This document shows, piece after piece, positions 1 to 64,000 of a stretch of DNA of 64,000 nt (the first letter of the stretch is position 1; each line of letters opens with the position of its first letter). Under the pieces are notes generated by a model. That model had not been told where the DNA came from. It made no database searches and saw only the letters and a list, made by a program, of their open reading frames with translations. A program made the translations under genes and the position numbers. Origin of the DNA: Xestospongia bergquistia (lineage: Eukaryota > Porifera > Demospongiae > Haplosclerida > Petrosiidae); assembly GCA_963965975.1 (NCBI GenBank), contig OZ014413.1:3978001-4042000 (forward strand). The letters run 5' to 3'.

Positions 1-390
1 TGTCCTAATGTAACCATTAAAAGGTGATTATGTTAGGCCATTAAATCATGATCAATGTTAGGCCATTAAAAGACGATCAATGTTAGGCCATTAAAAGATG
101 TAGTTTGAGCATGGCCATTAAAAGATGATCATGTTAGGCCATTGAAAGATGTATTTCGAACATATTAGGCCATCATAAGATGCATTCGAGCATATTATGC
201 CATTAAAAGTTGTAGTTTGAGCATATTAGGCCATTATCAGATGTGTTTTGAGCATATTTGGCCATTAAAAGATGTATTTTGAGCATATTAGGCCATTAAA
301 AGATGCATTTTGAGCATAGTAGGCCATTAAAAGATGTATTTTGAGCATATTAAGCCCTTAACAGATGTCTTTTGAGCATATTAGGCCAAT
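1..390. repeat. Block A copy 1: 31-bp tandem repeat
   Basis: Degenerate tandem array with a core of 'aggccattaaaagatg' followed by 'tattttgagcatatt'. The later units have a 31-bp period (for example, 'gagcatatt' at 250 and 281). The first units are shorter variants with 'atgatcaatgtt'. The array ends exactly at the hairpin element. The opening bases match 54531 onward, so the window begins at a 28-bp array to A junction. No coding potential seen. Confidence 0.9.
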
Positions 391-525
391 AAAAAAGAAT
401 GAGAGGTGGAAGGGTGGGTGGACGGCAATACAGTACCACCTCCACGTTGGTGTCGTCTGGAGCATCATAGGTATCCTAGCTATGATGTACTGAGAGTACT
501 GTCAATCCTCAGCTCATTCTTTTTT
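391..525. other. Element H copy 1: 135-nt multi-hairpin element
   Basis: The ends form a 13-bp perfect inverted repeat (AAAAAAGAATGAG at 391-403, complement at 513-525). Inside are AGGTGG/CCACCT (404-409 with 436-441), CTCCA/TGGAG (440-444 with 458-462), an 8-bp stem CATCATAG/CTATGATG with a 9-nt loop (463-487), and a small GTACT/AGTAC hairpin (487-499). The CCACCT and CTCCA stems overlap by two bases, so they are alternatives or partly exclusive. GC content is clearly higher than the surroundings. All three copies in the window appear identical. It could be a structured RNA ending in a T-run, or a fold-back MITE-like element; I see no target-site duplication and no known RNA family. Confidence 0.6.
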
Positions 526-630
526 GAAGCGTATATAATATAGTAGCTCTGTAGTTTGGCTAGTAGATTGTAAAGTTTGAAATTGTTATGGCAAAAAGTT
601 GTATCAATAATATAGCAAATGTGGCCAGCC

Positions 631-876
631 TCATAACTTTAATGTTGTTTTCACAGTTATACTAAAGCCTCTTTTTAATTGGTTTGCTTTATTCTTTGTC
701 CTTTTTTCCACTTTTTTAACAATTTGTACAGTTTCTGTTATAGTTGGAGAATGCATGTCGAAATGCTTGTTAACACTGGAATGCAAACAGTATCTTTTAC
801 ATATTACCCGCACTTTGTGTATTTTAAACACTATTTCAAAGGCTGTTAAATAATCAAAGCCATTTCTCACTAACAT
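631..876 (-). CDS. Unidentified 81-codon frame in block X, copy 1
   Basis: An ATG-initiated frame of 81 codons on the minus strand, starting MLVRNGFDYLTAFEIV. The C-terminal half is basic, with VEKRTKNKANQLKRG. Two cysteines and two histidines lie in the middle (CKRYCLHSSVNKHFDMH, about residues 25-41), loosely like a zinc-binding cluster, but I do not recognise the family. Copy 2 keeps the frame with one late substitution; copy 3 has a one-base loss in the lysine-rich part and ends early. Retention between recent duplicates is weak evidence of function. It may be an exon or a chance frame. Confidence 0.25.
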   Translation of the reverse strand: MLVRNGFDYLTAFEIVFKIHKVRVICKRYCLHSSVNKHFDMHSPTITETVQIVKKVEKRTKNKANQLKRGFSITVKTTLKL

Positions 877-994
877 ACATGTTTAGCAAAAAATATATAG
901 AATCAGATCAAATTCGACTTGAATGGGGTATATTTGTTATATATATATAAATGTAATTGCTCACATTTTCTATAGAATCTTACCAAATTAGATT

Positions 995-1966
995 ATGTCT
1001 AAAAGCTGGTGGAAGTTAGCTATTACAGTAGTGCAGTATATCAGCATGCTTTGCTACATAAAAGGTACAATAATTTATAAGTTCGTGTGTTAATATATAT
1101 CTTTCGTTGTTAGGATTTAAAGAAATTTTACCATCCATTTTACTTCCCTATAGCCCTGTAGTGATGTATATGGTAAAGAAGGTTATATGACTGTTGACAT
1201 TTTACCAAAGACTGTTAATTACTCTGGAACTTTGCTGCAGTGTGTGTAATTTAACAAACGACTTCTCAGAAAAAGGATATATTACATGTGGTGTCTATTA
1301 TAAACTATATGGTATAGTGCTTGCATTTCTATTTTCAGTTCAGTGGCAATCATTATGTTACTGTTTGTGCTGTCAAGATAGTAGGATGTACCATCAAGTA
1401 CATACTACAAGAACTGGTAAACTGCCCATCATGACCACCTTTTGATTTATTCAATTTATTTGATAATGTGTTATTTTTGTTACATTCTCTACATAAAATT
1501 TGCCAAAACAAAACTGAGTCTGTATTTTTGTTTCTGTTGTTAGAAGTCTTTTAAAACAAACGATAATTGCTTACAGAAATAAGACAAAGGAACATAATGG
1601 ATATGCAGAATCCTATTAAATTGTCCTAAAAAATGGATCATTTTAAGATAAAATCTGCAGTATAGTAGTGCTCCAGTGTATACAGTTATAACAGATTAGG
1701 AAAAGGAGACAGAAATCTCAAAACTTCAAGAATCCTTACAATTCCAAGGATATTATTGATAGTCTACACCAGCAAGTCCATTGGAACGGAAAGACCGTGC
1801 CCACAATGAGGATATATAGGTGGTTATTCTGAATATGATCATTTCAATGACAAGTATAAACTGGTGTGTGGCTCCAAAAACAGGTTGAGCTATATGTGCC
1901 ATACGTATTATCTGACTCACTTGTACAAAACCTAAACTATTTAGTCATTTTCCCATGTGATCGACG
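995..1966 (+). pseudogene. Broken spliced membrane-protein gene, block X copy 1
   Basis: Exon-like pieces run along the plus strand. The first is 995-1064 (ATG, MSKSWWKLAITVVQYIS), ending at AAAG|gtacaa. The second, 1114-1172 after 'ttgttag', continues in phase with FKEILPSILLPYSPVV and ends at ATG|gtaaag. A third, 1241-1416, has a hydrophobic stretch (YGIVLAFLFSVQW) followed by a Cys-rich run (CYCLCC), as at a membrane-to-cytosol border, and ends CTG|gtaaac. Its phase fits the acceptor at 1576, giving EIRQR, but the frame hits a stop after 16 codons because 1607-1745 differs wholly from copy 3. The tail (IGGYSEYDHF in copies 2 and 3) is frameshifted here near 1812. The phase of the join between exons 2 and 3 does not fit cleanly. 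Family not recognised. Confidence 0.4.
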
Positions 1967-3910
1967 CATTCTTTACCTCAAATTTTAGTCAAAATTTTGA
2001 CTACTCAATAGTGAAGTGTTACCCCTGTCTGATGATCCCATTTTGCCAACACCCAGTCACATGATTTCAACATGTAAATATAAAGGATAAAAGCAGATTG
2101 AGGTTTGATGGGTAAATGTTTCCTCTGTTTGAGGAATTCTTGAGAGAGAGAGAGAAATTTAAATAGTCTCATATTATACTCTGCCATTGGTACAAAATAG
2201 CTATACGACAAAAGCAAACTATATTATGTATTGTTTAAAATATTATTGTTATAGGTGTTTGGTGGTAGTGTGTTTATTAGCCACATATTGAAAGCTAAAC
2301 AAACCAGTGCTAGTGAACTGTTCAGAATAAAAATCTGATACCCTAACTGTGGCCAATTTGGAGAGCAAACACATTTAATATTAGGATTCTCTAAACTAGT
2401 TGGACTTATTATTGTATATATAACTGTAACATTAGGTGCTACTGATACTATTGTAAGAAGTAATGGAACTGGAACTCGTAGAGGACAAAGGTGTAATACT
2501 GAGACAGATTATAACTTTTAATAAGTAGATGCTAATATTCTATATATAACTGTAACATTAGGAGCTACTAATACTACTGTAAGAAGTAATCGAACTCCAA
2601 CTCATAGAGGACAAAGGAGTATTACTTACATAGATTATAACTTTTAATAACTAGATACTAATATTGTATATATAACTGTAACATTAGGAGCTACTGATAC
2701 TACTGTAAGAAGTAATGGAACTGCAACTCGTAGAGTACAGAGAAGTAATACTGAGACAGGTTATAAGTTTTAATAACTAGATACTAATATTGTATATACA
2801 ACTGTAACATTAGATGCTACTGATACTATTGTAAGAAGTAATGGAACTGGAACTCGTAGAGGACAAAGGTGTAATACTGAGACAGGTTATAACTTTTAAT
2901 AAGTAGATGCTACTATTGTATATATAACTGTAACATTAGGAGCTACTAATACTACTGTAAGAAGTAATGGAACTCCAACTCATAGAGGACAAAGGAGTAT
3001 TACTGAGATAGGTTATAACTTTTAATAACTAGATACTAATATTGTATATATAACTGTAACTTAAGTCGCTACTGATACTATTGTAAGAAGTAATGGAACT
3101 GGAACTTGTAGAGGACAAAGAAGTATTACTGAGACAGGTTATAACTTTTAATAACTAGATACTAATATTGCATATATAACTGTAACATTAGGAGCTACTG
3201 ATACAACTGTAAGAAGTAATGGAATTGCAACTCGTAGAGGACAAAGGAGTATTACTGAGATAGGTTGTAACTTTTAATATCTAGATAATAATATTGCATA
3301 TATAACTGTAACATTAGGAGCTACTGATACTACTGTAAGAAGTAATGGAACTGGAACTCATTAGAGGACAAAGAAGTATTACTGAGATAAGTTATAACTT
3401 TTAAAAACTAGATACTAATATTGTATATATAACTGTAAAATTAGGAGCTACTGATACTACTGTAAGAAGTAATGGAACTGCAATTTGTAGAGGACAAAGG
3501 AGTAATACTGAGACAGGTTATAACTTTTAATAACTAGATATTAATATTGTATATATAACTGTAACATTAGGTGCTACTGATAGTACGGTAAGAAGTAATG
3601 GAACTGGAACTTGTTGAGGACAAAGGAGTATTACTGAAACAGGTTATAACTTTTAATAACTAGATACTAATATTGTATATATAACTGTAACATTAGGAGC
3701 TACTGATACTACTGTAAGAAGTAATGGAACTCTAACTCATAGAGGACAAAGGAGTATTACTGAGATAGGTTATAAATTTATATAACTAGATACTAATATT
3801 GTATATATAATTGTAACATTAGGAGCTACTGATACTACTGTAAGAAGTAATGGAACTGGAACTCGTAGAGGACAAAGAAGTATTACTGAGACAGGTTATA
3901 ACTTTTAATA

Positions 3911-5040
3911 ACAAGATACTAATATTGTATATATAACTGTAACATTAGGTGCTACTGATACTATTGTAAGAAGTAATGGAACTGGAACTTGTAGAGGACA
4001 AAGGAGTAATACTGAGACAGGTTATAACTTTTAATAACTAGATTCTAATATTGTATATATAAATATAATATTATGAGCTACTGATACTACTGTAAGAAGT
4101 AATGGAACTGGAACTCGTAGAGGACAAAGGAGTATTATTGAGACTTGTTATCACTTTTAATAACTAGATACTAATATTGTATATATAACTGTAACATTAG
4201 GAGCTACTGATACTACTGTAAGACGTAATGGCATTTCAACTCATAGATGACAAAGGAGTATTACTGAGATAGGATATAATTTTTAATAAAGAGATACTAA
4301 TATTGTATATATAATTGTAACATTAGGTGCTACTGATAGTACTGTAAGAAGTAATGGAACTGGAACTTGTATATGACAAAGGAGTATTACTGAAACAGGT
4401 TATAACTTTTAATAACTAGATACCAATATTGTATATATAGCTGTAACATTAGGAGCTACTGATACCAGTGCAAGAAGTAATGGAACTCTAACTCATAGAG
4501 GAGAAAGGAGTATTACTGAGATAGGATATAACTTTTAATAACTAGAGACTAATATTGTATATATACCTGTAACATTAGGAGCTACTGATACTACTGTAAG
4601 AAGTAATGGAACTGGAACTCGTAGAGGACAAAGAAGTATTACTGAGACAGGTTATAACTTTTAATAACAAGATACTAATATTGTATATATAACTGTAACA
4701 TTAGGTGCTACTGATACTATTGTAAGAAGTAATGGAACTGGAACTTGTAGAGGACAAAGGAGTAATACTGAGACAGGTTATAACTTTTAATAACTAGATT
4801 CTAATATTGTATATATAAATATAATATTATGAGCTACTGATACTACTGTAAGAAGTAATGGAACTGGAACTCGTAGAGGATAAAGGAGTATTATTGAGAC
4901 TTGTTATCACTTTTAATAACTAGATACTAATATTGTATATATAACTGTAACATTAGGAGCTACTGATACTACTGTAAGACGTAATGGCATTTCAAATCAT
5001 AGATGACAAAGGAGTATTATTGAGATAGGATATAATTTTT
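3911..5040. repeat. Six-monomer (756-bp) duplication inside array 1
   Basis: The distinctive run with 'taataacaagatact', then 'aaatataatattatgagc', then 'cttgttatcac' and 'cgtaatggcatttcaa' starts at 3911 and again at 4667. The spacing is 756 bp, exactly six 126-bp monomers. The two copies differ at only a few bases, so this is a recent in-phase local duplication. Confidence 0.8.
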
Positions 5041-6300
5041 AATAAAGAGATACTAATATTGTATATATAATTGTAACATTAGGTGCTACTGATAGTACTG
5101 TAAGAAGTAATGGAACTGGAACTCGTAGAGGACAAACAAGTATTACTGAGATAGGTTATAACTTTTAATAACTAGATACTAATATTGTATATATAACTGT
5201 AACATTAGGAACTACTGATACTACTGTAAGAAGTAATGGAACTGGAACTCGTAGAGGACAAAGGTGTAATACTGAGACTGGTTATAACTTTTAATAACTA
5301 GATGCTAATATTGTATATATAACTGTAACATTAGGAGTTGCTAATACTACTGTAAGAAGTAAAGGAACTGGAACTCATAGAGGACAAAGGAGTATTACTG
5401 AGACAGGTTGTAACTTTTAATAACTAGATACTAATATTGTATATATAACTGTAACATTTGGAGCTACTTAAACTATTATAAGAAGTAATGGAAGTGGAAC
5501 TCGTAGAGGACAAATGTGTATTACTGAGACTGGTTATAACTTTTAATAACTAGATACTAATATTGTATATATAACTGTAACATTAGGAGCTACTGATACT
5601 ACTGGAAGAAGTAATGGAACTGGAACTCGTAGAGGACAAAGGTGTAATAGTGAGACAGGTTATAACTTTTAATAACTAGAAGCTAATATTGTATATATAA
5701 CTGTAACATTAGGAGCTACTGATACTACTGTAAGAAGTAATGGAACTGAAACTCATAGAGGACAAAGGAGTATTACTGAGACAGGTTATAACTTTTAATA
5801 ACTAGATGCTAATATTGTATATATAACTGTAACATTAGGAGCTACTAATACTACTGTAAGAAGTAATGGAACTGGAATTCGTAGAGGACAAAGGAGTATT
5901 ACTGAGAAAGGTTTGTAATTTTTAATAACTAGATACTAATATTGTATATATAACTGTAACATTAGGTGCTACTGATACTACTGTAAGAAGTAATGGAACT
6001 GGAACTCGTAAAGGACAAAGGTGTAATACTGAGAGAGGTTATAACTTTTAATAACTAGATACTAATATTGTATATTATAACTGTAACATTAGGAGCTACT
6101 GATACTACTGTAAGAAGTAATGGAACTGGAACTCGTAGAGGACAAAGAAGTATTACTGAGACAGGTTATAACTTTAAATAACTAGATACTAATATTGTAT
6201 ATATAACTGTAACATTAGGAGCTACTGATACTACTGTAAGAAGTAATGGAACTGAAACTCATAGAGGACAAAGGAGTATTACTGAGACAGGTTATAACTT

Positions 6301-9300
6301 TTAATAACTAGATGCTAATATTGTATATATAACTGTAACATTAGGAGCTACTAATACTACTGTAAGAAGTAATGGAACTGGAATTCGTAGAGGACAAAGG
6401 AGTATTACTGAGATAAGTTGTAACTTTTAATAACTAGATACTAATATTGTATATATAACTGTAACATTAGGATCTACTGATACTAAGTAATGGAACAAGA
6501 ACTCGTAGAGGACAAAGAAGTATTACTGAGATATGTTGTAAATTTTAATAACTAGATACTAATATTGTATATATAACTGTAACATAAGGAGCTACTGATA
6601 CTACTGTAAGAAGTAATGGAACTGCAACTCATAGAAGACAAAGGAGTATTACTGAGATAGGTTATAACTTTTAATAACTAGAGACTAATATTGTATATAT
6701 AACTGTAAAATTAGGAGATACTGATACTACTGTAAGAAGTAATGGAACTGGAACTCGTAGAGGACAAAGGTGTAATACTGAGACTGGTTATAACTTTTAA
6801 TAACTAGATGCTAATATTGTATATATAAGTGTAACATTAGGAGCTGCTAATACTACTGTAAGAGGTAAAGGAACTGGAACTCATAGAGGACAAAGGAGTA
6901 TTACTGAGATAGGTTGTAACTTTTAATAACTAGATACTAATATTGTATATATAACTGTAACATTAGGAGCTACTGATACTACTGTGAGAGGTAATGGAAC
7001 TGGAACTCGTAGAGGACAAAGAAGTATTGCTGAGACAGGTTATAACTTTTAATAACTAGATACTAATATTGTATATATAACTGTAACATTTGGAGCTACT
7101 TAAACTATTATAGGAACTAATGGAACTGGAACTCGTAGTGGACAAAGGTGTAATACTGAGACAGGTTATAACTTTTAATAACTAGATGCTAATATTTTAT
7201 ATATAACTGTAACATTAGGAGCTACTGATACTACTGTAAGAAGTAATGGAACTGAAACTCATAGAGGACAAAGGAGTATTACTGAGATAGGTTGTAACTT
7301 TTAATAACTAGATACTAATATTCTATATATAACTGTAACATTAGGAGCTACTGATACTAATGTAAGAAGTAATGCAACTGGAACTCATAGAGGACAAAGA
7401 AGTATTACTGAGACAGGTTATAACTTTTAATAACTAGATACTAATATTGTATATATAACTGTAACATTAGGAGCTACTGATACTACTGTAAGAAGTAATG
7501 GAACTCCAATTCATAGAGGAGAAAGGAGTATTACTGAGATAGGTTATAACTTTTAATAACTAGATACTAATATTGTATATATAACTGTAAAATTAGGAGC
7601 TACTGATACTACTATAAGAAGTAATGGAACTGGTACTCGTAGAGGACAATGGAGTATTACTGAGACTGGTTATAACTTTTAATAACTAGATACTAATATT
7701 GTATATATAACTGTAACATTAGGAGCTACTGATACTACTGTAAGAAGTAATGGAACTGGAACTCGTAGAGGACAAAGGTGTAATACTGAGACAGGTTATA
7801 ACTTTTAATAACTAGATACTAATATTGTATATATAACTGTAACATTAGGAGCTACTGATACTAATGTAAGAAGTAATGGAACTGGAACTCATAGAGGACA
7901 AAGAAGTATTACTGAGACAGGTTATAACTTTTAATAACTAGATACTAATATTGTATATATAACTGTAACATTAGGAGCTACTGATACTACTGTAAGAAGT
8001 AATGGAACTCCAATTCATAGAGGAGAAAGGAGTATTACTGAGATAGGCTATAACTTTTAATAACTAGATACTAATATTGTATATATAACTGTAACATTAG
8101 GATCTACTGATACTAAGTAATGGAACTAGAACTCGTAGAGGACAAAGAAGTATTACTGAGATAGGTTGTAAATTTTAATAACTAGATACTAATATTGTAT
8201 ATATAACTGTAACATAAGGAGCTACTGATACTACTGTAAGAAGTAATGGAACTGCAACTCATAGAAGACAAAGGAGTATTACTGAGATAGGTTATAACTT
8301 TTAATAACTAGAGACTAATATTGTATATATAACTGTAAAATTAGGAGCTACTGATACTACTGTAAGAAGTAATGGAACTGGAACTCATAGAGGACAAAGG
8401 AGTATTACTTAGACAGGTTATAACTTTTAATAACTAGATGCTAATATTGTGTATATAAGTGTAACATTAGGTGCTACTGATACTACTGTAAGAAGTAAAG
8501 GAACTGGAACTCATAGAGGACAAAGGAGTATTACTGAGATAGGTTGTAACTTTTAATAACTAGATACTAATATTGTATATATAACTGTAACATTAGGAGC
8601 TACTGATACTACTGTAAGAAGTAATGGAACTGGAACTCGTAGAGGACAAAGAAGTATTGCTGAGACAGGTTATAACTTTTAATAACTAGATACTAATATT
8701 GTATATATAACTGTAACATTTGGAGCTACTTAAACTATTATAAGAAGTAATGGAACTGGAACTCGTAGAGGACAAAGGTGTAACACTGAGACAGGTTATA
8801 ACTTTTAATAACTAGATGCTAATATTGTATATATAACTGTAACATTAGGAGCTACTGATACTACTGTAAGAAGTAATGGAACTGAAACTCATAGAGGACA
8901 AAGGAGTATTACTGAGATAGGTTGTAACTTTTAATAACTAGATACTAATATTCTATATATAACTGTAACATTAGGAGCTACTGATACTACTGTAAGAAGT
9001 AATGGAACTGAAACTCATAGAGGACAAAGGAGTATTACTGAGACAGGTTATAACTTTTAATAACTAGATGCTAATATTGTATATATAACTGTAACATTAG
9101 GAGCTACTAATACTACTGTAAGAAGTAATGGAACTGGAATTCGTAGAGGACAAAGGAGTATTACTGAGATAAGTTGTAACTTTTAATAACTAGATACTAA
9201 TATTGTATATATAACTGTAACATTAGGATCTACTGATACTAAGTAATGGAACAAGAACTCGTAGAGGACAAAGAAGTATTACTGAGATATGTTGTAAATT

Positions 9301-12300
9301 TTAATAACTAGATACTAATATTGTATATATAACTGTAACATAAGGAGCTACTGATACTACTGTAAGAAGTAATGGAACTGCAACTCATAGAAGACAAAGG
9401 AGTATTACTGAGATAGGTTATAACTTTTAATAACTAGAGACTAATATTGTATATATAACTGTAAAATTAGGAGATACTGATACTACTGTAAGAAGTAATG
9501 GAACTGGAACTCGTAGAGGACAAAGGTGTAATACTGAGACTGGTTATAACTTTTAATAACTAGATGCTAATATTGTATATATAAGTGTAACATTAGGAGC
9601 TGCTAATACTACTGTAAGAGGTAAAGGAACTGGAACTCATAGAGGACAAAGGAGTATTACTGAGATAGGTTGTAACTTTTAATAACTAGATACTAATATT
9701 GTATATATAACTGTAACATTAGGAGCTACTGATACTACTGTGAGAGGTAATGGAACTGGAACTCGTAGAGGACAAAGAAGTATTGCTGAGACAGGTTATA
9801 ACTTTTAATAACTAGATACTAATATTGTATATATAACTGTAACATTTGGAGCTACTTAAACTATTATAGGAACTAATGGAACTGGAACTCGTAGTGGACA
9901 AAGGTGTAATACTGAGACAGGTTATAACTTTTAATAACTAGATGCTAATATTTTATATATAACTGTAACATTAGGAGCTACTGATACTACTGTAAGAAGT
10001 AATGGAACTGAAACTCATAGAGGACAAAGGAGTATTACTGAGATAGGTTGTAACTTTTAATAACTAGATACTAATATTCTATATATAACTGTAACATTAG
10101 GAGCTACTGATACTAATGTAAGAAGTAATGCAACTGGAACTCATAGAGGACAAAGAAGTATTACTGAGACAGGTTATAACTTTTAATAACTAGATACTAA
10201 TATTGTATATATAACTGTAACATTAGGAGCTACTGATACTACTGTAAGAAGTAATGGAACTCCAATTCATAGAGGAGAAAGGAGTATTACTGAGATAGGT
10301 TATAACTTTTAATAACTAGATACTAATATTGTATATATAACTGTAAAATTAGGAGCTACTGATACTACTATAAGAAGTAATGGAACTGGTACTCGTAGAG
10401 GACAATGGAGTATTACTGAGACTGGTTATAACTTTTAATAACTAGATACTAATATTGTATATATAACTGTAACATTAGGAGCTACTGATACTACTGTAAG
10501 AAGTAATGGAACTGGAACTCGTAGAGGACAAAGGTGTAATACTGAGACAGGTTATAACTTTTAATAACTAGATACTAATATTGTATATATAACTGTAACA
10601 TTAGGAGCTACTGATACTAATGTAAGAAGTAATGGAACTGGAACTCATAGAGGACAAAGAAGTATTACTGAGACAGGTTATAACTTTTAATAACTAGATA
10701 CTAATATTGTATATATAACTGTAACATTAGGAGCTACTGATACTACTGTAAGAAGTAATGGAACTCCAATTCATAGAGGAGAAAGGAGTATTACTGAGAT
10801 AGGCTATAACTTTTAATAACTAGATACTAATATTGTATATATAACTGTAACATTAGGATCTACTGATACTAAGTAATGGAACTAGAACTCGTAGAGGACA
10901 AAGAAGTATTACTGAGATAGGTTGTAAATTTTAATAACTAGATACTAATATTGTATATATAACTGTAACATAAGGAGCTACTGATACTACTGTAAGAAGT
11001 AATGGAACTGCAACTCATAGAGGACAAAGGAGTATTACTGAGACAGGTTATAACTTTTAATAACTAGATGCTAATATTGTATATATAACTGTAACATTAG
11101 GAGCTACTAATACTACTGTAAGAAGTAATGGAACTGGAATTCGTAGAGGACAAAGGAGTATTACTGAGATAAGTTGTAACTTTTAATAACTAGATACTAA
11201 TATTGTATATATAACTGTAACATTAGGATCTACTGATACTAAGTAATGGAACAAGAACTCGTAGAGGACAAAGAAGTATTACTGAGATATGTTGTAAATT
11301 TTAATAACTAGATACTAATATTGTATATATAACTGTAACATAAGGAGCTACTGATACTACTGTAAGAAGTAATGGAACTGCAACTCATAGAAGACAAAGG
11401 AGTATTACTGAGATAGGTTATAACTTTTAATAACTAGAGACTAATATTGTATATATAACTGTAAAATTAGGAGATACTGATACTACTGTAAGAAGTAATG
11501 GAACTGGAACTCGTAGAGGACAAAGGTGTAATACTGAGACTGGTTATAACTTTTAATAACTAGATGCTAATATTGTATATATAAGTGTAACATTAGGAGC
11601 TGCTAATACTACTGTAAGAGGTAAAGGAACTGGAACTCATAGAGGACAAAGGAGTATTACTGAGATAGGTTGTAACTTTTAATAACTAGATACTAATATT
11701 GTATATATAACTGTAACATTAGGAGCTACTGATACTACTGTGAGAGGTAATGGAACTGGAACTCGTAGAGGACAAAGAAGTATTGCTGAGACAGGTTATA
11801 ACTTTTAATAACTAGATACTAATATTGTATATATAAATGTAACATTTGGAGCTACTTAAACTATTATAGGAACTAATGGAACTGGAACTCGTAGTGGACA
11901 AAGGTGTAATACTGAGACAGGTTATAACTTTTAATAACTAGATGCTAATATTTTATATATAACTGTAACATTAGGAGCTACTGATACTACTGTAAGAAGT
12001 AATGGAACTGAAACTCATAGAGGACAAAGGAGTATTACTGAGATAGGTTGTAACTTTTAATAACTAGATACTAATATTCTATATATAACTGTAACATTAG
12101 GAGCTACTGATACTAATGTAAGAAGTAATGCAACTGGAACTCATAGAGGACAAAGAAGTATTACTGAGACAGGTTATAACTTTTAATAACTAGATACTAA
12201 TATTGTATATATAACTGTAACATTAGGAGCTACTGATACTACTGTAAGAAGTAATGGAACTCCAATTCATAGAGGAGAAAGGAGTATTACTGAGATAGGT

Positions 12301-13440
12301 TATAACTTTTAATAACTAGATACTAATATTGTATATATAACTGTAAAATTAGGAGCTACTGATACTACTATAAGAAGTAATGGAACTGGTACTCGTAGAG
12401 GACAATGGAGTATTACTGAGACTGGTTATAACTTTTAATAACTAGATACTAATATTGTATATATAACTGTAACATTAGGAGCTACTGATACTACTGTAAG
12501 AAGTAATGGAACTGGAACTCGTAGAGGACAAAGGTGTAATACTGAGACAGGTTATAACTTTTAATAACTAGATACTAATATTGTATATATAACTGTAACA
12601 TTAGGAGCTACTGATACTAATGTAAGAAGTAATGGAACTGGAACTCATAGAGGACAAAGAAGTATTACTGAGACAGGTTATAACTTTTAATAACTAGATA
12701 CTAATATTGTATATATAACTGTAACATTAGGAGCTACTGATACTACTGTAAGAAGTAATGGAACTCCAATTCATAGAGGAGAAAGGAGTATTACTGAGAT
12801 AGGCTATAACTTTTAATAACTAGATACTAATATTGTATATATAACTGTAACATTAGGATCTACTGATACTAAGTAATGGAACTAGAACTCGTAGAGGACA
12901 AAGAAGTATTACTGAGATAGGTTGTAAATTTTAATAACTAGATACTAATATTGTATATATAACTGTAACATAAGGAGCTACTGATACTACTGTAAGAAGT
13001 AATGGAACTGCAACTCATAGAAGACAAAGGAGTATTACTGAGATAGGTTATAACTTTTAATAACTAGAGACTAATATTGTATATATAACTGTAAAATTAG
13101 GAGCTACTGATACTACTGTAAGAAGTAATGGAACTGGAACTCATAGAGGACAAAGGAGTATTACTTAGACAGGTTATAACTTTTAATAACTAGATGCTAA
13201 TATTGTGTATATAAGTGTAACATTAGGTGCTACTGATACTACTGTAAGAAGTAAAGGAACTGGAACTCATAGAGGACAAAGGAGTATTACTGAGATAGGT
13301 TGTAACTTTTAATAACTAGATACTAATATTGTATATATAACTGTAACATTAGGAGCTACTGATACTACTGTAAGAAGTAATGGAACTGGAACTCGTAGAG
13401 GACAAAGAAGTATTGCTGAGACAGGTTATAACTTTTAATA
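6301..13440. repeat. Higher-order repeat zone in array 1
   Basis: Marker monomers with the 8-bp deletion give exact spacings. The 'ggaacaag' variant lies at 6481, 9237 and 11237 (2,756 then 2,000 bp). The 'ggaactag' variant lies at 8111, 10867 and 12867 (the same 2,756 and 2,000 bp). The inner distance is 1,630 bp each time. After counting two short monomers per interval these equal 22, 16 and 13 monomers. Copies are almost identical across the intervals, so long blocks were copied in register. Confidence 0.85.
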
Positions 13441-15652
13441 ACTAGATACTAATATTGTATATATAACTGTAACATTTGGAGCTACTTAAACTATTATAAG
13501 AAGTAATGGAACTGGAACTCGTAGAGGACAAAGGTGTAACACTGAGACAGGTTATAACTTTTAATAACTAGATGCTAATATTGTATATATAACTGTAACA
13601 TTAGGAGCTACTGATACTACTGTAAGAAGTAATGGAACTGAAACTCATAGAGGACAAAGGAGTATTACTGAGATAGGTTGTAACTTTTAATAACTAGATA
13701 CTAATATTCTATATATAACTGTAACATTAGGAGCTACTGATACTAATGTAAGAAGTAATGGAACTGGAACTCATAGAGGACAAAGAAGTATTACTGAGAC
13801 AGGTTATAACTTTTAATAACTAGATACTAATATTGTACATATAACTGTAACATTAGGAGCTACTGATACTACTGTAAGAAGTAATGGAACTGCAACTCAT
13901 AGAGGACAAAGGAGTATTACTGAGACTGGTTATAACTTTTAATAACTAGATACTAATATTGTATACATAACTGTAATATTAGGTACTACTGATACTACTG
14001 TAAGAAGTAATGGAACTGCAACTCATAGAGGACAAAGGAGTATTACTGAGACTGGTTATAACTTTTAATAACTAGATACTAGTATTGTATATATAACTGT
14101 AACATTAGGAGCTACTGATACTACTGTAAGAAGTAATGGAACTGGAACTCATAGTGGACAGAGGAGTATTACTGAGATAGGTTGTAACTTTTAATAACTA
14201 GATACTAATATTGTATATATAAGTGTAACATTGGGTGCTACTGATACTACTGTAAGAAGTAAAGGAACTGGAACTCATAGAGGACAAAGGAGTATTACTG
14301 AGATAGGTTGTAACTTTTAATAACTAGATACTAATATTGTATATATAACTGTAACATTAGGAGCTACTGATACTACTGTAAGAAGTAATGGAACTGGAAC
14401 TCGTAGAGGACAAAGAAGTATTGCTGAGACAGGTTATAACTTTTAATAACTAGATACTAATATTGTATATATAACTGTAACATTTGGAGCTACTTAAACT
14501 ATTATAAGAAGTAATGGAACTGGAACTCGTAGAGGACAAAGGTGTAATACTGAGACAGGTTATAACTTTTAATAACTAGATGCTAATATTGTATATATAA
14601 CTGTAACATTAGGAGCTACTGATACTACTGTAAGAAGTAATGGAACTGAAACTCATAGAGGACAAAGGAGTATTACTGAGATAGGTTGTAACTTTTAATA
14701 ACTAGATACTAATATTCTATATATAACTGTAACATTAGGAGCTACTGATACTAATGTAAGAAGTAATGGAACTGGAACTCATAGAGGACAAAGAAGTACT
14801 ACTGAGACAGGTTATAACTTTTAATAACTAGATACTAATATTGTACATATAACTGTAACATTAGGAGCTACTGATACTACTGTAAGAAGTAATGGAACTG
14901 CAACTCATAGAGGACAAAGGAGTATTACTGAGACTTGTTATAACTTTTAATAACTAGATACTAATATTGTATACATAACTGTAATATTAGGTACTACTGA
15001 TACTACTGTAAGAAGTAATGGAACTGCAACTCGTAGAGGACAAAGGAGTATTACTGAGACTGGTTATAACTTTTAATAACTAGATACTAGTATTGTATAT
15101 ATAACTGTAACATTAGGAGCTACTGATACTACTGTAAGAAGTAATGGAACTGGAACTCGTAGAGGACAAAGAAGTATTACTGAGATAGGTTGTAACTTTT
15201 AATAACAAGATACTAATATTGTATATATAACTGTAACATAAGGAGCTACTGATACTACTGTAAGAAGTAATGGAACTGCAACTTATAGAGGACAAAGGAG
15301 TATTACTGAGATAGGTTGTAACTTTTAATAACTAGATACAAATATAGTATATATAACTGTAACATTAGGAGCTACTGATACTACTGTAAGAAGTAAAGGA
15401 ACTGGAACTCGTATAGGACAAAGAAGTATTACTGAGATAGGTTATAACTTTTAATAACTAGATACCAATATTGTATATATAACTGTAACATTAGGAGCTA
15501 CTGATACTACTGTAAAAAGTGATGGAACTCCAACTATTAGAGGACAAAGGAGTATTACTGAGATAGGTTGTAACTTTTAATAACTAGATACTAATATTGT
15601 ATATATAACTGTAACATTAGGAGCTACTAATGCTACTGTAAGAAGTAATGGA

Positions 15653-15681
15653 AGTTGGAGTCCATTTTTATGAACTCCAAC
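15653..15681. other. Fold-back junction between satellite array 1 and block Y
   Basis: Where the satellite stops, GTTGGAGTCCAT (15654-15665) is followed by TTTT and then ATGAACTCCAAC (15670-15681). The arms are reverse complements with one mismatch. In copy 2 the right arm is ATGGACTCCAAC, whose reverse complement matches the left arm perfectly, while copy 2's own left flank has only CCAT in pairing position (45201-45212). The extra arm in copy 1 therefore looks templated from the right arm. Confidence 0.75.
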
Positions 15682-15783
15682 TAAACCTTGTTCTTCTGGC
15701 ATTCGCGATTTTATAATAGTATAATTTCTTGTTAAGCTGCATTCAAATGTGACAACATGCACCTTTAATTAATATTATTATAC

Positions 15784-16562
15784 CTCAGCAGTAGTGACAG
15801 CACAATTGACCTCTCCTCTATAAGCACTCATAATTGTATCAAAACCTTCATCACTCCAGACACTTTGGTTAAATGAATATTTTCATCTAATGCACCTTTA
15901 AAAACTATTATGACAACACATAGTATGTCACTGTGGATTAAGGACAACTAACCAAAGAGGTTCATAGTTAGATCAGAATACTTCTTCTCTTTTAAAACAT
16001 CATTAACAGCAGCTAAAGACGAGTAAGTATTAAAATAGCACTTATCTTAATTATTTACTTTGTTTCTGTTCTGATGGTAGGGTTATTAATAAAACCAGAT
16101 AGAGCTGGTGAATCTTGCATCAGTTTCTATAAAATTAAGAAATCCATTAATTTTTAAAAAATTGTATAACCCGTTACATGTACATATACACTCTACATGT
16201 ACTTCATTATAAATTATACATTAGCAGTTATAATAAGATTTTCATCAAGCAGAGGTTCAAGTAACTCTTTCATAACAGAATATTTGATATTATCAACTGA
16301 AGACATGTTTAGTTCTATTTCATTATCATCATTAACTGGAATATTAAATTGTGCTTTAAAAAACTTTTTAATTCTCTTTTGTAAATAGGACTTTAAAATC
16401 GATCCCAGACATGATAGATCAAAATACCACAGAATACTACAAATGCTAGTGATATTAATATCTATCTATTACCTGAAACTCTTTTAGTTCCTTTTCAACT
16501 TTCTCTAATGATGCTTTTTTACTAGCAGCTGAAAACAAGGCATGAGCATATCTTCTTCTAAT
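15784..16562 (-). pseudogene. ATP synthase subunit O (OSCP) fragment, copy 1
   Basis: OSCP forms part of the mitochondrial F1Fo peripheral stalk. Four exons read on the minus strand. Exon 16473-16562 gives RRRYAHALFSAASKK, then EKVEKELKEFQ|gtaata, matching the family's GRYATALYSAAS...LEQVEKEL region. Exon 16059-16126 gives KLMQDSPALSGFINNPTIR. Exon 15953-16012 gives VLKEKKYSDLTMNLF. Exon 15784-15895 should give ALDENIHLTKVSGVM, then the HRGEVPCTVTTA-like stretch. That last exon has lost one base relative to copy 2 (AAACCTTCATC, not AAACCTTTCATC), shifting frame just before the conserved segment. The join of the second and third exons is also out of phase by one base. The presequence exon and the C-terminal third are missing. 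The family normally has about 210 residues; only about 110 codons remain. A pseudogene is the best reading. Confidence 0.8.
16220..16390 (-). other. In-phase 57-codon open exon-like segment in the OSCP intron, copy 1
   Basis: Between the first two OSCP exons lies an open minus-strand stretch with a plausible acceptor (ttttaaag|TCC) and donor (AAT|gtataa). It has no stops and begins and ends in phase 0, like both flanking OSCP borders, so it could be included without changing the frame. It starts SYLQKRIKKFFKAQFNI and ends ELLEPLLDENLIITAN. It is charged and looks protein-like, but known OSCP proteins have nothing here and I do not recognise it. Copy 2 (45759-45929) keeps it open with three amino-acid changes near the N-terminus. 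It may be a cassette exon, a remnant of another gene, or chance. Confidence 0.35.
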
Positions 16563-16687
16563 CTACACTTTGACATACTGCAACATAATGTCAGGGCTTC
16601 ATATACGTGTGATTAATAAACCTATATTCAGACAGACAACGTTCATTGTATACTAGATAAGATATAGGCAGTTATATTGTTGTTAAT

Positions 16688-16755
16688 ATCATGGTGCAAT
16701 ATCCATGATCAACTGAGCATGCTCAGTTCGATTAGCCGCTTTTGTGGCGCCAAAT
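16688..16755. promoter_or_regulatory. Palindrome cluster with an E2F-like GGCGCCAAA site, block Y copy 1
   Basis: A hairpin ATCATGG/CCATGAT (16688-16709) is followed by an 18-bp perfect palindrome AACTGAGCATGCTCAGTT (16711-16728) and then TGGCGCCAAATTT, an E2F-type core read on the minus strand. Just upstream on that strand is ATGGCGTCTAAG. The density of symmetric sites and the local GC rise suggest an old promoter, perhaps for the minus-strand OSCP gene. The same sites are intact in copy 2 (palindrome 46250-46267). Promoter activity is inference. Confidence 0.35.
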
Positions 16756-16786
16756 TTGTACTAGAAAATAATAAACTTAGACGCCA

Positions 16787-16960
16787 TTACTTCATTTTAG
16801 CAACCAGAGTGTCAGGACTTTACTTCTGCAGGGCTGTTTAGCAAGACCAGATGAAAGAACTGGATTCCATTACTTCATTTTAGCAACCAGTCTGTCGGGA
16901 CTGTACTTATGCAGGGCAGTTTAGCAAGACAAGAGGAAACTGGATTCCATGCAGCCAGGC
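16787..16960. repeat. 83-bp tandem duplication, block Y copy 1
   Basis: The segment starting 'ttacttcattttagcaacc' and ending 'actggattcca' occurs at 16787 and 16870, exactly 83 bp apart, with about 10% divergence. Copy 2 has the same duplication at 46326 and 46409, so it predates the large module duplication. Confidence 0.85.
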
Positions 16961-17420
16961 CATTTGACAATGTTTTCTGTAGTAAATCTGAGATAATGCC
17001 CCTGGCTACAACAAAAGAGAAAGACAGTAGTAACAAATACGGTCAGAGTAGCAGTACTCCATGTGTGTTAGTATATCTAGCTTGCCTAACTTAACTTTTA
17101 AATTTAGTGAGCTTTAGCCCTTAGTTTTAGTGGATCTGTTATCTGAACTAAGCCTGTCATCAGTCATTTTTAAACATAATATATCACTAGTCCTTTTCTC
17201 TGTAATATATAGACTTTAGTAACCAGTATATTAATTACAATGTAGCAAGTCTGAATAAAATTAGTCAAATGTCTTATTTTGTACAAGCCTATTTTCCCCT
17301 ATTGTGTCTACTTTTGTATCAGTATCAGCTTGTAATGGTCAGAGAATTCCTCTTCTCTTGCACTTGTTGTGTAGTGCATTACAGCATATAAGACTTCTAT
17401 ATTATTGATAGCCTATTATC
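16961..17420. other. Block Y right part, no supported gene (copy 1)
   Basis: AT-rich sequence between the 83-bp duplication and the first 28-bp array. A plus-strand frame of about 60 codons crosses the duplication, but it is mostly low-complexity sequence with no recognisable domain. I see no RNA gene or further OSCP exon here. Confidence 0.5.
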
Positions 17421-20410
17421 TGTCTACTGTTTCTGAATGTAACTGTCTCATCCACAGTGTCTAACATAAATATCCTGTCTAAACAGTGTCATAGTATAAT
17501 TGTCCTGTCTAATGCATACTAATATAATTGTCCTATCAGCTCAGACCTAATATAGCTGTCCAATCTACTGTGTTCTAATGTAACTGTCCTGTCTACTATA
17601 TCCTATTGTAATCATCAGGGCTACTGTATCCTAGTATAATTGTCCTGTGTACTGTGTCCTAATGTAGTTGTCTAATCTGCTCTGTCCTATTGTAAACATT
17701 CCATTCCAATGTGTTTTAATGTAATTGACAATTTGCCTTGTCCTAATGTAACACCCCTGTCTACTGTGTCCTAGTATAATTATCCCATTTACTATCTCCT
17801 AACATAATTTTAGTAACTATTGTGTCTTTATCTAACCATCTGTTACTGTCTTTTAATTTAACTGTCCTATCTACTGTGTCCTAAGGTAACTGTCCTATCT
17901 ACTGTGTCCTAATGAAATTGTCTCATCTTGCGTGTTCTTAATATAAAATTCCCTTCCACTTTGTCCTAATGTAATTGCTGATGTAACTTGTCTGTCCTAA
18001 TGTAACAGTCCCATTAACTGTGTCTTAATGTACCAGTTTCTTTTACTCTGTCCTAATGTAATTGTCCTTTCTATTCTGTATAATGTAACTATGTAACCTA
18101 CTGTGTCCTAGTATAATTGTCCCATCTAATATGTCCTAAAGTAAATGTCCCATCTACTATGTCTTAACGTAACTGACTTGTGTACTGTGTTGTAACATAA
18201 TATTCTAATCTACTGTGTCTTATATAATTATCCTATCTACTGTGTTTGTATCTGTCCTGCCTACTGTGTCCTAATGTATACAGGTGTCCTATTATAACAT
18301 TCTATTCCACTAACTGTCCCATTGATTGCGTCCTAATGTAGACAGGTGTCTTATTATAACATTCTATTCCACTAAATGTCGCATTGACTGTGTCCTAATG
18401 TAACTGCTTCTTTTACTGTGTCCTAACATAAGTGCCCATCTACTGTGTTGTAATGTAATTGTCCCATCCACTGTCTCCTAATTTAATAGCCCTGTCAATT
18501 CTGTCTGATATAACTATGTAACTAACTGTGTCCTAGTGTAATTGTCCATCTACTGTGTCTTAACATAATTGTCCTAACCACTGTGTCCTAACGTAATTAT
18601 CATGTATACCTTGTCATAATATAAGTAACTGTTGTGTCCTAATGTATCTGTACCATCACATTTACTGTGTTCTAATGTAACATCCTGTCTACTGTGTTGT
18701 TGTGTCCTTAGTAAGATTGCCCCGTCTATTGTGGTAACTCTTTCATTTACTGTGTTCCAATGTAATATCCAGTCTACTGTATTGTGATGTAATTGTCCTA
18801 TCTACTGTGTCCTAAAGTAACTGTGTGTCCTAATGTAACGTCATGTCTACTGTGTTCTGATGTAATTGTCCTATCTACTGTGTCCTAACGTAACTGTCCT
18901 ATTTACTGTGTTCTAATGTAACATCCTGTCTACTGTGTTGTTATATAGTTGTCCTGTCTACTGTCTTCGTAATTGTCCCATTTACTGTGTCTTTATGTAA
19001 CCATCCTTTGTGGTGTAATTGTCCTCTCTACTGTGTGCCAACATAACTGTCCCATCTACTGTGTCCTAACATAATTGTCCCATCTGCTGTATCCTGATGT
19101 GTAAGTTTACCTTCTACTGTGTCCTAGCATAATTGTCTCAACTACTTTGTGATAATGTAATTGTCCAGTATATTCTGTCCAATGTACTGTGTCCTTAGTA
19201 TAACTGTCCTGTCTACTATGTCCTATTGTGACTGTCTTGTGTCCTAATGTAATTGTGCTGTCTGCTTTTAATGTAATTGTGCTGTTAGCTCTTAATGTAA
19301 TCGTGCTGTGTGCTGTGTCCTATTCTAACTACTTGTCTACTATCTCCTAATGCAATTGTCCCATCGACTATGTCCTACTGTAATTTTCCTGTCTACTGTA
19401 TCCTAATGTATTTGTCTTGTCTAATGTGCTCTATTGTAATTGTCCATTCTACTGTGTTCTATAATTGTCAATATACTGTGTCCTAATGTAATTGTCACTT
19501 CTACTGTGTTCTATAATTGTCAATATACTGTGTCCAAATCTAACTGTCCCTTCTACAGTGTGCTATAATTGTCAATGTACTGTGTCTTAATGTGTTCTGT
19601 CTACTATATTCAAATGTAAATGTCTCTTCTACAGTATCCTACTATATTCAATTGTAAATGTCCCTTCTACTGTGTTCTAATATACTAGTCTCGTCTGCTA
19701 TTCAATTGTAAATGTCCCTTCTACTGTGTTCTAATATACTTGTCTCGTCTGCTGTGTCTAAATGTAATTGTTTCTTCTATTGTGTCCTAATGTAACTGTC
19801 CCTTCTACAATGTTTTATAATTATCAATGTACTGTGTCTTAACATGTCTTGTCTACTCTATTCAAATGTAAATGTTTCTTCTACAGTGTCCTACTATATT
19901 CAATTGTAAATGTCCCTTCTAATGTGTCCTACTATATTCAAATGTAAATGTCCCTTCTACTGTGTTCTAATGTAATTGTCTCTTCTATTGTGTCATAATG
20001 TAACTCTCTCATGTCTTAATATAATTGTCCTCTCTGCTGTGTCCTAATGTAACTGCTCGTCTACTGTCTCCTAATGTATTTGTCTCATCTACTGTGACCT
20101 AATGTAATTTTTCATTTACTCTGTCCTACTGTATTTGTCCTGTCTACTGTGTACTAAAGTAATTTTCCTATCTAGTGTGTCCCTATATAATTATTCCGTT
20201 TGCTATGTTATAATGCTATTTGTCTTTCTTGTTTACTGTGTTGTAATAATTGTCTCATCCACTTTGTCCTAATGTATCAGTCCTGTCTAATGTGTCCTAA
20301 TGTAATTGTCCCATCTACTGTGACCTAATGTAACTTTATTGTCTACTGTATGTTGTTTTCTAATGTAGCTGTCGTCATTACTGTGTCCTTATGTAACCAT
20401 CCTGTCTATT
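17421..20410. repeat. Array Z1 copy 1: diverged 28-bp tandem repeat
   Basis: Degenerate units of the type 'tctactgtgtcctaatgtaactgtcc', about 28 bp but with frequent truncated and merged units. Divergence between neighbouring units is high, yet copy 2 (46961-49923) follows it nearly base for base, including its irregularities. The array had already decayed when the module was duplicated. No coding potential. Confidence 0.9.
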
Positions 20411-21585
20411 CAAACTTGTTATATTGTTTTAAATTTACTGGTTACTTATTGTCAGCTAGAATTGTAATAATGTCCCTCAGAGTTCTAAGCATGATGTTAT
20501 TAACTGTTTACTTGTTAAGTAGATGATCAATGTTTGTTACCATGCTTTCATTTAATGTTATATATCTAGTAAAACTAAACTGGTTGTGAGTTGTGTATAT
20601 AACATTCTAACCAATGTTAGCCAACACTATATATTTCATTATGTAGTTAGATTTTTATCTTCTAAGATGATCTGGTGATGTTCTCTCAACTGTTACTTTG
20701 TAAGTTTGATATATTCTACCTGCAATGATTGTTTTTTATAATTATATTACTGGTAGTCTCTTAGCTACATAATTTAATATATACAGCCACTACAATATAA
20801 TTCTGAGTTATACATAAATTTTTAACAAAATAATCACTGTTATTTTATATACATATATATAGAAAGAAAATTTATATATCTATAAGGAAACCCTGGCTAC
20901 TGGTAAGTTATACCTCATAACAGATAGTATATAATAAATTTATAATCATTTAGGAACATATATTGAAGATGGTGTTCCTTTTAATGGTGAGTTAGGACAA
21001 ATAATGTATTTGTTTCTTTTCTATGGTTGCTGTTCTATATCACGGACTTTCTATGGTTGCTGCTCTATATGACGGACTATCTATCTCCTGGAGGCTCTCA
21101 GTCTCATCAACATCTTGTAAGTTATATCTACCACTTATTGGATGTTATTAATAATTTACTTATGATATAATTCTCTGATAACTGCTGTGAAATAATTCTT
21201 TTACTACCTCTACAGTGATGTTGGTATTTCGTTTCTACAACAAAGATGGCGATCTAAGGAGTAACAATATTTAGTCAAGAGTAACTGTAATCACAAATTA
21301 TATGTGACAAGCCTTTATCTTAGCTTTTCTAAAGCATTTTAATTTTACTTGTATATGCATGTCTTAACTGGGAAGCCTTTATCTAGCTTTTCTAGAGTTT
21401 ATTGATTTTATTTGTATATGCATGTCTTAAGTGACAAGACTAGGTCTTAGTTTTTCTAGAGCTTATTAATTTTACTTTAGTTGGTACATACACCGATACT
21501 AACAATTTTCTTTGCATGCTTGGAATGTGCAATGAACCTTAAAGTACATGTATAATATGATATGTCTTAGCATTCCCTTTAATAG
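20411..21585. repeat. Block W copy 1 (segmental duplicate)
   Basis: Non-array spacer between the two 28-bp arrays, duplicated at 49924-51426. It holds exon-like pieces at 20904-21275 (see separate entry), a 30-bp tandem doublet 'tttctatggttgctg...cggac' at 21017-21076, and about three units of a 64-bp repeat ('gacaagcctttatcttag') at 21305-21480. The left 450 bp and the last 100 bp have no visible features. Confidence 0.85.
20904..21275 (+). pseudogene. Exon-like pieces in block W, copy 1
   Basis: Several short segments carry good splice borders on the plus strand. One ends CTACTG|gtaagt near 20901. The next, after 'catttag' (about 20954), reads TYIEDGVPFN and ends AATG|gtgagt. Another border, CATCTT|gtaagt, is near 21119. 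The last follows 'acctctacag' and reads DVGISFLQQRWRSKE before a stop. The pieces are very short and I do not recognise the protein. They could be the 3' end of a gene carried by the module, or chance. Copy 2 retains all borders. Confidence 0.25.
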
Positions 21586-24500
21586 CATAACTGTCCAATC
21601 TACTGTGTTTTTATGTAACTGTCCCATCTACTGTGTTCTAAAACAGTCTCATTTACCATGTTCTAAATTTGTCCCATCTACCGTGTTCTAGCGTAACTGT
21701 CCCATCTACTGTGTTCTAATTAAACTGTCCCATCTACTGTGTTCTAACATAACTGTCCCATCTAATGTGTCCTAATGCAAATGTCTTGTCTACTGTGTCT
21801 TAATGTAACTGTGCGATCTAGTGTGTTCTAAATTGATTTTCCTATCTAATGCGTTCTAATGTAACTCTCGCATCTACTCTGTTTGAATGTAATCATCCTG
21901 TCTATTGTGTTCTAACATAACTGTCCCATCTACTGTGTGATAACGTAGCTGTCCCATGTACTGTGTCCTAAAGTAAATGTCCTAAAGTAATTGTTCCATC
22001 TACTGTGTTCTAATGAATCTGTCCAATGAACTGATTTCTAATAAAACTGTACCATCTACTGTGTTCTAATAAAACTGTACCATCTACTGTGTTCTAATGA
22101 AACTGTACCATCTACTGTGTTCTAATGAAACTGTCCCATCTACTGTGTCATAACGTAACTGTCCCATGTACTGTGTCCTAAAGTAAATGTTCTAAAGTAA
22201 TTGTTCCATCTACTGTGTTCTAATGAATCTGTCCAATGAACTGATTTCTAATGTAACTGTCCCTTCTACTGTGTTCTAATAAAACTGTACCATCTACTGT
22301 GTTCTAATGAAACTGTACCATCTACTGTGTTCTAATGAAACTGTCCCATCTACTGTGTTCTAATGAAACTGTCCCATCTACCATGTCCTATAGTAACTGT
22401 TTCATCTACTGTGTTTTAATGTAACTCTCTTGTCTACTGTGTCCTAATGTAACTTGTCTGATCTATTGTTTCCTAAAATCCATCTATTGTGTTCTAATGT
22501 AACTGTCCAACGAGCTCATTTTTAGTGTTCTAATGTAATGTCCATTGAACTGATTTCTAATGTCTAATTTAACTGTTCCATCTAGTGTGTTCTAATAAAA
22601 CTGTCCCATCTACTGTGTTCTAATGAAACTGTCTCATCTACTGTGTCCTATAGTAACTGTCATATTTACTTTTCTTTAATGTAACTCTTTGTCTACTGTA
22701 TCCTAATGTAACTTGTTTGATGTACCGTGTCCTAAATACATCTACTATGTTCTAATGTAACTGTCCAATGAGCTCATTTCTAGTGTTCTAATGTAACTGT
22801 CCAATGAACTGATTTCTAATGTCTAATTTAACTGTCCCATCTAGTGTGTTCTAATAAAACTGTCCCATTTACTGTGTTCTAATGAAACTGTATCATCTAC
22901 TGTGTTCTAATAAAACTGACCCATCTACTGTGTCCTAATGAAACTGTTCCAAAGTAATTGTCCCATCTACTGTGTTACAATGAAACTGTCCCATCTACTG
23001 TGTTCTAATGAAACTGTCCTATTTACTGTGTTCTAATGAAACTGTATCATCTACTGTGTTCTAATAAAACTGTCCCATTTACTGTGTCCTAATGAAACTG
23101 TTCCAAAGTAATTGTCCCATCTACTGTGTTCTAATGTAACTGTGTAATGAACTAATTTTTAATGTAACTGTCCCATCTACTTTGTTCTAGTGAAAATGTC
23201 CCATCTACTGTGTCCTGATGAAACTGTCCCATCTAGTATCTTTTAATGTAACTCTCCTGTCTACAGCGTCTTAATGTAACTGTCCGATCTACTGTGTTCT
23301 AATATAACTGTCCCATCTACTGTGTTCTAAAGTAACTATGTAATTGTCCCATCAAGTGTCTTCTAATTTAACTGTCCCATGTACTGTGTCCTAATGTAAC
23401 AGTCCCATCTACTGTGTCCTAATGTAACTTGTCTGATCTACTGTTTCCTAAAATCCATCTGTTGTGTTCTAATGTAACTGTCCAATGAGCTCATTTTTAG
23501 TGTTCTAATGTAACTGTCCAATGAACTGATTTCTAATGTCTAATTTAACTGTCCCATCTAGTGTGTTCTAATAAAACTGTCCCGTCTACTGTGTTCTAAT
23601 AAAACTGTCCTGTCTACTGTGTTCTAATGAAAATGTCTCATCTACTGTGTCCTATACTAACTGTCATATTCACTGTTCTTTAATGTAACTCTCTTGTCTA
23701 CTGTGTCCTAATGTAACTTGTTTGATGTACTGTGTCCTGAATCCATCTACTATGTTCTAATGTAACTGTCCAATGAGCTCATTTCTAGTGTTCTAATGTA
23801 ACTGTCCAATGAACTGATTTCTAATGTCTAATTTAACTGTCCCATCTAGTGTGTTCTAATGAAACTGTTTCATCTACTGTGTTCTAATGAAACTGTATCA
23901 TCTACTGTGTTCTAATGAAACTGTCCCATCTACTGTGTCCTATAGTAACTGTCATATCTACTACCTTTTAATGTAATCTCTTGTCTACTGTGTCCTAATG
24001 TAACTTGTCTGATCTACCGTGTCCTAAAGTAATTGTCCACTCTACTGTCTTCTAATGTAACTGTCCAATAAACTGATTTCTACCATAACTGTCCCATCTA
24101 CTGTGTTATAATGAAACTGTCCCATCAACTGTGCCCTAATAAAACTGTTCTAAAGTAATTGTCCCATCTACTGTGTTCCAATGAAACTGTCCCATCTACT
24201 GTGTTCTAATGAAACTGTTCCATCTACTGTGTTCTAATAAAACTGACCCATCTACTGTGTCCTAATGAAACTGTTCCAAAGTAATTGTCCCATCTACTGT
24301 GTTCTAATGAAACTGTCCCATCTACTGTGTTCTAATGAAACTGTTCCATCTACTGTGTTCTAATAAAACTGACCCATCTACTGTGTCCTAATGAAACTGT
24401 TCCAAAGTAATTGTCCCATCTACTGTGTTCTAATGAAACTGTCCCATCTACTGGGTTCTAATGAAACTGTCATATCTACTGTGTTCTAATGAAACTGTAT

Positions 24501-26502
24501 CATCTACTGTGTTTTAATAAAACTGTCCTATCTACTGTGTTCTAATGTAACTGTGCAATTAAATGATTTCTAATGTAAGTGTCCCATCTACTGTCTTGTA
24601 ACTCTCTTGTCTACTGTGTCCTAATGTAACTTGTCTGATCTACCGTGTCCTAAAGTAATTGTCCACTCTACTGTCTTCTAATTTAACTGTCCAATAAACT
24701 GATTTTTACCATAACTGTCCCATCTACTGTGTTATAATGAAACTGTCCCATCTACAGTGTCCTAATGAAACTGTTACAAAGTAATTGTCCCCTCTACTGT
24801 GTTCCAATGAAACTGTCCCATCTACTGTGTTCTAATGAAATTGTCCCATCTACTGTGTTCTAATGAAACTGTATCATCTACTGTGTTCTAATAAAACTGA
24901 CCCATCTACTGTGTCCTAATGAAACTGTTCCAAAGTAATTGTCCCATCTACTGTGTTACAATGAAACTGTCCCATCTACTGTGTTCTAATGAAACTGTCC
25001 CATCTACTGTGTTCTAATGAAACTGTATCATCTACTGTGTTCTAATGAAACTGACCCATCTACTGTGTCCTAATGAAACTGTTCCAAAGTAATTGTCCCA
25101 TCTACTGTGTTACAATGAAACTGTACCATCTACTGTGTTCTAATGAAACTGTCCTATTTACTGTGTTCTAATGAAACTGTATCATCTACTGTGTTCTAAT
25201 AAAACTGTCCCATTTACTGTGTCCTAATGAAACTGTTCCAAAGTAATTGTCCCATCTACTGTGTTCTAATGTAACTGTGCAATGAACTAATTTTTAATGT
25301 AACTGTCCCATCTACTTTGTTCTAGTGAAAATGTCCCATCTACTGTGTCCTGATGAAACTGTCCCATCTAGTATCTTTTAATGTAACTCTCCTGTCTACA
25401 GCGTCTTAATGTAACTGTCCGATCTACTGTGTTCTAATATAACTGTCCCATCTACTGTGTTCTAAAGTAACTATGTAATTGTCCCATCAAGTGTCTTCTA
25501 ATTTAACTGTCCCATGTACTGTGTCCTAATGTAACAGTCCCATCTACTGTGTTCTTATGTAACTGCCCCATCTACTGTGTCCTAAAGTAACTGTCCTGTC
25601 TACTGTGTCCTATTGTAACTGACTGATGTACTGTGTCCTCAAGTAATTGTCCCATCAACTGTGTTCTTATGTAACTATCCCATCAACTGTGTCCTAATGT
25701 CCTATCAACTGTGTCCTATTGTGACTGTCCCATCAACTGTGTCTTAGTTTGACTGTCTCATAAATTGTGTCATCTACTATGTCCTAATGTGACTGTCCCA
25801 TCTGATGTCTCCTCTTTCGTAACTTTCCTTTTATTGTGTTGTAATGTAACTGCCCTATCTACTGTTCTAAAGTGACTGTCGTGTCTACTATGTCCTTGTA
25901 CTGTGTCCTAAAGTAACTGTCCCATCTACTGTGTTCTAACGTAATTGTCCCATCAACTGTGTTCTAATGTAACTGCCCAATCTACTGTGTCCTAAAGTAA
26001 CTGTCCCATCTACTGTGTCCTATTGTAACTGACTGATCTATTGTGTCCTCATGTAATTGTCCCATCAACTGTGTTCTTATGTAACTATCCCATTAACTGT
26101 GTCCTAACGTCCTATTAATTGTGTTCTATTGTGATTGTCCCATCAACTGTGTCCTAGTTTGTCTGTCCCATATACTGTGTCATCTACTATGTCCTAATGT
26201 GACTGTCCCATCTACTGTGTCCTAAAATAACTGTCCTGTCTACTGTGTCCTATTGTTATTGACTGATGTACTGTGTCCTCAAGTAATTGTCACATCAACT
26301 GTGTTCTTATGTAACTATCCAATCAACTGTGTCCTAATGTCCTATCAACTGTGTCCTATTGTGACTGTCCCATCAACTGTGTCCTAGCTTGACTGTCCCA
26401 TCTAATGTGTCCTCTAACGTAACTGTCCTGTCTATTGTGTTGTAATGTAACTGCCCTATCTACTGATCTAAAGTGACTGTCCTGTCTACTGTGTCCTTGT
26501 AC
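21586..26502. repeat. Array Z2 copy 1: young 28-bp tandem repeat
   Basis: Tandem units close to 'tctactgtgttctaatgaaactgtccca', with an exact 28-bp period in clean stretches (24321 to 24349). Larger composite units recur, for example 'gacccatctactgtg...gttccaaagtaattg' at about 123-bp spacing near 24240-24430. The right end (from about 25560) changes to variants with 'atcaactgtgtcc' and 'tattgtgactg'. It is much more homogeneous than Z1. No coding potential. Confidence 0.92.
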
Positions 26503-26714
26503 ATTAAAAGATGATCATGTTAGGCCATTGAAAGATGTATTTCGAACATATTAGGCCATCATAAGATGCATTCGAGCATATAACGCCATTAAAAGTTGTA
26601 GTTTGAGCATATTAGGCCATTATCAGATGTGTTTTGAGCATATTTGGCAATTAAAAGATGTTTTTTGAGCATATTAGGCTATTAAAAGATGTATTTTGAG
26701 CATATTAGGCCAAT
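26503..26714. repeat. Block A copy 2: 31-bp tandem repeat (short version)
   Basis: About seven units of the 'aggccattaaaagatg' repeat, beginning abruptly after 'gtgtccttgta'. It lacks the first 120 bp or so of block A present at 1 and 54541, and has fewer units before the hairpin element. Confidence 0.88.
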
Positions 26715-26849
26715 AAAAAAGAATGAGAGGTGGAAGGGTGGGTGGACGGCAATACAGTACCACCTCCACGTTGGTGTCGTCTGGAGCATCATAGGTATCC
26801 TAGCTATGATGTACTGAGAGTACTGTCAATCCTCAGCTCATTCTTTTTT
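26715..26849. other. Element H copy 2: 135-nt multi-hairpin element
   Basis: Appears identical in all 135 bases to the elements at 391 and 54942, while adjacent block A and X sequences carry scattered differences. Same stems: 13-bp terminal inverted repeat, AGGTGG/CCACCT or CTCCA/TGGAG, and CATCATAG/CTATGATG. Confidence 0.6.
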
Positions 26850-26954
26850 GAAGCGTATATAATATAGTAGCTCTGTAGTTTGGCTAGTAGATTGTAAAGT
26901 TTGAAATTGTTATGGCAAAAAGTTGTATCAATAATATAGCAAATGTGGCCAGCC

Positions 26955-27200
26955 TCATAACTTTAATGTTTTTTTCACAGTTATACTAAAGCCTCTTTTT
27001 AATTGGTTTGCTTTATTCTTTGTCCTTTTTTCCACTTTTTTAACAATTTGTACAGTTTCTGTTATAGTTGGAGAATGCATGTCGAAATGCTTGTTAACAC
27101 TGGAATGCAAACAGTATCTTTTACATATTACCCGCACTTTGTGTATTTTAAACACTATTTCAAAGGCTGTTAAATAATCAAAGCCATTTCTCACTAACAT
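26955..27200 (-). CDS. Unidentified 81-codon frame in block X, copy 2
   Basis: Same frame as at 631-876. One change near the C-terminus (ITVKK instead of ITVKT) comes from 'tgtttttttcac' versus 'tgttgttttcac'. Function unknown; possibly a chance frame preserved by recent duplication. Confidence 0.25.
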   Translation of the reverse strand: MLVRNGFDYLTAFEIVFKIHKVRVICKRYCLHSSVNKHFDMHSPTITETVQIVKKVEKRTKNKANQLKRGFSITVKKTLKL

Positions 27201-27318
27201 ACATGTTTAGCAAAAAATATATAGAATCAGATCAAATTCGACTTGAATGGGGTATATTTGTTATATATATATAAATGTAATTGCTCACATTTTCTATAGA
27301 ATCTTACCAAATTAGATT

Positions 27319-28262
27319 ATGTCTAAAAGCTGGTGGAAGTTAGCTATTACAGTAGTGCAGTATATCAGCATGCTTTGCTACATAAAAGGTACAATAATTT
27401 ATAAGTTCATGTGTTAATATATATCTTTCGTTGTTAGGATTTAAAGAAATTTTACCATCCATTTTACTTCCCTATAGCCCTGTAGTGATGTATATGGTAA
27501 AGAAGGTTATATGACTGTTGACATTTTACCAAAGACTGTTAATTACTCTGGAACTTTGCTGCAGTGTGTGTAATTTAACAAACGACTTCTCAGAAAAAGG
27601 ACATATTACATGTGGTGTCTATTATAAACTATATGGTATAGTGCTTGCATTTCTATTTTCAGTTCAGTGGCAATCATTATGTTACTGTTTGTGCTGTCAA
27701 GATAGTAAGATGTACCATCAAGTACATACTACAAGAACTGGTAAACTGCCCATCATGACCGCCTTTTGATTTATTCAATTTATTTGATAATGTGTTATTT
27801 TTGTTACATTCTCTACATAAAATTTGCCAAGACAAAACTGAGTCTGAATTTTAGTTTCTGTTGTTAGAAGTCTTTTAAAACAAATGATAGTTGCTTACAG
27901 AAATAAGACAAAGGAACATAATGGATATGCAGAATCCTATTAAATTGTCCTAAAAATGGATCATTTTAAGATAAAATCTGCAGTATAGTAGTGCTCCAGT
28001 GTATACAGTTATAACAGATTAGGAAAAGGAGACAGAAATCTCAAAACTTCAAGAATCCTTACAATTCCAAGGATATTATTGATAGTCTACACCAGTGAGT
28101 CCATTGGAACGGAAAGAAGACCGTGCCCACAATGAGGGATATATAGGTGGTTATTCTGAATATGATCATTTCAATGACAATTATAAACTGGTGTGTGGCT
28201 CCAAAAACAGGTTGAGCTATATGTGCCATATGTATTATCTGACTCACTTGTACAAAACCTAA
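27319..28262 (+). pseudogene. Broken spliced membrane-protein gene, block X copy 2
   Basis: Exon-like pieces as in copy 1: 27319-27388 (start ATG), the FKEILPSILL piece, and 27565-27740 with the hydrophobic plus CYCLCC region. The replaced segment after IMDMQ introduces a stop, as in copy 1. Unlike copy 1, the tail frame 28086-28262 is fully open (RKEDRAHNEGYIGGYSEY, ending LYKT and a stop). So this copy has an intact front exon and an intact tail but a disrupted middle. Family unknown; the architecture suggests a membrane segment with a charged cytosolic tail. Confidence 0.4.
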
Positions 28263-28730
28263 ACTATTTAGTCATTTACCATGTGATCGAAGCATTCTTT
28301 ACCTCAAATTTTAGTCAAAATTTTGACTACTCAATAGTGAAGTGTTACCCCTGTCTGATTATCCCATTTTGCCAAAACCCAGTCACATGATTTCAACACG
28401 TAAATATAAAGGATAAAAGCAGATTGAGGTTTGATGGGTAAATGTTTCCTCTGTTTGAGGAATTCTTAAGAGAGAGAGAGCAATTTAAATTGTCTCATAT
28501 TATACTCTGCCATTGGTACAAAATAGCTATAAGACAAAAGCAAATTATATTATGTATTGTTTAAAATATTATTGTTATAGGTGTTTGGTGGTAGTGTGTT
28601 TATTAGCCACATATTGAAAGCTAAACAAACCAGTGCTAATGAACTGTTAAGAATAAAAATCTGATACCCTAACCGTGGCAAATTTGGAAAGAAAACTCAT
28701 TTAATAGTAGGATTCTCTAAACTAGTCAGA

Positions 28731-31700
28731 CTTAATATTGTATATATAACTGTAACATTAGGTGCTACTGATACTATTGTAAGAAGTAATGGAACTGCAA
28801 CTCATTAGAGGACAAAGAAGTATTACTGAGATAGGTTATAACTTTTAATAACTAGATACTAATATTGTATATATAACTGTAACATTAGGAGCTACTGATA
28901 CTACTGTAAGAAGTAATGGAACTGCAACTCGTAGAGGACAAAGGAGTATTACTGAGACAGGTTATAACTTTTAATACCTAGATACTAATATTGTATATAT
29001 AACTGTAACATTAGGAGCTACTGATACTACTGTAAGAAGTAATGGAACTGCAACTCGTAGAGGACAAAGGAGTATTACTGAGACTGGTTATAACTTTTAA
29101 TACCTAGATACTAATATTGTATATATAACTGTAACATTAGGAGCTACTGATACTACTGTAAGAAGTAATGGAACTGCAACTCGTAGAGGACAAAGGAGTA
29201 TTACTGAGACTGGTTATAACTTTTAATACCTAGATACTAATATTGTATATATAACTGTAACATTAGGAGCTACTGATACTACTGTAAGAAGTAATGGAAC
29301 TGCAACTCGTAGAGGACAAAAGAGTCTTACTGAGACTGGTTATAACTTTTAATACCTAGATACTAATATTGTATATATAACTGTAACATTAGGAGCTACT
29401 GATACTACTGTAAGAAGTAATGGAACTGCAACTCGTAGAGGACAAAGGAGTATTACTGAGACTGGTTATAACTTTTAATACCTAGATAATAATATTGTAT
29501 ATATAACTGTAACATTAGGTACTACTGATACTACTGTAAGAAGTAATGGAACTGCAACTAGTAAAGGACAAAGGAGTATTACTGAGACAGGTTATAACTT
29601 TTAATAACTAGATACTAATATCGTATATATAACTGTAACATTAGGAGCTACTGATACTACTGTAAGAAGTAATGGAACTGCAACTCGTAGAGGACAAAGG
29701 AGTATTACTGAGACTGGTTATAACTTTTAATACCTAGATACTAATATTGTATATATAACTGTAACATAAGGAGCTACTGATACTACTGTAAGAAGTAATG
29801 GAACTGCAACTCGTAGAGGACAAAGGAGTATTACTGAGACAGGTTATAACTTTTAATACCTAGATAATAATATTGTATATATAACTGTAACATTAGGTGC
29901 TACTGATACTACTGTAAGAAGTAATGGAACTCCAACTCATAGAGGACAAAAGAGTATTACTGAGATAGGTTATAACTTTTAATAACTAGATACTAATATT
30001 GTATATATAACTGTAACATTAGGAGCTACTGATACTACTGTAAGAAGTAATGGAACTGGAACTCGTAGAGGACAAAGGAGTATTACTGAGACAGGTTATA
30101 ACTTTTAATAACTAGATGCTAATATTTTATATATAACTGTAACATTAGGAGCTACTAATACTACTGTAAGAAGTAATGGAACTCCAACTCATAGAGGACA
30201 AAGGAGTATTACTGAGATAGATTATAACTTTTAACAACTAGATACTAATATTGTATATATAACTGTGACATTAGGAGCTACTGATACTACTGTAAGAAGT
30301 AATGGAACTGGAACTCGTAGAGGACAAAGAAGTATTACTGAAACAGGTTATAACTTTTAATAACTAGATGCTAATATTGTATATATAACTGTAACATTAG
30401 GAGCTACTGATACTACTGTAAGAAGTAATGGAACTGCAACTCGTAGAGGACAAAGGAGTATTACTGAGACAGGTTATAACTTTTAATACCTAGATAATAA
30501 TATTGTATATATAACTGTAACATTAGGAGCTACTGATACTACTGTAAGTAGTAATGGAACTGCGACTCATTAAAGGACAAAGAAGTATTACTGAGATAGG
30601 TTATAACTTTTAATAACTAGATACTAATATTGTATATATAACTGTAACATTAGGAGCTACTGATACTACTGTAAGAATTAATGGAACTGCAACTCGTAGA
30701 GGACAAAGGAGTATTACTAAGACAGGTTATAACTTTTCATACCTAGATACTACTATTGTATATATAACTGTAACATTAGGAGCTACTGATACTACTGTAA
30801 GAAGTAATGGAACTGCAACTCGTAGAGGACAAAGGAGTATTACTGAGACTGGTTATAACTTTTAATACCTAGATAATAATATTGTATATATAACTGTAAC
30901 ATTAGGTGCTACTGATACTACTGTAAGAAGTAATGGAACTCCAACTCATAGAGGACAAAAGAGTATTACTGAGATAGGTTATAACTTTTAATAACTAGAT
31001 ACTAATATTGTATATATAACTGTAACATTAGGAGCTACTGATACTACTGTAAGAAGTAATGGAACTGGAACTCGTAGAGGACAAAGGAGTATTACTGAGA
31101 CAGGTTATAACTTTTAATAACTAGATGCTAATATTTTATATATAACTGTAACATTAGGAGCTACTAATACTACTGTAACAAGTAATGGAACTCCAACTCA
31201 TAGAGGACAAAGGAGTATTACTGAGATAGATTATAACTTTTAACAACTAGATACTAATATTGTATATATAACTGTTACATTAGGAGCTACTGATACTACT
31301 GTAAGAAGTAATGGAACTGGAACTCGTAGAGGACAAAGAAGTATTACTGAAACAGGTTATAACTTTTAATAACTAGATACTAATATTGTATATATAACAG
31401 TAACATTAGGAGCTACTGATACTACTGTAAGAAGTAATGGAACTGCAACTCGTAGAGTACAGAGAAGTAATACTGAGACAGGTTATAACTTTTAATAACT
31501 AGATACTAATATTGTATATATAACTGTAACATTACATGCTACTGATACTATTGTAAGAAGTAATGGCACTGGAACTCGTAGAGGACAAAGGTTTAATACT
31601 GAGACAGGTTATAACTTTTAATAACTAGATGCTAATATTGTATATATAACTGTAACATTAGGAGCTACTAATACTACTGTAAGAAGTAATGGAACTCCAA

Positions 31701-34700
31701 CTCATAGAGGACAAAGAAGTATTACTGAGACATGATATAACTTTCAATAACTAGATACTAATATTGTATATATAACTGTAACATTAGGAGCTACTGATAC
31801 TACTGTAAGAAGTAATGGAATTGCAACTCGTAGAGGACAAAGGAGTATTACTGAGACAGGTTATAACTTTTAATACCTAGATAATAATATTGTATATATA
31901 ACTGTAACATTAGTAGCTACTAATACTACTGTAAGAAGTAATGGAACTCCAACTCATAGAGGACAAAGGAGTATTACTAAGAGAGGTTATAACTTTTAAT
32001 AACTAGATACTAATATTGTATATATCACTGTAACATTAGTAGCTACTGATACTACTGTAAGATGTAATGGAACTGGAACTCGTAGAGGACAAAGAAGTAT
32101 TACTGAGACATGTTATAACTTTTAATACCTAGATAATAATATTGTATATATAACTGTAACATTAGGAGCTACTGATACTATTGTAAGAAGTAATGGAACT
32201 GGAACTCGTAGAGGACAACAAAGTATTACTGAAACAGGTTATAACTTTCAATAACTAGATACTAATATTGTATATATAACAGTAACATTAGGAGCTACTG
32301 ATACTACTGTAAGAAGTAATGGAACTGCAACTCGTATAGTACAGAGAAGTAATACTGAGACAGGTTATAACTTTTAATAACTAGATACTAATATTGTATA
32401 TACAACTGTAACATTAGGTGCTACTGATACTATTGTAAGAAGTAATGGAACTGGAACTCGTAGAGGACAAAGGTGTAATACTGAGACAGGTTATAACTTT
32501 TAATAAATAGATGCTAATATTGTATATATAACTGTAACATTAGGAGCTACTGATACTACTGTAAGAAGTAATGGAACTGCAACTTGTAGACGACAAAGAA
32601 GTATTACTGAGACAGGTTATAACTTTTAATAACTAGATGCTAATATTGTATATATAACTGTAACATTAGGAGCTACTAATACTACTGTAAGAAGTAATGG
32701 AACTGCAACTCGTAGAGGACAAAAAAGTATTAGTGAAACAGGTTATAACTTTTAATAACTAGATACTAATATTGTATATATAACAGTAACATTAGGAGCT
32801 ACTGATACTACTGTAAGAAGCAATGTAACTGCAACTCGTAGAGGACAAAGGAGTATTACTGAGACAGGTTATAACTTTTAATAACTAGATACTAATATTG
32901 TATATATAACTGTAACATTAGGAGCTACTGATACTACTGTAAGAAGTAATGGAACTGGAACTCGTAGAGGTCAAAGAAGTAATACTGAGACAGGTGATAA
33001 CTTTTTATAACAAGATATTAATATTGTATATATAACTGTAACATTAGGTGCTACTGATACTACTGTAAGAAGTAATGGAACTGGAACTCGTAGAGAACAA
33101 AGGAGTAATACTGAGACAGGTTATAACTTTTAATAACTAGATGCTAATGTTGTATATATAAATGAAACATTAGGAGCTACTGATACTACTGTAAGAAATA
33201 ATGCAACTGGAACTCGTAGAGGATAAAGGAGTATTTCTGAGACTTGTTATCACTTTTAATATCTAGATACTAATATTGTATATATAACTGTAACATAAGG
33301 AGCTACTGATACTAATGTAAAAAGTAATGGAACTGGAACTCGTAGAGGACAAAGAAGTATTACTGAAATAGGCTATAACTTTTAATAACTAGATACTAAT
33401 ATTGTATATATAATTGTAACATTAGGAGCTACTGATACTACTGTAAGAAGTGATGGAACTGCAACTCATAGAGGACAAAGGTGTAATACTGAGACAGGTT
33501 ATAACTTTTAATAACTAGATGCTAATATTGTATATATAACTGTAACGTTAGGAGCTACTAATACTACTGTAAGAAGTAATGGAACTGCAACTCGTAGACG
33601 ACAAAGGAGTAATACTGAGACAGGTTATAATTTTTAATAACTAAATATTAATATTTTATATATAACTGTAACATTAGGTGCTACTGATACTACTGTAAGA
33701 AGTAATGGAACTGGAACTTGTAGAGGACAAAGGAGTATTACTGAAACAGGTTATAACTTTTAATAACTACATACCAATATTGTATATATAACTATAACAT
33801 TAGGTGCTACTGATATTATTGTAAGAAGTAATGGAACTGGAACTCGTAGAGGACAAAGGAGTAATACTGAGACAGGTTATAACTTTTAATAACTAGATAC
33901 TAATACTGTATATATAACTGTAACATTAGGAGCTTCTAATACTACTGTTAGAAGCAATGGACCTGGAACTCGTAGAGGACAAAGGAGTATTACTGAGACT
34001 TGTTATAACTTTTAATAACTAGATACTAATATTGTATGTATAACTGTAACTTTAGGAGCTACTGATACTATTGTAAGAAGTAATGGAGCTGGAACTCGTA
34101 GAGGACAAAGAAGTATTACTGAGACAGGTTATAACTTTTAAAAATAAGATACTAATATTGTATATATAACTGTAACATTAGGATCTACTGATACTACTGT
34201 AAGAAGTAATGGAACTGGAACTCATAAGGACAAAGGAGTATCACTGAGATAGTTTATAACTTTTATAACTAGATACTAATATTGTATATATAACTGTAAC
34301 ATTAGGAGCTACTGATACTACTGTAAGAAGTAATGGATCTGTAACTCGTAGAAGACAAAGGAGTATTACTGAGATAGGTTGTAACTCTAATAACTAGATA
34401 CCAATATTGTATATATAACTGTAACATTAGGAGCTACTGATACTACTGTAAGAAGTAATGGAAGTGCAACTCATAGAGGACAAAGGAGTATTACTGAGAT
34501 AGGTTGTAACTTTTAATAACTAGATACTAATATTGTATATATAACTGTAACATTAGGAGCTACTGATACTACTGTAAGAAGTAATGGAACTGGAACTTGT
34601 AGAGGACAAAGAAGTATTGCTGAGACAGGTTATAACTTTTAATAACTAGATACTAATATTGTATATATAACTGTAACATTTGGAGCTACTTAAACTATTG

Positions 34701-37700
34701 TAAGAAGTAATGGAACTGCAAATCGTTGAGGACAGAGAAGTAATACTGAGACAGGTTATAACTTTTAATAACTAGATACTAATATTGTATATATAACTGT
34801 AACATTAGGTGCTACTGATACTATTGTAAGAAATAATGGAACTGGAACTCGTAGAGGACTAAGAAGTATTACTGAGACTGGTTATAACTTTAATAACTAG
34901 GTACTAATATTGTATATATAACTGTAACATTAGGAGCTACTGATACTACTGTAAGAAGCAATGGAACTGGAACTCATAGAGGACAAAGCAGTATTACTGA
35001 GACTGGTTATAACTTTTAATAACTAGATAATAATATTGTATATATAACTGTAACATTAGGAGCTACTGATACTACTGTAAGAAGTAATGGAACTGCAACT
35101 CATAGAGGACAAAGCATTTTTACTGAGACAGGATACAACTTTTAATAACTAGATACTAATATTTTATATATAACAGTAACATTAGGAGCTACTGATTCTA
35201 TTGTAAGAAGTAATGGAACTGGAACTCGTAGAAGACAAAGGTGTAATACTGAGACAGGTTATAACTTTTAATAAGTAGATACTAATATTGTATATATAAC
35301 TGTAACATTAGGAGTTACTAATACTACTGTAAGAAGTAATGGAACTGGAACTCGTAGAGGACTAAGGAGTATTACTGAGACTGGTTATAACTTTAATAAC
35401 TAGATACTAATATTGTATATATAACTGTAACATTAGCAGCTACTGATGCTACTGTAAGAAGCAATGGAACTGGAACTCATAGAGGACAAAGCAGTATTAC
35501 TGAGACAGGTTATAACTTTTAATAACTAGATAATAATATTGTATATATAACTGTAACATTAGCAGCTACTGATACTACTGTAAGAAGGAATGGAACTGCA
35601 ACTCATAGAGGACAAAGCATTTTTACTGAGACAGGTTACAACTTTTAATAACTAGATACTAATATTTTATATATAACTGTAACATTAGGAGCTACTGATT
35701 CTATTGTAAGAAGTAATGGAACTGGAACTCGTAGAAGACAAAGGTGTAATACTGAGACAGGTTATAACTTTTAATAACTAGATGCTAATATTGTGTATAT
35801 AACTGTAACATTAGGAGCTGCTAATACTACTGTAAGAAGTAATGGAACTGGAACTCATAGAGGACAAAGGAGTATTACTGAGATAGTTTGTAACTTTTAA
35901 TAACTAGATACTAATATTGTATATATAACTGTAACATTAGTAGTTACTGATAGTAATGTAAGAAGTAATGGAACTAGAACTCGTAGAGGACAAAGAAGTA
36001 TTACTGAGATAGGTTGTAACTTGTAATAAAAAGATACTAATATTGTATATATAACTGTTACATTAGGAGCTATCGATACTACTGTAAGAAGTAATGGAAC
36101 TGGAACTCGTAGAGGACAAAGAAGTATTACTGAGACAGGTTATAACTTTTAATAACTAGATACTAATATTGTATATATAACTGTAACATTAAGTGCTACT
36201 GATACTACTGTGAGAAGTAATGGAACACCAACTCATAGAGGACAAAGGAGTATTACTGAAATAGGTTATAACTTTTAATAACTAGATACTAATATTGTAT
36301 ATATAACTGTAACATTAGGAGCTACTGATATTACTATAAGAAGTAATGGAACTGCAAGTCATAGAGGACAAAGAAGTATTACTGAGACAGGTTATAACTT
36401 TTAATAACTAGATACTAATATTGTATATATAACTGTAACATTAGGAGATACTGATACTATCGTAAGAAGTAATGGAACAGGAACTCGTAGAGGACAAAGG
36501 TGTAATACTGAGACAGGTTATAACTTTTAATGTGTAGATGCTAATATTGTATATATAACTGTAACATTAGGAGCTGCTAATACTACTGTAAGAAGTAATG
36601 AAACTGGAACTCGTAGAAGACAAAGGAGTATTACTGAGATAGGTTGTAACTTTTAATAACTAGATACTAATATTGTATATAAAACTGTAACATTAGGAGC
36701 TACTGATACTACTGTAAGAAGTAATGGAACTGGAACTCGTAGAGGACAAAGAAGTATTACTGAGACAGGTTATAACTTTTACTAAGTAGATACTAATATT
36801 GTATATATAACTGTAACATTAGGAGCTACTGATACTACTGTAAGAAGTAATGGAACTGGATCTCATAGAGGACAAAGGAGTATTACTTAGACAGGTTATA
36901 ACTTTTACTAAGTAGATACTAATATAGTATATATAACTGTAACATTAGGAGCTACTGATACTATTGTAAGAAGTAATGGAACTGGAACTCATAGAGGACA
37001 AAGGAGTATTACTTAGACAGGTTATAACATTTAATAACTAGCTACTAATATTGTATATATAACTGTAAAATTAGGAGATACTGATACTATTATAAGAAGT
37101 AATGGAACTGGAACTCGTAGAGGACAAAGGTGTAATATTGAGACAGGTTATAACTTTTAATAAGTAGATACTAATATTGTATATATAACTGTAACATTAG
37201 GAGCTACTGATACTACTGTAAGAAGTAATGGAACTGGAACTCATAGAGGACAAAGCAGTATGACTGAGACAGGTTATAACCTTTAATAACTAGATACTAA
37301 TATTGTATATATAACTGTAACGTTAGGTGCTACTGATACTATTATAAGAAGTAATGGAACTGGTACTCGCAGAGGACAAAGGTGTAATACTGAGACAGGT
37401 TATAACTTTTAATAACTAGATGTTAATATTGTATATATAACTGTAACATTAGGAGATACTGATACTATTGTAAGAAGTAATGGAACTGGAACTCGTAGAG
37501 GACAAAGGTGTATTACTGGGACAGGTTATAACTTTTAATAACTAGGTGCTAATATTGTATATATAACTGTAACATTAGGAGCTACTAATACTACTGTAAG
37601 AAGTAATGGAACTGGAACTCGTAGAGGACAAAGGAGTATTACTGAGATAAGTTGTAACTTTTAATAACTAGATACTAATATTGTATATATAACTGTAACA

Positions 37701-40700
37701 TTAGGAGCTACTGATACTACTGTAAGAAGTAATGGAACTGGAATTCGTAGAGGACAAAGAAGTATTACTGAGATAGGTTATAACTTTTAATAACTAGATA
37801 CTAATATTGTATATATAACTGTAACATTAGGAGCTACTGATACTATTGTAAGAAATAATGGAACTGGAACTCATAGAGGACAAAGGAGTATTACTTAGAC
37901 AGGTTATAACTTTTAATAACTAGCTACTAATATTGTATATATAACTGTAACATTAGGAGATACTGATACTATTATAAGAAGTAATGGAACTGGAACTCGT
38001 AGAGGACAAAGGTGTAATACTGAGACAGGTTATAACTTTTAATAACTAGATGCTAATATTGTATATATAACTGTAACATTAGGAGCTGCTAATACTACTG
38101 TAAAAGTAATGGAACTGGAACTCGTAGAGGACAACGGAGTATTACTGAGATAGGTTGTAACTTTTAATAACTAGATACTAATATTGTATATATAACTGTA
38201 ACATTATGAGCTACTGATAGTACTGTAAGAAGTAATGGAACTGGAACTCATATAGGATAAAGCAGTTTTAGTGGGACAGGTTATAACTTTTAATAAGTAG
38301 ATACTAATATTGTATATATAACTGTAACATTAGGAGCTACTGATTCTATTGTAAGAAGTAATGGAACTGGAACTTGTAGAAGACAAAGGTGTAATATTGA
38401 GACAGGTTATAACTTTTAATAACTAGATGCTAATATTGTGTATATAACTGTAACTTTAGGAGCTGCTAGTACTACTGTAAGAAGTAATGGAACTGGAACT
38501 CATAGAGGACAAAGGAGTATTACTGACATAGGTTGTAACTTCTAATAACTAGATACTAATATTGTATATATAACTGTAACATTAGGAGCTACTGATACTA
38601 CTGTAAGAAGTAATGGAACTGGAACTCGTAGAGGACAAAGAAGTATTACTGAGATAGGTTGTAACTTGTAATAAAAAGATACTAATATTGTATATATAAC
38701 TGTAACATTAGGAGCTACCGATACTACTGTAAGAAGTAATGGAACTGGAACTCGTAGAGGACAAAGAAGTATTACTGAGACAGGTTATAACTTTTAATAA
38801 CTAGATACTAATATTGTATATATAACTGTAACTTTAGGAGCTGCTAATACTACTGTAAGAAGTAATGGAACTGGATCTCATAGAGGACAAAGGAGTATTA
38901 GTGAGATAGGTTGTAACTTTTAATAACTAGATACTAATATTGTATATATAACTGTAACATTTGGAGCTGCTACTGATAATACTGTAAGAAGTAATGGAAC
39001 TAGAACTCGTAGAGGACAAAGAAGTATTACTGAGACAGGTTATAACTTTTAATAACTAAATACTAATATTGTATATATAACTGTAACATTAGGTGCTACT
39101 GATACTATTATAAGAAGTAATAGAACAGGAACTTGTAGAGGACAAAGGTGTAATACTGAGACAGGTTATAACTTTTAATAACTAGATGCTAATATTGTAT
39201 ATATTACTGTAACATTAGGAGCTACTAATACTACTTTAAGAAGTAATGGAACTGCAACTCGTAGAGACAAAGGTGTATTATTGAGACTGGTTTTAACTTT
39301 TAATAACTAGATACTAATATTGTATATATAACTGTAACATTAAGTGCTACTGATACTACTGTGAGAAGTAATGGAACTCCAACTCGTAGAGGACAAAGAG
39401 TATTACTGAGATAGGTTGTAACTTTAATAACTAGATACTAATATTGTATATATAACTGTAACATTAGGAGCTACTGATACTACTGTAAGAAGTAATGGAA
39501 CTGCAACTCATAGAGGACAAAGGAGTATTACTGAGACAGGTTATAACTTTTAATAACTAGATACTAATATTGTATATATAACTGTAACATTAGGAGCTAC
39601 TGATACTACTGTAAGAAGTAATGGAACTGGAACTCATAGAGGACAAAGGACTATTACTGAGATAGGTTGTAACTTTTAATAACTAGATACTAATATTCTA
39701 TATATAATTGTAACATTAGGAGCTACTAATACTACTGTAAGAAGTAATGGAACTGGAACTCGTAGAGGACAAAGAAGTATTACCGAGACAGGTTATAACA
39801 TTTAACAACTAGATACTAATATTGTATATATAACTGTAACATTTGGAGCTACTGATACTACTGTAAGAAGTAATGGAACTGGAACTCGTAGAGGACGTAG
39901 GTGTAATACTTAGACAGGTTATAACTTTTAATAACTAGATACTAATATTGTATATATAAATGTAACATTAGGAGCTACTAATACTACTGTAAGAAGTAAT
40001 GGAACTGCAACTCGTAGAGGACAAAGGAGTATTAATGAGACTGGTTATAACTTTTAATAACTAGATACTAATATTGTATATATAACTGTAACATTAGGTG
40101 CTACTGATACTACTGTAAGAAGTAATGGAACTCCAACTCATAGAGGACAATAGAGTATTACTGAGACAGGTTATAACTTTTAATAACTAGATACTAATAT
40201 TGTATATATAACTGTAACATTAAGAGCTACTAATACTACTGTAAAAAGTAATGGAACTGGAACTCGTAGAGGACAAAGGAGTATTACTGAGATAGGTTGT
40301 AACTTTTAATAACTAGATACTAATATTGTATATATAACTGTAACATTAGGAGCTACTGATACTATTGTAAGAAGTAATGGAACTGGAACTCGTAGAGGAC
40401 AAAGGTGTAATACTGAGACAGGTTATAACTTTTAATAACTAGATGCTAATAATATATATATTACTGTAACATTAGGAGCTACTAATACTACTGTAAGAAG
40501 TAATGGAACTCCAACTCATAGAGGACAAAGCAGTATTACTGAGACAGGTCATAACTTTTAATAACTACATATTAATATTGTATATATAACTGTAACATTA
40601 GGAGCTACTGATACTATTGTAAGAAGTAATGGAACTGGAACTCGTAGAGGACAAAGGTGTAATACTGAGACAGGTTATAACTTTTAATAACTAGATGCTA

Positions 40701-43700
40701 ATATTATATATATTACTGTAACATTAGGAGCTACTAATACTCTGTAAGAAGTAATGGAACTGCAACTTGTAAAGGACAAAGGAGTATTATTGAGATAGGT
40801 TATAACATTTAACAACTAGATACTAATATTGTATATATAACTGTAACATTAGGAGCTACTGATACTACTGGTAGAAGTAATGGTACTGGAACTCGTAGAG
40901 GACAAAGGTGTAATACTGAGACAGGTTATAACTTTTAATAACTAGATGCTAATATTGTATATATTACTGTAACATTAGGAGCTACTAATACTACTGTAAG
41001 AAGTAATGGAACTGCAACTCGTAGAGGACAATGGAGTATTAATGAGACTGGTTATAACTTTTAATAACTAGATACTAATATTGTATATATAACTGTAACA
41101 TTAGGTGCTACTGATACTACTGTAAGAAGTAATGGAACTCCAACTCATAGAGGACAATAGAGTATTACTGAGACAGGTTATAACTTTTAATAACTAGATA
41201 CTAATATTGTATATATAACTGTAACATTAAGAGCTACTAATACTACTGTAAAAAGTAATGGAACTGGAACTCGTAGAGGACAAAGGAGTATTACTGAGAT
41301 AGGTTTTAACTTTTAATAACTAGATACTAATATTGTATATATAACTGTAACATTAGGAGCTACTGATACTATTGTAAGAAGTAATGGAACTGGAACTCGT
41401 AGAGGACAAAGGTGTAATACTGAGACCGGTTATAACTTTTAATAACTAGATGCTAATATTATATATATTACTGTAACATTAGGAGCTACTAATACTACTG
41501 TAAGAAGTAATGGAACTCCAACTCATAGAGGACAAAGCAGTATTACTGAGACAGGTTATAACTTTTAATAACTACATACTAATATTGTATATATAACTGT
41601 AACATTATGAGCTACTGATACTATTGTAAGAAGTAATGGAACTGGAACTCGTAGAGGACAAAGGTGTAATACTGAGACAGGTTATAACTTTTAATAACTA
41701 GATGCTAATATTATATATATTATTGTAACATTAGGAGCTACTAATACTCTGTAAGACGTAATGGAACTGCAACTTGTAAAGGACAAAGGAGTATTATTGA
41801 GATAGGTTATAACATTTAACAACTAGATACTAATATTGTATATATAACTGTAACATTAGGAGCTACTGATACTACTGGTAGAAGTAATGGTACTGGAACT
41901 CGTAGAGGACAAAGGTGTAATACTGAGACAGGTTATAACTTTTAATAACTAGATACTAATATTGTATATATAACTGTAACATTTGGAGCTACTGATACTA
42001 CTGTAAGAAGTAATGGAACTGTAACTCGTAGACGACAGAGAAGTAATACTGAGACAGGTTATAATTTTTAATAACTAGATACTAATATTGTATATATAAC
42101 TGTAACATTAGGTGCTACTGATACTATTGTAAGAAGTAATGGAACTGGAACTCGTAGAGGACAAACGAGTATTACTGAGACTGGTTATAACTTTTAATAA
42201 CTAGATACTAATATTGTATATATAACTGTAACATTAGGTGCTACTGATACTACTGTAAGAAATAATGGAACTGCAACTCGTAGAGGACAAAGAAGTATTA
42301 CTGAGATAGGTTATAACTTTTAATAACTAGATACTAATATTGTATATAAAACTGTAACATTAGGAGCTACTGATACTACTGTAAGAAGTAATGGAACTCC
42401 AACTCATAGAGGACAAAGAAGTATTACTGAGATAGGTTATAACTTTTAATAACTAGATACTAATATTGTATATAATATAACTGTAACATTAGGTGCTACT
42501 GATACTATTGTAAGAAGTAATGGAACTGGAACTCGTAGAGGACAAAGGAGTATTACTGAGACTGGTTATAACTTTTAATAACTAGATACTAATATTGTAT
42601 GTATAACTGTAACATTAGGTGCTTCTGATACTACTGTAAGAAGTAATGGAACTGCAACTCGTAGAGGACAAAGAAGTATTACTGAGATAGATTATAACTT
42701 TTAATAACTAGATACTAATATTGTATATATAACTGTAACATTAGGAGCTACTGATACTACTGTAAGAAGTAATGGAACTCCAACTCATAGAGGACAAAGA
42801 AGTATTACTGAGATAGGTTGTAACTTTTAAAACTAGATACTAATATTGTATATATAACTGTAACATTAGGAGCTACTGATACAACTGTAAGAAGTAATGG
42901 AACTGGAACTCGTAGAGGACAAAGAAGTATTACTGAGACAGGTTATAACTTTTAATAACTAGATACCAATATTGTATAAATAACTGTAAAATTAGGAGCT
43001 ACTGATACTACTGTAAGAAGTAATGGAACTGCAACTCGTAGAGGACAAAGGTGTAATACTGAGACAGGTTATAACTTTTAATGACTAGATGCTTATATTG
43101 TATATATAACTGTAACATTAGGAGCTACTACTACTACTGTAAGAAGTAATGGAACTGGAACTAGTAGAGGACAAAGGAGTATTACTGAGACAGGTTATAA
43201 CTTTTAATAACTAGATACTAATATTGTATATATAACTGTAACATTAGGAGCTACTGATACTATTGTAAGAAGTAATGGAACTGGAACTCGTAGAGGACAA
43301 AGGTGTAATACTGAGACAGGTTATAACTTTTAATAACTAGATACTAATATTGTATATGTAATTGTAACATTAGGAGCTACTGATACTACTGTAAGAAGTA
43401 ATGGAACTCCAACTCATAGAGGACAAAGGAGTATTACTGAGATAGGTGATAACTTTTAATAACTAGATACTAATATTGTATATATAACTGTAACATTAGG
43501 AGCTACTGATACTATTGTAAGAAGTAATGGAACTGGAACTCGTAGAGGACAAAGGTGTAATACTGAGACAGGTTATAACTTTTAATAACTAGATACTAAT
43601 ATTGTATATGTAATTGTAACATTAGGAGCTACTGATACTATTGTAAGAAGTAATGGAACTGGAACTCGTAGAGGACAAAGGTGTAATACTGAGACAGGTT

Positions 43701-43910
43701 ATAACTTTTAATAACTAGATACTAATATTGTATATGTAATTGTAACATTAGGAGCTACTGATACTACTGTAAGAAGTAATGGAACTCCCACTCATAGAGG
43801 ACAAAGGAGTATTACTGAGATAGGTGATAACTTTTAATAACTAGATACTAATATTGTATATATAACTGTAACATTAGGAGCTACTGATACTACTGTAAGA
43901 AGTAATGGAA
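28731..43910. repeat. Satellite S array 2: about 120 monomers of 126 bp
   Basis: Same 126-bp monomer as array 1 and same left-edge phase. The left part (about 28860-29870) is a homogenised run carrying the 'gcaactcgtag' and 'taatacctag' variants, absent from array 1. Blocks of eight monomers are duplicated near 29892/30900 and 40094/41101 (about 1,008 bp apart). At the right end 'gtatatgtaattg' monomers recur with 126 and 252-bp spacing (43350-43740). The array ends at the same monomer position as array 1 ('gtaagaagtaatgga'), although the sequence beyond differs. Confidence 0.97.
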
Positions 43911-44324
43911 TAGGTGTGAAGTAGTTCATATACTTTAAGTGTAGTCTGTTAAGTTCATATCTGGTTATTGTTACAATGGGAAATTATAAGAGTGGATGAA
44001 TAGCTTTATGTATTTTTTTAGGTTCTATTTTCAAGTATGACATCAGAGAAATGACAAGTCATTACTCAAGATTGTTTAGTCACTTCTGTCATTCGTCTTC
44101 ACAATCAGCTATTTTGGTAATTGTCTGAGATGATCTAATGTACGACTACATTATATTTATATATAAGATATTTTGGAGCTGCTATGTACAGCAAAGTCAG
44201 ATATCAAATAGTGCCAGTAATATTATTTTTAATAACGGATATTTAATGGGTTTTCTTTGTTCTCATTACTTGGATTGATAGCTAATGAGGTGGACAGGAC
44301 ATTATAAGATCATCTTCTGCTTTT
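43911..44324. other. Segment V, left part: no supported gene
   Basis: Single-copy sequence found only between array 2 and the transporter fragment. I see no clear exon. It may hold degraded upstream parts of the transporter gene (an open NGYLMGFL stretch near 44236), but not enough to call. Confidence 0.4.
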
Positions 44325-44561
44325 TTGGCTTGGACACAATCTTCTGTGTGTTTTATTATAGCAGCATATTGCCCTAATAATCCATTACTTTTCGCAATAT
44401 TTGCACTTACGTATCTTTGTATTGTAATTGGATGTGCTGACTTTCATACTAACATTGTTCAGTTCAATATTGATCAACTTACAGGAGCTTCAGCAGATGA
44501 ACTAAGTGCTATCATATACTGTCATAGTATTAATGGCCAGATATATTTTGCTACATTTTAA
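44325..44561 (+). pseudogene. POT/SLC15-like transporter fragment, membrane-spanning part
   Basis: An open frame reads FIIAAYCPNNPLLFAIFAL, then GCADFHTNIVQFNIDQLTG and ASADELSAIIYCHS. Proton-coupled oligopeptide transporters (major facilitator superfamily) carry a motif of this type, with a hydrophobic helix, N-[IV]-x-Q-F-x-x-DQ, a short loop and then an aromatic-rich segment. The fragment would lie in the N-terminal half of the transporter, in the membrane. The frame runs into a stop after IYFATF, where the family continues. The next recognisable piece is at 44665, in the same orientation. The fragment is probably a pseudogene captured by the module. Confidence 0.6.
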
Positions 44562-44664
44562 CTTAGACAATGTTCTTTCCACCTTTTCCTTCTATTATCC
44601 TTTTTAATAATAGAAGTAACAGTCTCCGTGGTAATGATAACTCATTCCTTTTAAACATTGCTAG

Positions 44665-44813
44665 AAACTACTCCTCTCATGAATTTTATCAAGTTGATTG
44701 CTAAAGTACTCAACTATGCCAGGAAGAGCAAGTACCCAAAGAATAGTAAAGCCTTGACCTACTGGGAGGAGGACTACCATACCAAATCACTCATCCTCAG
44801 CACTTTATATTAG
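44665..44813 (+). pseudogene. POT/SLC15-like transporter fragment, loop part
   Basis: After an acceptor-like 'cattgctag', the frame reads TPLMNFIKLIAKVLNYARKSK, YPKNSKALTYWEEDY, then HTKSLILSTLY and a stop. LIAKVLNYARK...ALTYWEEDY matches the loop before the C-terminal half of POT transporters. The intact single-copy gene at 60042-60870 begins with the equivalent ALTYWEKNYPS. The family's GKEKYGGPF motif should follow but is missing, so the fragment is truncated. It is related to that nearby gene or to another paralogue. Confidence 0.65.
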
Positions 44814-45109
44814 ATAATGTATATAATCTACTTTATATCAGAGAAATTAAAATTTGTTTTAGCTCTTTTAATTTCTTTCCTGTACAGAAAGCAACGGACA
44901 CCCTCAATGTTAACTGTGATTGCAGCATAATTAATTCTTGCGTTACTCCTGCTCTGCTCTACTAAATGGCATTTTAAAAGCCACCATCACAGAAGTTGTG
45001 CTGTTCTTTACTAGAAAGGGACTGTGGCTGATTAGAAAATATGTGTTGCACACTGCTCTATTAAGTATTCTTTAAATCAATAAACTGAGACTTTATAAGA
45101 CAGTATCTT
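44814..45109. other. Segment V, right part: nothing recognised
   Basis: About 300 bp of AT-rich sequence between the transporter fragment and the minus-strand open stretch at 45110. No domain, RNA gene or repeat seen. Confidence 0.4.
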
Positions 45110-45301
45110 TCATACTAAAGCTCTTTCCTCCACTCTCATGCACTTACTCTCACTCTCTTTTTTTCTCATCTTGTCTAATACGTCAGTTAAATCTTTGTCT
45201 CCATTTTTATGGACTCCAACTAAACCTTGTTCTTCTGGCATTCGCGATTTTATAATAGTATAATTTCTTGTTAAGCTGCATTCAAATGTGACAACATGCA
45301 C
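45110..45301 (-). other. Open stretch downstream of the OSCP exons, copy 2
   Basis: A 63-codon minus-strand frame reading MPEEQGLVGVHKNGDKDLTD and then LDKMRKKESE, where a strong donor (GAGA|gtaagt) sits. It lies just past the last OSCP exon, but does not resemble the OSCP C-terminus. An alternative reading uses acceptor 'gaatgcag' and gives LNKKLYYYKIANARR, no better. In copy 1 it is cut at HKNG by the satellite junction. It may be an unrelated exon brought next to OSCP. Confidence 0.3.
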
Positions 45302-45322
45302 CTTTAATTAATATTATTATAC

Positions 45323-46101
45323 CTCAGCAGTAGTGACAGCACAGTTGACCTCTCCTCTATAAGCACTCAAAATTGTATCAAAACCTTTCATCACTCCAGA
45401 CACTTTGGTTAAATGAACATTTTCATCTAATGCACCTTTAAAACTATTATGGCAACACATAGTATGTCACTGTGGATTAAGGACAACTAACCAAAGAGGT
45501 TCACAGTGAGATCAGAATACTTCTTCTCTTTTAAAACATCATTAACAGCAGCTAAAGACGAGTAAGTATTAAAATAGCACTTATCTTAATTATTTACTTT
45601 GTTTCTGTTCTGATGGTAGGGTTATTAATAAAACCAGAGAGAGCTGGTGAATCTTGCATCAGTTTCTATAAAATTAAGAAATCCATTAATTTTAAAAAAA
45701 TTGTATAACCCGTTACATGTACATATACACTCTATGTGTACTTCATTATAAATTATACATTAGCAGTTATAATAAGATTTTCATCAAGCAGAGGTTCAAG
45801 TAACTCTTTCATAACAGAATATTTGATATTATCAACTGAAGACATGTTTAGTTCTATTTCATTATCATCATTAACTGGAATATTGGATTGTACTTTAAAA
45901 ATCTTTTTAATTCTCTTTTGTAAATAGGACTTTAAAATCGATCCCAGACATGATAGATCAAAATACCACAGAATACTACAAATGCTAGTGATATTAATAT
46001 CTATCTATTACCTGAAACTCTTTTAGTTCCTTTTCAACTTTCTCTAATGATGCTTTTTTACTAGCAGCTGAAAACAAGGCATGAGCATATCTTCTTCTAA
46101 T
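45323..46101 (-). pseudogene. ATP synthase subunit O (OSCP) fragment, copy 2
   Basis: Same four exons as copy 1: 46012-46101, 45598-45665, 45492-45551 and 45323-45435, with GT/AG borders. The last exon is intact and reads GALDENVHLTKVSGVMKGF and then AYRGEVNCAVTTAE, matching the family's SVHRGEVPCTVTTA signature. The joins are in phase except between the second and third exons (68-nt exon ending AA, next starting CT), which is off by one base in both copies. Without another splice choice that breaks the protein. The presequence and the C-terminal region are absent. The block is better preserved than copy 1, but probably also non-functional. Confidence 0.8.
45759..45929 (-). other. In-phase 57-codon open exon-like segment in the OSCP intron, copy 2
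   Basis: Same as 16220-16390: acceptor ttttaaag|TCC, donor AAT|gtataa, phase 0 at both ends. It differs near the N-terminus (KKIFKVQSNI instead of KKFFKAQFNI) and stays open. Identity unknown. Confidence 0.35.
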
Positions 46102-46226
46102 CTACACTTTGACATACTGCAACATAATGTCAGGGCTTCATATACGTGTGATTAATAAACCTATATTCAGACAGACAATGTTCATTGTTTACTAGATAAG
46201 ATATAGGCAGTTATATTGTTGTTAAT

Positions 46227-46295
46227 ATCATGGTGCAATATCCATGATCAACTGAGCATGCTCAGTTCGATTAGCCGCTTTTGTGGCGCCAAATT
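46227..46295. promoter_or_regulatory. Palindrome cluster with an E2F-like site, block Y copy 2
   Basis: ATCATGG/CCATGAT hairpin, then the 18-bp perfect palindrome at 46250-46267, then TGGCGCCAAATTT. Unchanged from copy 1, while nearby sequence carries substitutions. Candidate promoter remnant. Confidence 0.35.
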
Positions 46296-46325
46296 TGTAC
46301 TAGAAAATAATAAACTTAGACGCCA

Positions 46326-46500
46326 TTACTTCATTTTAGCAACCAGAGTGTCAGGACTTTACTTCTGCAGGGCTGTTTAGCAAGACCAGATGAAAGAACT
46401 GGATTCCATTACTTCACTTTAGCAACCAGTCTGTTGGGACTTTACTTATGCAGGGCTCTTTAGCAAGACAAGAGGAAACTGGATTCCATGCAGCCAGGCC
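46326..46500. repeat. 83-bp tandem duplication, block Y copy 2
   Basis: Two units starting 'ttacttca' at 46326 and 46409, 83 bp apart, as in copy 1. The sequence from here to 46960 parallels 16961-17420 and holds no supported gene. Confidence 0.85.
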
Positions 46501-46960
46501 ATTTGACAATGTTTTCTGTAGTAAATCTGAGATGATGCCCCTGGCTACAACAAAAGAGAAAGACAGTAGTAACAAATACGGTCAGAGTAGCAGTACTCCA
46601 TGTGTGTTAGTATATCTAGCTTGCCTAACTTAACTTTTAAATTTAGTGAGCTTTAGCCCTTAGTTTTAGTGGATCTGTTATCTGAACTAAGCCTGTCATC
46701 AGTCATTTTTAAACATAATATATCACTAGTCCTTTTCTCTGTAATATATAGACTTTAGTAACCAGTATATTAATTACAATGTAGCAAGTCTGAATAAAAT
46801 TAGTCAAATGTCTTATTTTGTACAAGCCTATTTTCCCCTATTGTGTCTACTTTTGTATCAGTATCAGCTTGTAATGGTCAGAGAATTCCTCTACTCTTGC
46901 ACTTGTTGTGTAGTGCATTACAGCATATAAGACTTCTATATTATTGATAGCCTATTATCT

Positions 46961-49923
46961 GTCTACTGTTTCTGAATGTAACTGTCTCATCCACAGTGTC
47001 TAACATAAATATCCTGTCTAAACAGTGTCCTAGTATAATTGTCATGTCTAATGCATACTAATATAATTGTCCTATCAGCTCAGACCTAATATAGCTGTCC
47101 AATCTACTGTGTTCTAATGTAACTGTCCTGTCTACTATATCCTATTGTAATCATCAGGGCTACTGTATCCTAGTATAATTGTCCTGTGTACTGTGTCCTA
47201 ACGTAGTTGTCTAATCTGCTCTGTCCTATTGTAAACATTCCATTCCAATGTGTTTTCATGTAATTGACAATTTGCCTTGTCCTAATGTAACACCCCTGTC
47301 TACTGTGTCCTAGTATAATTATCCCATTTACTATTTCATAACATAATTTTAGTAACTATTGTGTCTTTGTCTAACCATCTGTTACTGTCTTTTAATTTAA
47401 CTGTCCTATCTACTGTGTCCTAAGGTAACTGTCCTATCTACTGTGTCCTAATGAAATTGTCTCATCTTGCGTGTTCTTAATATAAAATTCCCTTCCACTT
47501 TGTCCTAATGTAATTGCTGATGTAACTTGTCTGTCCTAATGTAATTGCTGATGTAACCTGTCTGTCCTAATGTAACAGTCCCATTAACTGTGTCTTAATG
47601 TACCAGTTTCTTTTACTCTGTCCTAATGTAATTGTCCTTTCTATTCTGTATAATGTAACTATTCAACCTACTGTGTCCTAGTATAATTGTCCCATCTAAT
47701 ATGTCCTAAAGTAAATATCCCATCTACTATGTCTTAATGTAACTGACTTGTGTACTGTGTTGTAACATAATATTCTAATCTACTGTGTCTTATATAATTA
47801 TCCTATCTACTGTGTTTGTATCTGTCCTGCCTACTGTGTCCTAATGTATACAGGTGTCCTATTATAACATTCTATTCCACTAACTGTCCCATTGATTGCG
47901 TCCTAATGTAGACAGGTGTCCTATTATAACATTCTATTCCACTAAATGTCGCATTGACTGTGTCCTAATGTAACTGCTTCTTTTACTGTGTCCTAACATA
48001 AGTGCCCATCTACTGTGTTGTAATGTACTTGTCCCATCTACTGTCTCCTAATTTAATAGCCCTGTCAATTCTGTCTGATATAACTATGCAACTAACTGTG
48101 TCCTAGTGTAATTGTCCATCTACTATGTCTTAACATAATTGTCCTAACCACTGTGTCCTAACGTAATTATCATGTATACCTTGTCATAATATAAGTAACT
48201 GTTGTGTCCTAATGTATCTGTACCATCACATTTACTGTGTTCTAATGTAACATCCTGTCTACTGTGTTGTTGTGTCCATAGTAAGATTGCCCCATCTATT
48301 GTGGTAACTCTTTCATTTACTGTGTTCCAATGTAATATCCAGTCTACTGTATTGTGATGTAATTGTCCTATCTACTGTGTCCTAAAGTAACTGTGTGTCC
48401 TAATGTAACATCATGTCTACTGTGTTCTGATGTAATTGTCCTATCTACTGTGTCCTAACGTAACTGTCCTATTTAATGTGTTTTAATGTAACATCCTGTC
48501 TACTGTGTTGTTATATAGTTGTCCTGTCTACTGTCTTCGTAATTGTCCCATTTACTGTGTCTTTATGTAACCATCCTTTGTGGTGTAATTGTCCTCTCTA
48601 CTGTGTGCCAACATAACTGTCCCATCTACTGTGTCCTAATAGTCCCATCTGCTGTATCCTGATGTGTACGTTTACCTTCTACTGTGTCCTAGCATAATTG
48701 TCTCAACTACTTTGTGATAATGTAATTGTCCAGTATATTCTGTCCAATGTACTGTGTCCTTAGTATAACTGTCCTGTCTACTATGTCCTATTGTGACTGT
48801 CTTGTGTCCTAATGTAATTGTGCTGTCTGCTTTTAATGTAATTGTGCTGTCTGCTCTTAATGTAATCGTGCTGTGTGCTGTGTCCTATTCTAACTACTTG
48901 TCTACTATCTCCTAATGCAATTGTCCCATCGACTATGTCCTACTATAATTTTCCTGTCTACTGTATCCTAATGTATTTGTCTTGTCTAATGTGCTCTATT
49001 GTAATTGTCCATTCTACTGTGTTCTGTAATTGTCAATATACTGTGTGCTAATGTAATTGTCACTTCTACTGTGTTCTATAATTGTCAATATACTGTGTCT
49101 TAATGTGTCTTGTCTACTATATTCAAATGTAAATGTCTCTTCTACAGTGTCCTACTATATTCAATTGTAAATGTCCCTTCTACTGTGTTTTAATATACTT
49201 GTCTCGTCTGCTATTCAATTGTAAATGTCCCTTCTACTGTGTTCTAATATACTTGTCTCGTCTGCTGTGTCTAAATGTAATCGTTTCTTCTATTGTGTCT
49301 TAATGTAACTGTCCCTTCTACAATGTTTTATAATTGTCAATGTACTGTGTCTTAATGTGTCTTGTCTACTCTATTCAAATGTAATTGTTTCTTCTACTGT
49401 GTTCTACTATATTCAATTGTAAATGTCCCTTCTAATGTGTCCTACTATATTCAAATGTAAATGTCCCTTCTACTGTGTTCTAATGTACTTGTCTCGTCTG
49501 CTGTGTCTAAATGTAATTGTCTCTTCTATTGTGTCATAATGTAACTCTCTCATGTCTTAATATAATTGTCCTGTCTACTGTCTCCTAATGTATTTGTCTC
49601 ATCTACTGTGACCTAATGTAATTTTCCATTTACTCTGTCCTACTGTATTTGTCCTGTCTACTGTGTACTAAAGTAATTTTCCTATCTACTGTGTCCCTAT
49701 ATAATTATTCCGTTTGCTATGTTATGATGCTATTTGTCTTTCTTGTTTACTGTGTTTTAATAATTGTCTCATCCACTTTGTCCTAATGTATCAGTCCTGT
49801 CTAATGTGTCCTAATGTAATTGTCCCATCTACTTGACCTAATGTAAGTTTATTGTCTACTGTATGTTGTTTTCTAATGTAGCTGTTGTCATTACTGTGTC
49901 CTTATGTAACCATCCTGACTATT
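46961..49923. repeat. Array Z1 copy 2: diverged 28-bp tandem repeat
   Basis: Collinear with 17421-20410, sharing its irregular units. Small differences include an extra 'ctgtcctaatgtaattgctgatgtaac' unit near 47530, loss of part of a unit near 48640, and loss of about 60-130 bp near 49050 and 49570. Confidence 0.9.
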
Positions 49924-51426
49924 CAAACTTGTTATATTGTTCTAAATTTACTGGTTACTTATTGTCAGCTAGAATTGTAATAATGTCCCTCAGAATTCTA
50001 AGCATGATGTTATTAACTGTTTACTTGTTAAGTAGATGATCATTGTTTGTTACCGTGCTTTCATTTAATGTTATATATCTAGTAAAACTAAACTGGTTGT
50101 GAGTTGTGTATATAACATTCTAACCAAAGTTATCCAACACTATATATTTCATTATGTAGTTAGATTTTTATCTTCTAAGATGATCTGGTGATGTTCTCTC
50201 AACTGTTACCTTGTAAGTTTGATATATTCTACGTGCAATAATTGTTTTTTATAATTATATTACTGGTAGTCTCTTAGCTACATAATTTAATATATACAGC
50301 CACTACAATATAATTCTGAGTTATACATAAATTTTTAACAAAATAATCACTGTTATTCTTTACATATATACATATATATAGAAAGAAAATTTATATATCT
50401 ATAAGGAAACCCTGCCTACTGGTAAGTTATACCTCATAACAGATAGTATATAATAAATTTATAATCATTTAGGAACATATATTGAAGATGGTGTTCCTTT
50501 TAATGGTGAGTTAGGACAAATAATGTATTTGTTTCTTTTCTATGGTTGCTGTTCTATATCACGGACTTTCTATGGTTGCTGCTCTATATGACGGACTATC
50601 TATCTCCTGGAGGCTCTCAGTCTCACCAACATCTTGTAAGTTATATCTACCACTTATTGGATGTTATTAATAATTTACTTATGATATAATTCTCTGATAA
50701 CTGCTGTGAAATAATTCTTTTACTACCTCTACAGTGATGTTGGTATTTCGTTTTTACAACAAAGATGGCGATCTAAGGAGTAACAATATTTAGTCAAGAG
50801 TAACTGTAATCACAAATTATATGTGACAAGCCTTTATCTTAGCTTTTCTAGAGCATTTTAATTTTACTTGTATATGCATGTCTTAACTGACAAGCCTTTA
50901 TCTTAGCTTTTCTAGAGCATTTTAATTTTACTTGTATATTCATGTCTTAACTGACAAGCTTTTATCTTAGCTTTTCTAGAGTATATTAAAAATTTACTTG
51001 TATATGCATGTCTTAACTGACAAGCCTTTATCTTAGGTTTTCTAGAGCATTTTAATTTTACTTGTATATGCATGTCTTAACTGGGAAGCCTTTATCTTAG
51101 CTTTTCTAGAGTATATTAATTTTACATGTATATGCATCTCTTAACTGACAAGCCTTTATCTTAGCTTTTTTAGAGCATTTTAATTTTACTTGTATATGCA
51201 TGTCTTAACTGGGAAGCCTTTATCTTAGCTTTTCTAGAGTATATTAATTTTATTTGTATGTGCATGTCTTAACTGACAAGACTTGGTCTTAGTTTTTCTA
51301 GAGCTTATTAATTTTACTTGAGTTGGTACATACACCGATACTAACAATTTTCTTTGCATGCTTGGAATGTGCAATGAACCTTAAAGTACATGTATAATAT
51401 GATATGTCTTAGCATTCCCTTTAATA
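49924..51426. repeat. Block W copy 2 with expanded 64-bp repeat
   Basis: Near-identical to 20411-21585, including the exon-like borders. The 64-bp unit 'gacaagcctttatcttagc...gcatgtcttaact' occurs about seven times (50825, 50889, 50953 and onward to about 51300), versus about three in copy 1, making this copy roughly 330 bp longer. Confidence 0.88.
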
Positions 51427-54400
51427 GCATAACTGTCCAATCTACTGTGTTCTAATGAAACTGTCCCATCTACTGTGTTCTAACATAACTGTCCCATCTA
51501 ATGTGTTCTAATGTAACTGTCTTGTCTACTGTGTCTTAATGTAACTGTGTGATCTAGTGTGTTCTAAATTGATTTTCCTATCTAATGCGTTCTAATGTAA
51601 CTCTCGCATCTACTCTGTTCGAATGTAATCATCCTGTCTATTGTGTTCTAACATAAGTGTCCCATCTACTCTGTCATAACGTAACTGTCCCATGTACTGT
51701 GTCCTAAAGTAAGTGTCCTAAAGTAATTGTTCCATCTACTGTGTTCTAATGAATCTGTCCAATTAACTGATTTCTAATGTAACTGTCCCATCTACTGTGT
51801 TCTAATAAAACTGTACCATCTACTGTGTTCTAATGAAACTATCCCATCTACTGTGTTCTAATGAAACTGTCTCATCTACCGTGTCCTATAGTAACTGTTT
51901 CATCTACTGTGTTTTAATGTAACTCCCTTGTCTACTGTGTCCTAATGTAACTTGTCTGATCTACTGTTTCCTAAAATCCATCTATTGTGTTCTAATGTAA
52001 CTGTCCAATGAGCTCATTTTTAGTGTTCTAATGTAGCTGTCCAATGAACTCATTTCTAATGTCTAATTTAACTGTCCCATCTAGTGTGTTATAATAAAAC
52101 TGTCCCATCTACTGTGTTCTAATGAAACTGTCTCATCTACTGTGTCCTAAGTAACTGTCATATTTACTGTCCTTTAATGTAACTCTCTTGTCTACTGTGT
52201 CCTAATGTAACTTGTCTGATGTACCGTGTCCTAAATCCATCTACTATGTTCTAATGTAACTGTCCAATGAGCTCATTTCTAGTGTTCTAATGTAACTGTC
52301 CAATGAACTGATTTCTAATGTCTAATTTAACTGTCCCATCTAGTGTGTTCTAATGAAACTGTCCCATCTACTGTGTCCTATAGTAACTGTTATATCTACT
52401 GCCTTTTAATGTAACTCTCTTGTCTACTGTGTCCTAATGTAACTTGTCTGATCTACTGTGTCCTAAAGTAATTGTCCACTCTACTGTCTTCTAATGTAGC
52501 TGTCCAATAAACTGATTTTTACCATAACTGTCCCATCTACTGTGTTATAATGAAACTGTCCCATCTACAGTGTCGCAATGAAACTTTTCCAAAGTAATTG
52601 TCCCCTCTACTGTGTTCCAATGAAACTCTCCCATCTACTGTGTTCTAATGAAATTGTCCCATCTACTGTGTTCTAATGAAACTGTATCATCTACTGTGTT
52701 CTAATAAAACTGACCCATCTACTGTGTCCTAATGAAACTGTTCCAAAGTAATTGTCCCATCTACTGTGTTACAATGAAACTGTCCCATCTACTGTGTTCT
52801 AATGAAACTGTCCTATCTACTGTGTTCTAATGAAACTGTATCATCTACTGTGTTCTAATAAAACTGTCCCATCTACTGTGTCCTAATGTCCTATCAACTG
52901 TGTCCTATTGTGACTGTCCCATCAACTGTGTCCTAGTTTGTCTGTCCCATATACTGTGTCATCTACTATGTCCTAATGTGACTGTCCCATCTAATGTGTC
53001 CTCTAACATAACTGTCCTGTCTATTGTGTTCTAATGTAACTGCCCTATCTACAGTTTTAAAGTAACTGTCATGTCTACTATGTCCTTGTACTGTGTCCTA
53101 AAGTAATTGTCCCATCAACTGTGTCCTAACATAATTGTCCCATCAACTGTGTTCTAATGTAACTGCCCAATCTACTGTGTCCTAAAGTAACTGTCTTGTC
53201 TACTGTGTCTATTGTAACTGACTGATCTATTGTGTCCTCATGTAATTTTCCCATCAACTGTGTTCTTATGTAACTATCCCATCAACTGTGTCTTAACGTC
53301 CTATTAATAGTGTTCTATAGTGACTGTCCCATCAACTGTGTCCTAGTTTGTCTGTCCCATATACTGTGTCATCTACTATGTCCTAATGTGACTGTCCCAT
53401 CTACTGTGTCCTAAAATAACTGTCCTGTCTACTGTGTCCTATTGTAATTGACTGATGTACTGTGTCCTCAAGTAATTGTCCCATCAACTGTGTTCTTATG
53501 TAACTATCCCATCAACTGTGTCCTAATGTCCTATCAACTGTGTCCTATTGTGACTGTCCCATCAACTGTGTCTTAGTTTGACTGTCTCATATACTGTGTC
53601 ATTTACTATGTCCTAATGTGACTGTCCCATCTAATGTGTCCTCTTTCGTAACTGTCCTGTTTATTGTGTTGTAATGTAACTGCCCTATCTACTGTTCTAA
53701 AGTGACTGTCGTGTCTACTATGTCCTTGTACTGTGTCCTAAAGTAATTGTCCCATCAACTGTGTTCTAAAGTAATTGTCCCATCAACTATGTCCTAACAT
53801 AATTGTCCCATCAACTGTGTTCTAATGTAACTGCCCAATCTACTGTGTCCTAAAGTAACTGTCCTGTCTACTGTGTCCTATTGAAACTGACTGATCTATT
53901 GTGTCCTCATGTAATTGTCCCATCAACTGTGTTCTTATGTAACTATCCCATTAACTGTGTCCTAACGTCCTATTAATTGTGTTCTATTGTGACTGTCCCA
54001 TCAACTGTGTCCTAGTTTGTCTGTCCCATATATTGTGTCATCTAATATGTCCTAATGTGACTGTCCCATCTATTGTGTCCTAAAATAACTGTCCTGTCTA
54101 CTGTGTCCTATTGTAATTGACTGATGTACTGTGTCCTCAAGTAATTGTCCCATCAACTGTGTTCTTATGTAACTATCCCATCAACTGTGTCCTAATGTCC
54201 TATCAACTGTGTCCTATTGTGACTGTCCCATCAACTGTGTCCTAGCTTGACTGTCCCATCTAATGTGTCCTCTAACGTAACTGTCCTGTCTATTGTGTTC
54301 TAATGTAACTGCCCTATCTACTGTTCTAAAGTGACTGTCCTATCTACTGTGTCCTTGTACTGTGTCCTAAAGTAATTGTCCCATCAACTGTGTTCTAACG

Positions 54401-54540
54401 TAATTGTCCCATCATTTGTGTTCTAACGTAATTGTCCCATCAACTGTGTTCTAACGTAATTGTCCCATCAACTGTGTTGTAATGTAATTGTCCCATCTAC
54501 TACTTTCTAATGCAATTGACCCATCTACTGTGTCCTAATG
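51427..54540. repeat. Array Z2 copy 2: young 28-bp tandem repeat
   Basis: Same unit as 21586-26502 but about 1.8 kb shorter. The left part follows copy 1, with missing blocks. The right part (52880-54540) is dominated by 'atcaactgtgtcc' composite units that recur in roughly 600-bp blocks. It ends at 'ctgtgtcctaatg' directly against block A, the same junction that opens the window. Confidence 0.92.
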
Positions 54541-54941
54541 TAACCATTAAAAGGTGATTATGTTAGGCCATTAAATCATGATCAATGTTAGGCCATTAAA
54601 AGACGATCAATGTTAGGCCATTAAAAGATGTAGTTTGAGCATGGCCATTAAAAGATGATCATGTTAGGCCATTGAAAGATGTATTTCGAACATATTAGGC
54701 CATCATAAGATGCATTCGAGCATATTACGCCATTAAAAGTTGTAGTTTGAGCATATTAGGCCATTATCAGATGTGTTTTGAGCATATTTGGCCATTAACA
54801 GATGTTTTTTGAGCATATTAGGCTATATTTTGAGCATATTAGGCCATTAAAAGATATATTTTGAGCATAGTAGGCCATTAAAAGATGTATTTTGAGCATA
54901 TTAAGCCCTTAACAGATGTCTTTTGAGCATATTAGGTCAAT
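54541..54941. repeat. Block A copy 3: 31-bp tandem repeat
   Basis: Almost identical to 11-390, including the early 'atgatcaatgtt' variant units, with a partial deletion of one unit near 54820. Confidence 0.9.
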
Positions 54942-55076
54942 AAAAAAGAATGAGAGGTGGAAGGGTGGGTGGACGGCAATACAGTACCACCTCCACGTTG
55001 GTGTCGTCTGGAGCATCATAGGTATCCTAGCTATGATGTACTGAGAGTACTGTCAATCCTCAGCTCATTCTTTTTT
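54942..55076. other. Element H copy 3: 135-nt multi-hairpin element
   Basis: Third occurrence of the hairpin element, apparently identical to those at 391 and 26715. Confidence 0.6.
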
Positions 55077-55225
55077 GAAGCGTATATAATATAGTAGCTC
55101 TGTAGTTTGGCTAGTAGATTGTAAAGTTTGAAATTGTTATGGCAAAAAGTTGTATCAATAATATAGCAAATGTGGCCAGCCTCATAACTTTAATGTTTTT
55201 TTCACAGTTATACTAAAGCCTCTTT

Positions 55226-55426
55226 TTAATTGGTTTGCTTTATTTTTGTCCTTTTTTCCACTTTTTTAACAATTTGTACAGTTTCTGTTATAGTTGGAGA
55301 ATGCATGTCGAAATGCTTGTTAACACTGGAATGCAAACAGTATCTTTTACATATTACCCGCACTTTGTGTATTTTAAACACTATTTCAAAGGCTGTTAAA
55401 TAATCAAAGCCATTTCTCACTAACAT
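55226..55426 (-). pseudogene. Minus-strand frame of block X, copy 3, frameshifted
   Basis: Matches the 81-codon frame of copies 1 and 2 up to KVEKRTK. A one-base loss ('ttatttttg' for 'ttattctttg') then changes the frame and ends it at 66 codons. Confidence 0.3.
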
Positions 55427-55791
55427 ACATGTTTAGCAAAAAATATATAGAATCAGATCAAATTCGACTTGAATGGGGTATATTTGTTATATATATATAA
55501 ATGTAATTGCTCACATTTTCTATAGAATCTTACCAAATTAGATTATGTCTAAAAGCTGGTGGAAGTTAGCTATTACAGTAGTGCAGTATATCAGCATGCT
55601 TTGCTACATAAAAGGTACAATAATTTATAAGTTCGTGTGTTAATATATATCTTTCGTTGTTAAGATTTAAAGAAATTTTACCATCCATTTTACTTCCCTA
55701 TAGCCCTTGTAGTGATGTATATGGTAAAGAAGGTTATATGACTGTTGACATTATACCAAAGACTGTTAATTACTCTGGAACTTTGCTGCAG

Positions 55792-56493
55792 TGTATGTAG
55801 TTTAACAAACGACTTCTCAGAAAAGGACATATTACATGTGATGTCTATTATAAACTATATGGTATAGTGCTTGCATTTCTATTTTCAGTTCAGTGGCAAT
55901 CATTATGTTACTGTTTGTGCTGTCAAGATAGTAGGATGTACCATCAAGTACATACTACAAGAACTGGTAAACTGCCCATCATGACCGCCTTTTGATATAT
56001 TCAATTTATTTGATAATGTGTTGTTTTTGTTAAATTCTCCACATAAAATTTGCCAAGACAAAACTGAGTCTGAATTTAGTTTCTGTTGTTAGAAGTATTT
56101 TAAAACAAATGATAGTTGCTTACAGAAATAAGACAGAGGGACATAATGGATATGCAGTATCCTAAGAACTTAAAACAAATAAGAAAGATTAAACACTTAC
56201 AAACACAACATGATGCAGTTATGACCAAACTCTATACCAGTTTAAAGCGGAAAGAAGATTTTGTAGCGTTAATGAAAAAATCTGAAGAGTACAAGTCTAA
56301 AGGATATTATTGATAGTCTACACCAGCGAGTCCATTGGAACGGAAAGAAGACCGTGCCCACAATGAGGGATATATAGGTGGTTATTCTGAATATGATCAT
56401 TTCAATGACAATTATAAACTGGTGTGTGGCTCCAATAACAGGTTGAGCTATATGTGCCATATGTATTATCAGACTCACTTGTACAAAACCTAA
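55792..56493 (+). pseudogene. Spliced membrane-protein gene remnant, block X copy 3 (tail preserved)
   Basis: Exon 55792-55966 matches the hydrophobic/Cys-rich exon of the other copies but has lost one A (TCAGAAAAGG), breaking its frame. Upstream, the acceptor 'ttgttag' has become 'ttgttaag' and an extra T follows 'tagccc'. The tail exon after 'ttgcttacag' (56126) is open where copies 1 and 2 are not: EIRQRDIMDMQYPKNLKQ, a Lys-rich segment, then MKKSEEYKSKGYY. Two adjacent stops (TGA TAG, 56311-56316) follow, then the same frame continues open for 58 codons (RKEDRAHNEGYIGGYSEY, ending LYKT). It is charged and plausible as a cytosolic tail. Family unknown. Confidence 0.4.
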
Positions 56494-56963
56494 ACTATTT
56501 ACTCATTTTACCATGTGATTGACGCATTCTTTACCTCAAGTTATAGTCAAAATTTTGACTACTCAATAGTGAAGTGTTACCCCTGTCTGATGATCCCATT
56601 TTGCCAACTACCAGTCACATGATTTCAACATGTAAATATAAAGGATAAAAGCAGGCTGAGGTTTGATGGGTAAATGTTTCCTCTGTTTAAGGAATTCTTG
56701 AGAAAGAGAGCAATTTAAATTGTCTCATACTATACTCTGCCATTGGTACAAAATAGCTATAAGACAAAAGCAAATTATATTATGTATTGTTTAAAATATT
56801 ATTGTTATAGGTGTTTGGTGGTAGTGTGTTTTATTAGCCACATATTGAAAGCTAAACAAACCAGTGCTAGTGAACTGTTCAGAATAAACATCTGACACCC
56901 TAACTGTGGCCAATTTGGAGAGCAAACTCATTTAATAGTAGGATTCTCTAAACTAGTTGGACT

Positions 56964-57185
56964 TTAAAGCAGTTCCTTTCAGTTTTTCACTGTAGTTTGT
57001 TGCTTATCAAAACTAAATTACAATTAGGGAAGTCATTTGAGTAATAGGGGATAACGAGATTCACAGTTTATATTGCACATGTACGATATATGGTCAGAGA
57101 TACATGTAGATATAAATGCAAAGTACATCTATAGTTATATTAATGAGGACTCACTAAAAGACTGTTAATGCTAAAGGCATCCTTA
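56964..57185. other. Single-copy flank right of the module
   Basis: Start of non-repetitive AT-rich DNA. No gene seen. Confidence 0.5.
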
Positions 57186-57188
57186 CCT

Positions 57189-57192
57189 TCTC

Positions 57193-57224
<32 letters not shown>

Positions 57225-57239
57225 CCTTTCTTTCTCTTC
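57189..57239. repeat. Microsatellite (TCTG)n(TC)n
   Basis: Pure 'tctg' repeats pass into 'tc' repeats and then a T/C-rich tail. Confidence 0.9.
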
Positions 57240-58900
57240 AGTATTTGGTACAATATGATAGCTCAATACAGCTTTCCCCTGAGGATATTTAACCAGAGAA
57301 TAAAAACTGTGTACATTGTGATCCTTTTGTAACAGTAACTGACAGTTATGAGGTGACAGATAGAATCCATTGTGCTAAAAATTAAGTAAGTATTGGAAAT
57401 TGTAAGTATGATATCACTATTATAAATTACATACTGTTATATAATGTAGTACTTTAGTATAAACCTCTTTGATGGAGTTCTTAATATTGATTAAAACACC
57501 AGAATATTTACTGTGTTAAAATGGAATACAACAAATGTCCTGAATATAGAGGGGTCTTTAATACAGGAGTGTTAATAAATGATTCAACTGTGCCATGTAA
57601 TATCTTACTAAACTAAACACTTCTATACACATTACACTTGTCCTAGTATCATGCTAACATTAATATACTGTACTAATTGTAACAATACCAATAATGATGC
57701 TATAGAAAGACTTACAGGTGATTACAAACATGAACCATTTAAACTAACTGACAGCTTGAAAGTGGGCTAATGGTTTCTTTTAAGCACATGTAAATTACAT
57801 AACACAAAGTAGCATATAAATGAAAAATATAACAACTATAACAAAGAAGAATCCTTATAACATGATGAAAAAGCACTATATAAGTAAACATATAATTGGA
57901 AAGGTGTGCTTTCTTATTAATATGGTTAGATATATATTGTAAAGTCTATCAAGGTTCGTTTATCCTGTCCTAAACTAATGGTTATTTAACCTTAACTTCT
58001 GTATGGAGGATACCTCCAATACATTGTATATATGTTTTGTAATGCAATCAATAATCATTTTGTATTAAAATTAAATTTAATAAAATTTGTGATAAAATCA
58101 GCATGAAGTTAAAGACATAATCAAATTTGTCCAGACGAATCTAACCAAACACTTAAAAAATGATAAAAATACAAGAATAAAAGATCTTTGTGAACCTTAT
58201 AGAAATCAGCCCTAATAATTTCTAAATGATTCCTTCTGCACGGGATATATAGCAATATAGTGTACAGTTATCACTTTTAAAGTTTAAGAGCAAAGATTAA
58301 GCCTAAATGACAAAACCTTGTGTCAATATTACCTTATTAGTTTAAGGATTAACTGATTTATCGATGCATCAATAGCAGCTGCCATCATTACACTAAACCT
58401 GTTTACCATTTTGTATACAGAAATACCCTATACTTTATAGATAACCAATTATAACCAAATAATCCAAAGCCATTACAAACTAGACTAGCTAAATTTAAAC
58501 AAAGATTACAAAATTCACTTCAAGGTATATATTTAATTGACTGGTGCTTACCAGTCTAAACTCCCACCTACAGGTATATCCTATAATCATTTGGTATGCT
58601 ACTAGTCAAAACTTTATACTCATTAATATCCATTTGGGATGGACCTAAAGGAAGTCAGGTTTGGGAAGAATTCATTTTTTGAGGAGATATTCTCAAAAGC
58701 TCCAGTAACTGAGGTTTCCTTGAAACAGTCCAATGTATACAATATACATTAATGTACAAAAGTCCTATTTCAAATGTCAACATCTAAGATTATCATCACT
58801 CTCGCTGAATCAATCTTGACTCACAACAATTATGAGTTTGAATATAGTATATTTCTACATAATATGGTGTCAGTATTGGACAAAAAATGACTCCTTAATA
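57240..58900. other. Single-copy AT-rich stretch, no gene recognised
   Basis: Read on both strands without finding a frame, exon with matching borders, or RNA gene that I can support. There are many stops in all frames. It is likely intergenic or intronic. Confidence 0.45.
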
Positions 58901-58929
58901 AAAAAGAGAAGAACTTGGACTTCTAGAAG

Positions 58930-59500
58930 GTATGTTTTGGAAAAGGGTACAACAGAGACATGGTATTAAGACAGATACAGATGGTTGATCATATTCCTTG
59001 CACAGCCTTGTGTTATAAAACTAAGATAGTTGGAGGACTTACTCCCTTAAACAACCTCATACCATTTAGAACAAATTGGTCAAAAGTGCTTTCGACTCAT
59101 GTTGTAAGAGCAGCACATTCTTCTACAGCAAGTCTAGGTCCTGGACTGTAGCCTCATTTCACAGGAAAAGGTGATCAGTATTCCATCTGTAATATACTCA
59201 GGGAGTGTTGCTATGACTGTTCCTCATCAAGAGGTATTCTACTTAATCCATTGCAGACAATGCTTGAGGCAGGTTACATAGGGAAGACAGGCCAAATACA
59301 GGCCAAATATTAAGAAATAGAAGGAATGACCATTGACACATCATCAGGTCAAACAACTTAAATTTTCTGGTAGAGGATCATTTCTCACGTCAGGAACACT
59401 CTGAGAAAGACCTTAAGATCTTTGTCCTCAAAAGCAACCAGCAAAATGATCTCATTTACAACAGACTAAAGGTTTTATTAATAGAAACTAATTAACACAT
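58930..59500 (+). mobile_element. Decayed retroelement tail, GIY-YIG-like (Penelope-type)
   Basis: Broken frames on the plus strand together resemble the end of a retroelement polyprotein. A 63-codon frame (58960-59151, reading VLSTHVVRAAHSS) is followed by EVFYLIHCRQCLRQV (from 59231), then after a frameshift YIGKTGQ (59275). After more breaks comes LVEDHFSRQEHSEKDLKIFV (from about 59368). The pattern VxYLIxCxxC...Y[IV]GxTG, then hxVxxHF..H...DLKxFxL, is typical of the GIY-YIG endonuclease domain at the C-terminus of Penelope-like elements. Several stops and frameshifts make it a relic. The assignment rests on motif order only. Confidence 0.5.
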
Positions 59501-60041
59501 TGAGATTGTTGGATAAGTTCAGTAGTTAAAACTTAATGCTTTATAGAAGATGTATCACTATAAAAATCAAAAACTATATAAACTGAATATTATTGAAGAT
59601 AACCACAAAAGAAGCTTTGAATCTTTTGGACTCTTTTTTGATTGAATGATTTCCTATAGAGTGGTTTAACTTAAAAGGATAACAATTTTGTGACATGTGA
59701 TAGATCTAATAAAGCAAGACAATACCAAATAAAGTTTCAATTCAAAACAATAAAATGGCAGACATACAAAGTATATAATTCCATAGATTCCCATTTTAAT
59801 TGACATGCACCCTCTGTTTATGGTAATTACCAATATAAACAACTACTGGGACTGTATGCATACATAAACAAGTGCATGTACACAATAAGAACATAGTAAT
59901 ATAATTATGAACGACAATGATTTTCTGTCAAAGATTAAAACCAGACAACAAATTAAATTTTAAAAAGTTGTATTTGTTATATAGTAATAATAAAATGAAG
60001 ACAAGAGAAAATAAAAAGTTTACAAAATTCCAAGAACTACT
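59501..60041. other. AT-rich spacer and likely 3' untranslated region of the transporter gene
   Basis: No gene seen. It lies directly downstream of the minus-strand transporter stop at 60042, so its right part probably includes that gene's 3' UTR and polyadenylation site. Confidence 0.4.
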
Positions 60042-60870
60042 TTAGTCTGAGGACTCAAGTGACACTCCCATTTGTTTCCTGTAATCTACTTCCTGTTCAA
60101 TGTATCTGTCATAATGTTCCTCAGCTATCAAATGTATACTGACTTCATTCTCTCTCACTCGTAACTTGTAGCGCTTAGCGAGTACCAGATAAACTATCAG
60201 TATGACAAAAATGATCATGCTTTTAAAGACAAAATAGTAAACATTTTGACAGATAACATCTTTTTCACATTTAAATGGATATTTGCCATAGATATTGATT
60301 ACGTATCCAAGTCCAGATGCTGCATACCATAGTCCAATCATAAATCCTCTCATATCATGTGGAGACTGAGCAATTGTAAATTCCAAGGATGTTGGAAAAA
60401 TTAATGCGTATGACATTCCAAACAAAATTTGAGGGACAATAATAGCTGGATATGAATTAGTATTTAATTGAAAGTGGTCATTACAAGCAAGCATTATGAC
60501 ATAGCAAAGTGGAGTTAGTAAAGCAAAAACCAAACCCAGACCAATTCTCTTAAGCATACTTGGAATGTATTTATTAAAACATGGATGTATTATCAGTTGA
60601 TGCACTAGTAGAATAACTATAACAATTATAAACTGTAATGAGTTATTCAATATATAACATGAAATGAACTTCAAGCCTTCATCTAAACTAGAGAAGCTAT
60701 TCCATCTTACCTCTTCTGCACAACATAAACCCACTATAGTAATGAGTAATGGTGTTAATCTTATAATTGTTTTGACATTCTCTACCTGCTCTTCTGAGAA
60801 GGGTCCTCCATACTTTTCCTTACCCAATTCTAGTGGAGAAGGGTAGTTCTTCTCCCAGTAGGTCAAAGCA
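60042..60870 (-). CDS. POT/SLC15-like proton-coupled transporter, last exon
   Basis: This exon encodes about 275 residues, the C-terminal half of a proton-coupled oligopeptide/nitrate-type transporter, a major facilitator membrane protein moving small peptides or related solutes with protons. It opens after acceptor 'atattttag' with ALTYWEKNYPSPLELG and KYGGPFSEEQVENVK, the family's loop before the C-terminal helices. Predicted membrane helices lie near residues 33-50, 77-95, 108-127, 141-163, 173-192 and 208-230. EFTIAQSPHDMRGFMIGLWY (162-181) matches the family's E[FL]xxxQSPxxMRG signature. A charged cytosolic tail of about 45 residues ends at ESSD. The frame is intact, so this looks like a live gene. 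I could not find its upstream exons; they are either farther right, outside the window, or lost. Sponge lineages carry many such paralogues (known to me, unverified here). Confidence 0.82.
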
Positions 60871-61386
60871 CTAAAATATCGATTTTCACATAACTTAGAT
60901 TAGTGCTTACAAAATCTATATAATATATATAAAATTCTTTTAAGTTCCTGTTCATTTCTATTGCCCTTTTCTTCTCGGAGTACTCAAACATTTTCAGATA
61001 CTTTAGTAACTACGCCAATCCTAGTTCTCTGCACTGAGTTGTTCATGTTGAATATTTGCAGCAGATATAAAATTACATTAATTAATAGTGTGTAATATTT
61101 GAATATCAAAGGCTTTAATACAACAGTCTTAAAGTTTACTCATCATTTTCATTAAGTAAAAATGGTACACTTCCTAAATAACTACTTTTAGTAGTAAACA
61201 CATTTGAAATAAGATTTCTAAAACTAGATACTTCATGCAAAAATCCATGTAAAATAATCTTGAAGAGCACATATTATATAAGTAGAATAATTGTATGCAC
61301 TTAGTTTGATACATGAAGAAGGACCATGTTAGGTGGAAACTGTGTATTTTTTATCAAAAATAAAATTTGAAAGCATCATAACTAGG
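60871..61386. other. Spacer or intron upstream of the transporter exon
   Basis: AT-rich with no supported exon. It would be intronic if the transporter gene continues to the right. Confidence 0.4.
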
Positions 61387-61731
61387 TCACTGTCTTGTAC
61401 TTGTACTAATTTGTGTATCATAGTACTTTATTTCATAGTTCTGTAGTTTGATAGAGATGTCAGGCATTTGTTTTGCAATAAGAAATATCTCAGAAATACT
61501 CTCAGACACTGTTTCAGGTATGCTTCCTTCCATGAACTTAACAATTCCTTCAAAGTGATTTACTTGAAGTAAGTCATGTTTGTAGTAGGTAACAACAGCT
61601 AGACCAATGTAAAAGGACAGATTGGCGTTAATGTTATAAACGAGAAAATGAAAAAAACTAGAAAAAAGATGAAATGTAAGGATGGTCACACAAGCAAGTA
61701 AAACAAGACCAGAGTAGAAATGACGGTACAC
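61387..61731 (-). CDS. Unidentified membrane protein exon
   Basis: An open minus-strand frame of 114 codons. Reading can extend upstream through NFFVYRHF to an acceptor-like 'ctatgtag', so it is probably an internal or last exon rather than a gene starting at its GTG. Two hydrophobic stretches are clear: YSGLVLLACVTILTFHLF (about residues 6-23) and LSFYIGLAVVTYY (about 38-50). A soluble part follows with VNHFEGIVKFMEGSIPE and AKQMPDISIKLQNYEIK. It resembles no part of the POT family that I know, although it lies on the same strand 500 bp upstream of the transporter exon. Function unknown. Confidence 0.45.
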   Translation of the reverse strand: MYRHFYSGLVLLACVTILTFHLFSSFFHFLVYNINANLSFYIGLAVVTYYKHDLLQVNHFEGIVKFMEGSIPETVSESISEIFLIAKQMPDISIKLQNYEIKYYDTQISTSTRQ

Positions 61732-61741
61732 AAAAAAATTC

Positions 61742-63729
61742 CTACATAGTGGTACAAATCAAGAACATAATCTTTAGTTGCTATGATTGGTAAAAATAAG
61801 TGTCATACCCACTATATCTACGTAGGGATTTTCATATTAGAACTAAAGTTAAAAAACTTGATAAAATTGAATATTGCCTGATATGTGATAATAATATGTC
61901 AACAATATAGACAGCTATGCTAACGTGAACTATAAGAGATTCTCCTTTATAAACGTCTTATGAAAATAATCAATGATTAATTGAATAGACTCATAAAGGG
62001 CTAAAAAGAAAGTAAGCACACAGTGCCATCTGTGCATAGGCAGTACTTAATTATTTACAGCCAACTACAATTCATACATATATAACTATTCATACAATAT
62101 TGTACATTATAAACATTACCTTGAAGGTAGCAGATTGGCCTTAATACCATACTAGATCTATAGAAATGATATTATAGACTATTCACATAATCATTATTAC
62201 ATAAGTCAATATACAAATGTACAGATAAAGCAGCTTTTGTTGCCATAACAAGGAATTGACATTACTAACTACTAAAAGCTATAGGGAAATACTGTATATA
62301 CAACTATATCAAAACTAGTGTACAAATGACAATTATTAAACTCTATCGAATAATGCATGAATATACTGAGTTATTGTTAATAGCTCTGTCAAATTTGTAC
62401 TGATTCCTAGCATACCGTATAGCTTGAAATTTTCAGGATCTAATTTTTTTTATTTTTATGCTTAGAACTGACTCACAAAATTAATTTATTCTTCAAAATA
62501 TTAAGGATTGCTTTGGGTTTATTTGCTGTAACTATATAATAATCCTATTGTCACAGCCAAAGGATTAAAATAGTAACGCATAGTATATATCACAAATTTT
62601 ATTTTCATAAAAAAATTCTTTTTAAAATAAAAATCCTGTAATCATGGAAAGTTTGAACAATGAATCTATTTGAAGCAATATGGTATGATTATAACACTTG
62701 CATGGCTAACTATGGGAGCATAATTTTAAGGTGTTTCTATGTGTGTATGTTCATATTCTTTAATACATTCTGGCGTGTACACTCTTACCCATAATTCTAG
62801 CAACAACTGGAATTGGATATTGAGAAGAGAAGATGGTGTGAAACCATTGAGTAGCATATAGATAAGAACTAATATCATTACTTTCTAAGTGGGAGCATAA
62901 AGAAGGGAGAAAATCATGAAGGAGGCAAGAGAATTGGTAGAATTTGATCTGAAGAGGGAAGAAGAATGAAGATAATTATACTAACAACTTAAATATTCCT
63001 TAAGGATTTGACAATTTATTCAGAATCAATAAACAAAACTTTGAACAATATTAACAATTAAGAGCCACTTTACAATTAAGTCCATTGTATAGTTCCAGTA
63101 TGCGTAGTACTTCACGAAATATACGCACACATTATTGTAGTAATCAACATGACAGTCCAAGCATCTGTGACAAATAAGTATTTCTAAATCCATACAAATA
63201 CATGAAAGTGTCTAAGAAGTTCAAAAATGAGTCTTAAAAGTACACATCATTTTCATGTTTCAACGTAATCATTAATTTGAGTAGCTAGATTGATAAAAAT
63301 TACATTAGAACTTCCTCATCAAAATAATTTAGCCGTTTAGGAAACTTTACCGTCAAGTATAGCATTTCTTATGACTTTAACAATCTGTTATCTGACTTCC
63401 CACTTTGTAGAATAAATGTTTATAAAATTAACTAAAATTGGTGTTGTGAATCACATGGTTTCTCTAGAAACTTGTTCCTGCTTGCAGGATATTAACATTA
63501 CTTCACATACTATTGACAAATGTTTAATAGTCTAGATGATTTAGTTTAACAGATTGTAATTGGACAACATCTACAAGTCAAATTACACTTGTACTATTAT
63601 CTAGCTTGGGAACTAGACCTTTTTTCATCAAATCGTCAATTACTATAAATCTTAATTTGTTCACTTTGACTACATATACCCCATTAATAAATAATACTGG
63701 TGACTGCTATATAACTTACTAATGACAGA
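61742..63729. other. AT-rich stretch without recognised genes
   Basis: Long single-copy region with dense stops on both strands. I looked for upstream POT exons here (the YARKxKYP loop and the FNIDQL segment) and found none. A purine-rich patch near 62815-62970 has no clear frame. Confidence 0.4.
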
Positions 63730-63915
63730 TTGTTCCTGTCTTATTGTTGTTTAATTGCCCATGGCCATCATCGTTTGGCTCTAGCTGATACTGACTCCTT
63801 CTCTTCAATAGACTCAGTAAACTTCAACTGTGGAGGTACAATATATGTAGGAATTCTTCATCATTTTGTGACGGAGAATCCAGAGTCAACAGATAAAGTT
63901 GATCTAATATCATAA
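63730..63915 (+). CDS. Possible exon, 61 codons, unidentified
   Basis: A plus-strand open stretch preceded by a plausible acceptor ('ctaatgacag', about 63728). It reads HHRLALADTDSFSSIDSV, then CGGTIYVGILHHFVTENPE and ends VDLIS. Its composition is protein-like but no family is recognised, and the window ends 85 bp later. Low confidence. Confidence 0.2.
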   Translation: MFLSYCCLIAHGHHRLALADTDSFSSIDSVNFNCGGTIYVGILHHFVTENPESTDKVDLIS

Positions 63916-64000
63916 AACTACCTTGGGAGCAACTTAGGTAAGATCATCTATCGAAGAGATTGAGAAATAGCTTTTATTCGAAAATTGCAACATCTGACTG

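What the first reader, a model, noticed from the sequence alone, without database searches (positions are those of the whole stretch)
1..56963. A 26-28 kb compound module built of five repeat classes is itself tandemly repeated
The order A-H-X-S-Y-Z1-W-Z2 appears twice in full and restarts a third time. The H elements give spacings of 26,324 and 28,227 bp. The difference comes from satellite length, the 1.3-kb segment V, the 64-bp expansion in W and Z2 length. Repeated units that each contain two or more satellite families plus gene fragments suggest a macrosatellite or heterochromatic array whose edge lies at about 56,963. The window opens at the same Z2/A junction as 54,531, so more units probably lie to the left.
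Basis: seen in the sequence. Interest (0 to 1): 0.85.

Follow-up and report, generated by a model that had tools for sequence, protein, structure and literature searches.

The report
Centromere-pointing repeat units carrying ribozymes
Long compound repeat units beside what look like the centromeres of a small animal-like genome all point toward the centromere from both sides of each chromosome, and each carries what looks like a self-cutting RNA; this is an unusual, testable layout for DNA next to centromeres.

Summary
The window is C3:3,978,001-4,042,000 of a 146-Mb, 21-contig genome. Two full compound units and the start of a third lie in tandem; anchor spacings are exactly 26,324 and 28,227 bp, and three more H anchors lie at 18-29 kb steps to the left.

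"Heterochromatic macrosatellite" is supported, but the context is larger. A 34-bp anchor in element H occurs 58 times on 11 contigs. On all 11 a 143-bp satellite array (candidate centromere) lies on the 3' side of every copy: 58 of 58 copies, 16 of 16 arm clusters. Units group by chromosome across both arms, so homogenisation crosses the core.

The claimed edge at 56,963 is only where the 126-bp satellite is missing; the DNA beyond it follows H at several other loci.

H begins with a complete HDV-like ribozyme fold (window 420, 26,744, 54,971). Genome-wide, 28 of 29 drz-agam-1 matches at E<=10 lie in H copies, all below Rfam's cut-off.

Best reading: a pericentromeric macrosatellite kept in centromere-facing polarity because other orientations recombine into dicentric, acentric or centromere-less products. 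Polarity is shown; centromere identity, ribozyme activity and mechanism are inferred.

The parts
1..394 (+). A: 31-bp repeat, unit 1
395..2406 (+). H, unit 1: 58 genome-wide copies by the 34-bp anchor; 395-1698 is the part aligned across 30 copies
420..502 (+). HDV-like ribozyme fold in H, unit 1 (predicted cleavage before G420; catalytic-C equivalent C490)
2407..15653 (+). S: 126-bp satellite array, unit 1 (about 105 copies)
15661..16570 (+). X1: dispersed gene-fragment module; OSCP-like exon on the minus strand at 16458-16562
16571..17422 (+). X2: module that lies with W and H on other chromosomes
17423..20400 (+). [not shown]
20401..21587 (+). W: 40 loci found (40 of 64 candidates scored), 40 of 40 oriented toward the candidate core; contains the 64-bp repeat
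21588..26501 (+). [not shown]
26502..28732 (+). A+H, unit 2
26744..26826 (+). HDV-like ribozyme fold, unit 2 (same 89 letters as unit 1)
28733..43910 (+). S: 126-bp satellite array, unit 2 (about 120 copies)
43911..45199 (+). V: unit-2-only segment, possible POT transporter gene fragment (weak)
45200..46960 (+). X1+X2, unit 2
46961..54530 (+). [not shown]
54531..56964 (+). A+H, unit 3 (H 93.7-94.1% identical to units 1 and 2)
54971..55053 (+). HDV-like ribozyme fold, unit 3 (same 89 letters as unit 1)
56965..58750 (+).

Best explanation
[not shown]
For: 58 of 58 H anchors on 11 contigs face the 143-bp array of their contig; 16 of 16 arm clusters; on 5 of 5 contigs with both signs every + copy is left of every - copy (core positions). 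40 of 40 W loci found obey the same rule (counted by eye; 40 of 64 candidates were scored). H tree of 30 of the 58 copies: C1, C7, C9 and C3 clades mix both arms. Mean identity, same chromosome and opposite arm, 0.945 (32 pairs), against 0.908 for different chromosomes and opposite strand (177 pairs). Four C3-type H copies on the C9 left arm are 98.7-99.0% identical to the window's. 12 of 17 sampled 10-kb stretches between the C3 arms are 143-bp satellite with no stop-to-stop frame over 65 codons. S monomers match best within their own array: of 90 unit-1 monomers 72% have a >=99% match in their own array and 4% in unit 2's; of 104 unit-2 monomers 23% have one in their own array, although H is 98.0% and X 98.5% identical between the units.
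Against: No CENP-A, chromatin, RNA or read data, so the centromere is a candidate only. Copies within clusters are not independent. No unrelated repeat family was tested as a control for polarity. Other modules break the rule: 1 of 9 X1 loci outside the H arrays (C6:3.221 Mb, 40 of 443 candidates scored), an S array at C4 6.23 Mb (100 of 1,105 places listed), and an F copy at C4 1.465 Mb. C10 has X2 copies but no core at 5 sampled points. Core extents are minimal (C14 rests on one place; C5 and C14 were missed at 10 and 8 sampled points). On C5 the H copy is 1.77 Mb from the core. With C3 and the C3-type copies left out, same-arm identity (0.971, 9 pairs) is a little above opposite-arm (0.959, 14 pairs). 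One C7 row and one C3 row fall outside their chromosome's clade. Inverted repeats also allow isochromosomes (PMC10813616, passages), so centromere-facing polarity is not cost-free.
Confidence: 0.72

Rival explanations
1. Polarity is functional: centromere-directed transcription of the units, trimmed by the ribozyme at each H, makes RNA that nucleates or bounds pericentric heterochromatin, as outer-repeat transcripts do in fission yeast (recalled).
For: Ribozyme fold on the centromere-facing strand in all three H copies of the window; the catalytic-C equivalent and the A three bases on are kept in 58 of 58 anchors (by eye; the <=3-mismatch filter favours this).
Against: No transcription data; the longest stop-to-stop stretch inside H is 84 codons; no compensatory change in 28 pairs and paired cells no higher than in shuffles; the ribozyme stretch is not clearly more conserved than the rest of H; several copies have broken pairs.
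Confidence: 0.15
2. Pure descent: one ancestral chromosome had mirrored arms, and whole-arm exchanges copied them to the others, with no ongoing selection on polarity.
For: The module order X2-W-H is shared across five chromosomes besides C3.
Against: Chromosome-specific clades and recent C3-C9 sharing mean that turnover continues, yet no reversed copy is seen among 58.
Confidence: 0.2
3. H is a directly inserting ribozyme-bearing retroelement with an orientation preference at pericentromeres.
For: HDV-like ribozymes sit in R2 and other LINE retroelements (passages of PMC7761336).
Against: H copies lie with the same neighbouring modules in the same order, so they spread as parts of units; the 25 bases before the cleavage site are shared by most of the 14 copies printed; no reverse-transcriptase match in the few H fragments tested.
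Confidence: 0.08
4. Assembly artefact in a collapsed or mis-joined repeat.
For: Tandem satellites are hard to assemble; the C3 contig has N runs elsewhere (L013, L015).
Against: No N in the window; the same module order on other chromosomes; units differ by 2-6% and by private segments.
Confidence: 0.06

Closest known systems
Fission yeast centromere (central core with inverted imr/otr repeats)
   Same: Repeats in inverted orientation on both sides of a core; recombination between the sides gives inversions and isochromosomes (PMC10813616, passages read).
   Different: Here the repeats are macrosatellite units, H copies a median of about 24 kb apart (27 spacings on C1, C3 and C9, 3.4-211 kb), separated from a satellite core by gene-bearing DNA on C3, in a genome with animal-like genes; no RNAi or chromatin data.
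Macro-dyad symmetric (peri)centromeric satellites of Tribolium madens, T. freemani and T. castaneum
   Same: Large-scale inverted arrangement at putative (peri)centromeres; the sampled C3 143-bp array also changes strand near both ends.
   Different: In Tribolium the satellite arrays themselves form the dyads; here complex units keep one polarity per arm on 11 of 11 contigs (abstract and first of two parts of the Discussion of PMC13081366 read).
Human subtelomeric duplications with telomere-facing orientation (recalled, no call)
   Same: Same selection logic: only same-polarity exchanges give viable chromosomes.
   Different: Subtelomere, not pericentromere.
Hammerhead-ribozyme satellites (newt, schistosome, Dolichopoda)
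   Same: Self-cleaving ribozyme in tandemly repeated DNA (passages and reference titles in PMC7761336).
   Different: Here the fold is HDV-like and occurs once per unit of tens of kb, not once per short monomer (about 150-300 bp in animals, PMC7761336).

Membership tests
Macrosatellite (tandem kb-scale unit) | kb-scale unit, tandem, same order, high identity | tested here: met
Macrosatellite (tandem kb-scale unit) | copy-number variation between individuals | not testable with these tools
   no reads or second individual
Pericentromeric repeat | lies beside the centromere on many chromosomes | tested here: inconclusive
   beside a 143-bp satellite on 11 of 11 contigs with H, though 0.87 and 1.77 Mb off on C14 and C5; centromere function untested
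Fission-yeast-type inverted centromere flanks | same repeat in opposite orientation on the two sides of the core | tested here: met
   5 of 5 contigs with copies on both sides
Fission-yeast-type inverted centromere flanks | RNAi-directed H3K9 methylation on the flanks, CENP-A on the core | not testable with these tools
   no chromatin data
Macro-dyad satellite (Tribolium type) | satellite arrays inverted within the (peri)centromere | tested here: met
   of 12 C3 samples, L017, L018 and L028 carry the opposite strand to L019-L027; only C3 was sampled densely
HDV-like ribozyme (drz) | P1 (7 bp), P2, P3, P1.1 and P4 in a double pseudoknot | tested here: met
   28 pairs, 97.1% of 560 cells paired over 20 rows, against 22-50% when slid, but shuffles give 97.0% because the rows hardly vary; a descriptor written after the fold was seen hits only the 3 H copies in the window and nothing in 40 x 64 kb random sequence
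HDV-like ribozyme (drz) | catalytic C in J4/2 | tested here: met
   C490 in the window; 58 of 58 anchors (by eye); one A stands before it in J4/2
HDV-like ribozyme (drz) | score over Rfam gathering cut-off | tested here: not met
   best 31.1 bits against 37 for RF01787; RF00094 24.3 against 50, none at E<=10 genome-wide
HDV-like ribozyme (drz) | self-cleavage | not testable with these tools
   needs in vitro transcription
R2/LINE 5'-end ribozyme | reverse transcriptase downstream | tested here: inconclusive
   no match in the 3 H fragments and 1 X2 fragment sent to Pfam or in the H/S-spanning frame 2224-2508; most H fragments were not sent

The most novel reading that the evidence does not exclude
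Each pericentromeric unit is a directional transcription and processing unit: transcripts running toward the centromere are cut by the HDV-like ribozyme at the start of every H, giving 5'-OH RNAs of defined length that mark pericentric chromatin. The polarity would then be both a recombination safeguard and a functional requirement. This would be an animal-like pericentromere with mirrored, ribozyme-punctuated repeats.
Probability: 0.1. Interest if true: 0.88.

Novelty: new variant of a known kind. Interest (0 to 1): 0.62.

Why it matters
A genome-wide polarity of pericentromeric repeats toward the centromere makes a general idea testable: that the survival of recombination products shapes the orientation of repeats around centromeres. 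It also gives sequence markers (143-bp core, H-bearing flanks) for mapping centromeres in this genome and its relatives, and a possible HDV-like ribozyme family in pericentromeric DNA.

Tried and rejected
Rejected: S as a coding tandem repeat (all six frames of the monomer consensus carry stops). Rejected: the array edge at 56,963 as a family edge. Rejected: TTAGGG telomeres as landmarks (0 hits for five repeats; C3 ends carry TTTAGGG-type repeats). The Rfam gathering search of the window gave nothing, and a permissive whole-window search did not list the ribozyme at E<=10; the match shows only in short-stretch searches and in other subfamilies (14 of 20 loci at E<=5; the six not listed are L053, L054, L057, L058, L071, L072). 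Genome-wide RF00094 gave nothing at E<=10 (85 of 184 candidates scored). The genome-wide RF01787 list (56 of 5,814 candidates scored) holds none of the C1, C3 or C14 copies, so the window's own copies are not in it. The 14 control genomes rang in 11 at E<=10 (none over cut-off), so weak single hits to that model are common by chance; what speaks for H is that 28 of the 29 places are one family, though these are relatives and count as one event. Covariation: no double changes and no excess over shuffles, so it neither supports nor refutes the fold. Rows dropped: of 30 H copies 21 distinct ribozyme stretches were found and 20 aligned, the truncated C6 copy left out; only monomers of exactly 126 bp were used (90 of 100 and 104 of 119 anchors). 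C1 +18,221/-18,747 (0.978) hinted at nested pairing of arms; too few copies to claim. Ten paper searches showed, in the listings seen, no report of a sponge centromere or of an HDV-like ribozyme in a macrosatellite; listings were capped (15 of 1,562 shown) and only open-licence papers are held. Five papers were opened: abstract and first part of the Discussion of PMC13081366, and passages of PMC10767889, PMC10813616, PMC7761336 and PMC10879173.
Full report
Where the window lies. The search tool places it at C3:3,978,001-4,042,000 of a genome of 146,460,797 bases in 21 contigs. C3 is 11.48 Mb long and both its ends carry TTTAGGG-type repeats. Flank frames include RCC1-repeat, MFS and POT-family matches; by recall, other frames (kinesin, formin and MYCBP2 look-alikes) read as animal, and the size and gene style suggest a sponge. 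That identification is inference, not a test; TTTAGGG is described as the plant-type repeat and TTAGGG as the animal one (PMC10767889, passages).

The observation. Self-BLAST and TRF confirm two full units and the start of a third. Anchor positions give spacings of exactly 26,324 and 28,227 bp. Three further anchors lie to the left at steps of 28.6, 19.3 and 18.5 kb, and one outlier 211 kb further left. H is 98.0% and X 98.5% identical between units 1 and 2; unit 3's H is 93.7-94.1%.

How the unit is built. X is a chimera. X2 lies with W and H on C4, C6, C7, C8 and C9, in the order X2, then W, then H on the same strand. X1 belongs to another dispersed family and carries an OSCP exon on its minus strand (PF00213, E 2.2e-7). 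V shows only a nine-residue likeness to the neighbouring POT gene and no Pfam match in the three fragments sent. The DNA behind unit 3 (57,300-58,750) also lies behind H, within 2.3 kb, on C3, C7 and C9. So the shared module runs on beyond 56,963, and in units 1 and 2 the S satellite and X1 sit where that DNA is expected (inference). S monomers resemble their own array most: of 90 unit-1 monomers 72% have a >=99% match in their own array and 4% in unit 2's; of 104 unit-2 monomers only 23% have one in their own array; mean best match is 0.988 and 0.973 within arrays against 0.966 and 0.960 between them. S therefore turns over locally, more clearly in unit 1, while H and X are kept alike between units.

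The setting. Sampling 10 kb every 50 kb across C3 4.05-4.86 Mb gave 17 stretches; 12 of them (4.15-4.71 Mb) are a 143-bp satellite, 93-100% covered, with no stop-to-stop frame over 65 codons, and the other 5 lack it and carry longer frames. Short samples tested the prediction that the same satellite lies between the arms elsewhere: found on C9 (5 of 6 points), C7 (2 of 6), C1 (4 of 4) and C4 (2 of 4), then on C2 (2 of 3), C6 (3 of 3), C8 (2 of 4), C13 (2 of 2) and C15 (5 of 5). It was not hit on C5 (10 points), C14 (8 points) or C10 (5 points) by sampling; pattern searches then placed it on C5 at 4.50-4.64 Mb, on C14 at 2.82 Mb and also on C12 (one search lists 100 of 4,002 places). C10 remains without a core, and C11 was not examined.

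Polarity. A 34-bp anchor chosen from 30 aligned H copies occurs 58 times, 34 forward and 24 reverse, all listed, none for the reversed control. Every copy lies on the side of its contig's 143-bp array that makes its 3' end face the array: 58 of 58, in 16 of 16 arm clusters on 11 contigs. Counting clusters as units and allowing either overall sign gives 3.1e-5; shuffling signs within the 5 contigs with both signs gives 1.3e-9, which overstates independence. The 40 W loci found agree, 40 of 40 (by eye; 40 of 64 candidates scored). Exceptions in other modules: 1 of 9 X1 loci outside the H arrays (C6, 3.221 Mb), the C4 6.23-Mb S array and an F copy at C4 1.465 Mb. No unrelated family was tested as a control.

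Cross-arm relatedness. A tree of 30 H rows puts left- and right-arm copies of C1, C7 and C9 in chromosome-specific clades, and C3's two arms together with four C9 copies. One of the four C7 rows (5,688 kb) falls outside its clade, and the isolated C3 3,700-kb copy outside the C3 clade. Mean identity: same chromosome, opposite arm 0.945 (32 pairs); same chromosome, same arm 0.946 (38); different chromosomes 0.908-0.910 (365). Without C3 and the C3-type copies it is 0.959 (14), 0.971 (9) and 0.918-0.919 (148). Homogenisation thus crosses the core nearly as well as it runs along one arm. The four C9 copies at 4.446-4.549 Mb are 98.7-99.0% identical to the window's H: a recent transfer between chromosomes that kept the polarity.

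The ribozyme. Window 418-502 aligns over its full length to two HDV-like models, RF00094 (24.3 bits) and drz-agam-1 RF01787 (21.0), both below cut-off. In other H subfamilies drz-agam-1 reaches 31.1 bits, E 0.014, with 14 of 20 loci listed at E<=5. Genome-wide, 28 of 29 RF01787 matches at E<=10 are H copies and none passes the cut-off; RF00094 gives none. The fold has P1 of 7 bp, P2 of 7, P3 of 3, P1.1 of 2 and P4 of 9; 97.1% of cells pair over 20 rows, against 22-50% for slid versions, but no pair shows compensatory change and shuffles reach the same figure because the rows hardly vary. A structural descriptor, written after I had seen the fold, finds exactly 420, 26,744 and 54,971 (and their +1 shifts) in both strands of the window and nothing in 40 x 64 kb of random sequence. 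In drz descriptors the catalytic C is the first position of J4/2 (PMC10879173, passages); here one A precedes it. I put the ribozyme identity at about 0.85 and activity in at least some copies at about 0.6.

Mechanism. Tandem units spread by unequal exchange and conversion. Between different chromosomes, exchange between centromere-facing copies gives monocentric products; exchange involving a reversed copy gives dicentric and acentric ones. Across one centromere, direct repeats would delete it and inverted repeats only flip it. Fission yeast shows that repeats across a centromere do recombine, with inversions and isochromosomes as outcomes (PMC10813616, passages). This explains polarity without a sequence-specific function; I put that mechanism at about 0.5 and the pericentromeric macrosatellite reading at about 0.85. 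A functional reading with directed transcription and ribozyme trimming is not excluded.

Novelty. Inverted flanks and macro-dyad satellites are known, and hammerhead satellites are known. A repeat family with one polarity toward the core on 11 of 11 contigs, with an HDV-like fold once per unit of tens of kb, I did not find in the listings of the searches named in Tried and rejected. Hence a new variant of a known kind.

Noticed in passing
L013, L014 (C3 ends): C3 telomeres are CTAAACC/GGTTTAG (TTTAGGG-type), unusual for an animal-like genome; the right end continues into an AAACTTT-rich run that may be a sequencing artefact.
   Followed up: partly
L017-L028 (C3 4.15-4.71 Mb): The 143-bp satellite is on the reverse strand in L017, L018 and L028 and on the forward strand in L019-L027: a macro-dyad.
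   Followed up: partly
window 391-403 and 512-524: AAAAAAGAATGAG and CTCATTCTTTTTT form an inverted repeat around the ribozyme fold; largely kept in other H copies.
   Followed up: partly
L031:1931-3199: 423-codon frame with a weak bacterial solute-binding-protein match (PF01547, E 0.0065, below cut-off) near the C3 core; possible bacterial-type gene.
   Followed up: no
C15:4980959-4981040: The only listed RF01787 match at E<=10 outside H (E 1.64).
   Followed up: no
C4 6.23/6.59 Mb, C5 6.64 Mb, C3 6.72 Mb: S satellite also occurs about 2 Mb from the candidate cores.
   Followed up: no
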